From: Chitinophaga pinensis
Lineage (GTDB): Bacteria > Bacteroidota > Bacteroidia > Chitinophagales > CAIOSU01
Reading direction: 5' to 3'
NCBI GenBank assembly: GCA_945901065.1
Contig: CAMDKI010000010.1
Location: 1-64,000 of the forward strand
Length of the DNA: 64,000 nt
Both the position numbers and the translations under genes were made by a program. Below, in pieces: positions 1 through 64,000 of this stretch. Numbering within the stretch: the first letter of the stretch is position 1; each line of letters starts with the position of its first letter. The notes under the pieces are model-generated. The model was not told the DNA's origin. It did no database searches and worked only from the letters and a program-made list of their open reading frames with translations.

Positions 1-24
1 GCAGGCAAGTTGATTTGGAATAAC

Positions 25-98
25 GGTCGCGTAGCTCAGCCGGATAGAGCATACCGATTTCAAATCGGGACGGTTTTGGGTTGCGGGGTCTCATGAAA
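25..98 (+). pseudogene. tRNA-like copy 1 (UCA-type anticodon loop, broken T arm)
   Basis: The first 26-30 bases match the 5' part of the intact tRNA-Arg at 215, including the acceptor 5' strand and D arm. The anticodon arm is replaced by a different stem-loop with loop TTTCAAA, whose central triplet is TCA. The 3' half has no recognisable T arm, and no 3' strand complements the acceptor. It is the first of a series with exact 95-bp spacing (25, 120, 215). The boundary at 98 is nominal. It is a tRNA-derived repeat, not a plausible functional tRNA. Confidence 0.6.
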
Positions 99-119
99 GG
101 AATTGAAATATAGAATAAC

Positions 120-193
120 GGTCGCGTAGCTCAGCTGGATAGAGCATCCCGATTTCAAATCGGGACGGTTTTGGGTTGCGGGGTCTCATGAAA
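120..193 (+). pseudogene. tRNA-like copy 2 (UCA-type anticodon loop, broken T arm)
   Basis: This is a second copy of the same unit, nearly identical to the first. Here the anticodon stem is a perfect CCCGA/TCGGG pair closing the loop TTTCAAA (anticodon-position TCA). As in copy 1, the T arm and 3' acceptor strand are absent. It sits one 95-bp period upstream of the intact tRNA-Arg. The intact stem-loop with a broken 3' half suggests duplication followed by loss of function, or recombination between different tRNA genes. Confidence 0.6.
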
Positions 194-214
194 GGAATTG
201 AAATATAGAATAAC

Positions 215-288
215 GGTCGCGTAGCTCAGCTGGATAGAGCATCTGCCTTCTAAGCAGACGGTCATGGGTTCGAATCCCGTCGCGATCA
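215..288 (+). tRNA. tRNA-Arg (anticodon TCT)
   Basis: A full cloverleaf can be drawn. The acceptor GGTCGCG pairs with CGCGATC (one G-U), followed by discriminator A. The D arm closes with GCTC/GAGC. The anticodon stem TCTGC/GCAGA has loop CTTCTAA, giving anticodon TCT for AGA codons. The T arm carries the standard TTCGAAT loop. CCA is not encoded. It is the last and only intact member of a three-unit 95-bp tandem series. Confidence 0.95.
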
Positions 289-395
289 CAGCTTTGGTTT
301 TCAGTTGAGTGATTTTAGGTATCTCAATAGGTAATTCATTTTGTGTTCATTTTTAACTACCGCACCATACAACCATAGGTCTGTATTCGGTTAGA

Positions 396-1625
396 ATGGC
401 CTGGCCTTCGTTCAACTTACCTACCGCGCTAGGTTACATTTACCCACCATTCCCATTTATCCAATATCTTTATAGTGTGTTGGTGCTCGCAATCCTCCTT
501 TTTACCCTCCTAGTAGTGGCCGTTTACATGGGCCTCATGCAGTTTTATAGCTGGGGTTGGATATTGACGCCAATATTTGAACCAAAGAGTACTTATCTGC
601 CACAAAGTAAAGTAACGGTGCTGGTGCCGGCGCGCAACGAAGCCAGCAATATAGCGCAAGTACTGCTATGTTTAAAGGCACAAAGTTATCCCGCATCATT
701 GCATGAAATACTGGTAGTTGACGACCATAGCGATGATAGTACAGCTGCAATAGCCTTGGGCTTGAATGTAAAAACCATAACTCTACCCGAAGGTCTTCAA
801 GGTAAAAAAGCAGCCATTACTTACGGTGTAGCTCTATCATCGGGCAACCTTATCATAACCACCGATGCCGATTGTCAGATGGGCACCAATTGGTTGAGCA
901 CCATAGTACAGTATTATGAGCAGCACAACCATAGGGTTGTTACTGGGCCGGTATCTTTCAATCGTGGTGCATCAGCTAGCAACAATTCCCTTTTGCATTA
1001 CTTCCAGAGTCTTGATCTGATGGGGTTAATGTTTATTACAGCAGGTAGTCTTCGTTTCAAGTTTCCGCATATGGCCAATGGCGCGAACTTTGCGTTCGAG
1101 AAAAAGCTGTTTACTGCGTTAAACGGTTATTCGGGTATCGATAATACCCCAACTGGCGATGACATTCTCTTTTTGTTGAAAGCACACAGTCATTACCCTG
1201 GCTGTGCCGGCTTTGTTAAAGCCAAAGAGGCTATAGTAACTACCGCCAGTGCCAATAGTTGGGCGGCATTTTGGCAGCAACGCAGGCGTTGGGTAAGCAA
1301 ATCGGATGGTTTTGGCGATGTTCGGCTTACGGCTATATTGGTGTTCTATTATTTTTATGCCTTGTTAACGGTGTTGTTTGGCATAACCATGTTTTTTAAG
1401 CCACTGTTCTTTCTGCCATTTGGTATCTTATTTTTGGGAAAACTTGTTTCTGAAGTGGTGATAATGGCGCATGCAGCAGCTTTTTTCGGCAAAATGAGAG
1501 AATTGCTGTGGTTTATTCCAGCTCAAATAGTGCACATTTATTATGTATTGCGTATAGGTATTGAGGCCAAAATGTTTAAATATAGCTGGAAAGGCCGCAG
1601 CACGTACCCCCAAAAGGCTAAATAA
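396..1625 (+). CDS. membrane glycosyltransferase, family 2
   Basis: A processive-type GT-A glycosyltransferase of 409 residues. One N-terminal membrane segment (about residues 24-48) precedes the cytoplasmic catalytic domain, and two or three hydrophobic segments lie at the C-terminus (about 312-385). The GT2 fold signature VLVPARNEASN is at 75-85, the nucleotide-sugar and metal acids are VVDDHSDD near 107-114 and DAD at 157-159, the catalytic acid region is TGDD at 253-256, and the QxxRW motif of processive enzymes is present as QRRRW at 295-299. Substrate and acceptor cannot be read from the sequence; a lipid or polysaccharide acceptor at the inner membrane is likely. It stands alone, upstream of a permease gene that shows no obvious functional link. 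Confidence 0.85.
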   Translation: MAWPSFNLPTALGYIYPPFPFIQYLYSVLVLAILLFTLLVVAVYMGLMQFYSWGWILTPIFEPKSTYLPQSKVTVLVPARNEASNIAQVLLCLKAQSYPASLHEILVVDDHSDDSTAAIALGLNVKTITLPEGLQGKKAAITYGVALSSGNLIITTDADCQMGTNWLSTIVQYYEQHNHRVVTGPVSFNRGASASNNSLLHYFQSLDLMGLMFITAGSLRFKFPHMANGANFAFEKKLFTALNGYSGIDNTPTGDDILFLLKAHSHYPGCAGFVKAKEAIVTTASANSWAAFWQQRRRWVSKSDGFGDVRLTAILVFYYFYALLTVLFGITMFFKPLFFLPFGILFLGKLVSEVVIMAHAAAFFGKMRELLWFIPAQIVHIYYVLRIGIEAKMFKYSWKGRSTYPQKAK

Positions 1626-1705
1626 TAGCCTTTTCCCTATTTTTACCCTTGCTTACACTCCGCAATTCTTTATTTTAGTTACTTTCACATTTGTTGGCGC
1701 ACAGT

Positions 1706-2935
1706 ATGAAAGAAAAGCAGGGACAGTCGCCCAGTGCAAGGGCTTTTAACAGATTTATTCGCAACCGCTCGGCCATGGTAGGCATGGGCATTACCCTGTT
1801 GTCAGTTATTGTAGCACTATTAGGTTATCTAATTACCCCCGATTCTACTCCTTTTGCCAACGAACAAATACTGCCCATAAATTATAAGTCTCCTGGCTTT
1901 GAAATACAAATGCTGAAGGTTCGAAAGAACAGAGAAGTACCCGAAACTGGCTTTTTTAGCCAAATGCTTTATGGTGCGCCCAATGCTTATACTTTAGCTC
2001 CGCTTAATAGCTACCAAATAATCGGGGATACACTTTACGCTGAGACCTTTGCAGGCGATAGTAATCGATCGAAACCTGAGAAATACCATTTGGTTGATTT
2101 GGTCTTTGCTATCGATGAAACGAATCCTAATATCCAGCACGAAGGCGAAACTATTTATTACAACGATTTGGCAGGCCAGCAACAATCAGTTTTGGCAAAG
2201 GAGCTAACCGTTAGGGTGGAGAAGGAAAACTTTGCGACACACACCTATTATCTAGGAACTGATAAATACGGGCGCGATATTTTGAGCCAGTTGATGATAG
2301 GCACGCGCGTATCTTTAATGGTGGGCTTAATGGCCATGATTATTTCGGTGCTGCTGGGTGTTGTATTGGGTGCTTTGGCTGGTTATTTTGGGGGTTGGTT
2401 GGATGATGTTATCATGTATCTAGTAAACGTTATTTGGGCCATACCTACCATACTTTTGGTTTTCGCAATTGCTATCGCTTTTGAGGACCGTGGTTTGTGG
2501 CAGGTGTTTTTTGCCATTGGCGTAACTATGTGGGTTGAGGTAGCCCGTATTGTGCGCGGGCAGGTCATAAGCATGCGCGAAATGCAGTTTGTTGAGGCGG
2601 CCAAAAGTTTAGGATATAGCGAAGGCAGAACCATTTTTAAGCACATATTGCCAAACATAACTGGGCCAATTATCGTACAAGCAGCGGCAAACTTTGCTTC
2701 GGCTATTTTGATAGAGGCAGGCCTCAGCTATTTGGGTCTTGGCGCAAAAACTGAGGTGCCAACTTGGGGCCGCATGCTCAGCGACAATTATGGTTACATT
2801 ATCAGCGGTAATAATTCGTTTCTGGCACTATCGCCCGGCATTGCCATAATGTTGCTGGTGTTGGCGTTTAATCTGCTCGGAAATGGTTTGAGAGATGCAT
2901 TTGATGTAAAAACAAGCTTACAAAGTAATCGGTAA
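1706..2935 (+). CDS. ABC transporter permease, DppC/OppC type
   Basis: Inner-membrane permease subunit of a peptide/nickel-type ABC importer. I chose the ATG at 1706; an in-frame TTG at 1691 would add five residues. From the ATG, one membrane segment (about 23-45) is followed by a long periplasmic stretch (about 46-185) and then the BPD_transp_1 domain, which opens with GTDKYGRDILSQ, a hallmark of DppC proteins. The EAA loop that contacts the ATPase reads EAAKSLGYSEGRTIFKHILP. Typical DppC proteins are about 300 residues, so this 409-residue version carries an insertion between TM1 and the core. No ATPase, DppB or binding-protein gene is adjacent, so partners must be encoded elsewhere. Substrate unknown. 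Confidence 0.85.
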   Translation: MKEKQGQSPSARAFNRFIRNRSAMVGMGITLLSVIVALLGYLITPDSTPFANEQILPINYKSPGFEIQMLKVRKNREVPETGFFSQMLYGAPNAYTLAPLNSYQIIGDTLYAETFAGDSNRSKPEKYHLVDLVFAIDETNPNIQHEGETIYYNDLAGQQQSVLAKELTVRVEKENFATHTYYLGTDKYGRDILSQLMIGTRVSLMVGLMAMIISVLLGVVLGALAGYFGGWLDDVIMYLVNVIWAIPTILLVFAIAIAFEDRGLWQVFFAIGVTMWVEVARIVRGQVISMREMQFVEAAKSLGYSEGRTIFKHILPNITGPIIVQAAANFASAILIEAGLSYLGLGAKTEVPTWGRMLSDNYGYIISGNNSFLALSPGIAIMLLVLAFNLLGNGLRDAFDVKTSLQSNR

Positions 2936-2970
2936 AAAGTAGTATATTTAGACTTAGGGCTAAGCAATTG

Positions 2971-4218
2971 ATGAAGGAAACACATCCGGAAACTATCGTG
3001 GACGATAAAGTAGCACATCTAGAAAGGTTGCTAACTGTCAAGCAATTGCAGATCAATTCGTTATTGGAAGTGTCTCAAGCTATCAATAACAATTTCTCTA
3101 CTTCGGCCCTTTTTCGCATCTACGAGTTTATCCTTCGTGCGCAAATGGGCATTCAACGGTTGTTGGTTTTTATTAAAAACGATAAGTGGGATTGCGTTTG
3201 TAACTCGGGCGTAAGTGATTCGTTCCGCGAAATCAACGTCGATATCGATTTATCTTCATTCCGCAACATTGCTACCATTAACGTCTCTCGAAACGAGAAA
3301 CTGAAGGAGTTTGACGTTATTATACCAGTACTGCACAAGGATACGCCCTTGGCTTACGTACTTATTGGCGACTTGAAAACGGACGATAACGATTCGCTAG
3401 AAGAGAAACTGAAGTTCATACAAACCATTACCAATATTGTTATTGTGGCCGTGGAGAACAAAAAGCTCTTCAATAATCAGATTCAGCAGGAAGTAATGCG
3501 CAAAGAGCTTGAGTTTGCAGCCAAAATGCAGTCAATGCTTATACCAAGCGACTTGCCCAATAATAGTGTGATAGAGATGGCCTCGGTATATTTGCCGCAC
3601 CACGATATTGGCGGTGATTATTACGACTGCTTAGAGATTTCGGAAACGGAACTGCTCTTTTGCATAGGCGATATATCAGGTAAAGGTATTGCAGCGGCTT
3701 TGTTGATGGCCAACTTTCAGGCCAACCTTCGTGGAGAGGTAAGCAAGCTCGATAATCTTGGAGAGTTTGTTCAGTACCTGAACGTAAAGGTTAACCAGAT
3801 AACCAAAGGGGAAAAGTTTATTACCCTATTTATTGGTGTATACAATAGCGAAACACGCATTTTGAGGTATGTAAACGCTGGTCACAACCCACCCTTGTTG
3901 TTAAAAGAGGGAGCCATAACCGAACTTGATAAGGGCTGTACATTATTGGGCATGTTCGAAGCGCTGCCAGTGATGCGCATTGGTAAGGAAAGAATACCTG
4001 AAGGTGGTGTGCTGATAAACTATACTGATGGGTTGATTGACTTTGAAAACGGCAAAGGCGAGTATTTCTCTCAAGAGCGTTTGGAAAGTTTCTTGATTAG
4101 TAATGGCGAGCTACAAATGGAGGATTTCAATAAAGGCCTCTTGAAATACGTATCCGACTTTAAAGGCGAAGGCTTGTTTATTGACGACATTACCATCCTA
4201 AGTTGTCGTTTCTTCTAA
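2971..4218 (+). CDS. GAF-like plus SpoIIE-type PP2C serine phosphatase
   Basis: A signalling phosphatase of 415 residues. The N-terminus has a short coiled segment (about 10-45), followed by a GAF-like sensor region (about 45-165), a helical linker and a PPM/SpoIIE catalytic domain from about 180 to the end. Metal-binding acids are visible in GGDYYD (214-219), DISGKG (234-239) and the terminal DDIT (405-408). Such proteins dephosphorylate anti-sigma-factor antagonists in partner-switching systems, but no STAS or HATPase partner is encoded nearby. The ATG at 2971 is preferred over an in-frame TTG one codon upstream. It lies 35 bases after the permease and may be co-transcribed with it. Confidence 0.88.
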   Translation: MKETHPETIVDDKVAHLERLLTVKQLQINSLLEVSQAINNNFSTSALFRIYEFILRAQMGIQRLLVFIKNDKWDCVCNSGVSDSFREINVDIDLSSFRNIATINVSRNEKLKEFDVIIPVLHKDTPLAYVLIGDLKTDDNDSLEEKLKFIQTITNIVIVAVENKKLFNNQIQQEVMRKELEFAAKMQSMLIPSDLPNNSVIEMASVYLPHHDIGGDYYDCLEISETELLFCIGDISGKGIAAALLMANFQANLRGEVSKLDNLGEFVQYLNVKVNQITKGEKFITLFIGVYNSETRILRYVNAGHNPPLLLKEGAITELDKGCTLLGMFEALPVMRIGKERIPEGGVLINYTDGLIDFENGKGEYFSQERLESFLISNGELQMEDFNKGLLKYVSDFKGEGLFIDDITILSCRFF

Positions 4219-4274
4219 GATACCGTCCTAATTATTCTCAATCTTAAATCTGCAATTTTTAATTGCCCAGCGCA

Positions 4275-4787
4275 TCAGGGCTTCTGCATTACGGTGCCAC
4301 AGTTTTTGCAAGTGCGCAATTCTTCGCTGTTGTAAAAAGTCTGCATTACCTTGGGCAGTTGGGTTACAATATCGGTTAGTGCAAAATACTCTTCATACAG
4401 TTTGTGGTTGCAGTTTTCGCAATACCAAAGAAAGCCATCTTGTTCTCCCGCTTTGCGATAGCGCTCAATTACCAAACCTACTGAGTTGGCAGGCCGCTGT
4501 GGCGAATGTGGCACGCGCGGCGGCAACAGAAAGATGTCTCCTTCGTTGATGTGGATATCAATAGGTTTACCATCTTCAATTATCTTTACTACAATGTTAC
4601 CCTCTAGTTGATAAAATAGTTCCTCACCCTCTTCCCAATGATAATCTTTACGGTTGTTTGGGCCGCCCACCACCATTACAATAAAGTCGTCGTTACCTTT
4701 ATACACCTGCTGGTTGCCAACAGGCGGTTTAAGCAAGTGGCGGTTATCGTCAATCCACTTTTTGATGTTAAAGGGGCGAGTTATCAT
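4275..4787 (-). CDS. nbaC: 3-hydroxyanthranilate 3,4-dioxygenase
   Basis: A cupin dioxygenase that opens the ring of 3-hydroxyanthranilate to give 2-amino-3-carboxymuconate semialdehyde in kynurenine-type tryptophan catabolism (EC 1.13.11.6). At 170 residues it has the bacterial length. The catalytic iron triad is visible as His50, Glu56 and His94 in the H-x5-E and PRVPHSP contexts. The C-terminal rubredoxin-like metal site is intact with CENC (123-126) and CKNC (160-163). It is transcribed against its neighbours and has no pathway gene directly adjacent, but an AMSDH-like dehydrogenase lies at 17550. Three heptad units lie just upstream of its start. Confidence 0.93.
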   Translation of the reverse strand: MITRPFNIKKWIDDNRHLLKPPVGNQQVYKGNDDFIVMVVGGPNNRKDYHWEEGEELFYQLEGNIVVKIIEDGKPIDIHINEGDIFLLPPRVPHSPQRPANSVGLVIERYRKAGEQDGFLWYCENCNHKLYEEYFALTDIVTQLPKVMQTFYNSEELRTCKNCGTVMQKP

Positions 4788-4798
4788 GTTGGTTTCGA

Positions 4799-4819
4799 AT
4801 TACAGGTTGCGAGTTGCAG
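4799..4819. repeat. heptad array, three units (GTTGCRR type)
   Basis: Reads ATTACAG, GTTGCGA, GTTGCAG in exact 7-base steps, 12 bases upstream of the dioxygenase start codon. It uses the same words as the arrays at 10703 and 57359. Confidence 0.5.
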
Positions 4820-4884
4820 AAACATCTGCAGCTCTTTAAAGTTAGCAAAACTTAGCTAAGTAGGAAAAGATAAGAATTTTTAGA

Positions 4885-4918
4885 AGTACCAAGTACGATT
4901 TACGATTGCGATTTGAAA
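4885..4918. repeat. heptad array, TTTACGA type (left arm)
   Basis: Units AGTACCA, AGTACGA, TTTACGA, TTGCGA (one base short) and TTTGAAA. The same words recur at 58238 and 30840. It is roughly the reverse complement of the array at 5091-5118. Confidence 0.55.
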
Positions 4919-5090
4919 TGTGACCAAGTAAGTTCCTCCCCTTTTTCAGGCATGTCATTTTGAGCGGAGCCGAAAGAGGGAGGTTAGGAGGGGGTTGCTG
5001 AGTTGAGCAATGAATTTGAGATTACATCTGATTCGAATTCAGGCATATTATTACAGCCCAATTACCTAAAACCCCCTGCACTTTTATTAG

Positions 5091-5118
5091 TTTCACATCT
5101 CTCCTTTCATATTTCGTA
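5091..5118. repeat. heptad array, TTTCATA type (right arm)
   Basis: Units TTTCACA, TCTCTCC, TTTCATA, TTTCGTA in phase, ending ten bases before the SDR start codon. It partly matches the inverse of the array at 4885-4918 and resembles the words at 6011-6080. Confidence 0.5.
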
Positions 5119-5128
5119 TTTTGACGCC

Positions 5129-5923
5129 ATGAATTTAGATCTTACCGGAAAGTATGCCCTAGTAGGTGGTGCCAGCAAGGGCATCGGCCGTGCCGTGGCC
5201 GAAGAGTTGGCACTATTGGGTGCTAACGTGATATTAATGGCCCGCTCGCAAGATTTATTGCAGCAAGCAGTAGCGGCATTGCCCAATAACGGTACCCAGC
5301 AGCACCACTATATTGTGGCCGATAATAGCCAACCACAAGCCTTACGCGAGGCGGTGGTGACATTTATGCAAGAGCACAATTTGTTTACGATACATATATT
5401 GGTTAACAACACCGGAGGCCCCGCTGGCGGTCCTGCTATTGACGCCAAGCCTGAGGAATTTGTAGGCGCTTTTACCAACCACTTGTTATGCAACCAACAC
5501 CTTGCCCAAATATTGGTGCCAGGCATGAAGGCTGCGGGTTTTGGGCGCATCATCAACATCATAAGCACAAGCGTAAAGCAGCCTATACCTGGTCTTGGCG
5601 TGAGCAATACCATCCGAGGGGCGGTGGCCAACTGGGCTAAAACCCTGTCGTTAGAGTTGGGCCAATATGGCATAACCGTAAACAACGTATTACCAGGCTT
5701 TACCGAAACTGAACGATTGGAGAGTATCATTGCAAATAAAGCCTCCAAAACAGGCAATGATGAAGCTGCAGTCATTGAACAAATGAAACAGGAAACCCCT
5801 GCCCGCCGCTTTGCCACAGCCAACGAAGTAGCCGCCGCCGCCTCCTTTTTGGCCAGCCCAGCCGCTGCTTATGTTAATGGCATTAATCTGCCAGTAGATG
5901 GTGGAAGGACTGCGAGTCTTTAA
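5129..5923 (+). CDS. divergent SDR oxidoreductase (BKR-like, no YxxxK)
   Basis: A short-chain dehydrogenase/reductase-fold protein of 264 residues. I start it at the ATG at 5129, which gives the usual MNLDLTGKYALV opening; an open frame reaches 126 bases further upstream through repeat DNA. The nucleotide-binding glycine motif is the variant GGASKGIG and the structural NNAG motif reads NNTGG. Where classical SDRs have Tyr-x3-Lys, this protein reads SNTIRGAV, so the catalytic Tyr and Lys are missing, although serines precede it (IISTSV). This matches the known FabG-like subgroup with an imperfect catalytic tetrad. A reductase function should not be assumed; substrate unknown. Confidence 0.85.
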   Translation: MNLDLTGKYALVGGASKGIGRAVAEELALLGANVILMARSQDLLQQAVAALPNNGTQQHHYIVADNSQPQALREAVVTFMQEHNLFTIHILVNNTGGPAGGPAIDAKPEEFVGAFTNHLLCNQHLAQILVPGMKAAGFGRIINIISTSVKQPIPGLGVSNTIRGAVANWAKTLSLELGQYGITVNNVLPGFTETERLESIIANKASKTGNDEAAVIEQMKQETPARRFATANEVAAAASFLASPAAAYVNGINLPVDGGRTASL

Positions 5924-5925
5924 TT

Positions 5926-5949
5926 AGATGTGAAATGGGAAATCTGAAA
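5926..5949. repeat. heptad array, AAATSTG type (left arm)
   Basis: Units AGATGTG, AAATGGG, AAATCTG and a partial fourth, beginning two bases after the SDR stop codon. They are the approximate inverse of the units at 6011-6080. Confidence 0.5.
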
Positions 5950-6010
5950 CTTTGTGTTTAAATTTTTCAAATTTGCCTTACCTAGTAGTTCGATTGGTAA
6001 TTAGAAGTTT

Positions 6011-6080
6011 CTCATTTCAAATTTTATATCTCACATTTAATTTTAACTTTCTCATTTCACATTTCATATCTCGCATTTGG
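6011..6080. repeat. heptad array, CATTTCA type, ten units in phase
   Basis: Ten consecutive 7-base units in one phase, starting CTCATTT, CAAATTT, TATATCT, CACATTT and ending CATTTCA, CATTTCA, TATCTCG, CATTTGG. The last unit contains the TTG that is the only usable start of the GYDIA kinase gene, so the array runs into the translation start. Confidence 0.6.
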
Positions 6081-7033
6081 AAACGCCTCCCCTTCGATAT
6101 TACGCCCACGGTAAATTGCTGCTTAGCGGCGAGTATGCCGTATTGGATGGTGCTTTGGCTTGGGCCGTACCAACCAAATATGGACAGTGGTTGGAAATTT
6201 TCCCTGATTCGCCGGGCATGATAGTTTGGCAGGCATTGGATAATGAAGAAATTCCTTGGTTCGAGGCTACCATAAAACTATCCGACCTTACTGTAATACA
6301 ATACAACGATTATGGTTTTGCTACCCGTTTGGCCGAAATACTACAAGCAGTACGCAAGCAAAACCCTAACTTCCTAAAAAGTAATAGGGGTATTAAGGCC
6401 GTTACCAGGTTGGAGTTTCCGCAAGATTGGGGCTTGGGCAGCAGTTCCACACTTATCAGTTTAATAGCCCAATGGGCGGAGGTGGATGCTTATAAATTGC
6501 TTGCCGATACCTTTGGCGGTTCGGGCTACGATGTTGCCTGCGCTCAAAGCGGAACGCCCATTTTATTTAACCTGGAACAAGGTAATCCCGTTTGGGAAGC
6601 CGTAAGCCATTTACCACCGTTTAAAGAACATGTTTGTTTCGTTTATCTCGGCAAAAAGCAAAACAGCCGTGAGGGCATTGCCCGCTATAGAAAGTTGGAC
6701 ATTGATTATCCTAAGTTGGCATCAGAAATAACCCTTTGCACCATAACGATGCAAGCTGCGCAACGATTAGACACCTTGCAACAAAGTATGGAGTGGCACG
6801 AGAATTTGATAAGCAGCGCACTAGAGCTGGAAAAAGTAAAGGATAGGTTGTTCTCTGATTTCAAAGGTTCCGTTAAATCGCTAGGCGCTTGGGGTGGTGA
6901 TTTTGTAATGGCAGTAAGCCCCCTAACCACCGCCGAGGTGATGGCTTACTTTGAAGCCAAAGGCTACCATACCTTGCTTACTTGGGATGAATTGGTATTG
7001 GATGGGAATTGCATTTCGCCCAACCCGAGTTAA
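6077..7033 (+). CDS. GYDIA-family GHMP kinase
   Basis: A GHMP-superfamily small-molecule kinase of 318 residues, of the Bacteroidota family named after its GYDIA motif (GYDVA here, within GSGYDVA at 148-154). The ATP-binding GLGSSS loop is at 119-124, and the N-terminus has the superfamily start HGKLLLSGEYAVLDG (11-25). No ATG lies before this motif in frame, so I use the TTG at 6077, which sits inside a heptad repeat. It lies 68 bases upstream of the diphosphomevalonate decarboxylase and mevalonate kinase genes. That context makes a mevalonate-pathway phosphorylation, possibly of phosphomevalonate, an attractive but unproven role. Confidence 0.85.
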   Translation: METPPLRYYAHGKLLLSGEYAVLDGALAWAVPTKYGQWLEIFPDSPGMIVWQALDNEEIPWFEATIKLSDLTVIQYNDYGFATRLAEILQAVRKQNPNFLKSNRGIKAVTRLEFPQDWGLGSSSTLISLIAQWAEVDAYKLLADTFGGSGYDVACAQSGTPILFNLEQGNPVWEAVSHLPPFKEHVCFVYLGKKQNSREGIARYRKLDIDYPKLASEITLCTITMQAAQRLDTLQQSMEWHENLISSALELEKVKDRLFSDFKGSVKSLGAWGGDFVMAVSPLTTAEVMAYFEAKGYHTLLTWDELVLDGNCISPNPS

Positions 7034-7081
7034 AACTCCTTAAACCAAAAACCTTTTTATCGGTTATCCAGCCAATGGTGT

Positions 7082-7089
7082 TATTTTTG
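7082..7089 (+). promoter_or_regulatory. Bacteroidota -7 element before mvaD
   Basis: TATTTTTG fits the TAnnTTTG -7 consensus and lies 12 bases before the mvaD start. No clear TTG is seen at the expected -33 position. Confidence 0.4.
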
Positions 7090-7101
7090 TACTAGATTAC
7101 C

Positions 7102-8184
7102 ATGAATCAATCCAGCATGCAAACCAACAATACCCCAACTGCCGCGGGCAATACCGCTTGGCGTTGCCCATCAAATATTGCCTTAGTAAAATATTGGGGT
7201 AAGAAGGGAAAGCAGATACCGAGCAACCCTAGCATCAGTTTTACGCTGAACGATGCCCATACCGATATGCACTTAGCTTGGCAGTCAAAAAGCACAAGGG
7301 GAATAGCATTAGAGTTTCTTTTCGAAGGGCATGTAAATGAAGCTTTCGGCAATAAAATCGTTAAGTTTTTAGAGAGCATTTTGGTTGATATGCCGTTTTT
7401 GGAGCAATATCGCTTGCGCATATCATCAATCAATTCATTCCCACACTCTACGGGTATTGCTTCTTCGGCCAGCAGCATGAGTGCTTTGGCCATGTGCCTT
7501 TGCAGCATGGAGGCCGAGCTGAAAGGCCTGCCACAAGATGACGCTTTCTATCAGCGCGCTTCGCATTTTGCACGCTTGGCCAGCGGTAGCGCATGCCGCT
7601 CGGTATACGGGGGCTTGGTTCAGTGGGGCGCAACTGCCGCAATGGCAGGTAGCAGCGACTTGTATGGTACACCCCTGAAAGACAGCGAAATACACCCCGA
7701 ATTTAAGTGCTATAAAGATGCTGTACTGATTGTAAGCCGCAAGGAGAAAGCCGTTAGCAGTCGCGCGGGCCATGCCCTTATGGACGGCCACCCCTACGCT
7801 CAGGCCCGATATGCGGATGCCGATAAAAATTTGGCACAATTATTAACAGCTATACGCGAGGGCGATGTGGACACCTTTATCCGCTTAGTGGAGCACGAGG
7901 CGCTTTCTTTGCATGCGTTAATGATGGTCTCAAACCCTTCGGTGGTATTGTTTAAGCCCAATACTTGGGAAATTATTAACCGATTGAGAACATTTAGGCA
8001 AGAAACGGGTTGTAATGTGTGTTTCACGCTCGATGCAGGGCCCAATGTGCATATATTGTACCCTGAAAGCGCAAGCGAGGCGGTGGAAACATTTATAAAA
8101 GAAGAACTTGTTGTATATTGCGAGGGCAATTACTGGATTGCTGACCATGTTGGCAGCGGCCCTTTAAAATTGGGACATGACTAA
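7102..8184 (+). CDS. mvaD: diphosphomevalonate decarboxylase
   Basis: Converts mevalonate diphosphate to isopentenyl diphosphate with ATP, the last step of the mevalonate pathway (EC 4.1.1.33). The 360-residue protein contains the family signature NIALVKYWGKK (25-35), the ATP-binding HSTGIASSASS loop and the downstream GLVQWG segment. It overlaps the mevalonate kinase gene by eight bases (the ATG lies before this stop), so the two are translationally coupled. A GYDIA-family kinase precedes it. HMG-CoA synthase and reductase are not in the window. Confidence 0.95.
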   Translation: MNQSSMQTNNTPTAAGNTAWRCPSNIALVKYWGKKGKQIPSNPSISFTLNDAHTDMHLAWQSKSTRGIALEFLFEGHVNEAFGNKIVKFLESILVDMPFLEQYRLRISSINSFPHSTGIASSASSMSALAMCLCSMEAELKGLPQDDAFYQRASHFARLASGSACRSVYGGLVQWGATAAMAGSSDLYGTPLKDSEIHPEFKCYKDAVLIVSRKEKAVSSRAGHALMDGHPYAQARYADADKNLAQLLTAIREGDVDTFIRLVEHEALSLHALMMVSNPSVVLFKPNTWEIINRLRTFRQETGCNVCFTLDAGPNVHILYPESASEAVETFIKEELVVYCEGNYWIADHVGSGPLKLGHD

Positions 8185-9136
8185 GGTAAAACGTGAGCGT
8201 GAAGGCTCCTTTAATTCTAAGATACTGTTGTTCGGTGAATACGGTATCATCCAAAACTCCATGGGATTATCTATCCCTTACGATAGTTTTAAAGGTAACT
8301 TAGCTTTTAAAAAGGAAGGACAGCCATCGCCTGATAGTACCACCGAGAGCAATGCATCCCTGCTGCGCTTTGCAACCTACTTAAACACTTTACAAGACAG
8401 CGGTGAGTTACATGCCAAAATGGACATGGAGCGCCTGTTTGCAGATATTGAGCGTGGCATCTATTTCGAATCGAGCATACCACAGGGCTTCGGCGTGGGT
8501 AGCTCGGGCGCGTTGGTAGCCGCCTTGTATGATGAATACGCCATCAATAAAGTAGAGGCGAACGATATTAACAAAAAAGGCTTGAAAGAGCTTAAAAAGG
8601 TATTCTCTCAAATGGAGTCTTATTTCCATGGCACTAGCTCTGGTATGGATCCATTGATTTGCTATATCGATTTGCCAGTGCTCATTAAGAGCAAAACCAA
8701 TTTGGATACCGTGGTATTGCCTGAAGAAAAGGCCGGCCAAGGTGCTATCTTCTTGATTGATACTGGTCGCCCGGGCCGCACACAGCCCTTGGTGCAGTAC
8801 TTTTTAGAGAAATGCCAAGAAAAGGACTTTGTAGACATGTGCCGCGAGAAGTTTATTCCTTACAACGACCAGTGTATTAAAGATTTCTTGAAAGGCGAGA
8901 CCAAATCGCTTTTTGCCAACCTGTACCACCTCTCTTACTTTTTGCTAGAGAACCTAGAACCCATGGTGCCGAAGCTTTTCCGCGGCGTATGGAAACGCGG
9001 TTTGGACAGCGGTGCTTATTACCTCAAGCTTTGCGGCTCCGGTGGCGGTGGTTTCATCCTCGGCTTTACCGAAGACCTTGAAAAGGCCAAAGAACAGCTC
9101 GGCGAGCACCAGATTAAGGTGATTAAGCGGTTTTGA
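8177..9136 (+). CDS. mvk: mevalonate kinase-type GHMP kinase
   Basis: Phosphorylates mevalonate in the mevalonate pathway (EC 2.7.1.36). The 319 residues show the N-terminal KILLFGEYGII segment, the ATP loop IPQGFGVGSSGAL, the GTSSGMDP segment carrying the catalytic-region aspartate, and the C-terminal GSGGGG motif 3. The start overlaps the end of mvaD by eight bases. The stop is TGA, evidence that this organism uses the standard code. Its close similarity to other GHMP kinases leaves some uncertainty about exact substrate, but position next to mvaD supports the assignment. Confidence 0.88.
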   Translation: MTKVKREREGSFNSKILLFGEYGIIQNSMGLSIPYDSFKGNLAFKKEGQPSPDSTTESNASLLRFATYLNTLQDSGELHAKMDMERLFADIERGIYFESSIPQGFGVGSSGALVAALYDEYAINKVEANDINKKGLKELKKVFSQMESYFHGTSSGMDPLICYIDLPVLIKSKTNLDTVVLPEEKAGQGAIFLIDTGRPGRTQPLVQYFLEKCQEKDFVDMCREKFIPYNDQCIKDFLKGETKSLFANLYHLSYFLLENLEPMVPKLFRGVWKRGLDSGAYYLKLCGSGGGGFILGFTEDLEKAKEQLGEHQIKVIKRF

Positions 9137-9142
9137 GCGTTT

Positions 9143-9177
9143 AATTTAAAATTCAAAATTTAAGATTGAAAATTGGG
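9143..9177. repeat. heptad array, AATTYAA type
   Basis: Five in-phase units AATTTAA, AATTCAA, AATTTAA, GATTGAA, AATTGGG, starting seven bases after the mevalonate kinase stop. Confidence 0.6.
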
Positions 9178-9257
9178 TCTTCCTTTTGTAAGTGGGTTTT
9201 AATTTTTTATTGCCACTAGGCTTCGAAAACACTATCATTCAACCCATTTCCCATTTT

Positions 9258-9292
9258 ATCCGTCGACTGTCGTCCGTGGACAGTGGACTAAT
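9258..9292. repeat. heptad array, GTCGACT/GTGGACA type
   Basis: Units ATCCGTC, GACTGTC, GTCCGTG, GACAGTG, GACTAAT in exact 7-base steps between mvk and the aldehyde dehydrogenase. The same words appear at 11376 and, inverted, at 56121. Confidence 0.6.
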
Positions 9293-9331
9293 CAAAAAAC
9301 CCTAATTTAGCGGCTTAAATCCCCTTTTTCA

Positions 9332-10696
9332 ATGGACATTCTTAATCCAGCAACTGGCGCTTTAATTGCCACTTTGCCTGTTACTACTACCGAACAAACT
9401 CAACAAAAATATGATACCGCCCGCGCCGCTCAGCCTGCTTGGGCTGCGAAGCCACTAAGTGAACGTTTGCAAGCCATAGATAAGTTTTATCAGTTATTGG
9501 CCGACCATGCCGATATGCTGGCTGCGGTAACCACCAGCGAAGTAGGCAAGCCATTGGGTCAAAGCAAAGGTGAGATTAACGGTGCCCGAAAGCGCATCAA
9601 GTTTTTCTTGGATCAAAGCGCCCGTTACCTAGCCGACGAAGTAGCCTATGAGGAAGAAGGATTGAAAGAAATCATCCGCTACGAGCCACTGGGTGTTATC
9701 GGTAATATATCTGCCTGGAACTACCCCTACCTAGTGGGCGTAAACGTGTTTGTGCCGGCTTTGATAGCAGGCAATGCCGTGCTGTACAAGCCATCGGAAC
9801 ATGCTACCCTTACGGGTCTTAAAATACGCGACTTGCTATATGAAGCCGGCGTGCCACAAGAGGTATTTCAAGTGGTAGTTGGTGCACGCGAAGCTGGCGA
9901 GGCTTTGTTGAACTTGCCATTGGATGGATATTACTTTACAGGTTCTTTCCGCACTGGGCAATACATTTACGAGCGTGTTGCGCCTAAAATGGTGCCTTGC
10001 CAATTAGAGTTGGGCGGCAAAGACCCATTGTATGTGCCTAACGATGTAAAAGACGTAAACAACGTAGCTGTAAACGCTGCAGAAGGTGCTTTTTACAACA
10101 ATGGCCAGAGCTGCTGCGCTGTGGAGCGCATTTATGTGCATGAAGGTATTTACGATGAGTTTGTAGAAGCCTTTTTGAAAGAAACCCAAAGCTACAAGCT
10201 GGGTCAACCGACCGAAGAAGGCGTTTTCCTGGGTGCATTGACCCGTAAAGACCAATTGACTGTATTGGAAGGCCAAGTAAAAGATGCCAAGGCAAAAGGT
10301 GCCAAACTATTGTTGGGCGGCCATCGCATTGATAATGGTGGTTACTTTTTTGAGCCTACCGTGCTCACCAACGTAAACCACACCATGAAGGTAATGACCG
10401 AAGAGTCTTTCGGACCCATTATCGGCATACAGAAGGTAGCTAACGACGAAGAAGCTATTGCCTTAATGCAGGATACTGAATATGGCCTTACTGCATCGGT
10501 ATACAGCGATAGCCAAGAGCGTGGCGAAGGTATCTTGAAGCAAATAAATACCGGCACAGCATACTGGAACTGCTGCGACCGTGTGAGCCCATACCTACCA
10601 TGGAGCGGCCGCAAACACTCTGGCATTGGCGCTACCTTGTCGCACATCGGCATTAGGGCCTTTACTAAGCCTAAAGGTTACCATTTGAGGGGGTGA
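9332..10696 (+). CDS. NAD(P)-dependent aldehyde dehydrogenase
   Basis: A soluble aldehyde dehydrogenase of 454 residues, resembling the short succinate-semialdehyde dehydrogenase class. Catalytic residues are Asn130 (SAWNYP), Glu226 (ELGGKDP) and the nucleophile Cys261 in NNGQSCC; the EESFGPI segment is also present. The N-terminus begins directly with the MDILNPATG motif, supporting the ATG at 9332. It stands alone between heptad repeat arrays. The physiological aldehyde cannot be deduced from the sequence. Confidence 0.88.
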   Translation: MDILNPATGALIATLPVTTTEQTQQKYDTARAAQPAWAAKPLSERLQAIDKFYQLLADHADMLAAVTTSEVGKPLGQSKGEINGARKRIKFFLDQSARYLADEVAYEEEGLKEIIRYEPLGVIGNISAWNYPYLVGVNVFVPALIAGNAVLYKPSEHATLTGLKIRDLLYEAGVPQEVFQVVVGAREAGEALLNLPLDGYYFTGSFRTGQYIYERVAPKMVPCQLELGGKDPLYVPNDVKDVNNVAVNAAEGAFYNNGQSCCAVERIYVHEGIYDEFVEAFLKETQSYKLGQPTEEGVFLGALTRKDQLTVLEGQVKDAKAKGAKLLLGGHRIDNGGYFFEPTVLTNVNHTMKVMTEESFGPIIGIQKVANDEEAIALMQDTEYGLTASVYSDSQERGEGILKQINTGTAYWNCCDRVSPYLPWSGRKHSGIGATLSHIGIRAFTKPKGYHLRG

Positions 10697-10702
10697 TTTT
10701 TG

Positions 10703-10730
10703 GTTGCGAGTTACGGGTTACGAGTTGCGG
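10703..10730. repeat. heptad array, GTTRCGR type (left arm of inverted pair)
   Basis: Four perfect units GTTGCGA, GTTACGG, GTTACGA, GTTGCGG, beginning six bases after the aldehyde dehydrogenase stop. It is inverted relative to 10814-10841, so the two arms could form a stem of about 28 bp with an 83-base loop between convergent genes. Confidence 0.7.
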
Positions 10731-10813
10731 GTTTTAGTAGGGTTATATTCTATATAATGCTATTTTCACTTTTTCCAAAAGGCTTTACTTTTCCATCTGA
10801 AATTTAAATTTTC

Positions 10814-10841
10814 AACTCGCAACCCGTAACTCGCAACCCGC
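10814..10841. repeat. heptad array, AACYCGY type (right arm of inverted pair)
   Basis: Units AACTCGC, AACCCGT, AACTCGC, AACCCGC in phase, the inverse of 10703-10730. The array ends nine bases before the end of the GNAT gene. Confidence 0.7.
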
Positions 10842-10850
10842 AACAACCAC

Positions 10851-11282
10851 TCAAAGAAACTTCAAATAATGATACCCTCTGGCTATAAAACCTTCGCGGT
10901 AATAAAAGCGGTGGGCTTTGAAGTTTTCTACATACGCATCCAACATCATTACTTTGCAATCGTTGGTGCGGGCTTCGGTTTCCAGCCAATCAATCATCTG
11001 TTTGCCAATCCCGGCATTACGGTAGTTGCCTTCCACCACAAAGTTGTCAATCTCCAGGTACTTACCACTATATAGCTTGGTGGCCATCCAGTAGCCCGAA
11101 ATGCCCGCACAGGTTTCCCCATGGTAAGCCACTACTTGATAGTAGTTGTGCGGCACCATTTCGGTAAGGTACTGTTCGTAATTTTCTTGGGTTAGCGTGG
11201 CCGTCAATTGCGTTATCAATTGCCAATAGGGCAGCATTTGCTCAACAGTAGTGAGCTTATTGAACGTGAGGTTAGGGTGCAT
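10851..11282 (-). CDS. GNAT-family N-acetyltransferase
   Basis: A single-domain acetyl-CoA-dependent acyltransferase of 143 residues. The GNAT core is seen as the beta4 strand YLEIDNFVVEGNYRNAGIG, which contains the acetyl-CoA pyrophosphate-binding R-x-x-G-x-G-like loop, and the C-terminal AHRFYYREGF motif typical of the family's beta5-alpha4 region. Acceptor substrate unknown. It is convergent with the upstream aldehyde dehydrogenase across the inverted heptad pair. A well-matched promoter lies 8-41 bases upstream of the start. Confidence 0.88.
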   Translation of the reverse strand: MHPNLTFNKLTTVEQMLPYWQLITQLTATLTQENYEQYLTEMVPHNYYQVVAYHGETCAGISGYWMATKLYSGKYLEIDNFVVEGNYRNAGIGKQMIDWLETEARTNDCKVMMLDAYVENFKAHRFYYREGFIARGYHYLKFL

Positions 11283-11289
11283 GATATAG

Positions 11290-11323
11290 CAAAGGTAGGT
11301 AGCAAAAACTATTTTTGTATCAA
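11290..11323 (-). promoter_or_regulatory. promoter of the GNAT gene
   Basis: On the minus strand TACCTTTG (11290-11297) matches the -7 consensus TAnnTTTG. A TTG at 11321-11323 is a possible -33 element with a 23-base spacer. The start codon follows seven bases downstream. Confidence 0.5.
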
Positions 11324-11375
11324 GGAAATCAGGGCAGCTCTAGCCTATACAGTTTCACTATAAACTAACCTTTTT

Positions 11376-11403
11376 ATCCGTCGACAGTGGACTGTCGACT
11401 AAA
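11376..11403. repeat. heptad array, GTCGACT/GTGGACA type
   Basis: Units ATCCGTC, GACAGTG, GACTGTC, GACTAAA in phase. The last unit overlaps the folA stop codon. It closely resembles the array at 9258-9292. Confidence 0.6.
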
Positions 11404-11902
11404 TCTCAATCCTATCCCACACCTCAAACGTAAAGGCATATTTGTGCCGTTCGTCGGTGTCGTGTAGTGCTGTGCTTACCAAAGTCCATTCATCAGGGCT
11501 TAGCACTGGAAAATGCGCATCCGCATCAGGGAAAGTGGCATGAACACGGGTAAGGTATACGCGGTTGGTTTCAGGTAGGGCTTGGCGGTAAATTTCGGCA
11601 CCCCCTATTACCATAATCTCATCGGTGCCGGTGTCGCGGGCCATGATTAGGGCACTATCAATATCACCAACTACTTCAGCACCCGGTGCTTCAAAATCAG
11701 TTTGGCGGGTAATGACAATATTTAAGCGCTTCGGCAAGGCTTTGCCCAGTGCCTGAAACGTTTTGCGGCCCATCACTATCGGGTGGCCTATGGTGGTATC
11801 CTTAAAAAACTTGAAATCGTCGGGCAAGTGCCACAGCAGGTCGTTGTGTTTGCCTATGGCATTGTCTTCGGCGGCGGCCACTATCATGCTTACTATGGTC
11901 AT
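11399..11902 (-). CDS. folA: dihydrofolate reductase
   Basis: Reduces dihydrofolate to tetrahydrofolate with NADPH (EC 1.5.1.3). The 167-residue protein has the family start [23 protein letters not shown] with the catalytic acid in LPDDFKFF, the [11 protein letters not shown] nucleotide-binding segment, and [12 protein letters not shown]. It overlaps thyA by four bases (ATGA), so the pair forms the classic thymidylate cycle operon in which ThyA makes the dihydrofolate that FolA recycles. Its stop codon lies within a heptad array. Confidence 0.97.
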
Positions 11903-12702
11903 ACGCTTACGGCCGCTTTTATGTGAGGGTGTGGGTCGTAGCCCACCAGTTCAAAGTCTTCGTAAGTAAACCCGAAAATATCCTTTATCTCGGGGTTCAG
12001 TTTCATTATCGGGAAAGGCTTCGGCTCGCGGGTAAGCTGCAAGCGCGCCTGCTCTAAGTGGTTGCTGTACAAGTGTGCATCGCCAAAGGTATGCACAAAC
12101 TCGCCCGGCTGTAGGCCCGTAACCTGTGCCACCATCAAGGTAAGCAAGGCATAGCTGGCAATGTTAAAGGGCACGCCAAGGAACACATCGGCACTGCGCT
12201 GGTAGAGCTGGCAACTCAGTTTGCCATCGGCCACATAAAACTGAAACAGGCAATGGCACGGCGGCAAGGCCATGTTTTCAATATCGGCCACGTTCCAGGC
12301 GCTCACAATGTGGCGGCGACTGTCGGGCTTGGTTTTTATTTGCTCTATTAGTTGGGTTATCTGGTCAATGTGGCGGCCATCGGCGGTAGGCCAACTGCGC
12401 CATTGGTAGCCATATACTGGGCCAAGGTTTCCGTTTTCGTCGGCCCACTCGTCCCATATCGCCACCTTGTTATCTTTCAGGTATTTAATGTTGGTATCAC
12501 CCGAAAGAAACCACAACAGCTCGTGCACAATAGAGCGCAGGTGCAGCTTTTTGGTAGTCAGTACAGGGAATCCCTCCGACAAATCGAAGCGGATTTGGTG
12601 ACCGAAAATGCTATAAGTGCCCGTACCGGTGCGGTCTTCCTTTTTGGCGCCTTTGTCCAGTATCTGTTGCAGTAAATCGAGGTATTGTTGTTCGGCGTGC
12701 AT
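11899..12702 (-). CDS. thyA: thymidylate synthase
   Basis: Methylates dUMP to dTMP using methylene-tetrahydrofolate (EC 2.1.1.45). I start it at the ATG at 12702 ([11 protein letters not shown]), giving 267 residues, close to the usual 264; an upstream in-frame ATG would add 16 residues made largely of heptad-repeat DNA. The catalytic cysteine lies in [12 protein letters not shown], the substrate-binding RRHIVSAWN and the [18 protein letters not shown] region are intact, and it ends in the expected short aliphatic tail. It is coupled to folA by a four-base overlap. Confidence 0.97.
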
Positions 12703-12721
12703 TGGGGTAAAGTTACTAAAC

Positions 12722-12756
12722 AGTATCAAGTATTGAGTATCAAGTATCAAGTATTT
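12722..12756. repeat. heptad array, AGTATCA type, five units
   Basis: Units AGTATCA, AGTATTG, AGTATCA, AGTATCA, AGTATTT in exact phase, 20 bases upstream of the thyA start. The same AGTATCA word appears at 30840 and 54007. Confidence 0.7.
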
Positions 12757-12839
12757 TGATGAGACATTTGTTACTAAACTCCAATCCTACAATTCTGAAA
12801 ACTATCTAACGCTTAGCGTAATTCTGATTCAGACATACT

Positions 12840-14231
12840 TTAAAAATAAAACCTAAACACCCCAGTAGCGGATTGGAAATAGTTGCGCTGCACCATAAAG
12901 TAACTGAGCAAGTCGGCAGTGCCAAGGCCCAGTTCGTAGCCGCGTTTTTTGCCTATCATTATGTTTAAGTAAGTGGGCATGGTTACGCGCACTTCGCTAT
13001 ATGATATGCCCGTGCGCAGGTATAGGCGGTTCCAGGCATTTGCTTCGGCACCCACGCCAATTATTGGCCCGGTAAGGTTCTTTGGTGATTGGTTGAGGGG
13101 TATCAATGCATCCAAATAGGTGGTTATCCGTGGGTGTGCTTTGTACGAAAAACCTAAAACAACCTTTGCCGGCAGCCACTCAATATTGCGCTGGCTGCCG
13201 CTGTAGTAAAATATGCCGTCTTTTATGAGGTCGTTAAAGGCCGTTTCCAAACCATTTTCCAAATCAATATTATCGCTCAGGCCTTGCTTAATAGAAATGG
13301 GGTTTACGGGCCACTTTATCAAACCAAAATCGGTAAGGGTAATTGCTAGCTTCATTTTGTCTCTATAGAGCCAAGTGGCCCCAATGGCACTGTTAAAGCC
13401 ATGCCCGCTGCGGCTGCGGTTGCCTATGTCGTTGGGTAGGTTTATGGCTCCGAGGTCTTGCCGCAGGTAAGGTATGCGGCTCACATAGCCCCTAATGTCG
13501 CCCTCGTTAAAACGAATTGCCATATCAGCTTGGCCATATACATACCCAAAGCGCACGCCGCCCAATAGGGTATGGGTTTTGTTGGTATATAGTTGGCGCG
13601 AATAGGCCAGGTTTACTTCGTGGGTAATGTTTATTTTAAGATAGCTATCGTCCAGCAGTTCAAAAACCTTCTTTTCGTTTAACTTACCGTTTTCTAGATT
13701 GGCCAATATGATACTCACCACCGTATCAATGTAGTTGGCAAATCCATCGCCCTGAAACAGCACTTCGTTGGCGAAGTCGTTAAAATCCGTTTCGAAGGAA
13801 ACATTGCTCTTAACATTAACGCCAAAGCTGCCCGCTTTTTTGGTTTGAAATGAAAAGCCTACGTGGGTTATTTCAGTATTAATGCTCAATTGCTGCGCCA
13901 TAATATTGCGCATGTTCAACGACTGATATTTGGGGTAGCTCAATTCGCCGCTTGGGGATAGGTAGTTGGTGCGCCTATGAAACAGGTTGCGTTTTATCTC
14001 TTCGTTGTAAACGATGCTCTCCGTTTGGAAGAGCCCGAGGCTATACCTTTGCCCATTGACGTTTTGCAGCGATAGGTTAGATGGGTGTAAGTTTAAGGCT
14101 TGATAGCCGGCTTTGTTTGCTGAGTTGGCGTACTCTCGGTGGGCGTTCAAGGGGTTAATTTGCCCTTGCGCTGCGCTTGCCAACAGCAGCGTTAGCAATG
14201 CCACCATGATATGTAGGTAGTACGAATTCAA
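12840..14231 (-). CDS. DUF5723-like outer-membrane beta-barrel protein
   Basis: A secreted protein of 463 residues. It begins with a signal peptide (MNSYYLHIMVALLTLLLASAAQGQ) and consists of alternating beta strands with aromatic ends, finishing in the terminal Phe-Arg-Phe-Tyr-Phe pattern of outer-membrane barrels. Length and layout match the Bacteroidota DUF5723 family, whose function is unknown. Segments such as YLDALIPLNQSPKN and YNEEIKRNLFHRR fit that family, but I rely on overall pattern rather than a diagnostic motif. It is the last gene before a repeat-rich gap on its upstream side. Confidence 0.7.
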   Translation of the reverse strand: MNSYYLHIMVALLTLLLASAAQGQINPLNAHREYANSANKAGYQALNLHPSNLSLQNVNGQRYSLGLFQTESIVYNEEIKRNLFHRRTNYLSPSGELSYPKYQSLNMRNIMAQQLSINTEITHVGFSFQTKKAGSFGVNVKSNVSFETDFNDFANEVLFQGDGFANYIDTVVSIILANLENGKLNEKKVFELLDDSYLKINITHEVNLAYSRQLYTNKTHTLLGGVRFGYVYGQADMAIRFNEGDIRGYVSRIPYLRQDLGAINLPNDIGNRSRSGHGFNSAIGATWLYRDKMKLAITLTDFGLIKWPVNPISIKQGLSDNIDLENGLETAFNDLIKDGIFYYSGSQRNIEWLPAKVVLGFSYKAHPRITTYLDALIPLNQSPKNLTGPIIGVGAEANAWNRLYLRTGISYSEVRVTMPTYLNIMIGKKRGYELGLGTADLLSYFMVQRNYFQSATGVFRFYF

Positions 14232-14349
14232 TTTGCCTTGAAACGATTATATTACTGGTAAAAACGTATCGGTAAGTGGAGTTGTATATGAGGATACGTT
14301 GAAATCGATGCACATGTTTTACCTATTGAAAATATTGTGCCAACAATGG

Positions 14350-14425
14350 AACGCAGATTAACTTGGATTACGCTGATGTCGCAGATTGTAGCGCGGATTT
14401 TAAATTTGATTTCGCTGATGACGTA
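14350..14425. repeat. CGCNGATT array with 9-10 base period
   Basis: Degenerate units such as CGCAGATTA, CTTGGATTA, CGCTGATGT, CGCAGATTGTA and GCGCGGATT follow one another at 9-11 base spacing. The periodicity is different from the 7-base arrays elsewhere in the window. Confidence 0.55.
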
Positions 14426-14430
14426 GCGAA

Positions 14431-14475
14431 GATAGGGCGTTGCCCCATCCTAGTATTATTTATCCCCGTTGGGGA
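14431..14475. repeat. dispersed GC-rich hairpin element, copy 1
   Basis: Starts GATAGGGCGTTGCCCCATCC, where GGGC pairs with GCCC, and continues to CCCCGTTGGGG, a second small hairpin. The same arrangement is at 54118, and its sequence and small hairpins resemble REP-type elements. Confidence 0.65.
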
Positions 14476-14506
14476 ACTTGTACTATGCAAACAAGACTCC
14501 TTAGTT

Positions 14507-14541
14507 GTCTTGTGTCTTGTGTCTTGTGTCTTGTATCAATA
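14507..14541. repeat. heptad array, GTCTTGT, five units
   Basis: Four identical GTCTTGT units followed by ATCAATA, in phase. On the minus strand the array starts at the rsgA stop codon (14536-14538), so it forms the 3' flank of that transcript. Confidence 0.7.
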
Positions 14542-15477
14542 CTTTGGCCTCTCCTTGGTATTTTCTACTATGTTATCGTAGTTTTTGTATCGCTCGTAGG
14601 CCAGTTTGCCGTCCATTACGGCTTGTTTTACGGCACAACCGGGCTCTTCTTGGTGCAGGCAGTTGTTGTATTTGCAACCCGAAAGAATGGCCCTTATCTC
14701 GGGGTAAAAGTGCCCTACTTCTTGTGGTTGCAGGTCGAGGATGCCAAACTCTTTAATGCCGGGGGTATCAATCAAATAGCCACCATCGGGCAGCACAAAC
14801 ATTTCCGAAAAAGTAGTGGTGTGTACGCCTTTGTTGTGTTTTTGCGAGATTTCTTTGGTGCGCAAATGCATGGTCGGGAAAATGGAATTGATAAGTGTTG
14901 ATTTGCCCACACCGGAATGCCCCGATAGCAACGAAACCTTGTTGTCCAACATTTCGCCCAATTCTTTTACGCCTTCACCCGTTACGCTCGAGGTGAGCAA
15001 TACCGTATAGCCAGCGGTGCGGTACATATCCACCCACTCTTTTTGCCGCTCTAGGTCTTTGGGTTTGGTAAGCAAATCTTGCTTATTGAAAACCACAACA
15101 GCAGGTATATGGTAGGCCTCGGCAGTAAGCAAAAACCGATCGATAAAACCCGATGAGGTACGTGGGTTGGCAACCGTGGCAATGATAAATGCTTGGTCGA
15201 GGTTGGCGGCAATAATGTGCCGGCCATATTGGTGGCGCGGTGCTTCTCGAGAGATGTAATTGGCCCGGTCTTTTATATCCGTAATCATGGCATTGCCGCT
15301 TTCGTCCAATTCTTCGAACGAGATGGTCACATTGTCGCCAACGGCAATAGGGTTGGTTTGGCCAGTATCCTCCAAACGGAACTTGCCTTTCAGGCGCGCG
15401 TTTATCTGCCTGCCATCCTCTAGCCTTACGATATACCAGCTCCCGGTGGAGCGCAACACTTTTCCTTCGCTCGCCAT
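14536..15477 (-). CDS. rsgA: ribosome small-subunit biogenesis GTPase RsgA
   Basis: A circularly permuted GTPase of 313 residues that checks late 30S assembly. Domains in order are an N-terminal OB fold (about 1-70), the permuted G domain with FNKQDLL (G4), GHSGVGKSTL (P-loop) and DTPGIKEFG (G3), and a C-terminal zinc finger with C-x4-C-x-H-x5-C spacing in the SGCKYNNCLHQEEPGC segment. It overlaps the upstream GGGP synthase gene by one base (stop/start), indicating translational coupling. The stop codon adjoins a GTCTTGT heptad array. Confidence 0.96.
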   Translation of the reverse strand: MASEGKVLRSTGSWYIVRLEDGRQINARLKGKFRLEDTGQTNPIAVGDNVTISFEELDESGNAMITDIKDRANYISREAPRHQYGRHIIAANLDQAFIIATVANPRTSSGFIDRFLLTAEAYHIPAVVVFNKQDLLTKPKDLERQKEWVDMYRTAGYTVLLTSSVTGEGVKELGEMLDNKVSLLSGHSGVGKSTLINSIFPTMHLRTKEISQKHNKGVHTTTFSEMFVLPDGGYLIDTPGIKEFGILDLQPQEVGHFYPEIRAILSGCKYNNCLHQEEPGCAVKQAVMDGKLAYERYKNYDNIVENTKERPKY

Positions 15478-16232
15478 TAGGTTGTTTTGTGTCCTGCTTT
15501 TACGGCTCCTGCCATTTCGGGCAGCAGGTTGGGTTCTTCTTCAAACGCGGTACCAATTACTACAACATCGGCTCCGGCTTTGCACGCCTCGTAGGCAGCT
15601 TTGCCAGTGCGTATGCCACCACCGACTATTAAAGGTACTGTTATCTGGCCGCTCACAGCTGCTATAGTTTCCAGGCTCACGGGCTGTTTAGCACCGCTAC
15701 CAGCCTCAAGGTAAATGAGTTTCAAGCCCAATTGCTCGCCGGCCAAGGCCGTTAGGGCTGCAATTTCCGGCTTGTTGGTGGGTATGGGCAAGGTGTTGCT
15801 TATGTACGATACGGTGGTAGGGGCTCCGCCGTCTATTAATATATATCCGGTAGGCAGCAATTCCAAGCCACTTTGTTTTAAAGCCGCAGCGGCCTGTACC
15901 TGTTGGCCGATAAGCAAATCGGCATTTCGGCCCGAAATGAGCGAAAGCAAAAGTATGCCATCAGCAAGTGGGGTAATCTGCGCCGGGCTGCCAGGGAACA
16001 AAATAACCGGTATATTGCTATGCTGTTTCAGGGTGTTTATGCAAGCACCTAACTGTTGGTGTACCATTAAACTACCGCCCACCAAAAATAAATCGACTTG
16101 GTTGGCGCTTGCCAATAGCGCAAGGGTTGTCCAAGTATCGGTGTTTCCCTTATCCGGGTCAATCAATACTGCCAGTAGCTTTTGCCCATTGGCTTTGGCA
16201 TTTAGTAGGGTTTGGTAGTGGTTTGGTATCAC
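15477..16232 (-). CDS. geranylgeranylglyceryl/heptaprenylglyceryl phosphate synthase
   Basis: A TIM-barrel prenyltransferase of 251 residues that couples a polyprenyl diphosphate to sn-glycerol-1-phosphate (GGGPS/PcrB family). Visible motifs are LLAVLIDPDKG at the N-terminus, FPGSPAQI, YLEAGSGA and the phosphate-binding VGGGIRTG followed by GADVVVIGTAFEE. Bacteroidota members are known; in archaea the family makes ether lipids, while the bacterial product depends on the prenyl chain length. It shares an operon with rsgA (one-base overlap). The mevalonate genes 7 kb away could supply its prenyl precursor. Confidence 0.93.
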   Translation of the reverse strand: MIPNHYQTLLNAKANGQKLLAVLIDPDKGNTDTWTTLALLASANQVDLFLVGGSLMVHQQLGACINTLKQHSNIPVILFPGSPAQITPLADGILLLSLISGRNADLLIGQQVQAAAALKQSGLELLPTGYILIDGGAPTTVSYISNTLPIPTNKPEIAALTALAGEQLGLKLIYLEAGSGAKQPVSLETIAAVSGQITVPLIVGGGIRTGKAAYEACKAGADVVVIGTAFEEEPNLLPEMAGAVKAGHKTT

Positions 16233-16337
16233 GCTTTAAAATTACAAATAATCGGCGGTCTGGAATTTTTTTTCAAAAAGTAATGACATGAGAAAACTTT
16301 GATGAGCGACGCGCGTATAAGAGCGTAAATCTAAATC

Positions 16338-16475
16338 ATGATTTCACTTGCATATATACTAACTCTGGGCGCCTTGGCCATTTTATTCAGTTGCAAATCA
16401 ATGGTTTATGGTCAATTGACTTATATTTTGGCTGCACGTGTAACTTTAAATGTAATCCATCGTAAAAGCAGGTAA
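16338..16475 (+). CDS. possible small membrane protein, 45 residues
   Basis: An ATG-initiated frame that encodes MISLAYILTLGALAILFSC at its start, a plausible hydrophobic segment or lipoprotein signal ending in Cys19, followed by 26 mixed residues. It lies alone in the gap upstream of the PD40 protein gene. No family is recognised and there is no conservation evidence, so it may be a chance frame. Confidence 0.25.
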   Translation: MISLAYILTLGALAILFSCKSMVYGQLTYILAARVTLNVIHRKSR

Positions 16476-16514
16476 GAAATTAACTTTTCTATTACCCGAT
16501 ACAAACTATCTATC

Positions 16515-17444
16515 ATGAAACGTACAAATAAGTTAGCTGGATTTGCCCTTCTTGGAATGTTCTTTATGGGAAGCGCCACCGTTAGCAACCTACGGATTAA
16601 TGCACCCGAAACACCAGTTTCGACAGTGCGTTCTTTTGAGTTTCAGTTTTCGAGCCAAGTAGAAGTTGGCGCCGAAATGATGCCACTGGTTGGTCAGCTT
16701 AGCAAAGATGGGAAAAGCATGTACCTTACTGGCCAAAACCACCAAGGTAAAAAGCAACTATACAAAATGAGTCGTACCAAAGCAGGTGCCGATTTTGGCA
16801 AACCGGAGCGTTTGGCAGGAGCAATAAATGATGGCAAATATGATATTATTATGCCTTCAGTTAGCAACGACGAACAAACCATGGTGTTTGTGCACAGTGC
16901 TAATGGCATGCAAAACGGTAACGACCTATACGTAGCCACTAAAGGCGCCACCGGTGAGTTTACGGCCATTCAAGCAATTGAGGCTGCCAACGACCCAAAC
17001 ATTAGCGATAGCTACCCTTGGTTGTCGGCCGATGGAAACCGCTTGTATTTTACCAAACAACAGGGCAGCAATATTACCTTTTATGTAACAGAGCGCACCG
17101 GTGCCGAAGGTTTCGGCAAACCAACTGAATTGGGTATTAAATTGCCAAAATCGAACAACAACATGAGTTGCCACTTGAGCAGCGATGAAAAGGAATTGTT
17201 TGTTTTATCGGGCGAAGTAATCTATTACTCAGCCCGCAAAAGCACTGCTGATAAATTTACCCTACCTGTTGAGATTGCAAACACCAGCAACAGCGGCTAT
17301 CTAAGCGGCATAACCCTTACCGATGATGCCAGCGAAATGTTCGTATACAACTCAGTTGGTTTCCGTAACACACAAATTTTGAAATTCAACAATAAGAGCA
17401 ACGATTCGAAGCCAGTGTTGACTACACCTGGGCATGAGAAATAA
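16515..17444 (+). CDS. secreted PD40/TolB-like beta-propeller protein
   Basis: A protein of 309 residues with an N-terminal signal peptide (MKRTNKLAGFALLGMFFMGS). It contains several WD40-like PD40 blades, recognisable by the recurring pattern of a serine or asparagine-aspartate turn followed by a hydrophobic strand, as in LSKDGKSMYLTGQ, VSNDEQTMVFVHS, LSADGNRLYFTKQ and LSSDEKELFVLSG. In Bacteroidota such domains often bind peptidoglycan or other envelope partners next to OmpA domains, but no OmpA domain is present here. It is likely periplasmic, of unknown function. A strong terminator follows. Confidence 0.8.
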   Translation: MKRTNKLAGFALLGMFFMGSATVSNLRINAPETPVSTVRSFEFQFSSQVEVGAEMMPLVGQLSKDGKSMYLTGQNHQGKKQLYKMSRTKAGADFGKPERLAGAINDGKYDIIMPSVSNDEQTMVFVHSANGMQNGNDLYVATKGATGEFTAIQAIEAANDPNISDSYPWLSADGNRLYFTKQQGSNITFYVTERTGAEGFGKPTELGIKLPKSNNNMSCHLSSDEKELFVLSGEVIYYSARKSTADKFTLPVEIANTSNSGYLSGITLTDDASEMFVYNSVGFRNTQILKFNNKSNDSKPVLTTPGHEK

Positions 17445-17472
17445 AGATAGATGGTTAGTTATTTGTTAGGAT

Positions 17473-17514
17473 AGCAAAGGAGCACTCTTCATTGGGGGCT
17501 CCTTTGCTGTTTTT
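17473..17514 (+). terminator. rho-independent terminator
   Basis: A perfect 11-bp stem AGCAAAGGAGC/GCTCCTTTGCT with a 14-base loop, followed by GTTTTT, 28 bases after the propeller gene. Confidence 0.9.
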
Positions 17515-17549
17515 GGTTTTGAGCGGAATGCCCGATATTGCAGGGTACT

Positions 17550-18986
17550 ATGAAACTGCTAAACTATATTAACGGCCAGTTGAATGAGCCCTTAAACGGA
17601 AAGTGGCTCGATAATATTGAACCAGCTACAGGGCTAGTATATAGCCAAATACCCGATAGCTCAGCCAATGATTTGCAACAGGCCGTGGATGCAGCTAGCG
17701 CCGCTTACCCAGCTTGGGCCGCTATTGATGCAGCCGAGCGAAGCCGTATTATGTTGCGCATAGCCCAGTTGATAGATGAAAACCATGAGCGTTTGGCACA
17801 AGCCGAAAGCCAAGATAATGGCAAGCCTGTGAGTTTGGCAAGGGCAATGGATATTTCTCGTGCAGCCGCCAACATAAGTTTTTTTGCCACTGCCATATTG
17901 CACCAAAGTACCGAAACACATTACAATCAGGGGCACTCGCTAAATTATACCTTACGCCAGCCAATTGGGGTAGTAGGTTGCATTTCGCCATGGAATTTGC
18001 CCCTATACCTCTTTACCTGGAAGATAGCCCCTGCATTGGCTGCCGGCAATACCGTTATTGCCAAACCATCGGAGATTACACCGCTTACAGCATTCTTGTT
18101 TTCACAGCTATGTATTGAGGCCGGGCTGCCAGCTGGTGTGCTCAACATTGTGCATGGGCGTGGTGGGCAAATAGGGCACGCTTTAGTTGAGCATCCTAAG
18201 GTAAAGGCTATTTCGTTTACGGGTGGCACGGCCACAGGTAAAGTGATTGCGGCTGCTGCGGCACCTATGTTCAAAAAACTATCGTTGGAGCTGGGTGGCA
18301 AAAACCCCAACATTATATTTGCTGATTGCGATTGGGAGGATATGCTCAATACTACCATTCGCTCATCGTTTGACAACCAAGGGCAGATTTGCCTTTGTGG
18401 CTCGAGGATAATTGTAGAGCGCAGCATGTATGAGCGATTCAAAACCGACTTTGTGGCCCGTGTAAAACAACTCCGCATTGGCGACCCAAGCGAGGACGTA
18501 AACATTGGTGCCGTGGTAAGCGAGCCCCACATGAACAAGATATTGGGTTACATTGAGTCGGCACGCCAGCAAGGCGCACAAATACTCTCGGGTGGCAATA
18601 GGGTGCTGGTACCTGGCCGGTGTGCCAACGGCTATTTTATAGAGCCTACCGTAATTGATGGGCTGGGCGCCAATTGCAACCTCAACCAAGAAGAGATATT
18701 TGGCCCGGTTGTTACCATTATCCCTTTCGATACCGTTGAAGAGGCACTGGACATAGCTAACGGAACGCCTTATGGCCTTGCCGCTACGCTCTGGACACAA
18801 AACTTAACTCGTTCGCACCAAATGGCCGAAAAGCTGGATAGTGGTATTGTATGGGTAAACTGCTGGCTGGTGCGCGACCTACGCACACCGTTTGGCGGGG
18901 TAAAGCAGAGTGGGTTAGGCCGTGAAGGAGGCTGGGAGGCGCTGAGGTTTTTTACCGAAGCCAAAAATGTATGCATCAAATTATAG
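17550..18986 (+). CDS. aldehyde dehydrogenase, AMSDH/ALDH8-like
   Basis: An NAD-dependent aldehyde dehydrogenase of 478 residues, started at the ATG at 17550. Catalytic residues are Asn149 (SPWNLP), Glu247 (LELGGKNP) and Cys281 (NQGQICLC). The C-terminal segment WVNCWLVRDLRTPFGG is characteristic of 2-aminomuconate and 2-hydroxymuconate semialdehyde dehydrogenases and animal ALDH8, where arginines bind the substrate carboxylates. With a 3-hydroxyanthranilate dioxygenase in the same window, a role downstream in kynurenine catabolism is likely. The decarboxylase that would link them is not in the window, so the exact substrate remains an inference. Confidence 0.83.
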   Translation: MKLLNYINGQLNEPLNGKWLDNIEPATGLVYSQIPDSSANDLQQAVDAASAAYPAWAAIDAAERSRIMLRIAQLIDENHERLAQAESQDNGKPVSLARAMDISRAAANISFFATAILHQSTETHYNQGHSLNYTLRQPIGVVGCISPWNLPLYLFTWKIAPALAAGNTVIAKPSEITPLTAFLFSQLCIEAGLPAGVLNIVHGRGGQIGHALVEHPKVKAISFTGGTATGKVIAAAAAPMFKKLSLELGGKNPNIIFADCDWEDMLNTTIRSSFDNQGQICLCGSRIIVERSMYERFKTDFVARVKQLRIGDPSEDVNIGAVVSEPHMNKILGYIESARQQGAQILSGGNRVLVPGRCANGYFIEPTVIDGLGANCNLNQEEIFGPVVTIIPFDTVEEALDIANGTPYGLAATLWTQNLTRSHQMAEKLDSGIVWVNCWLVRDLRTPFGGVKQSGLGREGGWEALRFFTEAKNVCIKL

Positions 18987-19059
18987 GTTGTGGCTGTGCC
19001 AAACCTTTTGTTAGATAGCTTGTTGGCTGTTTATTGTTCTAAAGTTATAATCCCTTATC

Positions 19060-20061
19060 ATGAAACCTATTCATTATTTGCTGTTTTTGTGCTTTTTGTC
19101 AGTGCTGGGTTGTTCGCAAACATTGCCAGCCTTTAAAGCTGAAGACCAACCGCCCATGCCTGATTATAGCAATGAGGCATACTGGTCCGGACTGCCTTTT
19201 AGGAACGATGCTACCGATGTGATACCCAATTATGAAACCTGGGTAAGCGATTCGCAAAAGACTGTTGATGTGTTCTACATCTATCCTACCATCTATAAAT
19301 TTGGTGATACCTGGAATGCCGATTTGAATAATAGCAAATTGAACAGACGGATTGATAAGTTACCCGTAAAGTTTCAAGCTACAGTGTTTAACGAAATGGG
19401 ACGGGTGTATGCACCACGTTATCGCCAAGGATGTATTGAAAGCTTTAGCGACTCGGCAAATGGACCCAAGGCACTTGCCTTTGCTTACGAAGATGTGAAA
19501 CTGGCTTTTGAATATTACATGGAGCATTACAACCAAGGCAGGCCTATCATTATTGCGTCGCATAGCCAAGGCACTTACCATGCTCGCAGATTGCTTAAGG
19601 AGTACTTTGACACTCCAGCCAAAAAACAACAATTAGTATGCGCTTACATTGTAGGTTATGCCATTTATCCTGACCAGTATGAAGTGCTAACACCTTGCAA
19701 AAATGCTTCCGAAACCAATTGCTATGTTACTTGGAGCAGCTTCGATGAGAATTTTTATTATCCCGATAGTGCTAACGATTTTTTAGTAGGTAAAGTAATT
19801 GTAAACCCAATTACATGGAACATAGATACTGCCGAATCACAAGGTAAAGGAGCTTTTTTGTTTAATCTAAACCGTAAAAAGCTTTTCGAAACCAGCGCGT
19901 ACATGCGCAATAATATGCTTTGGGTAGATACTAAGGTTCCGTTGTTTAAGTGCACCAACGTACTTCATTTGTTAGATTATAACCTGTTTTGGCACGACAT
20001 AAGAGCCAATGTAAAGCTGCGGGTAAATGCCTATCACAACTCAGCTAAGAGCACAAATTAG
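19060..20061 (+). CDS. DUF3089 alpha/beta-hydrolase lipoprotein
   Basis: A predicted lipoprotein of 333 residues, with lipobox LSVLGC and acylation site Cys18. The mature part matches DUF3089 proteins: a VDVFYIYPT strand near the start and the nucleophile elbow IIASHSQGT, whose serine lies in the G/H-x-S-x-G-type context, followed by helix and strand segments. These are esterase-like alpha/beta hydrolases, but substrates are not established. It is followed by a hairpin that may also end the oppositely oriented PspC gene. Confidence 0.82.
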   Translation: MKPIHYLLFLCFLSVLGCSQTLPAFKAEDQPPMPDYSNEAYWSGLPFRNDATDVIPNYETWVSDSQKTVDVFYIYPTIYKFGDTWNADLNNSKLNRRIDKLPVKFQATVFNEMGRVYAPRYRQGCIESFSDSANGPKALAFAYEDVKLAFEYYMEHYNQGRPIIIASHSQGTYHARRLLKEYFDTPAKKQQLVCAYIVGYAIYPDQYEVLTPCKNASETNCYVTWSSFDENFYYPDSANDFLVGKVIVNPITWNIDTAESQGKGAFLFNLNRKKLFETSAYMRNNMLWVDTKVPLFKCTNVLHLLDYNLFWHDIRANVKLRVNAYHNSAKSTN

Positions 20062-20083
20062 ACGGAATGGTTAAAAATGAAAA

Positions 20084-20107
20084 GAGCCCGGTGGCTAATC
20101 CGGGCTC
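20084..20107 (-). terminator. terminator hairpin (better on minus strand)
   Basis: An 8-bp perfect stem GAGCCCGG/CCGGGCTC. The T-rich tail is on the minus strand (TTTTCATTTTT), so it best serves the PspC/DUF2807 gene, about 80 bases beyond its end. Confidence 0.65.
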
Positions 20108-20186
20108 CTCGCTCACGCAGGTTATAATAAGGCTACTTATTACTACAAAGTAAAAAAATATAAATGAGTGAAAGATTTAAAAAATG

Positions 20187-22436
20187 TTAAGGTTTGCTAT
20201 TTATAGACGAAAAACCACTACTGTTAGACGAAACTTGTGGCGAACCTTTATAATCAACGCTACTAGCACCTGAGGCTTCGGCATCTAGTTCTTTGGTAGC
20301 ATATACCTCGGCACTACTCGCACCACTGGCATGTACTTTAACTTGGTCGGTTGTTAGTCCGAAGGCCAATATATCAGATGCGCCGTTTACCTCAGCGTTT
20401 AATTTTTGTGCGGTTCCGGAAATGTTTAGTTCGCTAGCGCCGCTTAAGTGAACGGTCAAGTTTTCGGTGTCAATGTTTAGGTTGCAATCGCTGGCTCCTG
20501 CCAATTCCATGTATAGCGAAGTAGGCTTAAATCCGCTCATATCGCCTTCACTGGCGCCAAGTATAATTACTTTTTCAAGTTCGGGGGTATATACCCATAC
20601 CGTTACATCGTTGTTCAGGCCAAACTCATTATCCTGTTTAATCGTTAGCTTGTTGCCAATGGTGTTTACAGTTACATGTTTCATCATACTTTTGTCTTCA
20701 AATACCACTTGGCTGCTGCTCGAAGGTATTAAGTGAAAATTAATGGCGCCGCTAATTTCTATCGATGTAAAGTTTGATACAGCCATAGTGTTATTGTTAG
20801 CAGCTACTGGCGGCATAGGTGCATTGGTGGCACCAGGTATGGCTGGCCCAGGTTTGTCGCCGCAGTCTAAGCAAGTAAGGCCATTGGGCATCATTTTCCA
20901 TGTATGGCCTATCATATCGCCATCATAGGCATTGTCAACGTTTTTTATATCATGTATTAGTTCCCTAATCTCGTTGCTGAAATATACCGATTGGCCTTCT
21001 GGCAGCAGTAGCTCCAACTTAACCTCTTGCCCTCTTATATGGTCTTCGGTAGGGAAGGTATAGAAGGCAGGGAAATAAAGACTGGCACTATCCTGTGCAA
21101 TATTATAAGTAATGTTTTGTAAACGGTAGTTGGCTTGGTCGGCATTTTGACCGCAAGCGATTACTGTTTTTTCCAGTATAAATTCACTGCCAGGAGCACG
21201 TTTTACGTTTAAGGTTATTTGGGCATCTTTGTCAACGTTGTATCGGCGCACATATAGGGTGTCGTTGTCTTCTAGGTATTTGCCCCAGCTGCCCAATGCC
21301 CTAAACCTATCTTGATTATGCTCGTCGTCCTTAATTTCAAGGCGCAAAATGCCATCAACAGGTGCCACAAGCACAATAGTTTCGGTTTTCTTGCGGGTAA
21401 TGTCCGTATGGCCTTTTAAATTGGTTACGGTATATACTACTAATACAAGGCCAACCAACATTAAGCCTATGGCGCCTAAGCTTAAACCTTTCAGATTGAG
21501 TCGCTTATTGATAATAATGGCGATTCCGGCATAGAGCATGTAAATCAACGGAATGAATATAATCAAGCCAAACCCAAGGATAGCAATTGTTATGCTCGCT
21601 GAGCCTTCAAACAAGTGGGGCAGCATGCTTAAGGCAATTCCCTCGTCGAACAACGACGGAATAGTAAAGCCCAATGAGAAACTAATGATAAGCACAATGG
21701 CCAGGATTACAAGGAATAGCCCAACTAATTTCCCCAAAATGTTAAAGAAAACACGGATAATAGTAGCAATAAAATCGACTAGACGGGACATAATACCTCT
21801 TGCCTTGTGACCTGTGTTGCCGCTGTTTATTCGGTTTTCTAGGTCACTCAGTTCTTCGCGTATGGTTTTTTCAATATTGTCAATGTTAATAGGCTCTCCG
21901 CGCATTTGCAGTTTCTCTGATGCAGTTTGTGCTTTCGGCACCAACACCAATAGTACCAAATACACTAAAAAGCTGCTACCTACACCTAAAAAGAACGTAA
22001 TTAAGAATACCAATCGAATCCAAATAGGATCAGCAATGCCGAAATATTCAGACAAACCAGAGGCCACGCCACCAATAACTTTGTCGTCGGGGTTGCGAAA
22101 CAGCCGGCGTTGCTTTTTGTCGTCTTGAGCCGTTCTTTTGCTAGTGCTTTGCGCTTCCTCGTCGTCTTCCAAAGGAATCTCGAAATCGTCGGGCTGGCCC
22201 ATCGTGCCAATAGTAAGCTCTACGTCTTCCGTGGTGATTACTTGGCGTTTGCCACCCAGGTATTCATAAAACATCTCGGCCAGGCGGCTCTCTATGTCCG
22301 ATATAATGTCGCTACCGCCTTTGGTATTGGCGTATTTAGCTTTTATCGATTCTAGATATTTCCAAAGCCGTTCGTAAGCAAGTTCATCAATTTGAAATAC
22401 TTGCCCTCCAAGGTTAATTGAAACGGTTTTATTCAT
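20187..22436 (-). CDS. PspC-domain membrane protein with C-terminal DUF2807 (GIN) domain
   Basis: An envelope protein of 749 residues. A cytoplasmic N-terminal part (about 1-110) is followed by a PspC domain (RLFRNPDDKVIGGVASGLSEYFG, about 110-170), several membrane segments up to about residue 340, an extracytoplasmic beta region, and a C-terminal repetitive DUF2807/GIN beta-helix from about 550 onward, whose repeats read like LSGASELNISG and VNGASDILAFG. It overlaps the upstream PadR gene by eight bases. PspC domains are associated with envelope-stress responses; a PadR-controlled PspC/DUF2807 unit is common in Bacteroidota, but its signal is not known. Confidence 0.88.
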   Translation of the reverse strand: MNKTVSINLGGQVFQIDELAYERLWKYLESIKAKYANTKGGSDIISDIESRLAEMFYEYLGGKRQVITTEDVELTIGTMGQPDDFEIPLEDDEEAQSTSKRTAQDDKKQRRLFRNPDDKVIGGVASGLSEYFGIADPIWIRLVFLITFFLGVGSSFLVYLVLLVLVPKAQTASEKLQMRGEPINIDNIEKTIREELSDLENRINSGNTGHKARGIMSRLVDFIATIIRVFFNILGKLVGLFLVILAIVLIISFSLGFTIPSLFDEGIALSMLPHLFEGSASITIAILGFGLIIFIPLIYMLYAGIAIIINKRLNLKGLSLGAIGLMLVGLVLVVYTVTNLKGHTDITRKKTETIVLVAPVDGILRLEIKDDEHNQDRFRALGSWGKYLEDNDTLYVRRYNVDKDAQITLNVKRAPGSEFILEKTVIACGQNADQANYRLQNITYNIAQDSASLYFPAFYTFPTEDHIRGQEVKLELLLPEGQSVYFSNEIRELIHDIKNVDNAYDGDMIGHTWKMMPNGLTCLDCGDKPGPAIPGATNAPMPPVAANNNTMAVSNFTSIEISGAINFHLIPSSSSQVVFEDKSMMKHVTVNTIGNKLTIKQDNEFGLNNDVTVWVYTPELEKVIILGASEGDMSGFKPTSLYMELAGASDCNLNIDTENLTVHLSGASELNISGTAQKLNAEVNGASDILAFGLTTDQVKVHASGASSAEVYATKELDAEASGASSVDYKGSPQVSSNSSGFSSINSKP

Positions 22437-22779
22437 GGCTGTTGTTGTTTTCTCGTTTAGAATTGGTAAGGTTCACGGCATACACCAAATCTTCCCAGGT
22501 TTGGTCTAGCTCTTCTAAAAATGCTTTGCCCTCGGGAGTGAGGTTAAAATACTTTCTGGGCGGTCCCGATGCACTTTCGCGCCATTCGTAGCTTAGTAGG
22601 CCGCTGTTTTTGAGCCTTGTAAGCAATGGATAAAGGGTGCCCTCTACTACCAGTAGCCTCGCATCCTTCAAGGTTTCCAGTATATCCGATGCATACACCT
22701 CTCCTCGGGCAATAATGGATAGGATACAGTATTCCAGTATCCCCTTGCGCATCTGCACTTTGGTGTTATCTACATTCAT
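22429..22779 (-). CDS. PadR-family transcriptional regulator
   Basis: A winged-helix repressor-type regulator of 116 residues, typical of the short PadR class. Signatures are MRKGILEYCILSII at the start of helix 1, the recognition region EGTLYPLLTRLKNSGLL, and the wing PPRKYFNLTPEG. It is the middle gene of a three-gene minus-strand operon and overlaps the PspC gene by eight bases, so it probably controls that gene. Two operator-like palindromes lie in the promoter gap upstream of the operon. Confidence 0.93.
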   Translation of the reverse strand: MNVDNTKVQMRKGILEYCILSIIARGEVYASDILETLKDARLLVVEGTLYPLLTRLKNSGLLSYEWRESASGPPRKYFNLTPEGKAFLEELDQTWEDLVYAVNLTNSKRENNNSHE

Positions 22780-22845
22780 GTTTATGTTTTTAGCCAGCAG
22801 CGCTGCCGGCGGTACATTTTTAAAGTTTGGTTGCAGGCTTTCGGG

Positions 22846-23193
22846 TTACCGTTGCACAAAGTCAATGGTCATTTGGTAGGTTTGGCCCTTTACTGGCAAA
22901 CTGAGCAAAGTGCCTTCTAGCCGCTGCTTTACATATTGCCCTAGTTGTGCCTCTTTTGCTTTTACCCTTATCACCTGTATTTCGCCGTTGTTGTTTACGT
23001 GAAATAGTATCTCTACCGTTCCACTCAATTCGTCGCTAAGTGCAAACGCAGGGTAGGGTATCTGTTTTGTTACTTCATTTTTTACTGATTCTAGAATTAC
23101 CGTTTCGGAGTTGCTGCTAGTTGCACAAGCATGTGGCGCGCCAAACAAAATCAAAAATCCGCCAAAGAATAGGGTAATAATGAGCTTTTTCAT
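22846..23193 (-). CDS. small secreted TonB C-terminal-like protein
   Basis: A 115-residue protein with a signal peptide (MKKLIITLFFGGFLILFG). The mature part resembles an isolated TonB_C domain: YPAFALSDELSGTVEILFHVNNNG followed by IQVIRVKAKEAQLGQYV, with the usual strand-turn-strand-helix order. No N-terminal TonB membrane anchor or proline-rich region is present. It is the first gene of the operon with PadR and PspC and may sense or shape the envelope; its function is unknown. Confidence 0.65.
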   Translation of the reverse strand: MKKLIITLFFGGFLILFGAPHACATSSNSETVILESVKNEVTKQIPYPAFALSDELSGTVEILFHVNNNGEIQVIRVKAKEAQLGQYVKQRLEGTLLSLPVKGQTYQMTIDFVQR

Positions 23194-23223
23194 TGCTACA
23201 GTTTTTATTGGTTAAAAATATCC

Positions 23224-23244
23224 GCCTACGAGTTGCAGGGTTCG
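23224..23244. repeat. short heptad run, GTTGCAG type
   Basis: Three units CCTACGA, GTTGCAG, GGTTCGA about 30 bases upstream of the TonB_C-like gene start. Weak on its own, but similar to 4799 and 10703. Confidence 0.35.
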
Positions 23245-23297
23245 ATACCTTTTATTACCTATCTACGAATAGCCATTTCACAGATAACTAACTTAAG

Positions 23298-23319
23298 GTA
23301 CTTGTTGATACAAAGATAC
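23298..23319. promoter_or_regulatory. second operator-like site, degenerate
   Basis: GTACTTGTTGATACAAAGATAC aligns with the palindrome at 23332 (shared GTACT, ATACAAAG). It lies 34 bases away and is a weaker match. Confidence 0.35.
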
Positions 23320-23331
23320 AACCATTAAAAG

Positions 23332-23352
23332 GTACTATGCAATACAAAGTAC
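23332..23352. promoter_or_regulatory. candidate PadR operator palindrome
   Basis: GTACTATGCAATACAAAGTAC is a 21-bp interrupted palindrome with 8 of 10 positions symmetric (GTACT-TG-A/T-CA-AGTAC). It lies in the gap between the divergent TonB_C-like/PadR/PspC operon and the DUF3078 gene. PadR proteins usually bind such dyads near their own promoters. Confidence 0.5.
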
Positions 23353-23419
23353 TATAAAAATTATCCTTATTATCATAGGTTGTTGATTTTCAACGTTATA
23401 AAATTTATGGAAAGACTAT

Positions 23420-23427
23420 TATCTTTG
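23420..23427 (+). promoter_or_regulatory. -7 element before the DUF3078 gene
   Basis: TATCTTTG fits TAnnTTTG and lies 34 bases before the start. A -33 TTG at suitable spacing is not evident. Confidence 0.35.
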
Positions 23428-23461
23428 GCGGCTGATATTTTTCCATTTAAAGTTGACTTAC

Positions 23462-24421
23462 ATGAAGAATTTTACCCTTATCGTGTGCGCTATTGGTTTA
23501 TTGCTACCAACTGTTGGCCTTTTCGGGCAAGACGCGGCTGCCCTAAAGCCTGAATTTATTGACCCTACCAAGGCCGATACAGTTAAGCACTGGAAGTATG
23601 ATGGCAATGCCGCCATTAACATTAACCAGGTAGCCCTTAAAAACTGGGCCGGTGGCGGACAAAGCTCCGTAGGTATGGGGGCCATTTTTGGTTTAAAGGC
23701 CAACTATGCCAAGAATAATTTTAGTTGGGATATTAAAGCAGATATGGCTTTTGGGGTGCAAAAAATTGGCAAGCAAGAGTTTCGTAAATCCGATGACTTT
23801 TTTGAACTAAGTTCACAGCTCAATTATAAGTTTAAGAAGGGCTGGCGCGTTGCCCTACTTACTACCTTAAGGAGCCAGTTTGCACCGGGTTATGAATATC
23901 CTGCTGATACTTCTAAGGTGCTTATATCCAAAGGGTTTTCGCCGGCTTATACTATTATTGCACCGGGTATTGAGTATCGTGCGCCGAAGTATTTTACGAT
24001 ATTGTTTTCGCCTATTACCAACAAAAACAACGTGGTAATTGACAATGTAAACATTAATGAAACCCGCTATGGCGTGGCCGAAGGAAAAAAAGTATTTGCC
24101 CAAGCGGGTGCTTTCCTTACCACTACTTTTGCCATTGAAGTGGTAAAGAACGTAACTTACACTACCAAGCTTGATCTATTTAGCAACTACTTGAAAAACC
24201 CACAGAACATTGATATAAACTGGACGAATAATGTGGTAATGAAAGTGAACAGTTTCTTGAACGTAACAGTAAGCACCGAGCTGGTTTATGATGACGATGT
24301 AAACGTACCAAAAACCCGAAAGGATGGTAGCATATACGAAGGCAAAGGCACTCAGTTTCGCCAAGGCTTAACTATAGGTATCGGTTATAAATTTAAGAGC
24401 AAAGAAGAAGCAAAAAAATAA
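23462..24421 (+). CDS. DUF3078 outer-membrane protein
   Basis: A secreted beta-rich protein of 319 residues, started at the ATG at 23462 (an in-frame TTG is three codons upstream). A signal peptide (MKNFTLIVCAIGLLLPTVGLFGQ) precedes the family segment WKYDGNAAININQVALKNWAGGG, the signature start of DUF3078. Repeated amphipathic strands and the final IGIGYKF indicate an outer-membrane barrel. Function unknown in this widely conserved Bacteroidota family. It faces the PadR operon across a shared regulatory gap. Confidence 0.85.
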   Translation: MKNFTLIVCAIGLLLPTVGLFGQDAAALKPEFIDPTKADTVKHWKYDGNAAININQVALKNWAGGGQSSVGMGAIFGLKANYAKNNFSWDIKADMAFGVQKIGKQEFRKSDDFFELSSQLNYKFKKGWRVALLTTLRSQFAPGYEYPADTSKVLISKGFSPAYTIIAPGIEYRAPKYFTILFSPITNKNNVVIDNVNINETRYGVAEGKKVFAQAGAFLTTTFAIEVVKNVTYTTKLDLFSNYLKNPQNIDINWTNNVVMKVNSFLNVTVSTELVYDDDVNVPKTRKDGSIYEGKGTQFRQGLTIGIGYKFKSKEEAKK

Positions 24422-24461
24422 TTTTCGGGTTGAATAAAGGATGACGATCGCAGTTATTTAG

Positions 24462-24510
24462 TCCCCTTTGGTGTACGATGCTATTTGCTCCCATACCAAA
24501 GGGGATTTTT
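24462..24510 (+). terminator. rho-independent terminator
   Basis: An 11-bp perfect stem TCCCCTTTGGT/ACCAAAGGGGA with a 22-base loop, followed by TTTTTCTTTT, 40 bases after the DUF3078 stop. Confidence 0.85.
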
Positions 24511-24574
24511 CTTTTAGGCACAGTTTGTGCACTTTGCCCCGTATATTTACTGTTGGCACATTTACCAACTTGCT

Positions 24575-25489
24575 ATGGATTGGAAAAGTAGTATTAAAGG
24601 TTTTAAGGCTTACCTTAAATTGGAGCGGTCGCTTTCGGAGAACTCCATCGATGCTTACATGCGCGACATAAGCAAGCTGTTGGAATATATAGAACAGGAG
24701 CACCCTGGGGTATCGCCAACCAAGGTTGATTTGGGCATTTTGGATGGTTTTGTTACTTGGTTGTTTGCGCGCGAGCTGAACGACCGTAGCCAAGCGCGCA
24801 TGATATCGGGTGTGCGGGCTTACTACCGTTACCTGTTGATGGAGGATTTAATGGATCACGACCCTACCGAACTACTCGAAGGCCCTAAAATAAAACGGAA
24901 ACTACCTGATACGCTTAGCTACGAAGAGATAATGCGCATGATAAATGCGATTAACCTTAGTGCGCCCGAAGGTGCCCGCAACAAGGCCATGCTCGAAACG
25001 CTGTACAGCTGTGGTCTGCGGGTTTCGGAGCTGATAAACCTAAGGCTTAGCAGGCTGCATTTCCAAAACGAGTATGTGCGTATAATAGGCAAAGGCGACA
25101 AAGAACGCCTAATACCTATTGGGCACGATGCAGTAAAGTACATTTCTATTTACATTAACGAGGTAAGGTGCCACCAAACCATACATAAGGGCAGCGAAGA
25201 CCACGTGTTTCTGAATCAGCGGGGCGGCAAAATAAGCCGCATGAGTGTGTTCAGTATCATTAAAGATTTGGCACAAAAAGCGGGCATCCATAAAAGCATA
25301 AGCCCGCATACCCTTAGGCACTCTTTTGCTACCCATATGGTAGAGCGAGGCGCCAACCTTAGGGCGGTGCAGCAGATGTTGGGTCACGAATCGATAACCA
25401 CTACCGAAATTTATACGCATTTGGACCGCGATTTCTTGCGAGATACCGTTGAGCAGTTTTTGCCGAAGCACAATAAGGGAGATAAGTAA
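24575..25489 (+). CDS. xerD: site-specific tyrosine recombinase XerD
   Basis: A chromosome-dimer-resolution recombinase of 304 residues. I use the ATG at 24575 (MDWKSSIKGFKAYL), which gives the standard XerD length. An N-terminal SAM-like core-binding domain (about 5-90) is followed by the catalytic domain with the first Arg in YSCGLRVSEL, the Lys in GKGDKERL, the HTLRH box, the LGH box and the nucleophile Tyr in TTEIYTHL. It stands alone between two terminators, so it is not part of a mobile element here. XerC versus XerD is decided only by overall resemblance. Confidence 0.92.
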   Translation: MDWKSSIKGFKAYLKLERSLSENSIDAYMRDISKLLEYIEQEHPGVSPTKVDLGILDGFVTWLFARELNDRSQARMISGVRAYYRYLLMEDLMDHDPTELLEGPKIKRKLPDTLSYEEIMRMINAINLSAPEGARNKAMLETLYSCGLRVSELINLRLSRLHFQNEYVRIIGKGDKERLIPIGHDAVKYISIYINEVRCHQTIHKGSEDHVFLNQRGGKISRMSVFSIIKDLAQKAGIHKSISPHTLRHSFATHMVERGANLRAVQQMLGHESITTTEIYTHLDRDFLRDTVEQFLPKHNKGDK

Positions 25490-25512
25490 ATTACACCTTG
25501 GCTATAAAAAAT

Positions 25513-25542
25513 AAAGGGAGCCAGCTTTCGCTAACTCCCTTT
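25513..25542 (-). terminator. terminator of the sigma factor gene
   Basis: An 8-bp stem AAAGGGAG/CTCCCTTT. The T-rich tail (TATTTTTTATAG) is on the minus strand, about 30 bases after the sigma gene. It may also stop xerD reads. Confidence 0.75.
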
Positions 25543-25572
25543 CGGTCGAAATACAACGCTTGGTTGTTGTTC

Positions 25573-26442
25573 TTATTGGGCCAAATAGGCCTTCAAGGCA
25601 TCGCACTTGTTAGTTGCGCGAAGCTTGTTGATTGCTTTGTCTTTAATTTGGCGCACACGCTCACGGGTTAGGCCAAACTCCTCGCCAATATCTTGCAAGG
25701 TCATAGGGTGTTCTACGCCAATGCCGAAAAATAGTTTCAACACACCGCGCTCGCGCTCGGTAAGGGTAGCCAAGGTACGCTCGGTCTCTTTGCGCAGCGA
25801 GTCGTGGTACTCCATGCCCATATCGGTACGGTCGGTATCGTGGTTCTCCAATACATCCAGCAAAGAGTTGCTTTCGCCATCGGTAAAAGGAGCATCCATT
25901 GATACGTGACGGGTGCTGATGTTCATGGTAGCAGCCACTTCTTCCGGAGAAATCTCTAATAAGGTAGCCAACTCTTCTGCGGTTGGTTCACGCTCATACT
26001 GTTGCTCTAACTCGGCCAATGCCTTGTTAATTTTAGTAAGAGAGCCAACTTTGTTCAAAGGCAAACGCACCAAACGGCTTTGCTCTGCCAATGCCTGAAT
26101 GATAGATTGACGAATCCACCATACGGCATAAGAGATAAATTTGAAACCCTTGGTTTCGTCAAAGCGCTGAGCAGCTTTTACCAAGCCCAAATTGCCTTCG
26201 TTAATCAAGTCGTTCAACGACAGGCTCTGGTTTTGGTATTGCTTGGCAACTGATACTACGAAGCGTAAGTTAGCGCGTATTAGCTTTTCCAAAGAACGCT
26301 GGCAACCTTCACGTATGCGCTGGGCCAAGTGCACTTCTTCTTCAGCCGTTAACAGCTCCTCACGTCCAATTTCTTGCAAATACTTTTCCAGTGACTGGCT
26401 GTCACGATTGGTAATAGATTTCGAGATCTTTAGCTGCCTCAT
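25573..26442 (-). CDS. rpoD: primary RNA polymerase sigma factor (SigA/RpoD, short type)
   Basis: The housekeeping sigma-70 factor of 289 residues, the characteristic short form in Bacteroidota without the large region 1.1 insertion. Region 1.2 ([20 protein letters not shown]), region 2 with [15 protein letters not shown] and [14 protein letters not shown] (-10 recognition), region 3 ([16 protein letters not shown]) and region 4.2 with [18 protein letters not shown] are all intact. It recognises the atypical TTG/TAnnTTTG promoters seen in this window. It is monocistronic, with a long upstream gap that should contain its promoter. Confidence 0.96.
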
Positions 26443-26983
26443 TACTGAACCGGTTTTTTAGGTTTTATTTTGTGTTAGGAACGATAAATTTTTTGTTTCG
26501 GAGCTTAATAACTGCAGAAATAAGCAGTAAGTTCACCACATATAAACATTCTGTATTTACATCATAAAATAATAGCAATAAAGCTTTCGGCCTCTTTTTC
26601 CTTCAAAAGTGTGCGTAAGTTACGGATATTATATTTACCGCGCCACAAAAAAATTACAGGGCAATTCAATAAACGGAAACGTGGTGATAATATTATCTTA
26701 AGATTGGCATAATTTTCAACGAGTTATGCATGTTTATTAGGCAAAACGGCTAGTTGTTCTTCCCATAAAATTATTTGGAACTAGCATAACACAACAAATT
26801 GGCACTGCTGGCCATTAATTGTTTAGTATCAAAACTTGGGGTTCTCAGTTTTATTGCTCCTGGCAATGATGCATATTTATAAGCCATATAGCTTTTGGGC
26901 ACTACCCATTTAAGTATTGCCACCATTCAAAAAAAAGCACCCCGATGGGGCACTCCTTTTTTTGTGTTTTGTGTTAAGTGTCT
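26443..26983. other. 541-base gap upstream of the sigma factor gene
   Basis: An AT-rich gap with no supported gene. It should hold the sigma gene promoter, but I cannot place a convincing TAnnTTTG. An inverted repeat at 26749-26785 (GCTAGTT/AACTAGC) may fold. A terminator for the neighbouring secreted protein gene lies at 26929-26963. A small RNA is possible but not shown. Confidence 0.5.
26929..26963 (-). terminator. terminator (bidirectional shape)
   Basis: An A-tract, CCCC-GAT-GGGG core and T-tract give a symmetric hairpin about 21 bases beyond the end of the secreted protein gene at 26984. Confidence 0.65.
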
Positions 26984-27745
26984 CTATTCTTCGCTCACCA
27001 ACAATTTGCGCTGCGCATCTACAGTTAAGCCCAAAAACTCTTTGAGTGTTATCTCTTCAGTTATCAATCCGTTCTCTTGGGCTTCGTAAAAGAAGGTTTG
27101 AGCGGTAATAGGTTTACCCTTTTTTAGCTCTTCTAATAGTTTGTCGTTGCCGCCTAGTTTTTTTGAGTCATAATAACGATAGGTGTTGTCATCGGCAATT
27201 ATAAAGAATTTGCCTTTGGCTGTTCCTATCGTGTAATTTTTAGAAGTTTGGTAGGTATAGGTATTTTCGTTATCTATCGCCGAAAGTTCAATAGCGGTTA
27301 AGGTGCTCATTACCAGTGGGCTTTTGGCGTCCTCCTTGTTTATTTCAATATATCTTTTTTCTTTGCTAACTGAGTTAGTTGCCGAGCCAATTACCACATC
27401 GCTCAAATACATGCCATTAAGGTTTACTACCTCAATTTGTCGGTACTCCAAGTAAGGGTTTTTTTGTTTTGTAAGATCCGGGTAAAAAGGCTTACTGCCT
27501 ACTTGTGCCGAAGTTGAAGAGTTGGTGTAGCTACCTTTGTTTGTGGCGCTGTTATAGTTATCTATACTTGCGTCATCGGTAAGAGGTAGCATGTCGCCTT
27601 CATATTGGGCTGTCAAGAGCAGCCGTACAACTTCGGTGCGGGAATATCCTTCCACTGACGCTATCGCGTAGCTTAGATCCGCTTGAGCAACTGCGCTTGC
27701 GCACAGGCCTCCCACTAAAGCCATTGTTCCTAGTATTTTTTTCAT
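26984..27745 (-). CDS. secreted protein of unknown function
   Basis: A 253-residue protein, started at the ATG at 27745 (MKKILGTMALVGGLCASAVAQ), a clear signal peptide. The mature part is rich in Lys, Thr, Asn and Tyr, has no further membrane segment, no C-terminal T9SS sorting signal and no cysteines after the signal peptide. Short segments such as YLEYRQIEVVNLNGMYLSDV and YTIGTAKGKFFIIADDNTYRYYDS suggest beta structure. No family is recognised. It sits between two long gaps with its own terminator. It is periplasmic or outer-membrane associated by signal peptide only. Confidence 0.65.
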   Translation of the reverse strand: MKKILGTMALVGGLCASAVAQADLSYAIASVEGYSRTEVVRLLLTAQYEGDMLPLTDDASIDNYNSATNKGSYTNSSTSAQVGSKPFYPDLTKQKNPYLEYRQIEVVNLNGMYLSDVVIGSATNSVSKEKRYIEINKEDAKSPLVMSTLTAIELSAIDNENTYTYQTSKNYTIGTAKGKFFIIADDNTYRYYDSKKLGGNDKLLEELKKGKPITAQTFFYEAQENGLITEEITLKEFLGLTVDAQRKLLVSEE

Positions 27746-28280
27746 CTCGCTCTCCACTCTCAAGTTGGGCTATTGGTTTCCCTCCCAGCTCAAGTCAATC
27801 TATTCCACAACCATTATTACGTTTTTGGCATTTAAAGGTTACATTATGACGATAAATAACATTCAGAAATTACCAATGTCTTATCATATCTATTGTGCAT
27901 CAATACTTTTGGCGATTGCGTATTTTTTGAGCAAGTCCTTTAAGCCGCATACTTTTTTTGTTTAGTCATCAATTTGAGGCACTTGATTTAGTAGGTAGGT
28001 GCTATATAGAAGTGGATATATAGGGTTAGTAAAAAACCATACATGATTTAATGATAAAAATGCGTATTTTGTAAGTAACATAATTTCAGTATTGTAAAAA
28101 TATTTTTATTTACAATAAATTTGTTTCCTTTTTGAAACCAAATAGTGTTGCATAACATTAGGTTAACTATAAATCGGGCTTGTAAGATAAAGATAAGCGC
28201 CACCGGTACGTTAGATGAGTATTCGGGGCGCAGTTAGGTAGCATATTTTCAATTTTACAAGCATTATAAAATTTAGCGTA
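27746..28280. other. 535-base AT-rich gap
   Basis: I see no convincing gene, repeat or RNA here. A 66-codon frame at 27765-27965 is AT-rich and lacks protein-like composition. The last 80 bases should hold the promoter of the small membrane protein at 28281. Confidence 0.5.
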
Positions 28281-28436
28281 ATGAGAGATTTACTATGGTT
28301 GATTGCCGTCATCCTGATTATAGGCTGGTTGGTTGGTTTTTTTGGGTTTGGCACTGCAGTAGGCAGTTTTATTCACATTCTTCTTGTATTGGCCATTATT
28401 GCCGTATTGATAAGATTAATTGGCGGGCGCGGTTAG
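28281..28436 (+). CDS. lmo0937-family small membrane protein
   Basis: A 51-residue protein with two hydrophobic segments (about 4-21 and 28-46) separated by a glycine-rich turn (GFFGFGTAVGSF) and a basic tail (LIRLIGGRG). This matches the lmo0937/DUF5670 family of tiny membrane proteins found in many bacteria, often stress-associated and of unknown function. The reading frame is ATG to TAG. It stands alone with no operon partner. Confidence 0.85.
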   Translation: MRDLLWLIAVILIIGWLVGFFGFGTAVGSFIHILLVLAIIAVLIRLIGGRG

Positions 28437-28634
28437 ATAGTTAGTAGTACTAACGAGTATACTGAATTATTCAATTGTTAAATGAGGCTGTAGCAATATC
28501 TACGGCCCTATTTATTACAAAGGCGCGCAAATAATAATTACCCTAACTACTAGATTGTATGCTGTTGTATGCTGCCCTTCTTTTAACAACTATCAACACC
28601 GTTATGCTGAGAACACAAAGCAGCCTTTCGATAT

Positions 28635-29564
28635 TTATTTTGCCTTTTTTTGAGGTTGCTCTGGGTGAGGTTCTTCGTGTATGAAAATGCGAACGGCATT
28701 GTTGCTGGGTATTATTTTACTCCCAAATATATTGGCGTATACGTATGTTACTTGTGCCCCAAAATAGAAAATAATAGAAGAGTAAAATATCCATACCATA
28801 ATTACAAGTACCGAGCCGGCAGCATCGTACAGCGATGCTACATTGCTTTTGCCAACATAGTAGCCAATTAAAAACTTACCCAAGCTAAACAACAGTGCTG
28901 TAATGCTTGCACCTACAAAGGCGTCTTTCCATTTCATGCGTGCATCGGGTAGCATCCTAAGTATGAGCGCAAATAATACAACCGAAAGTAAAAGTGGCAG
29001 CAACAACGAGGTAATGTTTAAATACCACATTTCCAGGCTTGGCATCAAGCGGCTCACCCAGTCACCAAAAAAGGATACGGTAGCATTGAGTACCAACGAT
29101 ATAAGCAAAACGAATGCTATGCTCAGTACCATTGCAAATGATACAACCCTGTCAATGGCTACTTTTAAAAGGCTAATGCGAGGTTTTGCCTTTACCCTGA
29201 AAATATCGTTCAATGATCTTTGAATAGTAACAAAAACGGTAGTTGAAGCAAATATGAGGGCTACTATACTAATGCCAGTAGCCCACCACTGTTTCTGGAA
29301 AACGCCTATGTTACCAATGGTGTTCATTAATTCGGCAGCACCCGTAGCGCCTACTAGGCTACTCAGTTCATCTTGCAATTGTAATTGAAAACTTTGCTCT
29401 TCTAAAAACACACCAGCAATGTTGATGATGATAATAAGAATTGGAGGTAACGAGAATATGGTATAATAGGCCAGTGCGGCTGCCATATTCATAGTATTCT
29501 CATCGCTGAACTTCTGCAAAGACAGCTTTAAAAGTTTCCAAACATTGATGAGGGTCTGTTTCAT
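28635..29564 (-). CDS. YihY/virulence factor BrkB family membrane protein
   Basis: An inner-membrane protein of 309 residues with six predicted membrane segments. Family marks are AAALAYYTIFSLPPILIIII near residues 28-47, the central NDIFRVKAKP loop, and the C-terminal YVGKSNVASLYDAAGSVLVI region. The family was once called RNase BN in error; its actual transport or envelope role is unsettled. The charged tail (HEEPHPEQPQKKAK) is cytoplasmic in the usual topology. It is monocistronic. Confidence 0.92.
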   Translation of the reverse strand: MKQTLINVWKLLKLSLQKFSDENTMNMAAALAYYTIFSLPPILIIIINIAGVFLEEQSFQLQLQDELSSLVGATGAAELMNTIGNIGVFQKQWWATGISIVALIFASTTVFVTIQRSLNDIFRVKAKPRISLLKVAIDRVVSFAMVLSIAFVLLISLVLNATVSFFGDWVSRLMPSLEMWYLNITSLLLPLLLSVVLFALILRMLPDARMKWKDAFVGASITALLFSLGKFLIGYYVGKSNVASLYDAAGSVLVIMVWIFYSSIIFYFGAQVTYVYANIFGSKIIPSNNAVRIFIHEEPHPEQPQKKAK

Positions 29565-29700
29565 ACTAGTGCAAAATACGATTCTTATTGCGTGTCAGAT
29601 GTTACCAGTAGCTCATTGTACAAAAAACGGACCAATTCAGCGAGCTTAGGCGCCTTGTATAGGTAACTGCATTGGTTTGTTTGCAGGTTTTTACAAACCA

Positions 29701-29734
29701 AACGGCCCTTGAAACCAAAGTATCAAGGGCCGTT
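29701..29734 (-). terminator. terminator of tRNA-Met
   Basis: A 12-bp perfect stem AACGGCCCTTGA/TCAAGGGCCGTT with a 10-base loop, followed on the minus strand by a T-rich stretch (TGGTTTGT), 10 bases beyond the tRNA. Confidence 0.85.
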
Positions 29735-29744
29735 GCTGTTTAAG

Positions 29745-29818
29745 TACCGAGAGGGAGACTTGAACTCCCGACCTTAGGGTTATGAATCCTACGCTCTAAC
29801 CACCTGAGCTACCTCGGT
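29745..29818 (-). tRNA. tRNA-Met (anticodon CAT)
   Basis: The cloverleaf has acceptor ACCGAGG/TCTCGGT (one G-U), discriminator A, D arm GCTC/GAGC, anticodon loop TTCATAA (anticodon CAT) and T loop TTCAAGT. CCA is not encoded. The anticodon stem has one A-C mismatch next to the loop. Elongator Met is likely; a tRNA-Ile2 with lysidine-modified CAT cannot be excluded by eye. Confidence 0.92.
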
Positions 29819-29831
29819 AAAAATTGGACTG

Positions 29832-29862
29832 CAAATATACACGCATTTTGCAAGCAGTGCAA
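29832..29862 (-). promoter_or_regulatory. promoter of tRNA-Met
   Basis: On the minus strand TTG (29860-29862) and TATATTTG (29832-29839) are 23 bases apart start to start, an excellent match to the Bacteroidota TTG/TAnnTTTG promoter, 13 bases before the tRNA. Confidence 0.75.
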
Positions 29863-29885
29863 TTTGCAACGAAAAATTGTTCGGT

Positions 29886-29906
29886 GGTTATTGGTTATTA
29901 GTTGAT
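29886..29906. repeat. heptad array, GGTTATT type (left arm)
   Basis: Units GGTTATT, GGTTATT, AGTTGAT in phase. It is inverted relative to the array at 29954. Confidence 0.5.
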
Positions 29907-29953
29907 TAGGTGCAGAATTGATAGGCAATCTGCTCCAAAAGCTCTCTTTTCAA

Positions 29954-29988
29954 CCAATTAACTAATAACAAGTAAACCAATAACTAGT
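29954..29988. repeat. heptad array, AACCAAT type (right arm)
   Basis: Units CCAATTA, ACTAATA, ACAAGTA, AACCAAT, AACTAGT in phase, ending three bases from the stop codon of the MBL hydrolase gene. It is the inverse of 29886-29906. Confidence 0.55.
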
Positions 29989-29991
29989 TAC

Positions 29992-30831
29992 CTAAAGCAC
30001 TGCTGCAAGGGGCATTGCTTCGGCCATGCGCACGCCCTTATCGGTCATTTGTAGGGTGCAACATTCAATATGTGCATCGTGCTCAAAAAACAAGATATGG
30101 TTGTGTTCTTGTGCGGTTTGCAAAAAACTCTTTTTTTCGGTCATAGTTATTAATGGGCGCACATCGTAACCCATAACGTATGGCAGAGGCATGTGCCCAG
30201 GCGAGGGTAGCAGGTCGGCCATATACACTATGGTCTTGTCTTTATAGTGTATGTGGGGTATAATTTGGGCTTCGGTATGGCCATTGGCCAATATAAAATC
30301 AACACCTGGCAGTATGGGTTGACCTTCGGTTACAAATTGCAGTTGCCCCGACGCTTGCAGTGGCAAAAAATTTTCAGGCAAAAACGAGGCCTTCTCCCGC
30401 TCATTAGGTGTAACGGCCCAATCCCAATGCGCTGGGTGGCTCCAGTACACGGCATTCGGGAAGGTAGGGGTATAGTTGCCATCGGCAGTGCGTTTCACAG
30501 CGCCGCCACAGTGGTCGAAATGCAGGTGGGTCAATATTACATCGGTTACATCTTCCGGGGCAAAGCCATGTTTTTTTAGCGAGCTTATTAGTGTGGCATC
30601 GCCATGGGGGTAGTAATAGCTGAAAAACTTTTCGTTCTGCTTATCGCCCATGCCAGTATCAATAAGGGCTAGGCGGCCTTCGCTTTCCACTAGCAGGCAT
30701 CGCATGGCCCATGTGCAAAGGTTGTTGCTATCTGGCGTGTGTATTTTTTGCCAAACAACTTTAGGCACTACGCCGAACATAGCCCCGCCGTCTAGCTTAA
30801 AAAATCCGGTATCAATGGTATAGAGGTTCAT
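29992..30831 (-). CDS. MBL-fold metallo-hydrolase
   Basis: A metallo-beta-lactamase-fold hydrolase of 279 residues. The dinuclear metal motif H-x-H-x-D-H is present as HLHFDHCGG, with further ligands in ILANGHTEAQ and MADLLPS and a late histidine in FFEHDAHIE. The N-terminal VVPKVVWQKIH and LIDTGMGDK segments fit the quinolone-lactonase-like branch of MBL proteins. Substrate unknown. It is a single gene flanked by heptad arrays on both sides. Confidence 0.9.
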   Translation of the reverse strand: MNLYTIDTGFFKLDGGAMFGVVPKVVWQKIHTPDSNNLCTWAMRCLLVESEGRLALIDTGMGDKQNEKFFSYYYPHGDATLISSLKKHGFAPEDVTDVILTHLHFDHCGGAVKRTADGNYTPTFPNAVYWSHPAHWDWAVTPNEREKASFLPENFLPLQASGQLQFVTEGQPILPGVDFILANGHTEAQIIPHIHYKDKTIVYMADLLPSPGHMPLPYVMGYDVRPLITMTEKKSFLQTAQEHNHILFFEHDAHIECCTLQMTDKGVRMAEAMPLAAVL

Positions 30832-30839
30832 TTCTGTTC

Positions 30840-30895
30840 AGTATCAAGTATCAAGTATGATGTACGATGTACGATGTACGATGTACGATGTACGA
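30840..30895. repeat. heptad array, AGTATCA then TGTACGA, eight units
   Basis: Two AGTATCA and one AGTATGA units pass without a phase break into five identical TGTACGA units, so one array shows two word families joined by a transitional unit. It lies eight bases upstream of the MBL hydrolase start. Confidence 0.75.
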
Positions 30896-30988
30896 GTAAT
30901 GTTCAAGAATGAAGTTACGAATATTGGGGTAAAATGCCATTCATTCACTATTCAACTTTGCAGTTGTAGTTGTGGCTTTTACTTCGTT

Positions 30989-32275
30989 TTATTCATTGCC
31001 ATTAGGAATCTCTCGTTTAAAAGGCCTAATTATAAGGCGTATGCCCCTATCATAGTTCACGTAGTTCCATATCCAGTTTATTAGCACAATAACCCTATTA
31101 CGAAAACCCACTAATGAAACCAAATGCACAAACATCCACACATACCAAGCAAACAAACCTTGAAACTTAAACTTAGGCAACTCTACCACAGCTCGGTTTC
31201 GGCCTATGGTAGCCATGCTGCCCAAGTCGTTGTATTTAAATGCCTTTAATGGCTTGCCCAAGGTGGCATTCGTAAGGTTTTTGGCCAATAAGTTGCCTTG
31301 TTGTATGGCTACTTGCGCCAACATGGGGTGGCCTTTGGGTGTGCTAGGCGTGTTCATTTGAGCCACATCGCCAAGGGCATATATGTTGGTGTGCCCTTTT
31401 ACTTGGTTATATTCGTTTACTTCAATTCGGTTTGGCTTGGTAAGCGCATCATCAAGCCCATCAATGGCAGCTCCAATCACTCCGGCAGTCCATATTATAT
31501 TATCGGTTTCAAATACCTTGTCTGAATTAGTATATACCTTATTGCCTTTTACATCTTTTACTGTGGTATCTACCCAAATATTCACGTTCAGCTCTTTTAA
31601 ATACTGAGCCGCTTTGGCCGACGAGACCGGATCCATGGGTGCTAAAACCCTAGGAGCTGCCTCTATAAGATGTATCTGCATTTTGCGTAAATCTAAATCG
31701 GGGTAGTCTTTGGCTAGCACGTGTGTCTTCAATTCGCCCAGCGCGCCAGCAAGTTCTACACCAGTGGGTCCTGCACCTATTATTACAAACGACATAAGGC
31801 TGCGTTGCTTTTCCAGCTCAGAGGAGAGCAATGCGCGCTCAAAGTTTTGCAAAATAAGGCTTCGAAGGTTCAAGGCCTCCGGTATCGATTTCATTGACAT
31901 GCTTTGCTCTTCCATTCCCGCGATGCCAAAATAATTGGTTTTAGAGCCAGAGGCGATAATCAAATGGTCGTATACCAAACTGCCAATACTTGTATGCAAA
32001 GTGTTTTTTTCAGGTGACACGCTTTTTACTTCCGTCATCCGGAAAAAGAAATTTTGATGCTTTTTGAAAATTTTTCGAATTGGGAAAGCAATTGCATCGG
32101 GTTCGAGGCCTGCGGTTGCTACTTGATACAACAGCGGCTGAAAAGTATGGTAGTTGTGTTTATCAAGCAATACTACCTGAAATTTTGTACCACTTAAAGC
32201 CCTTGCTACTGACAGCCCAGCAAACCCTCCGCCTACAATAACTACTCTTGGTAGGCTCATGTCAGGAATATTCAT
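30989..32275 (-). CDS. ndh: type II NADH dehydrogenase (NDH-2)
   Basis: A membrane-associated, non-proton-pumping NADH:quinone oxidoreductase of 428 residues. I start it at MNIPDMSLPRVVIVGGGFAGL (32275), the usual beginning in Bacteroidota; in-frame ATGs up to 32335 would add 20 unlikely residues. The FAD-binding GGGFAG is at about 14-19, the NADH-binding GAGPTGVELAGAL in the middle, and the second FAD contact YALGDVAQM further on. The C-terminal hydrophobic helix region (FAWYVWMFVHLVSLVGF) is the membrane anchor. It is transcribed divergently from the SprB-like adhesin. Confidence 0.93.
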   Translation of the reverse strand: MNIPDMSLPRVVIVGGGFAGLSVARALSGTKFQVVLLDKHNYHTFQPLLYQVATAGLEPDAIAFPIRKIFKKHQNFFFRMTEVKSVSPEKNTLHTSIGSLVYDHLIIASGSKTNYFGIAGMEEQSMSMKSIPEALNLRSLILQNFERALLSSELEKQRSLMSFVIIGAGPTGVELAGALGELKTHVLAKDYPDLDLRKMQIHLIEAAPRVLAPMDPVSSAKAAQYLKELNVNIWVDTTVKDVKGNKVYTNSDKVFETDNIIWTAGVIGAAIDGLDDALTKPNRIEVNEYNQVKGHTNIYALGDVAQMNTPSTPKGHPMLAQVAIQQGNLLAKNLTNATLGKPLKAFKYNDLGSMATIGRNRAVVELPKFKFQGLFAWYVWMFVHLVSLVGFRNRVIVLINWIWNYVNYDRGIRLIIRPFKREIPNGNE

Positions 32276-32462
32276 GCCCGTTAATAACATGGTTGGGATT
32301 TTAGTATTTGTAAAGGTAACGTAGTTATTTTTCACAATGTTCTTTTGTGGTATGGAAAGTGTTACTTAAATTAGGTTGCGATATTTATCTTTTAGTTACG
32401 TGATTTTAACCATTAGTTATTTGTAAACGGCCCAACGGCTTAAATTATAAATTATTGCGTGG

Positions 32463-32495
32463 GGTAACATTTGAAATCAAATTTTAAATGTTACC
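32463..32495. promoter_or_regulatory. inverted repeat upstream of the adhesin gene
   Basis: GGTAACATTT and AAATGTTACC form a perfect 10-bp dyad with a 13-base spacer. It lies directly upstream of the -7 element at 32513, a typical operator position. An RNA hairpin is less likely because it precedes the presumed transcription start. Confidence 0.5.
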
Positions 32496-32512
32496 TTAGC
32501 GCGCTGATTGCA

Positions 32513-32520
32513 TATTTTTG
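32513..32520 (+). promoter_or_regulatory. -7 element of the adhesin gene
   Basis: TATTTTTG matches TAnnTTTG, 50 bases before the ATG at 32570. No clear -33 TTG is seen; the dyad at 32463-32495 covers that position. Confidence 0.4.
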
Positions 32521-32569
32521 TTTTGTATATAGTACTAGTTATTACAACCAACAACTAACCGCCAACCAC

Positions 32570-35500
32570 ATGAAAAGCATTTTCCGGCTATTGCTAAGTC
32601 TATTGCTCATCACGGCATCTATTGGTATACCAAAGTTCGCGGCTGCGCAGTGCGGTCTAACTGGTTTTACTGAACCTAGCGTGGGTGCCAATTTGAACCC
32701 ACCATGCGCAACTTTTACCAGCGTGAACGTGGGTCCAGGTACACAAACCTCATTTCAGGTTCTCAACGGAGCTAGTTACACCTTCTCAACTTGTACCAGT
32801 TCTTGGAATACTGAGTTGACTGGACGAAACGCAGCAAACACCCTGCAGTTTTATAACGATGATAACGGCCCTATTTGCGCCACCACCCGTGCTTCTGAAA
32901 CTTGGACGGCAACATACACTGGTACGTTGTTTGCGATAGTTACTACACCTGCTTGCGGTTTAGGTAGCACTAGTAGTGGTGTTTCTGCTATTTTGCAATA
33001 TCGTCAGAATAACAACTTGGCATTTACCTCGCCTTCAACTAATTTATGCCCAGGCGCAACTAGGGCGCTTTTTGCTACACCTACAGGTGGAACGTTTACG
33101 GGCACTGGTGTAAGCGGCACTACTTTTACAGCCCCAACATCGGGTCCGGTAGTTATTACATACACTTATGGTGCTTGTAGCACTACCCAAACCATCAATA
33201 TCGACTCACCACAATCGGCTCCAACTGGTGCCACTGCTTCTCCTGCAACAATTTGTAGTGGTAGCAGTGTACTCACGGCCAATGGCGGTACTTTAGGTAC
33301 CAACGGTACTTACCAGTGGTATGCGGGCGGTTGTGGTGCAGGTTCGTTATTGGGCACTGGCTCAAGCATTACCGTAACACCACTGGCAACTACCAACTAT
33401 TTCGTGCGTATTACTGGTGATTGTTCTACTACAACCTGCGTGCAAACTACCGTTAACGTTAGCTCAGCATCTACCGACCCTACAGGCATAAGTACTAGCA
33501 ACAACAACTTCTGCCCTGGCGGAAGTGCTACGCTTACGGTTCAAGGTGGCTCGTTGGGTACAGGTGCAACTTGGCGCTGGTATTCTGGCTTTTGCTGCGG
33601 CGGTCCAATTATTGGTTCTGGTAACTCTATTACAGTAACCCCAGTAACTACTACTTCCTATTTTGTGCGTGCCGAAGGTGCCGCTTGCGGAAACTCTAAT
33701 GAGGCTACCGTTACTATTAACGTAAATACGGTTTCTACTGATCCAACTGGTATCGCATCATCAAACGGTACATTGTTTTGTAACGGACTAGGAACTACAG
33801 TGCTCAGCATTCAAGGCGGAGCCTTAGGTACTGGTGCACAGTGGAATTGGTATAGCGGCACTTGCGGTGGTACTTTCATATCATCGGGCACTAATTCAAT
33901 AACCGTAAATCCTACCTCAAATACAACGTATTTTGTGCGTGCCGAAGGTACTTGCCCTCCTCCATCAGCTTGTGCGCAAGTAACCATAAATGTAAGTGCT
34001 GGTTTAACAATTACCAGCATTAGCAAAACCGATGTGACTTGTAACGGCGCCAATGACGGCACTGCTACAGTAAACACCACAGGTGGTCAAGCTCCTTACA
34101 GCTATGCTTGGAGCCCAGGTTCTGGTGGTGCTACCCGCACTGGTTTGGCGCAGGGCAGCTATGATGTAACCGTAACCGATGCGGTTGGTTGTACCACAAC
34201 TGGAAATGTGGTCATAAACCAACCACCGTTGTTGCAAATTACTGCTGTTACAAAAACAGATATTAGCTGTAACGGTGCTAACGATGGTGCCATAACCATT
34301 ACTGCCATTGGCGGCACTGGCGCATTGCAATACACAATCAATAGCTTTGGCACTACCCAAGCATCTAACCAGTTTAGTGGCTTAGGCGCAGGTGGTTACA
34401 CTGTTGGTGTAATTGATGCGAATGGTTGTACCGCAGTGTACAGCGCAAACCCGGTTACTATCAACCAACCAAGTCCGTTGACTGTAGCAGTAGCAAGCTC
34501 TACCGATGCTAGCTGTAGCGGCGTAAATAATGGTTCGATAACAGTAAGCGCAAGCGGCGGTACTGGTGGTTATCAATACTCTTTGAACGGTAGTCCGTTC
34601 CAAATTGGTACTGTGTTTGGTAACCTTTCTGCTGGTAACTATACCCTTTTTGTGCAAGACAACTCAGGTTGTTTGGCCAGCGTAGCTGATACTTTGGAGA
34701 ACATTAGTTTTGTAAGCCTAACTGTTGATACTGCATACGATGTAACCTGTGCAGGCAATGCTGATGGTGGTTTTGAAGTTACCTTGTCAAATGGTGTTTC
34801 TCCTTACCAATACTCTATTAACGGCATTACTTACCAAACTAGCGGTGCGTTTACTGGCCTAAGCGGCGGTACCTATACTGTTTTGGGCCGTGATGCTGCT
34901 GGTTGTCAAGATATTATTCAAATTACCATTTCTGAAGCTCCTGCTTTGGTAGCGGTAATCGATAGTGTTAATAATCTAACTTGTAACGGTTCAGGCTCTG
35001 GCGGAGTATTCATTAGCGTTAGCGGTGGTACCCCAGGTAGCGTACCTACTTTCAACCCGCTTGCAGGTAATATTCGCAGTGCTGCTGGTTTGAACGATGG
35101 TACTTTCTCTGCCCTTTCGAACGGTAACTTAACTGGTCGTCCGGCGGCTAATGGCACATGCTGTAGCGCACAAGATCCACCAACAGACATTTATGAGTTT
35201 ACGGTAACTACTAGTGGTTCTTACACTATCAATAACGACTATACCACCATATTTGATGGTTTCATGTTGTTGTACACCGATCCGTTGGATTGGACTATAA
35301 ACCCTCCTGCTACTTATGTTGCCGGTAACGATAACTGTACAAACTTCTTGAACTCATGCGTAACGGTTAACCTAACTGCTGGTCAAACTTACTACTTGGT
35401 AACTACCCGTGCTACTGGTACCAATACTACCGAAACTTGGAATACTACCTTTACCGGCCCTGGCAGCGTATTGGAAGTAACAGGTTTTGCTGCTGGGTAC

Positions 35501-38500
35501 ACTTATGTTTGGAGTAACGGAGCTATAACCCAAGACATTGATAGTTTGGCTGCTGGAACTTACACAGTAACCGTAACCGATGGCAATGGTTGTTCAACAA
35601 CCGTATCGGCCACCATTACCCAGCCGCTTCCACTAACAGTTAGCTTGGCTAATTTGGCCCAAGTTCGTTGTAATGGTGCCTCTGATGGCGAAGTTGACAT
35701 TACCGTAACTGGTGGTACCCCACCTTACAGCTTCGTATGGAGCAACGGTATTTTAACTGAAGACAACACCAACTTGGTTGCGGGTACTTATGATGTAACC
35801 GTGACTGATGCAAGTGGTTGTACTGCTACTGATAGTTATACTTTGAGCGAACCAACTGCTATTGCAGTAACTGGAACGGTTGTTAATGCATCGTGTGGTG
35901 CGAGCACAACTGGTTCGGTTGACGTTTCCGTATCTGGTGGCGTAGGTCCTTACTCTTACTTCTGGAGCAACGGTCAAACTACTGAAGATATTACCGGCTT
36001 ATCAGCTGGTGTATATACTATTCAAGTTCAAGATAGCCGCAATTGTATATCTTCTGCTAGCTTTACGGTAGGTGGTGGAGCTTCGTTTGCAGTAACTGTT
36101 GATACAGTTGTTAATATTCTTTGCTACGGAGATACCACTGGTTCTATCGAAATTAGCGTTCCAGGTTCTGGTTACACTTTCATATGGTCTAATGGCGATG
36201 TTACTCAAAACTTAACCAACGTAGGTGCTGGTACTTATACTGTTACTGTAAGCGACGGCAGTGGTTGCCAAGCGGTAGCAACTGCTACTATTACTCAACC
36301 TAGCCCATTTGTAGCAAGTGCTACGGCAACCAATGTTACTTGTAACGGTAGTGCCAATGGCGCAATTGATGTGACAGTTAACGGTGGTTTAGCTCCATAT
36401 ACTTATGTTTGGAGCAATGGCGCAACAACACAAGATTTGATAGGTTTGGCCGGTGGCACTTATACTGCTACTATAACTGATGCCAACGGTTGCTCGTTGA
36501 GCGTATCGGCAACAGTAACTGAGCCGGTTGTGTTAAGCATTCAAGGTTCAGTATTGGATGTGAATTGCAATGGCGGAAACAACGGTATTGTGAATGTTAG
36601 CGTGTCGGGCGGTGTTCCATCTTATACTTATGCATGGAGCAACGGCGGTACCTCTTCAGCAATATTTAACCTAACTGCTGGCGCGTATGCTGTAACTGCT
36701 ACCGATGCAAACGGTTGTACCGTTACCCAAAGCTTTACCGTGGTTGAACCACCAGTATTCTCTGTTACTGTTACAGGTACCGATGTAAGTTGCAACGGTG
36801 GCTCTGATGGTACCGTAACGGTTACTTTGCCTAGCACTGGCAGTGGCCCGTATACCTATAGCTGGTCAACTGGCGATACTTCGCAAAACTTGACTAACGT
36901 TGATGCTGGCACTTATACTGTGGTAGTAACCAACGCAAACGGATGTACTGCTGTAGGCACTTACACTGTAACTGAGCCAACTACTGTTTCAGTTACCCAA
37001 ACGATTACTAATGTAAGTTGCAACGGTGGTTCAAATGGTTCAATTTCTATCAGCATTGCTGGCGGAACCAGCCCTTACAATGTGTCATGGAGCAACGGTG
37101 TTACGGTACTGGGTACTACTACCTCATTAATAAGCAACCTTGCTGCCGGAACTTATGCTGCAACCATAACCGATGCAAACGGTTGTGTGAGCACGGTAAG
37201 TTACTCGGTAACACAGCCTACAGCAATTGCTGCATCTACAACTGTAACTAATGCCGCTTGTAATGGTGCTCCTACCGGAGCCATCAACTTGACCGTTTCG
37301 GGCGGAACTACACCGTATACTTTTGTATGGAGCAACGGTGCAACTACTGAAGATTTGACTGGCTTAGCTGCTGGTACTTATACTGTAACTATTACTGATG
37401 CAAATGGTTGTACTGCCACAACAGGCGGCACCGTTGCACAGCCTACTGCTGTGGCTGTTCAAGGTAGTGTTGTTGATGCATCTTGTAATGGTGCTACCGA
37501 TGGCGATATTTATGTAACTCCTTCAGGCGGAACTGGTGTATTCACTTACTTGTGGAGTAACAGCGCTACTAGTCAAAACTTGATTAACGTTGCTGCGGGT
37601 ACTTACACCGTAACGGTAACAGATGCAAACGGCTGTACTGCAACTGGTACTTATACCATCACTGACCCAGCTGCAGTAACCTCTACCCTTACGGTTACTG
37701 ATGTATTGTGCTTTGGTACCGCAACTGGTAGTGTTAATTTGACCCCAGCTGGTGGCGTTGCACCATACCGTTTCTTGTGGAGCAACTTCAGTGTTTCTGA
37801 AGATTTGACCAATGTACCTGCAGGCACTTATGTAGTGGTAATTACAGATGTTAACGGTTGCACTTCGGTTGATACCGCTGTGGTGGGACAAAACACACAG
37901 TTGGCCATTACTGGTACAGAAACCAACGTTACTTGCTTTGGTGCAAACGACGGCTCAGTGCTTGTAGTAGTAACAGGCGGCGTTGCCCCTTACACTTATG
38001 CTTGGTCTAATGGCGGAACTGCCGACCTAGAGCAAGGTCTTGCTCCTGGCACTTACACCGTAACTGCTACCGATGATGCAGGTTGTACCATCGAAGGTTC
38101 TTACACCATTACTGGTCCATCAGAATTGTTAGCCAGCGGAGTGGTATCTAACGTAACTTGTAATGGCAGCGACAATGGCGCCATAAACCTAACCGTTGCT
38201 GGTGGCACTGCGCCATATACTTATTTATGGAGCAATAACGAAACCACTGAAGATGTTTCGGGATTGGCAGCAGCTACTTACTCGGTAACTTTGACTGATG
38301 ACAATGGTTGTCAGTTCTCTGATACTTTTGACATAACCCAACCAGATTCATTGCTTACTTCTATTACAAATATTGATGCCAACTGTAATGGCGCAAGCAA
38401 CGGCTCGGCTTCATTGACGGTAACTGGTGGCACAGGTCCTTACACCTACTTCTGGTCAAACTTCCGTTTCACTAAGGATATTTTTGGATTAGCTGCTGAT

Positions 38501-39754
38501 GAGTATTTTGTATTGGTTACCGATGCAAATGGTTGCCAAGCAGTTGATAGCGTTTCTATCGGCGAGCCAACTTTGCTAACCGTTACTGGTTCGGCTAAAG
38601 GTGCAGGTTGCGGCACCGAAGCCCGTGGTGCAGTTGATATAACTGTAACAGGTGGCACTACTCCTTACACTTTCTTATGGAGTACAGGTGATGTATCTGA
38701 AGACATTACTGGTTTGGGTACTGGCACATACTGTGTAACCATAACCGATGCAAACGGTTGTGAAGCGTTCTTCTGTGCTGTTGTATCTGCTTATCCTTTG
38801 CCAGTAGCTAACTTCAGCGCTTCGCTTGCTTGCGACGACCAAGAGGTTGCCTTTACCAATGCATCTAACATCGCTGCTGGTTCGTTGAGCTACTTCTGGG
38901 AGTTTGGCGATGGCGATACTACTTCTGACCAAGACCCAATTCATATCTACACTGCTCCGGGTACTTATTCAGTATCGTTGATTGCTACTTCTAGCGAAGG
39001 TTGTACCGATACATTAGTACAAAGCCTAGTGGTGAACCCTACACCAGATGCTACCATTACAGCAAATGGTTTAACAGGAAGTGTATGTAGCGGTGATAGT
39101 GTATTGCTTGAAGCACCAACTGGAGCAGGATATGGCTACTTGTGGAGCAATGGCGATACCACCCAAAACATTACCGTTTACACCTCAGGTACATATGGTG
39201 TTGTAATTACTAGCAGTGCGTTGTGTAACGGTATTGGCGAAATTGAAGTAGGCGTGTTTAGCGAAGCAGCGGTAACAATTTCTCAAGATACTTCTGTAAG
39301 TTTAGGCTACAGCACTACACTTGAGGCAACCGGCGGTATTGCTTACGAATGGTCTCCTTCAACTACCTTGGATAACCCGTTAACCGGCACTCCGGTAGCT
39401 ACACCGTTTGAATTGACTACTTATACCGTTACCGTTACAGTATTTGATGGTTGTGTAACCACACGCGAAGTAACTGTTACTGTTAATGAAGATTTCCGAG
39501 TTGACGTTCCGAACCTATTCACACCTAACGGTGATGGAATTAACGATTTCTTGGTTATCGATAACATCTTTACTTACCAAGTGAATTTGATGATATTCAA
39601 CCGTTGGGGCACTGAAGTGTACGCATCAAATGCATATCAAAACGATTGGAACGGTACGAACGATAGCGGTGATGACCTAACAGACGGTACTTACTACTAT
39701 GTTATTACTGTTGGAAGTAAAGTCTACAAAGGCGCTATAACCATCTTACGTTAA
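32570..39754 (+). CDS. giant SprB-repeat surface adhesin with type B T9SS sorting domain
   Basis: A secreted cell-surface protein of 2394 residues. I start it at the ATG at 32570 (MKSIFRLLLSLLLITASIG), a clear signal peptide; the open frame extends 99 bases upstream through the promoter and operator region. Order: an N-terminal beta domain, three or four Ig-like domains (to about residue 480), nineteen SprB repeats of about 76 residues with the motif C-N-G-x-x-x-G and later Y-x-W-S-N-G, a PKD domain (about 2075-2160, with WEFGDGDTT), Ig-like modules, and a C-terminal CHU_C/type B sorting domain (LFTPNGDGINDFLVI, NRWGTEVY). It is exported by T9SS, probably as a gliding or attachment adhesin. 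The next gene encodes its SprF-like partner. The fifth repeat carries a large insert. Confidence 0.93.
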   Translation: MKSIFRLLLSLLLITASIGIPKFAAAQCGLTGFTEPSVGANLNPPCATFTSVNVGPGTQTSFQVLNGASYTFSTCTSSWNTELTGRNAANTLQFYNDDNGPICATTRASETWTATYTGTLFAIVTTPACGLGSTSSGVSAILQYRQNNNLAFTSPSTNLCPGATRALFATPTGGTFTGTGVSGTTFTAPTSGPVVITYTYGACSTTQTINIDSPQSAPTGATASPATICSGSSVLTANGGTLGTNGTYQWYAGGCGAGSLLGTGSSITVTPLATTNYFVRITGDCSTTTCVQTTVNVSSASTDPTGISTSNNNFCPGGSATLTVQGGSLGTGATWRWYSGFCCGGPIIGSGNSITVTPVTTTSYFVRAEGAACGNSNEATVTINVNTVSTDPTGIASSNGTLFCNGLGTTVLSIQGGALGTGAQWNWYSGTCGGTFISSGTNSITVNPTSNTTYFVRAEGTCPPPSACAQVTINVSAGLTITSISKTDVTCNGANDGTATVNTTGGQAPYSYAWSPGSGGATRTGLAQGSYDVTVTDAVGCTTTGNVVINQPPLLQITAVTKTDISCNGANDGAITITAIGGTGALQYTINSFGTTQASNQFSGLGAGGYTVGVIDANGCTAVYSANPVTINQPSPLTVAVASSTDASCSGVNNGSITVSASGGTGGYQYSLNGSPFQIGTVFGNLSAGNYTLFVQDNSGCLASVADTLENISFVSLTVDTAYDVTCAGNADGGFEVTLSNGVSPYQYSINGITYQTSGAFTGLSGGTYTVLGRDAAGCQDIIQITISEAPALVAVIDSVNNLTCNGSGSGGVFISVSGGTPGSVPTFNPLAGNIRSAAGLNDGTFSALSNGNLTGRPAANGTCCSAQDPPTDIYEFTVTTSGSYTINNDYTTIFDGFMLLYTDPLDWTINPPATYVAGNDNCTNFLNSCVTVNLTAGQTYYLVTTRATGTNTTETWNTTFTGPGSVLEVTGFAAGYTYVWSNGAITQDIDSLAAGTYTVTVTDGNGCSTTVSATITQPLPLTVSLANLAQVRCNGASDGEVDITVTGGTPPYSFVWSNGILTEDNTNLVAGTYDVTVTDASGCTATDSYTLSEPTAIAVTGTVVNASCGASTTGSVDVSVSGGVGPYSYFWSNGQTTEDITGLSAGVYTIQVQDSRNCISSASFTVGGGASFAVTVDTVVNILCYGDTTGSIEISVPGSGYTFIWSNGDVTQNLTNVGAGTYTVTVSDGSGCQAVATATITQPSPFVASATATNVTCNGSANGAIDVTVNGGLAPYTYVWSNGATTQDLIGLAGGTYTATITDANGCSLSVSATVTEPVVLSIQGSVLDVNCNGGNNGIVNVSVSGGVPSYTYAWSNGGTSSAIFNLTAGAYAVTATDANGCTVTQSFTVVEPPVFSVTVTGTDVSCNGGSDGTVTVTLPSTGSGPYTYSWSTGDTSQNLTNVDAGTYTVVVTNANGCTAVGTYTVTEPTTVSVTQTITNVSCNGGSNGSISISIAGGTSPYNVSWSNGVTVLGTTTSLISNLAAGTYAATITDANGCVSTVSYSVTQPTAIAASTTVTNAACNGAPTGAINLTVSGGTTPYTFVWSNGATTEDLTGLAAGTYTVTITDANGCTATTGGTVAQPTAVAVQGSVVDASCNGATDGDIYVTPSGGTGVFTYLWSNSATSQNLINVAAGTYTVTVTDANGCTATGTYTITDPAAVTSTLTVTDVLCFGTATGSVNLTPAGGVAPYRFLWSNFSVSEDLTNVPAGTYVVVITDVNGCTSVDTAVVGQNTQLAITGTETNVTCFGANDGSVLVVVTGGVAPYTYAWSNGGTADLEQGLAPGTYTVTATDDAGCTIEGSYTITGPSELLASGVVSNVTCNGSDNGAINLTVAGGTAPYTYLWSNNETTEDVSGLAAATYSVTLTDDNGCQFSDTFDITQPDSLLTSITNIDANCNGASNGSASLTVTGGTGPYTYFWSNFRFTKDIFGLAADEYFVLVTDANGCQAVDSVSIGEPTLLTVTGSAKGAGCGTEARGAVDITVTGGTTPYTFLWSTGDVSEDITGLGTGTYCVTITDANGCEAFFCAVVSAYPLPVANFSASLACDDQEVAFTNASNIAAGSLSYFWEFGDGDTTSDQDPIHIYTAPGTYSVSLIATSSEGCTDTLVQSLVVNPTPDATITANGLTGSVCSGDSVLLEAPTGAGYGYLWSNGDTTQNITVYTSGTYGVVITSSALCNGIGEIEVGVFSEAAVTISQDTSVSLGYSTTLEATGGIAYEWSPSTTLDNPLTGTPVATPFELTTYTVTVTVFDGCVTTREVTVTVNEDFRVDVPNLFTPNGDGINDFLVIDNIFTYQVNLMIFNRWGTEVYASNAYQNDWNGTNDSGDDLTDGTYYYVITVGSKVYKGAITILR
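34009..38790 (+). repeat. nineteen SprB coding repeats
   Basis: Coding repeats of about 228 bases within the adhesin gene, each encoding a unit with C-N-G-x-x-x-G, P-Y-x-Y-x-W-S-N-G, L-x-x-G-x-Y and V-T-D-x-x-G-C. Units differ in sequence, so they are old duplications under selection, not a recent expansion. Confidence 0.85.
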
Positions 39755-39793
39755 TTGAACCAAATAGCTAACAACAACTAACCATATTCCATC

Positions 39794-41251
39794 ATGAAAA
39801 GGTTCTTTTGGTTAATACTGGTAATCTTCCTGGCTAGCCCTGCTATCGCTCAGCAAGTTCCATTGTATAGTCAATACTCGCTCAATCCGTTTCTTTACAA
39901 TCCGGCATTTACGGGTGTAAGGCAAGGATTTAATGCCAACTTGATTTATCGTAAAATGTGGACCGACATTAAAGGTGCGCCCGAAACCCGCGCGCTTACC
40001 CTTGATGGTTCTATTTTGGATAATAAAGTAGGCTTGGGAGCTTATGTATATCAAGATTTTACCGACATTCTAGAGCGTTTCGGTGCAAATCTTTCTTATG
40101 CTTATTACATCAAGTTTAAGAAAGACATGCGCTTGGGTATCGGTATTTCTGCTGGCATCCAACAAACTAGAGTTGATTGGGAGCGTGCTAACACTGGTAA
40201 CGATATCATTGACCCTGTTGTAATGACCAACACAGGTTCAGGTATGAACTTTGATGGTTCGGCTGGTATCAGCTTTATCTGGAAAGGTTTGAAAGCAGGT
40301 TTTGCTATACCGCAATTGGTAGAGACCAACATCCGCTACATCAATAATGATTCGCCAACTTCTTATCAATTGGCTCGTCACTACTTGGTGAATGCTTCTT
40401 ATGACATTCCAGTTATTAAGGACAAATTCTTTATCGAGCCATTGGCTATGTTCCGCGTAACGAAAGGGATGTCGTACCAGTTTGATATTGGTAGCTCTTT
40501 CCGATACAAGGATTTCCTTTGGGTATCGGCCATGTATCGTTATGACTATGCCATTACCTTTGGCGGTGGTATCAAAGTTCACGATCGCCTTACCGTTGGT
40601 TACTCTTACGATTATAGCGTAAACAACCTTCAAAACTATGCTGGTGGTACCCACGAAATGTTTGTAGGTATTAAGTTTGGTAAGAAGGAAGACAAAGGTA
40701 TGATTGAAGCTATCCAACAGCTTCAACAGAACCAACAATTGCAACAGGATCAAATCAATAAAATTGATCTTAAAACTGACTCAGTTAGTCAAATCAATAA
40801 TGACTTGAAGAAACAGAACGATCAGTTGCAATCTGATGTGCAGGCTCGCGATGCTAAAATTAAAGAACTAGAAGGCCAAGTAAATACTATTTTGAATGAT
40901 TTGGCAAAGAAAGACTCAATGTTGACTGGCAGGAAACCAAGCTTACCATCTGACATTGTTTACGATGGTGGTGACGACGACCTATTGTTTATCACTGGTG
41001 AGCCATCAGGCAACTACTTTATGGTTGTTTCTTCGGTTAGAACTGAGTCTCAAGCGCGCAAGTTGGCTAAAGACTACCAGAAAGAAGGACATAAAGTGGG
41101 TGTTGTATATAACAAACGTCGCACTTGGTACTATATTTTTCTGGAGCAGCCAGGTTCGCTTGAAGATGGTTTGAAAGAACTTTATCAATTGCGTAAACAA
41201 GATGAATTTAAGGATGCTTGGATTCACGTTTACGATAAAGATAAAAAGTAA
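39794..41251 (+). CDS. PorP/SprF family T9SS membrane protein fused to coiled coil and SPOR-like domain
   Basis: An outer-membrane protein of 485 residues. A signal peptide (MKRFFWLILVIFLASPAIA) leads into a PorP/SprF barrel (about 20-300) with the family opening QQVPLYSQYSLNPFLYNPAF. Next come a glutamine-rich coiled coil (about 305-375) and a SPOR-like C-terminal domain (about 390-480) with YFMVVSSVRTESQARKLAKDY and VGVVYNKRRTWYYIFLEQ. Typical PorP/SprF proteins end near residue 300, so the tail is an addition that may bind peptidoglycan. It lies 39 bases after the adhesin gene, the standard sprB-sprF arrangement, and probably supports surface localisation of that adhesin. Confidence 0.9.
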   Translation: MKRFFWLILVIFLASPAIAQQVPLYSQYSLNPFLYNPAFTGVRQGFNANLIYRKMWTDIKGAPETRALTLDGSILDNKVGLGAYVYQDFTDILERFGANLSYAYYIKFKKDMRLGIGISAGIQQTRVDWERANTGNDIIDPVVMTNTGSGMNFDGSAGISFIWKGLKAGFAIPQLVETNIRYINNDSPTSYQLARHYLVNASYDIPVIKDKFFIEPLAMFRVTKGMSYQFDIGSSFRYKDFLWVSAMYRYDYAITFGGGIKVHDRLTVGYSYDYSVNNLQNYAGGTHEMFVGIKFGKKEDKGMIEAIQQLQQNQQLQQDQINKIDLKTDSVSQINNDLKKQNDQLQSDVQARDAKIKELEGQVNTILNDLAKKDSMLTGRKPSLPSDIVYDGGDDDLLFITGEPSGNYFMVVSSVRTESQARKLAKDYQKEGHKVGVVYNKRRTWYYIFLEQPGSLEDGLKELYQLRKQDEFKDAWIHVYDKDKK

Positions 41252-41270
41252 AATTCCGCTACTAGTAAAT

Positions 41271-41311
41271 AAAAAATCCCCGTCTGGCTGAGCGCTCGAC
41301 GGGGATTTTTT
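41271..41311. terminator. bidirectional terminator
   Basis: A 14-bp perfect stem AAAAAATCCCCGTC/GACGGGGATTTTTT serves the SprF-like gene on the plus strand and the small lipoprotein gene on the minus strand. Confidence 0.92.
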
Positions 41312-41333
41312 ATTTGCCGTGTTGTTGGTTTTG

Positions 41334-41654
41334 TTAAAGAGGGCTTTCTATTTTATGCACGTATATCTGCCCATCAACGTCGGTCCTGTTTAAACAATCG
41401 GGCCGGTTTTTCAAGTCGCGATAGGTTACCACAACGGGCAATGAGTCTACTAGATACGAATCTGGCATATTGCGGGGTTGGTACTGTATGTCGGGCGGAA
41501 AACTAACTAACCATCCGCAGCCACCATCAATAAATTCTCCGGTCCAAACAACATAACCAGTATCCACCAAAAAGGGTTCTTTCTTGCATCCTGAAGAGAC
41601 AAGAAGCATACTGGCAATTGCCAGCGATGCAAGGTTTCTGAGTGATAATGACAT
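41334..41654 (-). CDS. small lipoprotein of unknown function
   Basis: A predicted lipoprotein of 106 residues. I start it at MSLSLRNLASLAIASMLLVSSGC (41654), a textbook lipobox signal with Cys23; the longer frame up to 41801 is unlikely. The mature part has three more cysteines and a beta-rich pattern (YVVWTGEFIDGGCGWLVSF and DGQIYVHKIESPL). No family is recognised. It is convergent with the SprF-like gene and shares its terminator. Confidence 0.65.
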   Translation of the reverse strand: MSLSLRNLASLAIASMLLVSSGCKKEPFLVDTGYVVWTGEFIDGGCGWLVSFPPDIQYQPRNMPDSYLVDSLPVVVTYRDLKNRPDCLNRTDVDGQIYVHKIESPL

Positions 41655-41792
41655 AGGGAGTAGGTTCAATGCCTTGAAATTAAGAAAATCTAGGCTAAAA
41701 CAACTATACCCACTACGTTTTAGTACATTGTGGATAGTAATTAGGGGCAATTTGTTTTTATATTTGCAGAACTTGTTCAAAAAAAACCATTT

Positions 41793-43112
41793 ATGTTTCA
41801 AAAATCTACCCTTCTTGTTGCACTTACCTTGTTTTTGGTAGCAGGCGTTAATACCATTGTATTTACCAGTTCAGGCCAACCTCCGAGCGGGCATACCGGC
41901 GCACCGGGCGAAAATACCTGTGCAAAAGCGGGTTGCCATGATTCTAACACAGCTTCGGCTACATCGCTTATTTCGTTTGATACTGCGCCAACTGGAGGTT
42001 TTGCCAACGGCTATACACCAGGCACCTCTTATAACGTGTTTCTGAACGTAAACGCGCTACCTAGCCCGTCGAGTACCTCACCACGCAATGGTTTTGAAAT
42101 AGTAGCTTTGAATGCGAGCAATAACCAAGCAGGTACATTTACAATTACCAACACAACCCTTACTACAAAGACCACACAAACATCAAGGGAGTATGTTGGG
42201 CATAAAAATGCTAACAGCACCGCAGCGTGGACTTTTAAGTGGGATGCCCCTGCCGCAGGCACAGGTGCAGTCACTTTTTATGCAATTGCCAATATGTCGA
42301 ACAACAATAACTCAGATGGTGGTGACAGGATTTATACCCAGTCGTTTACCATTGCCGAAGCAACGGTAAACCCTTGCGCCAATTTCAATTCGTTTATTTC
42401 TACCCCGGGCAATGCTACTTCAATTTGCGGAGGTCAATCGTTGGCACTTTCTGCTGGTGCTACAGGTGGCAGCGGCACGGCTTCTTATGACTGGAGCACA
42501 GGCGGAACAAACCAAACCGAGACGGTTAATGCGGCCAATACCTACACCGTAACGGTAACAGATGGTGCGTGTACGAGTACTAGTTCCATTACCATAACTA
42601 GTATTAGCGCTGGCGTTGCCAATTTTACCACTTCTGTAACCAATAGCGATGTAGTTATCAATAACAGTTCTACTGGTGTTAACGGCAACTATACTTGGGA
42701 TTTTGGAAATGGCGAAAGTTATGCCGATAATAGTGCTTCATTTACTTATACTTATGCCGCACCGGGTACTTATACCATTGGCTTAAGCTATACTGATGTA
42801 TGTGGTACGGTTCGCACTAGCACTCAAGCGGTTACCATAGTTACCGTAGGTTTATCAGATATAGGTTTGGCGAACTTACTGAGTGTTTATCCTAATCCTA
42901 TTAATAGCCAAGCGAGCATTAACATTAATGGTTTTAATGGCAGCGAGTATGAGGTTACCTTGGTGGATATAACGGGCAAAATAGTTCGTAACATGCGAGG
43001 TGTTGCTGGCACGCCAATGTATATCAATCGCGACGGATTACAAAGTGGCATGTATTTCTACAATGTTACTTTGAACGGCCAAATGGCTCAAGGCAAGTTG
43101 TTGATTAACTAA
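41793..43112 (+). CDS. choice-of-anchor V and PKD protein with type A T9SS sorting domain
   Basis: A secreted protein of 439 residues. A signal peptide is followed by a choice-of-anchor V (Reeler-like) domain with the typical start SGHTGAPGENTCAKAGCH and a paired-cysteine motif, about residues 30-190. An Ig-like region (about 195-270), a PKD domain (about 275-350, with YTWDFGNGE) and a type A sorting domain (LLSVYPNPINS to the end) complete it. It is cargo of the T9SS. Its stop overlaps the stop of the convergent propeller gene. Function unknown; surface attachment is plausible. Confidence 0.88.
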   Translation: MFQKSTLLVALTLFLVAGVNTIVFTSSGQPPSGHTGAPGENTCAKAGCHDSNTASATSLISFDTAPTGGFANGYTPGTSYNVFLNVNALPSPSSTSPRNGFEIVALNASNNQAGTFTITNTTLTTKTTQTSREYVGHKNANSTAAWTFKWDAPAAGTGAVTFYAIANMSNNNNSDGGDRIYTQSFTIAEATVNPCANFNSFISTPGNATSICGGQSLALSAGATGGSGTASYDWSTGGTNQTETVNAANTYTVTVTDGACTSTSSITITSISAGVANFTTSVTNSDVVINNSSTGVNGNYTWDFGNGESYADNSASFTYTYAAPGTYTIGLSYTDVCGTVRTSTQAVTIVTVGLSDIGLANLLSVYPNPINSQASININGFNGSEYEVTLVDITGKIVRNMRGVAGTPMYINRDGLQSGMYFYNVTLNGQMAQGKLLIN

Positions 43113-44356
43113 TACTTTATAAGGCGCTGCGAAATCTGTTCGCTGCCTATTTGCAATGCAACTATATAAGTACCCTTAGGCAAATGGCTTAAGGGTACTT
43201 TTGTTTTTGAGGAAGACGAGATCGTATTAAAAACCACTTGCCCAAGTACATTGATGAATGATATGCTTGTTTCGGGGATTGGGGTTTCAATAATGCAATA
43301 ATCTTGGGCTGGGTTTGGGTAAATGCTGATTGGGTTTTGATTAAAGCTTTGGTTTGAGATACTATTTAAAGTATCTAGAAACTCTATGCGCAGCAGGCCC
43401 TCGTTGGCAGCGCTGGCCCATATTGCGCCTGATGGGTCATATGCAAGCTGAAGTAGTTGGTCGCTGGGCAGAAAGTTTCCGCCTGTATCGGATATGTTTA
43501 GGGTTGAAATGTTGAACCAGTTAAGTCCGCCTTCGTATACCACCAATCCCTTATCGGCCGAAGCAAAATACAAATAGCCAGTATTACCTATTGCAATATG
43601 ATTGATACTGTTTGATGGATTGTTTGAGGTAAGCGTGTTGTAGTATACCCAGCCCAAATTGCCATCAAATGCTGCGGCGCCAGATGCAGGCATGGCAAGC
43701 AAGTAGTCGCCATTATTATTGCGCTTTATATCCAAAACGGTATTGTCAGGAAGGCCGCTATTGCTGTGGCGGTAAATAGTCCATGTAGTATCTTGTTGGC
43801 GCATAAGCCCGCTATTGAGGCCGCCAAGCCATACAATATTGTCTGGACCGCAATACGACGAGGTGATGTGCTCCACAAACCAATTAGTGTTTGTTTCGCG
43901 ATAAACCTTCCAGATGCCATTGCTTATCTCAAGCGCGCCACCAACGGTGCCTACCCAAGCATTGCCATTGGGGCAAAATGAAATGGTACGCACAAAATCA
44001 TCGGGCAACGTGCTGTTAGTGGCAGTATAGTTGATCCAGCTAGTATCTGTTTGCACCCAAAAGCCGTTAAGAAAAGTGCCAACCCAAGCATGCCCTGCAG
44101 TATCAAAGGCAATGGCCCGAATTTGATAGCCTTGTAAGGTGTCTACAATGTCCCAAACTCCGTTTTTAAATGCTGTTAGCCCGTTTTCGGTACCAATCCA
44201 AAGGCTAGAGTCGGGAGCAATGGCTAGTGCCCTTATATTATCATCAGGTAATGGGCTGTTGTCTTTGTTGTATACCTCTAAAACATGTGGTTGAGCTTTG
44301 GCTATTGAACTTAGACTAACCAATGTTATTAGAACCAAAAAGATACGGTATATCAC
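43109..44356 (-). CDS. two-component-regulator-type propeller protein with type A T9SS sorting domain
   Basis: A secreted beta-propeller protein of 415 residues. The signal peptide MIYRIFLVLITLVSLSSIAKA is followed by repeated propeller blades of the kind in hybrid two-component sensors, marked by LPDDNIRALAIAPDSSLWIG, IRAIAFDTAGHAWVG and LPDDFVRTISFCPNGNAWVG. The C-terminus from about residue 345 (ISIYPNPAQDY) is a type A sorting domain. There is no kinase or DNA-binding part, so it is a secreted propeller rather than a sensor. It overlaps the lysyl-oxidase-like gene by four bases (ATGA). Confidence 0.88.
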   Translation of the reverse strand: MIYRIFLVLITLVSLSSIAKAQPHVLEVYNKDNSPLPDDNIRALAIAPDSSLWIGTENGLTAFKNGVWDIVDTLQGYQIRAIAFDTAGHAWVGTFLNGFWVQTDTSWINYTATNSTLPDDFVRTISFCPNGNAWVGTVGGALEISNGIWKVYRETNTNWFVEHITSSYCGPDNIVWLGGLNSGLMRQQDTTWTIYRHSNSGLPDNTVLDIKRNNNGDYLLAMPASGAAAFDGNLGWVYYNTLTSNNPSNSINHIAIGNTGYLYFASADKGLVVYEGGLNWFNISTLNISDTGGNFLPSDQLLQLAYDPSGAIWASAANEGLLRIEFLDTLNSISNQSFNQNPISIYPNPAQDYCIIETPIPETSISFINVLGQVVFNTISSSSKTKVPLSHLPKGTYIVALQIGSEQISQRLIKY

Positions 44357-46233
44357 AACTTCGATAATTTGGCAAACTTACTTCCATTAATCCCATTCAA
44401 TCTGACAAGGTAAATGCCTTTCGGAAGAGAAGAAATATCTAACTGGTAGCGGAGGGTGTTGTCGGCAATGGGTGCCTCCATTACCTGTTTACCACTTGCA
44501 TCAAATAACGCTAAGGCACTAAACTCTCCATTAGGTACAATAATGGTTACGATGCTTTGAGCCGGGTTTGGGTAAACAATTAAGCGGTTGTCGGCCAGTT
44601 CAGTTATACCTACACCTGGGTTGCGCATAACGCTTACATACACGATGGTATCGGCAGCACACCCTGCGGCAGTAGTGTAGCGGTAAGTAATAGCAACCGA
44701 ATCGTTGGCGCCGGCCAGTGATGGCGAAAACCAAGTATTGTTATTGCCATCAGTACTTATGCCACGGCCACTGAAAATACCCGTTGCCGGGAAAGCGGAT
44801 ATTTGAACTGGCGCATCGGTATCTAAATATCCGGCGCCCAAACCCACGATGCTGGCGGGTTCCGGCATTTCTATCACTGCCGTTACGGCTACCAACTCAC
44901 TGGGGCACTGAAAATTAGTGCCACCTACGGTGGTTACACTTTGGGCATATACCGTTGTGTTCTGCCGCAAAGTATCTATAATGTAAGTTGCTCCTACTTG
45001 AAGCAACGTATCGCCGTTAGCATTGTTATACCAATTATAAATTGTGCCACCGGAAGCAGCCAAAATAGCATCAGCACCAAGGCAAGTGGTATCGCCAATG
45101 GCAATTGGCGTTAAGGGGGTTATTTGGGTAATAGTAACTGTATCTGAATAAGCAACCCCGCAAGGGCTGGTTACTTGCACAAAGTAGTCGCCTGGTTGGG
45201 TTGCGGTAATACTTTGTGTGCTCAATCCGTTCGACCATTGATATGCCGAACCCGGGCTGGCAGTGAGCGTTACGCTACTATTGTTGCATAAATACGGATC
45301 GCTTGATAAGGTTAAGCTAGCAGTAGTGCCGCTTTGAGGCGTTTGTTTGGTTAAGGTAATAGGAATAGCGGTCCAGTTGTTGTTGTCATTAGTTTCCAAG
45401 AAATTATTCCTAGGGTCAACTTGTGCTACTATCCAATAATCACCATTACAGGTGCCCGGTGGTATATCAATCCACATACCATCAAGATATTGGCTGTATA
45501 TATCCACGTATCCAACCGATATGCCCTGTTCAATTGGGTTGCAGCTGTAAACGCCACCGCCCATACCAAAGTTTGGTATATTGGTGCTAGTAATGATGTT
45601 GCCTTTATTATAGTGGTGGTCGTCTCGGCAATCGCCATATGAGGCATTGCAATTGCTTAAGTCCATCAAACAAAACCCGATTTTGGCGCCTGTACCAATA
45701 ATGGGCCACTGCAAGGTGTCAGGTTGGTTGGGATCCTCCATGCGCAACGAAAAGCTAACCCAGTCATCAACGTGGTTGTGCCCGTGGCCTGGATGATAAG
45801 TTTGGCCGCCGGCCCATCGGTCGGTGTAGGTTATTATATTGCCGTTGCGGTTATAAATGCGCTGTTTGAGTAAGTTGGTAGGTTCAGTACCATTGGGGCA
45901 AGTAATAATCGATCGGGTAGGGTCGTAAATAGTATCGGTGCCGCAAATAAAATAATCGGTACCCAATACCGTAAACGAACCGAAACCCATATTGGGTGTA
46001 GAGCCTGTTACGCGCAACCTCCCATCATCGGCGCCATTGCCGGTTTGAGAATATTCGGTAGGGGTGTCGGTAATTAAACCATACCACGAAATCATTATAT
46101 CAGGCAATAAATCGCAATTGGTGGTTCCATCAGGGCATATGCAATTAGTGCCATTCGAGGTACTACAAGGCTGGGCAAAACTACTTACGCCAAAACCAAA
46201 AATTGCAATAGAAAGTAAGTACAGGTGTTTCAT
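44353..46233 (-). CDS. lysyl-oxidase-domain protein with type A T9SS sorting domain
   Basis: A secreted protein of 626 residues, started at the ATG at 46233 (signal peptide MKHLYLLSIAIFGFGVSSFA). Residues about 25-300 resemble the lysyl oxidase family: the copper-type histidine cluster HPGHGHNHVDDW, KIGFCLMDLSNC, and GISVGYVDIYSQYLDGMWID leading to GDYWIVAQVDPRNNFLETND. Ig-like segments follow, and the C-terminus (IVYPNPAQSIVTII) is a type A sorting domain. If active it would oxidise amines of surface or matrix polymers. The quinone cofactor residues cannot be verified by eye. It is coupled to the propeller gene by a four-base overlap. Confidence 0.87.
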   Translation of the reverse strand: MKHLYLLSIAIFGFGVSSFAQPCSTSNGTNCICPDGTTNCDLLPDIMISWYGLITDTPTEYSQTGNGADDGRLRVTGSTPNMGFGSFTVLGTDYFICGTDTIYDPTRSIITCPNGTEPTNLLKQRIYNRNGNIITYTDRWAGGQTYHPGHGHNHVDDWVSFSLRMEDPNQPDTLQWPIIGTGAKIGFCLMDLSNCNASYGDCRDDHHYNKGNIITSTNIPNFGMGGGVYSCNPIEQGISVGYVDIYSQYLDGMWIDIPPGTCNGDYWIVAQVDPRNNFLETNDNNNWTAIPITLTKQTPQSGTTASLTLSSDPYLCNNSSVTLTASPGSAYQWSNGLSTQSITATQPGDYFVQVTSPCGVAYSDTVTITQITPLTPIAIGDTTCLGADAILAASGGTIYNWYNNANGDTLLQVGATYIIDTLRQNTTVYAQSVTTVGGTNFQCPSELVAVTAVIEMPEPASIVGLGAGYLDTDAPVQISAFPATGIFSGRGISTDGNNNTWFSPSLAGANDSVAITYRYTTAAGCAADTIVYVSVMRNPGVGITELADNRLIVYPNPAQSIVTIIVPNGEFSALALFDASGKQVMEAPIADNTLRYQLDISSLPKGIYLVRLNGINGSKFAKLSKL

Positions 46234-46346
46234 CGTTATAACTCTTAAACACAAGTTAACAAAAAATAATCATGTTGACAATTGCCCGCTGGACAAAGCT
46301 TTTAAAATTGATTGACCGATTATTTGGCCCATTGGTCGAAAAACTT

Positions 46347-46358
46347 ATGTTGCAACAT
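46347..46358. promoter_or_regulatory. MarR operator candidate 1
   Basis: The perfect 12-bp palindrome ATGTTGCAACAT overlaps the first base of the -33 TTG of the marR promoter. Confidence 0.6.
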
Positions 46359-46388
46359 TGATTAGTTTAGCAGAACCTTTTACTTTTG
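46358..46388 (+). promoter_or_regulatory. promoter of the MarR/efflux operon
   Basis: TTG at 46358-46360 and TACTTTTG at 46381-46388 have the same 23-base start-to-start distance as the tRNA-Met and L31 promoters, 30 bases before the MarR start. Confidence 0.75.
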
Positions 46389-46393
46389 TAATC

Positions 46394-46407
46394 GTTGTAT
46401 ATGCAAC
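46394..46407. promoter_or_regulatory. MarR operator candidate 2
   Basis: GTTGTATATGCAAC is a palindrome with 6 of 7 symmetric pairs, six bases after the -7 element. Together with the site at 46347 it brackets the promoter, as expected for autorepression. Confidence 0.55.
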
Positions 46408-46417
46408 TAAATGTTGA

Positions 46418-46933
46418 ATGAATGACCAAAAGTACATAATAAACGACTCCATCGGCTATCTTGCTGGAAGGGTAAAGCGAGAATTGACGCGCCTTTTGGC
46501 ACGAAAGCTATGCGATGCCGGCGGTGAAATTACGGCTGAGCAGTTTAGTTTATTAATGATGCTATGGCTAGAAGATGGTCGAAACCAGCAAGATTTAGCC
46601 GATTTGTATGGTAAAGATAAAACCAGCATTGCCCGTATGCTGCAAACTATGGAGCGGCACGGACTTATAGTTAGAGTGCCAGATGAAAAAGACAAGCGCA
46701 ACAACTTGCTTTACATTACCCAAAAGGGTTTGGAAATTAGAGCTAAGCTTTTTCCGGCACTGCAATCCTCTTTGCAGGAAACAGAAGCAGATATTAGTGC
46801 AGTAGAGCTTGAAACTTGCAAAAGTGTGCTACGCAAAATGGTTGACCACTTGAGTCGGATAAACGATGAAGCTTACAAAGGAAATAAAGTAGACGGATGT
46901 GATGAAGAAGAGATTAACTGTGATGATAAATAA
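46418..46933 (+). CDS. MarR-family transcriptional regulator
   Basis: A winged-helix regulator of 171 residues. The recognition helix region QQDLADLYGKDKTSIARMLQTMERHGLI and the wing VPDEKDKRNNLLYITQKG are typical of MarR. It has a charged C-terminal tail. It is the first gene of an operon with TolC, a periplasmic adaptor and an RND pump, and two palindromes flank its promoter, so it is most likely a repressor released by a toxic substrate. The TolC start follows four bases after its stop. Confidence 0.94.
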   Translation: MNDQKYIINDSIGYLAGRVKRELTRLLARKLCDAGGEITAEQFSLLMMLWLEDGRNQQDLADLYGKDKTSIARMLQTMERHGLIVRVPDEKDKRNNLLYITQKGLEIRAKLFPALQSSLQETEADISAVELETCKSVLRKMVDHLSRINDEAYKGNKVDGCDEEEINCDDK

Positions 46934-46937
46934 AAGC

Positions 46938-48290
46938 ATGAAAAACAGCATAAGCATACTTATTTGGGCACTTGTGGTGGGTATGGCAACGGCTACCGTT
47001 TCGGCGCAGAGCGCCTTGCCAGATAGCACAAGCAAAACATACTCGTTAAACGAGGTAGTATCAATTGCACTAAAAAACCAACCTGCTATAAAGCAATCAA
47101 TGTTGGATGAGCAGATAGGCGATAGGCAAATTAAAGCCAACTTATCGGGCTGGATGCCGCAATTGAATGCCAGTGCCAACCTTAACCACTTCTTGGAGTT
47201 GCCAGTAAGTTTTTTTCCGAATCAAGCTACCGGCGAGCGCACAGCAGTAAGAATTGGCGTTTTCAACACTTCAAACATACTGCTTGAAGCAAGTCAGAAT
47301 ATTTTCGACAACAACTTGCTGCTGGCTACCCGCAATGCCAAATCGTTGCGCACCTGGTATGGTCAAAATACGGAGGAAGTAAAAATTGCAACTGTTGTTG
47401 CTGTAAGTAAAGCATACTACGACATATTGGTAACACAAGAGCAAGCTAATATTTTGGCCCAGGTACGCGAAAGGCAACTAAAGCAGCAAAAAGATGCCAA
47501 ATCGTTGTACGAGGGAGGCATTGTTGACCCTACCGATTATAAGCGTGCCACCATATCGCTAAACAATACCCTGGCCGACTTGAAACGAACTAGCGAGGTA
47601 TTGAAAGCTAAGTATGCCTACCTGCGACAGTTAATGGGTACTGAGGCGGGTGAGATTTTTGCCTTAAAATTCGACAGATATGCCATGGAAACGGAAATGT
47701 TGCTAGATACCGCTATACTGGTAGACTATAACAACCGCATTGAAATGCAACAATTGCAAACCCAAAAACGCTTGCAAGACTTAAATTTAAGTGCTCAAAA
47801 ATGGAGCTTTTTTCCTACCATATCGGCTTTTGCTAGCAGAAATCATGTTTTTCAGAACGATGATTTTGGCCAAATGTTCAACGAAGCCTACCCTAACTCA
47901 GTAGTGGGGCTATCATTGAACCTACCCATTTTTCAAGGGATGAAACGATACCAAAACCTAGAGCAGCAAAAGCTGGTAAACCAGCGATTGACGGAGGATA
48001 TAGCCAACACCAAAAACGTAATCAATACCCAATACGAGCAAGCTATGGCATTGTACAAAAGTAACTTGAACGATTGGAAGGTAGCTACCGAGAACGTTAC
48101 CTTATCAGAAGAAGTGTATGCCACCATTAAGCTACAATACGATGAGGGCATTAAAACCTACTTGGATTTGATGGTTGCCGAAACCGATTTGAGAGCGGCA
48201 CAGCTTAACCAATTGAATACGATATTAAGCGTCCTCTCGAGTAAGTTGGATGTAATGCAGAGTTTAGGAACCATTAATACAAATCGATAA
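46938..48290 (+). CDS. TolC-family outer-membrane efflux protein
   Basis: An outer-membrane channel of 450 residues. I start it at MKNSISILIWALVVGMATATVSA (46938), a clear signal peptide four bases after marR; in-frame upstream starts overlap marR. Two OEP repeats form the barrel-tunnel: the first begins SLNEVVSIALKNQPAIKQSM, the second lies from about residue 250, and both show long alpha helices. It completes the tripartite pump with the adaptor and permease encoded downstream. Confidence 0.92.
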   Translation: MKNSISILIWALVVGMATATVSAQSALPDSTSKTYSLNEVVSIALKNQPAIKQSMLDEQIGDRQIKANLSGWMPQLNASANLNHFLELPVSFFPNQATGERTAVRIGVFNTSNILLEASQNIFDNNLLLATRNAKSLRTWYGQNTEEVKIATVVAVSKAYYDILVTQEQANILAQVRERQLKQQKDAKSLYEGGIVDPTDYKRATISLNNTLADLKRTSEVLKAKYAYLRQLMGTEAGEIFALKFDRYAMETEMLLDTAILVDYNNRIEMQQLQTQKRLQDLNLSAQKWSFFPTISAFASRNHVFQNDDFGQMFNEAYPNSVVGLSLNLPIFQGMKRYQNLEQQKLVNQRLTEDIANTKNVINTQYEQAMALYKSNLNDWKVATENVTLSEEVYATIKLQYDEGIKTYLDLMVAETDLRAAQLNQLNTILSVLSSKLDVMQSLGTINTNR

Positions 48291-48301
48291 ACTATAAACA
48301 A

Positions 48302-49423
48302 ATGAAGGGATTTTCCTGGGGGATACTGGCTATGGTTGTTGTATCCATTGTAACAACATCTTGCGGAGGCAATAAAGCAGCAGAACAAAAGCCATTGAAT
48401 GCGGCTGTACCGGTAAATGTGTTTACCGTAACCGAGCAAGGTATTACAGGTATTGACAACTACCCAGCCACGATAGTGCCGCTTGATGAAGTTGAACTGC
48501 GTGCCGAAGTAACGGGCACTATTACCAGTATTTTTGTTAAAGACGGGCAAACAGTTGTGAAAGGCCAAAAACTATATGAAATTGATCGTAGTAAATATGC
48601 TGCCAACTACAAACAGGCGCAAGCCCAGCTAAAAGCCGCCCAAAGCACATTGGGGCAAGCTAAACGCGATGCAGAGCGTTATGCGCGCTTGCAAGAGAAA
48701 GATGCCATAGCTAAGCAAGTAGTAGAAAATGCCAATACGGCGCTATTAAATGCCGAGTCGCAGTTATTGGTTGCTGAGGCGGCTTTATCCAATGCTCAAA
48801 CCGATTTAAACCGCTCCGTAATTACGGCACCGTTTGGTGGCACCATAGGTATTGCCAATGTTAAGTTGGGTTCGCTGGTAAGTGCAGGTTCAACCCTCAT
48901 TAATACTATCTCGTCAATCAACCCTATCGCGGTCGATTTTGCGGTGAATGAGAAAGACATTTACCGTTTCTCGCTTTACATGGAGCAGCCGCACAAGGAT
49001 AGCGATTCGCTATTTTCGTTGCAACTACCTAGTGGCGACATGTACCCAACCCAAGGCCATTTGGTAACCATTGATAGGGCGGTTGACCCACTTACAGGTA
49101 CTATTAAAGCCCGGTTGAGTTTCGATAACGAAAAGGGTAACCTAAGAGCGGGTATGAGCGGCATTGTGCTGGTGCGCAACCAAGATACAGGTGCTAAGCT
49201 GGTGATACCAAGCATGGCCGTTACGGAGCAATTGGGTGAGTTTTTTGTGTACGTAGTTGGCGATAGCAATAAAGTGACCCAAACGCGCGTGCAACTGGGC
49301 ACTACTGCTGGTGATAGAATAGTAGTGCGCGAAGGTTTGGAAGCGGGTGACTTGATTGTTACCTCGGGCATACAAAATATGAGAAATGGAACCATCGTGC
49401 AGCCCGATAATGCGGTGAAGTAA
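48302..49423 (+). CDS. RND efflux periplasmic adaptor subunit
   Basis: A membrane-fusion lipoprotein of 373 residues. The signal MKGFSWGILAMVVVSIVTTSC has a lipobox with Cys21. Domains in order are a beta strand start (VPVNVFTVTEQG), a lipoyl half (VELRAEVTGTITSIFVKDGQ), a helical hairpin (about 100-160), the second lipoyl half (RSVITAPFGGTIG), a beta barrel and a membrane-proximal domain ending in VVREGLEAGDLIVTSG. It links the RND permease to TolC. It sits between tolC and the permease gene with short gaps. Confidence 0.94.
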   Translation: MKGFSWGILAMVVVSIVTTSCGGNKAAEQKPLNAAVPVNVFTVTEQGITGIDNYPATIVPLDEVELRAEVTGTITSIFVKDGQTVVKGQKLYEIDRSKYAANYKQAQAQLKAAQSTLGQAKRDAERYARLQEKDAIAKQVVENANTALLNAESQLLVAEAALSNAQTDLNRSVITAPFGGTIGIANVKLGSLVSAGSTLINTISSINPIAVDFAVNEKDIYRFSLYMEQPHKDSDSLFSLQLPSGDMYPTQGHLVTIDRAVDPLTGTIKARLSFDNEKGNLRAGMSGIVLVRNQDTGAKLVIPSMAVTEQLGEFFVYVVGDSNKVTQTRVQLGTTAGDRIVVREGLEAGDLIVTSGIQNMRNGTIVQPDNAVK

Positions 49424-49451
49424 GGCGCAAGATGCAACGATAGAGCATTTT

Positions 49452-49510
49452 TCTCCCCAAAGGGGCATAGTAATTATAGCGGAGGGCAACGTCCTTCGGA
49501 CATGATGGGG
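49452..49510. repeat. dispersed GC-rich hairpin element, copy 3
   Basis: CTCCCCAAAGGGGCATAGTA and the following GGAGGGCAACGTCCTTCGG form small hairpins. The arrangement matches the right half of the element at 54118-54223 (GGGGCATAATAGTTATAGC). It lies between the adaptor and permease genes. Confidence 0.55.
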
Positions 49511-49551
49511 GAAACCTCTTTTACACAATATAGTTTTTTAATACCGAACAC

Positions 49552-52500
49552 ATGATTTCAGAAGTTTTTATTAAGCGACCCATTACCTCTATCGTAATCT
49601 CGCTGATAATAGTAATTATAGGATTATTGGCCGTATTGAGCTTGCCTATTAGCCAATACCCAAACATATCGCCGCCCACAGTAAACGTTACGGCTAGCTA
49701 TACGGGTGCCGATGCCTTGACCGTTGAAGAAACCGTAACTACACCCGTAGAGCTGCAAATAAACGGTACGCCAGGCATGAGCTACCTAAGTAGTACGAGT
49801 ACCAGCGACGGCCGAATGAGCACCACCGTTACGTTTGATGTGGGTACAGATATAAATATTGCGGCCCTTGATGTGCAGAATCGCGTGAGTGTGGCCGAGC
49901 CAAGCTTGCCCGAAGCGGTGCGCCGCTTGGGTATTACGGTTAAGAAACGTAACCCTACCTTGTTGATGGTGGTGGCTATTTTCTCGCCCAACGAAACGCA
50001 CGATATTCAGTTTTTGGACAACTATACCAACATCTACCTAAAAAATGCCATTTTGAGGGTAAAGGGGGTAGGCGACGTGAATACCCGTGCCGAAGACTTC
50101 AGTATGCGTATTTGGCTAAACCCAGATAAGTTGGCACAATTAGGCATGACCCCTGCCGATGTAGCTGATGCAATTAGAGAGCAAAATATACAAGTGGCGG
50201 GTGGGGCTGTAGGTGCTTCGCCGCAGCCTGAAACCCAAGCGTTTGAATACTCTTTGCTACTCAATGGCCGGTTGGAAGATGAGGAACAGTACAAGAACAT
50301 TATAGTACGCACCAATACCGATGATGGCTCTTTAGTATATCTTAAGGATATTGCCCGCATCGAGTTGGGTAAATTCAACTATGGCGGTGCGGTGCGTTCC
50401 AATGGACAAGAGTCGGCATTGTTGCTTATTTACCAAACCCCTGATGGCAATGCCATGTCGACAGCCGATGGAATTGAGGCGGCGCTTGCCCAACTTAAAA
50501 AGGAATTTCCGTCAGATGTGGATTACAAAGTAGTATTTGAATCGGTTAGCGTAGTGCGTGTTTCTATCAAAGAAGTGGTGCAAACCCTTTTGGAGGCCTT
50601 ACTATTGGTTACGCTGGTGGTGTTTTTGTTCTTGCAAAGCTGGAGGGCAACGCTAATACCCGTGTTGGCTATTCCGGTTTCCATCATCGGCACGTTTATC
50701 TTCTTTATACCGCTTGGGTTTACTATCAACACCCTTACGTTGTTTGGATTTGTATTGGCCATAGGCATAGTAGTTGATGATGCCATTGTAGTGGTTGAGG
50801 CAGTGCAACATTACATCGATCACGAGAAACTTTCTGCTAAAGAAGCTACCCGCAAGGCCATGAAAGATATTACGGCTCCTGTTATTGCCATTGCATTGAT
50901 ATTGGCAGCGGTGTTTGTGCCAGTAGGCTTTATCCCAGGCATCGTAGGCGGCTTGTATCAGCAGTTTGCTATCACTATCGCCATATCGGTATTACTGTCG
51001 GCATTTATAGCGCTTACCCTTACGCCGGCATTGTGCTCGTTGTTGCTGAAACCGATGAACTTAAACAAAGAGTCGCGCGGGTTGAACCGTTTTTTCTTTG
51101 GGTTCAACAATTGGTTTGCCAATGTAACTGGCCGCTATTCTAACAGCGTTAAATACGTTATTAGAAAGGCGCCTTACGCCATGGTTTTGTTGGTGTGCAT
51201 TTACGTAGGCACAGTGGGGTTGTTTAGTATGAAACCAACTGGGTTTGTGCCAAATGAGGACGAAGGCCGATTGTTTATTGCCGTTACCCTGCCTGAAGGT
51301 TCATCAAGCATTCGCACGGCTGAGGTGTTGGAGGATGTTTACGAAATCATCAAAAAATATCCAGCCATTAAAAATGCCACTTCAGTTGCGGGCCTTAACG
51401 TACTTAACTTTTCGGTTAAGAGCAATACAGGTACTTTCTTTACCCAGCTACAACCTTGGGATCTGCGCACCAAGCCAGAAGATAAGCTGGACGGTTTATT
51501 GCCACGTTTGCGCAAAGATTTGGCGTCCGTTAAAGAAGCGAATATTATAATAGTCTCGCCGCCAGCTATACCTGGCTTGGGCACTACAGGCGGTTTCAGT
51601 TTTGTGTTGCAGCAGCGCCAAGCGGGCAGTGTGAAAGAGTTGGAGGAAGTAACGGGCAAGTTTGTAGCAGCCATCAATCAGCGGCCCGAAATTGCAGGTG
51701 CATACTCGTTTTACAATGCCCGAACTCCCGGCTACCAAGTAATAGTTGATAGGGAAAAGGCCAAGAAAATGGGCGTTTCGCTGTCGGCGGCCTACGGCGT
51801 TATATCCAATTATATGGGTAGCATATACATTAACGACTTTACGAAGTACGGCCGCAACTTTAGAGTGGTTGCACAGGCTGATACCGCTTACCGAATGAAC
51901 GTTGAAAGCATCAAGAATTATTACGTAAAAAACAACAAAGGCCAATCGGTGCCATTAAGCGCGCTTGTTGACTATAAGGTAATAGAGAATGCCTCCTTGC
52001 TATCGCACTATAACCTGTTTCGCTCGGCCGATGTAAATGGAAATGCCGCACCTGGTTATAGTAGCGGCGAAGCATTGGCAGCGCTAGAGGAAGTGGCCGA
52101 GCAGGTATTGCCTGCTGGCTACAGCTATGAGTTCTCTGGTCTGAGCCTTGAAGAAAAAAAATCGGGTGGTACCACAGGTATTATCTTTGCCTTGTCCATC
52201 GGGTTCGTATTCTTGCTATTGGCTGCCCTTTACGAGAGTTGGTCGGTGCCGTTTTCTATCTTGCTATCGGTTCCTATCGGAGCTTTTGGAGCTATTTTGG
52301 CGCTCACTTTCTTGCCGCAATTGAGCAACAATATATACGCTCAAATCGGTTTGATAACCCTTATCGGTCTCACAGCCAAGAACGCCATTTTAATTGTGGA
52401 GTTTGCTAAAGAACGCGTTGATTGGGGCATGGATGTAGTGGCTGCAACCCTTGAGGCGGTTAGGCTGCGCTTGCGCCCTATCATCATGACTTCTATGGCA

Positions 52501-52731
52501 TTTATTCTGGGCATTTTGCCACTGGTTTTTGCTGCGGGTGCGGGTGCCGTTGCGCGCCAAACCATTGGTTGGACAGTGCTGGGCGGTATGCTTTCGGCAA
52601 CCTTTTTGGCCATTTTTATTGTGCCGGTATTGTTTGTGCTTATTACCCGATTGGCATACGGCAAAGAAAAGCTAGCCGAGCTACAAGCCAACTATAAGCC
52701 CGAAGACCATACTGGTAGCTTGCATGGTTGA
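49552..52731 (+). CDS. RND (HAE1-type) efflux permease
   Basis: An inner-membrane proton-driven multidrug transporter of 1059 residues. Twelve membrane segments and two large periplasmic loops are present. Family marks are MISEVFIKRPITSIV at the N-terminus, the proton-relay aspartates in GIVVDDAIVVVE (membrane helix 4), the PVGFIPGIVGGLYQQFAIT stretch, and the second-half GLTAKNAILIVEFAKE region with its conserved Lys. It is the terminal gene of the MarR-TolC-adaptor operon. The substrate cannot be predicted. Confidence 0.95.
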   Translation: MISEVFIKRPITSIVISLIIVIIGLLAVLSLPISQYPNISPPTVNVTASYTGADALTVEETVTTPVELQINGTPGMSYLSSTSTSDGRMSTTVTFDVGTDINIAALDVQNRVSVAEPSLPEAVRRLGITVKKRNPTLLMVVAIFSPNETHDIQFLDNYTNIYLKNAILRVKGVGDVNTRAEDFSMRIWLNPDKLAQLGMTPADVADAIREQNIQVAGGAVGASPQPETQAFEYSLLLNGRLEDEEQYKNIIVRTNTDDGSLVYLKDIARIELGKFNYGGAVRSNGQESALLLIYQTPDGNAMSTADGIEAALAQLKKEFPSDVDYKVVFESVSVVRVSIKEVVQTLLEALLLVTLVVFLFLQSWRATLIPVLAIPVSIIGTFIFFIPLGFTINTLTLFGFVLAIGIVVDDAIVVVEAVQHYIDHEKLSAKEATRKAMKDITAPVIAIALILAAVFVPVGFIPGIVGGLYQQFAITIAISVLLSAFIALTLTPALCSLLLKPMNLNKESRGLNRFFFGFNNWFANVTGRYSNSVKYVIRKAPYAMVLLVCIYVGTVGLFSMKPTGFVPNEDEGRLFIAVTLPEGSSSIRTAEVLEDVYEIIKKYPAIKNATSVAGLNVLNFSVKSNTGTFFTQLQPWDLRTKPEDKLDGLLPRLRKDLASVKEANIIIVSPPAIPGLGTTGGFSFVLQQRQAGSVKELEEVTGKFVAAINQRPEIAGAYSFYNARTPGYQVIVDREKAKKMGVSLSAAYGVISNYMGSIYINDFTKYGRNFRVVAQADTAYRMNVESIKNYYVKNNKGQSVPLSALVDYKVIENASLLSHYNLFRSADVNGNAAPGYSSGEALAALEEVAEQVLPAGYSYEFSGLSLEEKKSGGTTGIIFALSIGFVFLLLAALYESWSVPFSILLSVPIGAFGAILALTFLPQLSNNIYAQIGLITLIGLTAKNAILIVEFAKERVDWGMDVVAATLEAVRLRLRPIIMTSMAFILGILPLVFAAGAGAVARQTIGWTVLGGMLSATFLAIFIVPVLFVLITRLAYGKEKLAELQANYKPEDHTGSLHG

Positions 52732-52764
52732 TTTTTCGTTGGAGGCTATTAATAATGTTGCAAC

Positions 52765-53997
52765 TTATTCCACCACTTTCCTACCCGAAAGCAGCGGCAA
52801 CAGAATAAACGGAATAGCCAAGCTGCGGTAGCGCAATATGGCGCCTATGTTGGGTACTATTAGCCCAATTAGCACTAGCAGCATCAACCCAAAAAACAGC
52901 GCCGTGAGCAGGGGTGGTTTTTCAAGCAATGGCTTGCGGATGCTGAACAATCCTATAACAAACAACAACAAAAACCAGGTATGGTCAATAATGGCCAACC
53001 AATACAGGTGGCTGGTTCTAGATAGGTTGTAGGGCGCAATAAATTGGTTGTAGAGGCTATAAGGTACATTCTTGGCCAATCCTATCAAGGTAGGTTCCAT
53101 AACTGGTAAGGGTATATTGCTATTGCCAGCCCTCAAAGCCGTAAATTGCTCCTGCTTGCCCGCTATTTGTTGCAGTATGGTTTGGTTGTTTGATAGCGGC
53201 ATATAGCTACCGATGATAAGGGTGCAGGCTATAATACCCAAATAGATATTCACGCGTCCGTTATCGAATACCGGGCTAAGTATTTGGGCCAAGAATAACG
53301 GCAATAGCAGCAATACCAGAAAATCGCGGATAATGAAAGTGCCCGCTAAACCCAACAGCACATATAACATATACTTGGGCAACCAGCCTATAAGGTAGAT
53401 GCGCGACATGCCATAAAGGGTTAACGAGAGCGTAAACAATGCCATGGCCTCTTTGTGTATGCCCGAGGTCCAGAACCAAACCGATGGAACACACAGGAGC
53501 GCCCCAAGTACCAACCAATTGTTACTTATAAGCGGTCTGAAAGCTTTATACAGCGACAGTATACCACAATAAGAAAGGAAAGCAAAAAACACCCCATTGG
53601 CCCAATTGTTGCCCCATGTAAATAAGTTGGCCAATGCATTGAACCGCACCACCGAGTATGCGCTCGTGTCTGTCCAATAGCCCATAGCATCTATCTGTGG
53701 GGCAATCCAATTGGATATTTCGGTGTTGTTCGGCCCAAAAGTAAGGCGCAAGTATTTAAGTGGATCTTCGCCGAGGGTCTTGAATATTATTTTCCCGTCG
53801 CGCAAGTAATTGATGGTATCTCCGCCATTAAACAAGCTGAAATGAATTTCAACAAAGGCAATTGCTAAAACGCATTTAACAACTAATATGCCTACCCATA
53901 CCCAAGCCGGAATGCCCTCGCCCCTAAACAACTTTACCCGCCAAACCAATATAGCTAGCAGCGCAGTATAAATTAAAGGTAGTATAAAAGCAGGCAT
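52765..53997 (-). CDS. polytopic membrane protein of unknown function
   Basis: A 410-residue protein with about ten hydrophobic segments across its length and a short N-terminus (MPAFILPLIYTALLAILVWR). Between the early segments is an extracytoplasmic loop (about 58-125) containing FNGGDTINYLRDGK and aromatic residues. The pattern of many segments with a long early loop recalls GT-C glycosyltransferases and O-antigen polymerases, but no DxD or EE catalytic signature is clear. I do not assign a function. It is monocistronic, with an AGTATCA heptad run just upstream. Confidence 0.7.
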   Translation of the reverse strand: MPAFILPLIYTALLAILVWRVKLFRGEGIPAWVWVGILVVKCVLAIAFVEIHFSLFNGGDTINYLRDGKIIFKTLGEDPLKYLRLTFGPNNTEISNWIAPQIDAMGYWTDTSAYSVVRFNALANLFTWGNNWANGVFFAFLSYCGILSLYKAFRPLISNNWLVLGALLCVPSVWFWTSGIHKEAMALFTLSLTLYGMSRIYLIGWLPKYMLYVLLGLAGTFIIRDFLVLLLLPLFLAQILSPVFDNGRVNIYLGIIACTLIIGSYMPLSNNQTILQQIAGKQEQFTALRAGNSNIPLPVMEPTLIGLAKNVPYSLYNQFIAPYNLSRTSHLYWLAIIDHTWFLLLFVIGLFSIRKPLLEKPPLLTALFFGLMLLVLIGLIVPNIGAILRYRSLAIPFILLPLLSGRKVVE

Positions 53998-54006
53998 TAG
54001 GTTTCA

Positions 54007-54020
54007 AGTATTGAGTATCA
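54007..54020. repeat. short heptad run, AGTATCA type
   Basis: AGTATTG and AGTATCA in phase, followed by AG, nine bases upstream of the membrane protein start. The same words are at 12722. Confidence 0.45.
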
Positions 54021-54117
54021 AGACAAATATAGCTATGTAATTCGAGGTAGGCAGTAAATATTAGCCAAAAGTGAGTGTTTGGAGTATTTTATCGCCAAAA
54101 AAAGAAATTGTTGCGTA

Positions 54118-54223
54118 GATAGGGCGTTGCCCCATCCTATAATTGTTTAACCCCGTTGGGGTAGACCGCAATGTGTAAACACCCCGACGGGGCATAATAG
54201 TTATAGCCGGGGGCTCCGCCCTC
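54118..54223. repeat. dispersed GC-rich hairpin element, copy 2 (longest)
   Basis: Contains four small hairpins in a row: GGGCGTTGCCC, ACCCCGTTGGGGT, CCCCGACGGGG and GCCGGGGGCTCCGCCCTCGGC. The left half matches 14431-14475 and the right half matches 49452-49510, so this copy joins both partial forms. Confidence 0.65.
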
Positions 54224-54283
54224 GGCACGAAATGCGGGCTTTGTAGTACTATAAGTTTATACTAACTAATGGAAAGAAACAAA

Positions 54284-54317
54284 AAAAGCCGCCCCGTTAG
54301 TTTACGAGGCAGCTTTT
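54284..54317 (-). terminator. terminator of the L31 gene
   Basis: A 14-position stem (12 paired) between AAAAGCCGCCCCGT and ACGAGGCAGCTTTT with a 6-base loop and a T-tail on the minus strand, 23 bases after the L31 stop. Confidence 0.85.
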
Positions 54318-54339
54318 GGTAGGTATTGCAACAGCAGAA

Positions 54340-54588
54340 TTACTTCTTGCCGTACTTCTTTTGGAATTTCTCGATACGACCAGCAGTATCGATGAACATC
54401 ATCTTGCCAGTGAAAAATGGGTGCGATTTGTCAGAAATCTCCAAACGCACAACAGGGTAATCTTTACCGTCTTCCCATTTGGTAGTCTCGCGAGAGTTAA
54501 TGGTAGAGCGGGTTAGGAATGAATAGCCTGCAGAAATATCTTCAAACACCACAAAGCGGTATGATGATGGGTGGATGTCTTTTTTCAT
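54340..54588 (-). CDS. rpmE2: 50S ribosomal protein L31, type B
   Basis: A ribosomal protein of 82 residues. It begins [17 protein letters not shown], and the segment [23 protein letters not shown] is the L31 signature. It lacks the CxxC zinc-binding cysteines, so it is the zinc-independent type B paralogue, which in many bacteria replaces type A under zinc shortage; many Bacteroidota carry only this form. A strong promoter and a terminator show it is a single-gene transcript. Confidence 0.97.
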
Positions 54589-54610
54589 TACTCGATTCTT
54601 TTAAGGACTG

Positions 54611-54641
54611 CAAATATAGAGCCTTTTCGTTAAAATATCAA
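54611..54641 (-). promoter_or_regulatory. promoter of the L31 gene
   Basis: On the minus strand TTG (54639-54641) and TATATTTG (54611-54618) are 23 bases apart start to start, identical in form and spacing to the tRNA-Met promoter. The leader is about 20 bases. Confidence 0.8.
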
Positions 54642-54832
54642 TTGATTATACACTTTTTTGTAGAAACGGGGTTGCCTGCCCAATCCACTTGTCGGGGTTG
54701 ATAGTTAATTTATCTATTTATTAAGGCTTATTTGCTGTTTACTTGTCTTTTACGCTTAAATTAGCAGCAAGCGGCAACGTGATTTTGTTAGTTGCATTGG
54801 CCACTGTATTATTCTATAGCAATCCAAACACT

Positions 54833-56122
54833 ATGAAGTACGAACGGATAAACCCTGAGTTGTTTAGCTACAACCGTGAGCGTTTTAAAGCACAAATGAA
54901 AAGCAACTCCTTGGTTGTGTTTCACTCTGCCGAGTTGATGCCTATGAGCGCCGATGCTACTTTCCCTTTTCGTCAGAACCCTGATATTTTTTATTTAACG
55001 GGCATCGACCAAGAGGAAACCATGTTGATTTTGTTTCCGGATGCACCTGTTGAGGCTTATAAGGAAATGCTGTTTATTCGTAAAACCAACGAAGTGATAG
55101 CTGTTTGGGAAGGGGAGAAGCTAACCGTTGAGCAGGCCAAAGAAATTTCGGGCATTAAGAACATATACATGGCCGATGAGTTTGATACGCTGCTCAAGGT
55201 ACTCATGAACCATGTTGAGAACGTTTACTTGAACCTGAACGAGCACGACCGAAGCAGCAACGGGTTACCATATAAAGACTTACGTTTTGCAAACGAGTTA
55301 CGCGAGCGCTTTCCGTTGCATAATTATAAGCGAGCGGCCCCTATTATGGAGTCGCTTCGGGTTATCAAATCAGACATTGAGATTGCGCTATTGCAGCACT
55401 CGTGCAACATTACCGAGAAGGCTTTTCGCAGGGTATTGAAGTTTGTGAAGCCCGGCGTGAAAGAGTACGAAATTGAGGCAGAAATCATGCATGAGTTTTT
55501 GCGAAACGCTGCCACCGATTATGCTTATTACCCCATTATTGCTAGCGGGAAGGATAGTTGCATACTGCACTACGATAAAAACAACAAAGTTTGCCAAGAT
55601 GGCGAAGTACTGCTATTTGATTTTGGATGCAAATATGCTGGCTATGATAGCGACATGAGCCGCACGGTGCCTGTAAATGGCCGATTTACAAAGCGCCAAA
55701 AAGACGTTTACAATGCAGTGCTGCGCACCATGCGCCACGCTACCTCAATGCTTAGGCCAGGTGTGCTGATTGAGGAGTACCACAAAGAGGTTGGCAAATT
55801 TATTACTAGCGAAATGATAGGTCTAGGTTTGTTTACCAAAGCCGAAGTAGATGCGCAAGACCCTAAAAAGCCATTGTATAAAAAGTACTTTATGCACGGC
55901 ACCTCGCACTTTTTAGGACTTAACACCCACGATGTAGGCGATAGATATAAAGCACTGAAAGCAGGCATGGTACTTACTTGCGAACCGGGTATTTACATTC
56001 CTGCGGAGCGCATTGGTATCCGTTTGGAGAACGATATTCTATTGAGCCACGAAAATCCGATTGATTTAATGGCCAATATACCGGTTGAAGCCGAAGAGAT
56101 TGAGGAATTGATGAACAGTTAG
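54833..56122 (+). CDS. pepP: aminopeptidase P (Xaa-Pro aminopeptidase)
   Basis: A metallopeptidase of 429 residues that removes N-terminal residues preceding proline. I start it at MKYERINPELFSYNRERF (54833); the longer frame from 54743 adds a hydrophobic stretch that could be mistaken for a signal but is mostly promoter DNA. An N-terminal aminopeptidase P domain (about 1-140) is followed by the pita-bread domain with metal ligands in DFGCKYAGYDSDMSR, HGTSHFLGLNTHDVG, TCEPGIYIP and the final IRLENDIL. Likely cytoplasmic. Heptads begin at its stop codon. Confidence 0.93.
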   Translation: MKYERINPELFSYNRERFKAQMKSNSLVVFHSAELMPMSADATFPFRQNPDIFYLTGIDQEETMLILFPDAPVEAYKEMLFIRKTNEVIAVWEGEKLTVEQAKEISGIKNIYMADEFDTLLKVLMNHVENVYLNLNEHDRSSNGLPYKDLRFANELRERFPLHNYKRAAPIMESLRVIKSDIEIALLQHSCNITEKAFRRVLKFVKPGVKEYEIEAEIMHEFLRNAATDYAYYPIIASGKDSCILHYDKNNKVCQDGEVLLFDFGCKYAGYDSDMSRTVPVNGRFTKRQKDVYNAVLRTMRHATSMLRPGVLIEEYHKEVGKFITSEMIGLGLFTKAEVDAQDPKKPLYKKYFMHGTSHFLGLNTHDVGDRYKALKAGMVLTCEPGIYIPAERIGIRLENDILLSHENPIDLMANIPVEAEEIEELMNS

Positions 56123-56148
56123 TCCACGGTCAACGGTCCACGGACGAA
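56121..56148. repeat. heptad array, GGTCCAC type
   Basis: Units AGTCCAC, GGTCAAC, GGTCCAC, GGACGAA in phase. The first overlaps the aminopeptidase stop codon. In inverse it matches the words at 9258-9292. Confidence 0.6.
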
Positions 56149-56220
56149 AGTTTTGATATTGGATTGGTTTCCTATGGGCCGTTTTGTTTTTCTTTAAAAG
56201 GCCTTTGTAACCAATCAGCC

Positions 56221-56553
56221 CTAATGCACCCTCCCGCCCTCAGGTACTTCTTGCTGGGGCTGCAGGAGTATAATGTGGCCCTGCGCGTCGGGCACACCCA
56301 GCAACAGCACTTCTGACATAAACGGCCCTACTTGCCGCGGCGGGAAATTTACTACTGCCAATACCAGCTTGTCCAACAAGGTTTCGAGGGTGTAGTGGTG
56401 GGTTATTTGCGCCGAGGTGCGCTTGGTTCCCAGCTCTGGGCCAAAATCAATGGTGAGTTTATAGGCGGGTTTGCGTGCTTCGGGAAACGGCTGGGCATCA
56501 ATTACCCTACCCACGCGCATGTCTACTTTTAAGAAATCTTCTATGGTGGCCAT
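56221..56553 (-). CDS. csaA: tRNA-binding domain protein, CsaA type
   Basis: A 110-residue OB-fold protein. I start it at MATIEDFLKVDMRVGRV (56553), the standard CsaA beginning; upstream in-frame sequence overlaps the preceding gene. The tRNA-binding domain signature continues with YKLTIDFGPELGTKRTSAQI and ends with LLGVPDAQGHIILLQPQQEVPEGGRV. CsaA binds tRNA and has been described as a chaperone-like export factor in Bacillus; its role here is unproven. It follows the inositol monophosphatase gene by ten bases. Confidence 0.93.
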   Translation of the reverse strand: MATIEDFLKVDMRVGRVIDAQPFPEARKPAYKLTIDFGPELGTKRTSAQITHHYTLETLLDKLVLAVVNFPPRQVGPFMSEVLLLGVPDAQGHIILLQPQQEVPEGGRVH

Positions 56554-56563
56554 TACGTAGGGT

Positions 56564-57355
56564 TTAATGCTCCAAAAACCGCTTACCAACACAATCCAAC
56601 AGCTCTTGGTGTATTTGTGGGCTGCTGGCAATTATCTGGCGGCCAAATAGGTAGTTGTCGGTGCCGCCGAAGTCAGATACCAATCCGCCCGCCTCTTGAA
56701 TAATAATGATGCCACCAGCCACGTCCCAAGGGTTAAGGCCATGCTCAAAGAAGCCATCAAAACGGCCATTGGCCACGTATGCCAAATCTACGGCGGCACT
56801 GCCCATGCGGCGCAGCCCACGGCAACACTGCATAAGGTGTCGCAAGCTATCCATATAGGCGTTTATACCGCTAAAGTCGGTATAAGGAAACCCAGTGGCC
56901 ATCAATGCATTGGCCAGCGGTGCCCGTTTTGATATGTGTATAGCACGGTTGTTCATTTTGGCGCCATCACCTTTCAGGGCACTGAACAGTTCTGCGCGGT
57001 TCACTTCATACACAAACCCCATAACCAATTGCTCGTTGTGCCTTAAGCCAACGCTCACCGAGTAGGCAGGTATATCGTGTAGGAAGTTGGTAGTGCCGTC
57101 CAGCGGGTCAATAATCCACTCCCACTCGCGGCCAGTAATGTCGGTGGTGTCTTCCTCGGTTATCAGCCCCGCATCGGGTATCAGTTTCAGTAATCCCTCT
57201 ACAAGCATTTGCTCAGCTTGTTTGTCCACGTAACTAACGAGGCTATTGCGGTCTTTCTCTTCGATAACGATGTCGTTGCTATGCAAGGATTCTTGGCGTA
57301 TAAACTGCCCTGCTTTAAGCACCAGTTCGGCAGCAGAGGCGTATATTTTGTTCAT
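56564..57355 (-). CDS. inositol monophosphatase family protein
   Basis: A Mg-dependent phosphatase of 263 residues of the IMPase/SuhB/CysQ fold. The metal site is complete: the EE pair in LITEEDTTD, the DPLDGTTN motif (WIIDPLDGTTNF), and the C-terminal NPWDVAGGIIIIQEAGG. The substrate could be inositol phosphate or a related sugar phosphate. It probably forms a two-gene operon with csaA. Heptad arrays lie on its upstream side (57359-57386). Confidence 0.93.
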   Translation of the reverse strand: MNKIYASAAELVLKAGQFIRQESLHSNDIVIEEKDRNSLVSYVDKQAEQMLVEGLLKLIPDAGLITEEDTTDITGREWEWIIDPLDGTTNFLHDIPAYSVSVGLRHNEQLVMGFVYEVNRAELFSALKGDGAKMNNRAIHISKRAPLANALMATGFPYTDFSGINAYMDSLRHLMQCCRGLRRMGSAAVDLAYVANGRFDGFFEHGLNPWDVAGGIIIIQEAGGLVSDFGGTDNYLFGRQIIASSPQIHQELLDCVGKRFLEH

Positions 57356-57358
57356 TGT

Positions 57359-57386
57359 GAGTATAGTTGCGGGTTACGAGTTCATA
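57359..57386. repeat. heptad array, GTTRCGR type (left arm of inverted pair)
   Basis: Units GAGTATA, GTTGCGG, GTTACGA, GTTCATA in phase, four bases upstream of the inositol monophosphatase start. It is the inverse of 57468-57502. Confidence 0.6.
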
Positions 57387-57467
57387 TAATAATGCACCTC
57401 AAAATTGGCACTTTAAAACTAAGCATTAGTAACAATCATTCTGTAAATCCTTTACTTTCTGTAGAAA

Positions 57468-57502
57468 AACTCGCAACCCGTAACTAGTAACTCGCAACTA
57501 AA
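57468..57502. repeat. heptad array, AACYCGY type (right arm of inverted pair)
   Basis: Units AACTCGC, AACCCGT, AACTAGT, AACTCGC, AACTAAA in phase, ending two bases from the PPK2 stop. It uses the same words as 10814-10841, 47 kb away. Confidence 0.7.
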
Positions 57503-57504
57503 AA

Positions 57505-58233
57505 TCAAGCCGGGTACTTCAATCCCAATCCTTTTAGGTAGTCGCGGATGATGATAGCTACCTGCTCGTTTCGGTACCAGCGCTTATCGGCAGGTATAAT
57601 GTGCCAAGGTTTGTCTTGACAACCGTTAATAATCTGTTCATACGTTTGGCGGTAGTGTTTCCATTTGGCATCGCTTATTTCATCGGCATGGTTGTATTTC
57701 CACTTTTTATCGGGCAAGGTTTTCCGTTCGGCAATGCGCTCGGCCTGCTCTTCGCGAGAAATTTGAAGAAAGAACTTGAGCACATGTATGTTGTTCAGGT
57801 CTAAGTTTTCTTCAACGGCGTTTATCAGCGTATATCGCTGGGCAATAACCGCTTTGCTATGGGTGGCCTCAACGGTGGGTACTAGAATATCTTCGTAATA
57901 CGACCGATTGAATACCTGTATCATTCTTTTGGCCGGAAAATGCGGATAGATGCGCCAAAGAAAATCGTGCTGCAGCTCTAGTTCAGTGGGTTTTTTAAAT
58001 GATTTAACCTGCACGCCCATCGGGTTCATGGCAGTCATTACGTGGCGGCAAACGCCATCTTTGCCCGAGGCATCCATACCCTGCAAAATAATAAGCAACC
58101 CAAACCTTCCATCGGCATAAAACACGTTCTGAAGCTCAAACAACTCTTCACGCAGTTCTTTCAGATGCTCTTTGCTGGCATGCTTGTGCGCCCCATCAGG
58201 CGGAAGGCTCGATATGTTGCTAAGGTCAATCAT
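57505..58233 (-). CDS. polyphosphate kinase 2 family protein
   Basis: A polyphosphate-dependent nucleotide kinase of 242 residues. The Walker A motif is GMDASGKDG (about 49-57), the lid/Walker B region contains FNRSYYEDILV, and the segments RIYPHFPAKRMIQVFNRS and KWKYNHADEISDAKWKHY are characteristic of PPK2. These enzymes phosphorylate AMP or ADP (or GMP/GDP) with polyphosphate; the length fits a single-domain class but I cannot assign class by eye. It is monocistronic, with a long heptad region upstream of its start. Confidence 0.93.
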   Translation of the reverse strand: MIDLSNISSLPPDGAHKHASKEHLKELREELFELQNVFYADGRFGLLIILQGMDASGKDGVCRHVMTAMNPMGVQVKSFKKPTELELQHDFLWRIYPHFPAKRMIQVFNRSYYEDILVPTVEATHSKAVIAQRYTLINAVEENLDLNNIHVLKFFLQISREEQAERIAERKTLPDKKWKYNHADEISDAKWKHYRQTYEQIINGCQDKPWHIIPADKRWYRNEQVAIIIRDYLKGLGLKYPA

Positions 58234-58237
58234 TCCA

Positions 58238-58330
58238 TTTACGATTTACGAAGTATGATTTACGATTGCTTGATGCACGAAGTACAATCTGCTTGAAGTA
58301 CGATGTGCAATGTATGAGGTACGATTTAAA
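58238..58330. repeat. long heptad array, TTTACGA/AGTACGA type
   Basis: About twelve units beginning TTTACGA, TTTACGA, AGTATGA, TTTACGA and continuing with TGCACGA, AGTACAA, AGTACGA, TGTGCAA, TGTATGA, GGTACGA. Two units are 8 and 9 bases long (TTGCTTGA, TCTGCTTGA). It starts five bases upstream of the PPK2 start codon. A further GCTTGAT-type run follows at about 58380-58412. Confidence 0.65.
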
Positions 58331-58447
58331 GGTAGCAATTGTATTGCTGATTTGTATTGGCCACCAATTGTCATTAAGGTCTTGATGCTTGATACTCAAA
58401 TCTTGCTACTAAAAGTCCTATATTAGATGTTATAACATACACTCGCT

Positions 58448-58840
58448 ATGAACCACATCCTGCCCCTGTTTTCACGATTGCTCCTAGTGCCGCTCTTTGT
58501 ATTCTCGGCCATCAAAAAGCTTGATAACCCAACCGGAACGGTAGAAACCATGCGCTCGGCGGGTATCAATTTCCAAACCGAGTTGTTTATGTATGGCTCC
58601 ATTGCCTTTTTGCTTATCGGCAGTTTATTGTTGCTATTGGGTTACAAAACCCGCGTAGGTGCCTTCATGCTACTGTTGTTTATTGTGCCCACCACCTTGC
58701 TCTTTCATTGGGATTTTACAGATATTACCCAAACCATAGCCCTGTACAAAAATGCCGCCATTGTATCTGCACTGCTGCTGCTTATGGCCCACGGCCCCGG
58801 TGGCGTGAGTATAGATGCCAAACTAAACAACGGCCACTGA
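58448..58840 (+). CDS. DoxX-family membrane protein
   Basis: A 130-residue inner-membrane protein with four hydrophobic segments and the DoxX opening LPLFSRLLLVPLFVFSAIKKL. A central LLLGYKTRVGAFMLLLF and a C-terminal FKNAAIVSALLLL-like segment (here YKNAAIVSALLLL) match the family. DoxX proteins have varied proposed roles, including redox processes; none is shown here. The SDR gene starts one base after its stop, so they form an operon. Confidence 0.9.
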   Translation: MNHILPLFSRLLLVPLFVFSAIKKLDNPTGTVETMRSAGINFQTELFMYGSIAFLLIGSLLLLLGYKTRVGAFMLLLFIVPTTLLFHWDFTDITQTIALYKNAAIVSALLLLMAHGPGGVSIDAKLNNGH

Positions 58841-58841
58841 T

Positions 58842-59636
58842 ATGGGCAGTTACACTAACCAAACCGTTTGGATAACGGGTGCCTCATCGGGCATTGGCGA
58901 GGCACTGGCTTACGAGTTTGCAAAGCAAGGTGCCAACCTAATTATCTCTGCGCGCCGGGCCGATGAACTGCAACGGGTGCAAGCGCTTTGCGCTGACCCG
59001 AGCAAAGTACAAATACTTACCCTCGATTTAGCCGCTCACGATACCTTTGCGGCTAAAACCGCCGAGGCATTGGCCTTTTTTGGGCAAATAGATGTTATGG
59101 TGCACAATGCGGGCATAAGCCAACGCTCGTTGGCGAAGGATACCAGCCTTGAGGTGGACCGCAAACTGATGGACGTGAACTACTTGGGCACCGTGGGCCT
59201 TACCAAGGCTTTGTTGCCCCACTTTTTACAACGAAAGGCAGGTCAGTTGGTCGTTATAACTAGTTTGGTAGGCATTATTGGCTCGCCGTTGCGCTCGGGC
59301 TATGCGGCTAGCAAACACGCGCTGCACGGCTTTTTTGATAGCCTAAGGGCCGAGCTCGCTAACTACAATGTAGGGGTTACCCTTATTTGCCCGGGCTATA
59401 TTGCCACCAACGTATCGGTAAATGCCCTTACTGGCGATGGCAGCAAGCAGAACAGCATGGACACCAAAACCGCTGCAGGCCTCCAACCCGACGAGGCTGC
59501 CCGGCAAATGGTGTGGGCCATCAACAACAGAAAGCTGGAAGTATATATCGGCAAAGGCGAAACTTGGGCCATATACCTCAAACGCTACTTGCCCAGCCTC
59601 TTTGCCAAGGTGTTGGCTAAGGCTAAGGTTACTTGA
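58842..59636 (+). CDS. SDR family oxidoreductase (classical)
   Basis: A classical short-chain dehydrogenase of 264 residues with a full catalytic set: TGASSGIG cofactor loop (about 12-19), NAG in HNAGIS, catalytic Ser in ITSLVGIIG and YAASK (Tyr and Lys). The C-terminal region with LKRYLPSLFAKVLAKAKV resembles the DHRS7-like branch. NADP preference is suggested by ARRADEL after the second strand. Substrate unknown. It is coupled to the DoxX gene. It contrasts with the tetrad-less SDR at 5129. Confidence 0.93.
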   Translation: MGSYTNQTVWITGASSGIGEALAYEFAKQGANLIISARRADELQRVQALCADPSKVQILTLDLAAHDTFAAKTAEALAFFGQIDVMVHNAGISQRSLAKDTSLEVDRKLMDVNYLGTVGLTKALLPHFLQRKAGQLVVITSLVGIIGSPLRSGYAASKHALHGFFDSLRAELANYNVGVTLICPGYIATNVSVNALTGDGSKQNSMDTKTAAGLQPDEAARQMVWAINNRKLEVYIGKGETWAIYLKRYLPSLFAKVLAKAKVT

Positions 59637-59862
59637 GTTGGATTATGCTCCTATATTGCACTCACACAACCTGGGTTTTGCTATCAATCTTTTTATTCAC
59701 CAAGATATTCCCTATCTGGCGCAAATATTTACTTGTGCCTAGCCATGTGCAAGTATTTACTTGCGTAATGCTAAACTTAAAATTGTCCTTATCCCACCCC
59801 ACTACCCCCATTTCCCCAAAACAACTTAACTTTAGCGGTAGCAACCACGCAACCCTGCCGCT

Positions 59863-62289
59863 ATGAAGTTTATTAAGTTTTTGGTGCCTAACCTTTTGGC
59901 CTTGGTGTTGGCCTTTGCCCTCAATGGCGAGTTGACCATTGGCGATAAAAATTTGCCACCGATGGGTCCGCTGTTGAGCCCGTTTACGGGTTTCTGGCAA
60001 AATGCCGAATCGAAGGAAATTACTTGGAACCCCGATGTGAAACTAGATGGGTTAGCGGGCAGCGTAACCGTGCAATACGATGCACGCCGCGTGCCCCACG
60101 TGTTTGCCCAAAACGATGAAGACCTATACTATATGCAGGGCTACCTCACGGCCCAAGACCGCCTCTGGGAAATGGATTTCATCACCCGGTATGCCAGCGG
60201 CCGCATCAGTGAGCTGGTGGGCGAGCGCGGCCTAAAGCTGGACCGCACCAACCGCCGCATGGGTATAGCCTATGCCGCCGAGCAAGCCGCGGCCCACATA
60301 AACGATAACCCCACTAGTAAAATGGTGCTGGAGCGCTACACGGCGGGCGTAAATGCCTATATAGCCAGCCTGAGCGATGGCTCGTTGCCGTTGGAGTATA
60401 AGATAATGAATTACAAGCCTGAGCTGTGGTCGGCATACAAAACCACGCTGCTATTGAAGTATATGGCCAACAATCTTTCGGGCTGGGACAAAGACTTTGA
60501 ATATACCAATGCCTACAATCTGTTTGGCAAAGAAATAACCGACCTACTATACCCCGACCGCCCAGCTGGCATCGACCCGATTATACCCGCGGGCACGCCT
60601 TACAATTTCCCGGTTGAGGCGTTGGATACCCCGAAATATACCATCGCCAAGGGCGTATTCATCAGTTCTGAATTTGATGGCCCCATTAGGGAGAATTTGG
60701 GCAGCAACAACTGGGCCGTTAGCGGTAGCCGCACCAATACGGGTTTCCCGCTATTGGCCAGCGACCCGCACTTGGGCCTTAACCTACCGTCTATTTGGTA
60801 CGAAATGCAACTTACCTCGCCAAGCGTAAACGTATATGGTGCCACGTTGCCGGGTTCGCCGTGCGTTATAATCGGCTTTAATGCCGATGCTGCTTGGGGC
60901 GTAACCAATGCCGGCATGGATGTGCGCGATTGGTACACCATTAAACTACTGTCTAACGACAAGTACCTGCACGATGGCGCCGAGAAACCGATAGTGTACC
61001 GCTACGATACCATTCGTGTAAAAGGTGCCGCCGATTTTATAGATACCATTAGGTTTACGCACTTCGGCCCAGTGGTATACGATGAGCGCTTTGACCAAAA
61101 CGGCAACACCACGCCACTGGCCCTGCGCTGGACGGCGCACGATGCCTCGGATGAGTTGATGACGTTTTACGGTCTCAACCGCGCCAAAACCCACAACGAC
61201 TATTTAAAGGCCTTGAACTACTACTATTGCCCGGGGCAAAACTTTGTATTTGCTAGCCACGCTGGCGATATTGCCATCAGGCAACAGGGCCATTTCCCGA
61301 AAAAGTGGCCAGAGCAAGGTCGGTTTATCATGGATGGCAGCACTTCGGACTTTGAGTGGCAGGGCTTTATCCCTTTCGACCAAAACCCGCAAGTGAAGAA
61401 CCCACCGCGTGGCTGGGTAAGCTCTGCCAACCAACACCCCGCCGATAGCACCTACCCATACTACTTTTGTGGCTATTATGAGTACGACCGCAGCCGCCGT
61501 ATTAATGAGTTACTTGGCGAAGACCGCAAGTATACGGTTGAGGATATGAAGCAATTCCAGAACGACAACTATGCCTATTATGCCAAAGATTTGGTGCCGT
61601 TTTTAATGGAAAACGTGAACGACCTGAACCTTAACCCCGGCCAAAAAGAAGTGTGGGAACTACTGAAAAACTGGGACTATAACTATACCGCTGATAGCAG
61701 GGCGGCAACCGCTTTTGAAATGATATATGATACGCTAATGGTGCTGGTTTGGGACGAACTGCAACCTTACGACGAAAAAGGCCTAGATGCACCAACCGGA
61801 TACGTAACCATACAAGTAATGAAGGCGCACCCAGAGCATGCACTAATGGATTATAAGGACACCCGCCCGATTGAAGATGCCGCCGACATGCTAAACATGG
61901 CCTTTTTGGCCGGTGCCGAAAAGTACCAAGACTGGAAAGCCAACAATGGCAAAGAACCAGAATGGTGGCAATATAAAAATACTACGGTGGCGCACTTGGT
62001 GCCGTTCTTCAAGGCATTTAGCAGGCCAATGATACACATGGGTGGTAATAAGCACATATTAAATGCCACCGATGGCACGCACGGTGCTTCGTGGCGCATG
62101 GTGGTAAGCTTAGAAGATGAAGTGAAGGCGTGGGGCGTATACCCAGGCGGTGCCAGCGGCAACCCGGGCAGCTACTATTACGATGCCTATGTAGATACCT
62201 GGGCCGCAGGCGAATACTACGAATTGTTGTTTTTGAAGGCTCCAGTGCAAAACGAGACCATTCAGTTTACCCAAACCTTTAGCAAGTAA
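59863..62289 (+). CDS. penicillin acylase family protein
   Basis: An Ntn-hydrolase precursor of 808 residues. An N-terminal hydrophobic segment (FLVPNLLALVLAFAL) suggests export. The alpha-chain region has VTVQYDARRVPHVFAQNDEDLYYMQGYLTAQDRLWEMD, split here only by reading order, and the autocatalytic beta-chain start is the Ser in GSNNWAVSG near residue 280, giving a linker as in acylases of this fold. These enzymes cleave amides such as acyl-homoserine lactones or beta-lactam side chains; the natural substrate is unknown. A small membrane protein gene follows by three bases. Confidence 0.93.
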   Translation: MKFIKFLVPNLLALVLAFALNGELTIGDKNLPPMGPLLSPFTGFWQNAESKEITWNPDVKLDGLAGSVTVQYDARRVPHVFAQNDEDLYYMQGYLTAQDRLWEMDFITRYASGRISELVGERGLKLDRTNRRMGIAYAAEQAAAHINDNPTSKMVLERYTAGVNAYIASLSDGSLPLEYKIMNYKPELWSAYKTTLLLKYMANNLSGWDKDFEYTNAYNLFGKEITDLLYPDRPAGIDPIIPAGTPYNFPVEALDTPKYTIAKGVFISSEFDGPIRENLGSNNWAVSGSRTNTGFPLLASDPHLGLNLPSIWYEMQLTSPSVNVYGATLPGSPCVIIGFNADAAWGVTNAGMDVRDWYTIKLLSNDKYLHDGAEKPIVYRYDTIRVKGAADFIDTIRFTHFGPVVYDERFDQNGNTTPLALRWTAHDASDELMTFYGLNRAKTHNDYLKALNYYYCPGQNFVFASHAGDIAIRQQGHFPKKWPEQGRFIMDGSTSDFEWQGFIPFDQNPQVKNPPRGWVSSANQHPADSTYPYYFCGYYEYDRSRRINELLGEDRKYTVEDMKQFQNDNYAYYAKDLVPFLMENVNDLNLNPGQKEVWELLKNWDYNYTADSRAATAFEMIYDTLMVLVWDELQPYDEKGLDAPTGYVTIQVMKAHPEHALMDYKDTRPIEDAADMLNMAFLAGAEKYQDWKANNGKEPEWWQYKNTTVAHLVPFFKAFSRPMIHMGGNKHILNATDGTHGASWRMVVSLEDEVKAWGVYPGGASGNPGSYYYDAYVDTWAAGEYYELLFLKAPVQNETIQFTQTFSK

Positions 62290-62292
62290 GCC

Positions 62293-62646
62293 ATGAAATT
62301 TATCATCGTAACATTGGCAATAGCCGCAGTAGCATTTGGGGTACAATTGGTACTCCCGTGGTGGAGCTTGGCGTTAGTGGCCTTTCTCATCGGTTTCGTG
62401 AGCAACCTTTCGGGTTGGGCGGCGCTGGCTGCGGGTTTTTTGGGCTCGGGTAGCGTGTGGGCATTGTATGCCTTTTTGCTCAATAGCGGCAACAACTCCC
62501 TTTTGTCGCACAAAATGGCCGCCTTGTTTGGCGTGCCTAGCTCGGCACTACTCATGGTGCCTATTTCGGCGCTCATTGCGGCTTTGTTGGGCGGTTTTGC
62601 CGCCGCAGGTGGCCGAAACCTGAAACAGTTAGTGACCAGTAAGTAG
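62293..62646 (+). CDS. small hydrophobic membrane protein
   Basis: A 117-residue protein with three or four membrane segments (about 3-18, 27-55, 78-102) and a short basic C-terminus (GGRNLKQLVTSK). It begins three bases after the acylase stop and is therefore probably co-transcribed with it. No family is recognised. Function unknown. Confidence 0.72.
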   Translation: MKFIIVTLAIAAVAFGVQLVLPWWSLALVAFLIGFVSNLSGWAALAAGFLGSGSVWALYAFLLNSGNNSLLSHKMAALFGVPSSALLMVPISALIAALLGGFAAAGGRNLKQLVTSK

Positions 62647-62781
62647 CCCCGTTGTTACTTTTTTTGTTTTTTAAGCCTAGTAGGTACATTTAGGTATAGC
62701 CATTGCAGTGGTTTCATTTGCTATTTTGCTATATTAGTGTACCCTTAAATTATTCAACCCGCTATAACCCCATTTATTGCC

Positions 62782-63246
62782 ATGAAAAGCCGCTATGCTT
62801 TGCTGTGCCTGTTGGCATTTGCCGTTATTACTGTTTCCGTGTCAAGTTGTGTCAAAATCCAGAATAAGGTACTCTTGAAAGGTACGTGGGAGTTGGTGAA
62901 TTACAAGTTTGATACGCTATCGTTAAACTACATGACCGTGATATTGCCGGGCTACACACAAGGTGGCGATTGCTGCCGCTACATGATTGACTTTAAGGAC
63001 AATGATGTGGTAACGGGCACTTACTACGTAAACGATACCGTTAACTACACGGTAGACGGCACATGGAGTTTGGATGAAAAAAGCACTTTAGTAATTGACT
63101 TGGATAATTATGTGGATGGCACTTTCGATATTGAGCGTGAAAACCGCACCACATACTACCTCACCACCGACTCGTGCTCAGTAGAGTTTGCACCAGGCTT
63201 TTTTATCTCCTACCCAGTTACGCTCGATATTAAGCGTAGGTTTTAA
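62782..63246 (+). CDS. lipocalin-like lipoprotein
   Basis: A predicted lipoprotein of 154 residues; the signal MKSRYALLCLLAFAVITVS ends in the lipobox VSSC (Cys23). The mature part starts with LLKGTWELVNYKFD, the GxW motif of lipocalin-like domains, followed by beta strands such as YMIDFKDNDVVTGTYYVND and DGTWSLDEKSTLVIDLD. Many Bacteroidota encode such small lipocalin-like lipoproteins; ligands are unknown. A pair of cysteines (GGDCCRY) lies in a loop. Confidence 0.78.
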   Translation: MKSRYALLCLLAFAVITVSVSSCVKIQNKVLLKGTWELVNYKFDTLSLNYMTVILPGYTQGGDCCRYMIDFKDNDVVTGTYYVNDTVNYTVDGTWSLDEKSTLVIDLDNYVDGTFDIERENRTTYYLTTDSCSVEFAPGFFISYPVTLDIKRRF

Positions 63247-63323
63247 TCCATTTACATCAATTCCCTATTTAACCTAATAAGCGTTGCCTAATAGGAAGTC
63301 ATGCAATTTCCGCAACTTTGCCT

Positions 63324-63365
63324 TATCAATTTTCAAATTATCTCATTTTCAAATTACCAAATTGA
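63324..63365. repeat. heptad array, TTTTCAA type
   Basis: Six in-phase units starting TATCAAT, TTTCAAA, TTATCTC and ending AAATTGA. The final unit contains the TTG start of pssA. Confidence 0.45.
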
Positions 63366-64000
63366 AAAGGCACATCCCCAACATTGTTACCCTAATGAAC
63401 ATGGCCTGCGGGTGTGCGGGTATTGCAATGGTATTAAGTGGTGAGACTTCAATTGGGGCGATGATGATTTTTTTGGGGGCGATATTTGATTTTTTCGATG
63501 GGTTTGTAGCGAGAGCTTTTAAGGCAGATTCTGAGCTTGGTAAGCAATTAGATTCAATGTCGGATTTGGTGACATTTGGAGTGTTGCCGAGCTTATTATT
63601 AGTAGCACTATTGGTTGCAGCACCTGACTGGAGAAAGCCTTTCGTTTTAAATTTTGCCAGTTTAGATTGGACGCAAATGTTACCGTTATCGATTATAGTT
63701 TTAGGTGCGGGTTATCGTTTGGCAAAATTTAATATTGATACCCGACAATCCACAAGCTTTCTAGGGCTTCCATCACCAGCCAATGGTATATTCTTTGCTT
63801 CTCTATTTTTAGGCCTAAGCACTAATGGTTTCCCTCTTTGGCTTAACCATTTAATTTTAACACCCATCACCCTCTACTCCCTCGCCATCATCTTCGCCCT
63901 ACTTATGGTAAGCGAAATCCCCATGTTTGCCATGAAGGTAAAAGGTTATGGGTGGAAGGGCAATGAGTTTCGATACGCTTTGTTGATTTTATCCTTGCCG
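63362..64000 (+). CDS. pssA: CDP-diacylglycerol--serine O-phosphatidyltransferase (partial)
   Basis: A membrane enzyme that makes phosphatidylserine from CDP-diacylglycerol and serine (EC 2.7.8.8), first step to phosphatidylethanolamine. The gene runs off the end of the window; 213 codons are present. The CDP-alcohol phosphotransferase motif is complete: D-x2-D-G-x2-A-R-x8-G-x3-D-x3-D in DFFDGFVARAFKADSELG and the following KQLDSMSD. It starts MKRHIPNIVTLMNMACG with a TTG, as no ATG is available in frame, and this start lies in a heptad array. Several hydrophobic segments follow. Confidence 0.92.
   Translation, partial: MKRHIPNIVTLMNMACGCAGIAMVLSGETSIGAMMIFLGAIFDFFDGFVARAFKADSELGKQLDSMSDLVTFGVLPSLLLVALLVAAPDWRKPFVLNFASLDWTQMLPLSIIVLGAGYRLAKFNIDTRQSTSFLGLPSPANGIFFASLFLGLSTNGFPLWLNHLILTPITLYSLAIIFALLMVSEIPMFAMKVKGYGWKGNEFRYALLILSLP

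What the first reader, a model, noticed from the sequence alone, without database searches (positions are those of the whole stretch)
4799..63365. Window-wide family of intergenic arrays with a strict 7-bp period
At least fifteen gaps carry tandem 7-base units: about 4799, 4885, 5091, 5926, 6011, 9143, 9258, 10703, 10814, 11376, 12722, 14507, 29886, 29954, 30840, 54007, 56121, 57359, 57468, 58238 and 63324. The word changes from site to site but falls into a few families (AGTATCA/TGTACGA; GTTRCGR; GTCGACT/GTGGACA; TTTACGA; CATTTCA; AATTYAA; GTCTTGT; GGTTATT), and the same word recurs tens of kb apart. Only the period is constant, which suggests one mechanism that copies or selects a 7-base step. 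Heptameric repeats of comparable kind are known in cyanobacteria; I know of none described in this form for Bacteroidota. Possible roles are slippage-driven junk, RNA 3' structure, or protein binding.
Basis: partly seen in the sequence, partly recalled or inferred. Interest (0 to 1): 0.82.

Follow-up and report, generated by a model that had tools for sequence, protein, structure and literature searches.

The report
Seven-base repeats bracketing bacterial intergenic gaps
About a quarter of the spaces between genes in this bacterium are bracketed by short 7-base repeats that point inward from both neighbouring genes, and between two sister species whole bracketed blocks are exchanged for blocks with different repeat words. 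This points to an unidentified process that makes or rebuilds the DNA between genes, and its signature recurs in several other phyla.

Summary
The window's gaps contain 13 lag-7 arrays against 0.23 expected. In an 864 kb sample of the genome the excess is at lags 7, 14 and 21, with a smaller 8-bp class. Weaker listed sites are only two units or degenerate.

1. Polarity. Each word points inward from the gap edge, on the G-rich strand, at both 3' and 5' gene ends (GTTRCGR 30:1). Opposite arms form inverted pairs, often of one word.
2. In a sister species (flanking genes 95% identical) occupied gaps stay occupied (odds ratio 46), but 9 of 29 share no word; usually the whole arm-spacer-arm block is replaced.
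3. Variable letters in the two arms are uncorrelated, so the arms are not copies of each other.
4. Two sister genera lack the arrays. Chloroflexota, Planctomycetota and Desulfobacterales stretches show period-7 arrays with the same polarity and other words.

Prior art covers single words in Xanthomonas, Nostoc, Beggiatoaceae and a few Bacteroidetes. The multi-word lexicon and word exchange appear new.

My best mechanism, inferred only, is breakage within a gap, addition of heptads to both 3' ends, and rejoining. No enzyme was found: no Ku in the genus, and no RVT_1 match in four of its five genomes. Gene-orientation data argue against terminators.

The parts
10703..10733 (+). left arm, GTTRCGR x4.4, of the bracketed block between convergent genes
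   Evidence: lag-7 score 11.5; replaced by GTCCATT/GTCGATA in the sister species
10813..10844 (-). right arm, GTTRCGR x4.5 on the - strand; inverted partner of 10703-10733
   Evidence: score 12.5; the block folds as a hairpin, z -8.65
57366..57382 (+). left arm, GTTRCGR x2.4
   Evidence: hairpin with 57468-57499, z -3.2
57468..57499 (-). right arm, GTTRCGR; swapped to AATTYAA in the sister species
   Evidence: score 10
29885..29903 (+). left arm, GGTTATT
   Evidence: score 9.5; hairpin z -5.3
29959..29988 (-). right arm, degenerate GGTTATT (AACTAATAACAAGTAAACCAATAAC)
   Evidence: same in the sister species
5928..5949 (+). left arm, TGTGAAATGGGAAAT; GATGACA in the sister species
   Evidence: score 7.5
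6048..6072 (-). right arm, CATTTCA; TTATCATC in the sister species
   Evidence: score 10.5
9143..9175 (+). left arm, AATTYAA; GGTTACG plus a 1.3 kb interior in the sister species
   Evidence: score 13.5
9262..9288 (.). GTSGACW, a self-complementary heptad near the right end of the same gap
   Evidence: score 7.5
11380..11400 (.). GTSGACW array; GGACCAT/CGACCAT in the sister species
   Evidence: score 6.5
12722..12754 (+). AGTATCA x4.7, overlapping the end of ORF 11899-12750; the sister species carries a 4.2 kb insert just inside it
   Evidence: score 16
14506..14537 (-). ACAAGAC (GTCTTGT on +) x4.1; about two units more in the sister species
   Evidence: score 22.5
30840..30895 (+). AGTATCA passing in phase into TGTACGA
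   Evidence: score 41.5; unit numbers differ in the sister species
4884..4907 (+). AAGTACC/AAGTACGA/TTTACGA array
   Evidence: score 9.5; kept in the sister species
4806..4817 (+). GTTGCGA, two units
   Evidence: score 5
54007..54018 (+). AGTATTG/AGTATCA, two units; GTCTTGT array in the sister species
56122..56143 (+). GTCCACG/GTCAACG array at a stop codon
   Evidence: score 10
58237..58267 (+). ATTTACG array, continuing in degenerate form to about 58325
   Evidence: score 9; kept in the sister species

Best explanation
These are gap-bracketing heptad arrays: the two edges of a replaceable block between functional DNA segments. SHOWN: period 7 (minority 8); the word points inward from each edge, so each gene block looks capped by G-rich repeats running 5' to 3' away from it; the two arms often share a word but not their variable letters; blocks at the same site are replaced, with their words, between sister species. 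INFERRED: a double-strand break falls in a gap, the ends are trimmed back to functional DNA, a process carrying one word at a time adds heptads to both 3' ends (as telomere healing does), and the ends are rejoined with filler or captured DNA. The inverted arms can form a hairpin, which makes the site break-prone again; this would explain persistent sites with changing words. The adding enzyme and its template are unknown.
For: Period. Polarity irrespective of gene direction: GTTRCGR 30 inward: 1 outward (16 at 5' ends, 14 at 3' ends), GTACGAN 30:2, AATTTGAA 10:1. The assignment of word orientation was made from the same data, but consistency within a word is not circular. Inverted pairs 32 in the IN arrangement, 0 OUT; 18 of 32 of one word. 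No correlation of variable letters between arms in 20 pairs (p = 0.16; edge register 0.467 against 0.462 permuted) and four near-equal unit variants, GTTACGG 39, GTTGCGA 34, GTTGCGG 31, GTTACGA 27. Sister species: array in both 29, only one 14 and 6, neither 132 (odds ratio 46, p = 2e-17); 9 of 29 share no heptamer. Replaced blocks run arm to arm, and the array starts at or within a few bp of the conserved boundary. Array gaps have more length changes >100 bp (13/63 against 7/118, p = 0.005). Some blocks fold as strong hairpins (z -8.65, -5.3, -4.2). Other lineages: GTTRCGR inward 29:7 at 3' ends and 21:6 at 5' ends; inward G>C 13:1, 16:2 and 15:1 in Saprospiraceae, Chloroflexaceae and a planctomycete with other words.
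Against: No RVT_1 match in G000, G001, G002 or G004 and no Ku in any genome of the genus, so no known adding or joining enzyme was found; the own genome is 91% complete and G001 97%. In the few exact junctions that I read by eye, microhomology between flank and first unit is at most one base, less than telomerase-type annealing needs. 14 of 32 arm pairs carry different words. At C2_108698 the array changed while the adjacent spacer stayed alignable. Other blocks do not fold better than shuffles (z -0.8, -1.7). No break or addition event was observed.
Confidence: 0.3

Rival explanations
1. Mobile cassettes with heptad terminal inverted repeats, moved by a transposase such as a Y1 (RAYT-like) enzyme; inward polarity is then ordinary TIR polarity.
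For: Discrete inverted-arm blocks with edges at the conserved boundary. Y1_Tnp genes occur in the genus, and two lie in gaps edged by GTTRCGR arrays (L187, L188).
Against: Spacers are mostly unrelated between copies and between orthologous sites. Clean presence/absence, the usual pattern for transposition, is rarer than word exchange. The Y1 genes sit among their own GC-rich REP hairpins, and heptads lie only at the outer gene edges. Y1_Tnp is equally common in relatives without the arrays (42 of 61 genomes).
Confidence: 0.18
2. Arrays under selection as hairpins or as DNA-binding sites (nucleoid or insulator protein with a 7-bp step), grown by slippage; selection keeps the site while the word may change.
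For: Site persistence, strong hairpins in some gaps, unit gain and loss by multiples of seven, position at gene edges.
Against: Many words per genome; variable letters not paired between arms; several arrays have no partner and no fold; arrays absent in sister genera.
Confidence: 0.2
3. Allelic exchange: gap variants with different words circulate in the population and are swapped by homologous recombination in the flanking genes; the words arose long ago by slippage.
For: Whole blocks differ between alleles while flanks stay 90-99% identical.
Against: Does not explain the origin, polarity or same-word arms; no third allele source was found, and the spacer of 10734-10801 gave no match in G001 or G003.
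Confidence: 0.15
4. Neutral slippage junk that accumulates where selection allows it.
For: Arrays are intergenic and change in unit number.
Against: Lag 7 exceeds 6, 8 and 9 strongly; fixed polarity in several phyla; wholesale word exchange; absence from sister genera with similar gap DNA.
Confidence: 0.08
5. Bidirectional transcription terminators or Rho (rut-like) insulators.
For: Outward strand richer in YC dinucleotides (142 against 59 arrays); some hairpins.
Against: No dependence on gene orientation: arrays in 17.5% of tandem, 19.1% of divergent and 16.1% of convergent gaps. A frequent word (GTATCAA) lacks YC on the strand that matters.
Confidence: 0.06

Closest known systems
GGGAATC (Xanthomonas) and GGGGAYT (Nostoc) heptameric intergenic repeats, PMC4692102
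   Same: Heptameric tandem arrays, intergenic; inverted 'convergent' pairs (70 in Xcc); within 0-50 bp of ORFs, on the coding strand downstream and the non-coding strand upstream, which is the inward polarity seen here.
   Different: One G-tract word per genome proposed as quadruplex-forming, and loci more conserved than controls; here several words without G tracts, exchanged between sister species.
TAACTGA direct repeats of Beggiatoaceae, Cyanobacteria and some Bacteroidetes, PMC4679880
   Same: Intergenic heptads close to gene ends, some with other heptamers in the same gap; orientation upstream and downstream of ORFs agrees with inward polarity.
   Different: One word, mostly upstream of start codons in Beggiatoaceae; interpreted as translational regulation.
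Heptanucleotide elements of Geobacter metallireducens (GGGACCG, MTYCTGA), PMC2700814
   Same: Multicopy tandem heptanucleotides, mainly intergenic.
   Different: Described as regulatory elements; polarity and turnover not analysed.
REP/RAYT systems (Y1 transposases)
   Same: Intergenic inverted repeats; present in this genome.
   Different: GC-rich hairpins near their own Y1 gene; heptad arrays are a separate layer at gene edges.
Telomere healing, interstitial telomeric repeats and DRT10 tandem-repeat synthesis (PMC12632851)
   Same: Works like: short repeats with a G-rich 3' strand, head-to-head at fusion points; a bacterial RT can make tandem repeats from an RNA template (9-nt in Eco3).
   Different: No RVT_1 match in most genomes of this genus; DRT10 products are not known to be integrated.

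Membership tests
Heptameric intergenic SSRs (STRR-like; Xanthomonas/Nostoc type) | tandem 7-bp units, over-represented at that length only | tested here: met
   with a minority 8-bp class
Heptameric intergenic SSRs (STRR-like; Xanthomonas/Nostoc type) | intergenic, near ORFs, fixed strand relative to the nearest ORF end | tested here: met
   against PMC4692102
Heptameric intergenic SSRs (STRR-like; Xanthomonas/Nostoc type) | a single G-tract word able to form quadruplexes | tested here: not met
   several words, the commonest (GTTRCGR) without G tracts
MITE | terminal inverted repeats | tested here: met
   arms imperfect and unequal
MITE | shared internal sequence among copies | tested here: not met
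   spacers mostly unrelated
MITE | target-site duplication | not tested
   no empty-site alleles clean enough were found
REP/RAYT | repeat flanks a Y1 transposase gene as its own hairpin | tested here: not met
   Y1 genes carry other GC-rich hairpins; heptads only at gene edges
Telomerase-like or DRT10 product | reverse transcriptase gene in every array-bearing genome | tested here: not met
   no RVT_1 in G000, G001, G002, G004; other RT models not run
Telomerase-like or DRT10 product | RNA template with permuted repeat | not tested
   no candidate RNA sought; Rfam finds only tRNAs in the window
Transcription terminator | enrichment at gene 3' ends | tested here: not met
   (5' ends as often as 3')

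The most novel reading that the evidence does not exclude
Bacteria in several phyla possess an enzyme that caps broken chromosome ends with lineage-specific heptad repeats before rejoining, so that intergenic regions are littered with head-to-head, telomere-like scars that turn over between species.
Probability: 0.12. Interest if true: 0.95.

Novelty: new variant of a known kind. Interest (0 to 1): 0.72.

Why it matters
Heptameric intergenic repeats have been noted piecemeal in cyanobacteria, Xanthomonas, Beggiatoa and Geobacter, each with its own functional story. Here one genus carries a lexicon of words obeying a single geometric rule, the sister species exchange words at fixed sites, and sampled stretches of Chloroflexota, Planctomycetota and Desulfobacterales genomes obey the same rule. 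That turns scattered curiosities into one testable process of how spaces between genes are broken, refilled or maintained, and gives it markers: period, polarity, same-word arms, word exchange. If a repeat-adding activity exists, it would be a new DNA-end transaction in bacteria.

Tried and rejected
- Y1/RAYT as mobiliser: first suggested by G001 C2:178217 lying between arrays, then weakened, because RAYTs carry their own REPs.
- Telomerase or DRT reverse transcriptase: RVT_1 absent from four of five genus genomes.
- Ku end joining: absent from the genus.
- Snap-back copying of one arm from the other: letters uncorrelated (20 pairs, so limited power).
- Rho/rut insulators and terminators: no gene-orientation effect.
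- Integron attC: considered, but GTTRCGR does not match the GTTRRRY core as I recall it (from memory, not tested).
- A lexicon shared between phyla: GTATCAA x3 found in only 1 of 30 genomes holding GTTRCGR x4.
- GTTRCGR as a strikingly enriched word in the phylum at large: 17 of 395 Bacteroidota genomes, reversed control in about 4-5, so the genus is exceptional.
- ORF-calling bias on polarity: rechecked with ATG-only ORFs; 3' ends, where it cannot act, still give 29:7.
- G>C inward as a plain property of gap edges: array-free 3' ends 118:112, but 5' ends 198:94, so only the 3' ends and the word-level tests are clean.
- Mapping L055 to the own genome gave no syntenic region.

Full report
What was checked. 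The window is contig 10 of a 3.3 Mb, 17-contig genome assembly of 90.7% completeness. I used 864 kb of the own genome (window plus 2 x 400 kb), about 700 kb of G003, 400 kb of G001, 200 kb each of two sister genera, and short stretches of four distant genomes. Genes were called as long non-overlapping ORFs, so gap edges are approximate at 5' ends.

The observation. The lag-7 signal is real and intergenic. In the window 13 arrays are found against 0.23 expected. In the sample the excess sits at lags 7, 14 and 21. An 8-bp class exists at about a quarter of the frequency. TRF agrees for the strongest arrays. Of the 21 listed sites about nine are weak, but several of these are inverted partners of strong arrays.

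Anatomy. Words fall into about eight main families in this genome. Read from the nearest gap edge inward, each family has one orientation: GTTRCGR 30 to 1, GTACGAN 30 to 2, GTATCAA 10 to 2, AATTTGAA 10 to 1. GGTTATT is the exception in that count (2 to 4). Arrays lie mostly within 0-50 bp of an ORF, at 5' and 3' ends alike. When two arrays occupy a gap they are inverted: 32 pairs in the inward arrangement, none outward; 18 of 32 have the same word. A lexicon-free test agrees for this genome, G003, G070 and G061, but not clearly for G001. The two arms of 20 GTTRCGR pairs do not share their variable letters, so one arm is not a copy of the other. The two R positions are used almost evenly. Some blocks fold into strong hairpins, others do not.

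Evolution. Across 181 orthologous gaps between G000 and G003 (flank identity 95%), gaps without arrays align end to end (median identity 0.96). Occupied gaps stay occupied (29 both, 14 and 6 single, 132 neither; odds ratio 46). In 20 of 29 the word is kept, often with changed unit number (for example W14506, 32 to 45 bp). In 9 of 29 no heptamer is shared; lower-scoring cases add more. Examples: W10697-10850 GTTRCGR on both arms against GGTCCAT/GTCGATA; W57356-57504 GTTRCGR against AATTYAA; C1_264133 GTTRCGR against GTATCAA. The replaced tract runs from arm to arm, leaving promoters and terminators outside intact (C1_264133, C2_116818). Spacers are mostly unrelated; C2_108698 is an exception in which the array changed beside a kept spacer. 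Array gaps also carry more length changes >100 bp (13/63 against 7/118).

Distribution. All four same-genus relatives have GTTRCGR arrays. Two sister genera have 2 and 0 lag-7 arrays per 200 kb, against roughly 20 in this genus. GTTRCGR x4 occurs in at least 116 genome stretches from many phyla, with the same polarity (3' ends 29:7, 5' ends 21:6). A Chloroflexaceae, a planctomycete, a Saprospiraceae and a Desulfobacterales genome show lag-7 dominance with their own words and inward G>C. These genomes were chosen because they hold GTTRCGR, so they do not measure prevalence. In 395 Bacteroidota genomes the word is rare (17).

Function and mechanism. Arrays do not depend on gene orientation, which argues against terminators. 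Known enzymes that could add or join ends were not found. Y1 transposases belong to separate REP systems. The geometry, G-rich strand 5' to 3' away from the conserved segment on both sides and the same word on both arms, is what addition to both 3' ends of a break followed by joining would leave. I judge this the best single account but only at 0.3, because no enzyme, template or event was seen and junction microhomology looks absent in the few cases read by eye.

Known relatives. Heptameric repeats with the same strand rule were described for Xanthomonas and Nostoc (PMC4692102) and, less explicitly, for TAACTGA in Beggiatoaceae and five Bacteroidetes (PMC4679880); Geobacter has heptanucleotide elements (PMC2700814). 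I therefore file this as a new variant of a known kind: the multi-word lexicon, word exchange at persistent sites and independence of the arms are the new parts, as far as the searched library shows.

Confidence. Period, polarity and word exchange: high. Generality across phyla: moderate (few genomes, short stretches). Mechanism: low.

Noticed in passing
window 18-243: A 95-bp unit carrying a tRNA-like sequence is repeated 2.4 times at 98% identity; Rfam calls one complete tRNA at 215-288.
   Followed up: no
L192-L206: Several different RAYT-like Y1 genes in the genus, each surrounded by its own GC-rich REP hairpin (e.g. CCTCGCTGGAAGCGAGG, GGAACTAAGTTCC, CGATGGGC..GCCCATCG).
   Followed up: partly
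G003 C38:10498-11562 and C38:13361-13667 (L234): A REP-like element (TATGTCATACTGAGTCTCGCCTAAGGCGA..) sits inside GTTRCGR-type arrays at the same phase in two gaps of G003 and is absent in G000, as if arrays were landing sites.
   Followed up: no
window 12751-12839 against G003 C51:25626-29849: A 4.2 kb insertion in the sister species lies just inside an AGTATCA array; window 12783-12836 is itself a dispersed element in G001.
   Followed up: no
window 4925-5018: TGTCATTTTGAGCGGAGCCGAAAGAGG-type dispersed element with several copies in G003.
   Followed up: no
window 30840-30895; G000 C2:99865-99926: Arrays in which one word passes into another in the same 7-bp register (AGTATCA to TGTACGA; GTTRCGR to TTTACGA), suggesting words can also change by point mutation and spread.
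   Followed up: partly
L253-L257, L067, L084 (Chloroflexaceae): Extremely dense lag-7 arrays with many words (AAGTATG, GCGTGCT, AGGGGTT, AGTAACG): 48 arrays in 10.8 kb of gaps, a better system for study than this genome.
   Followed up: partly
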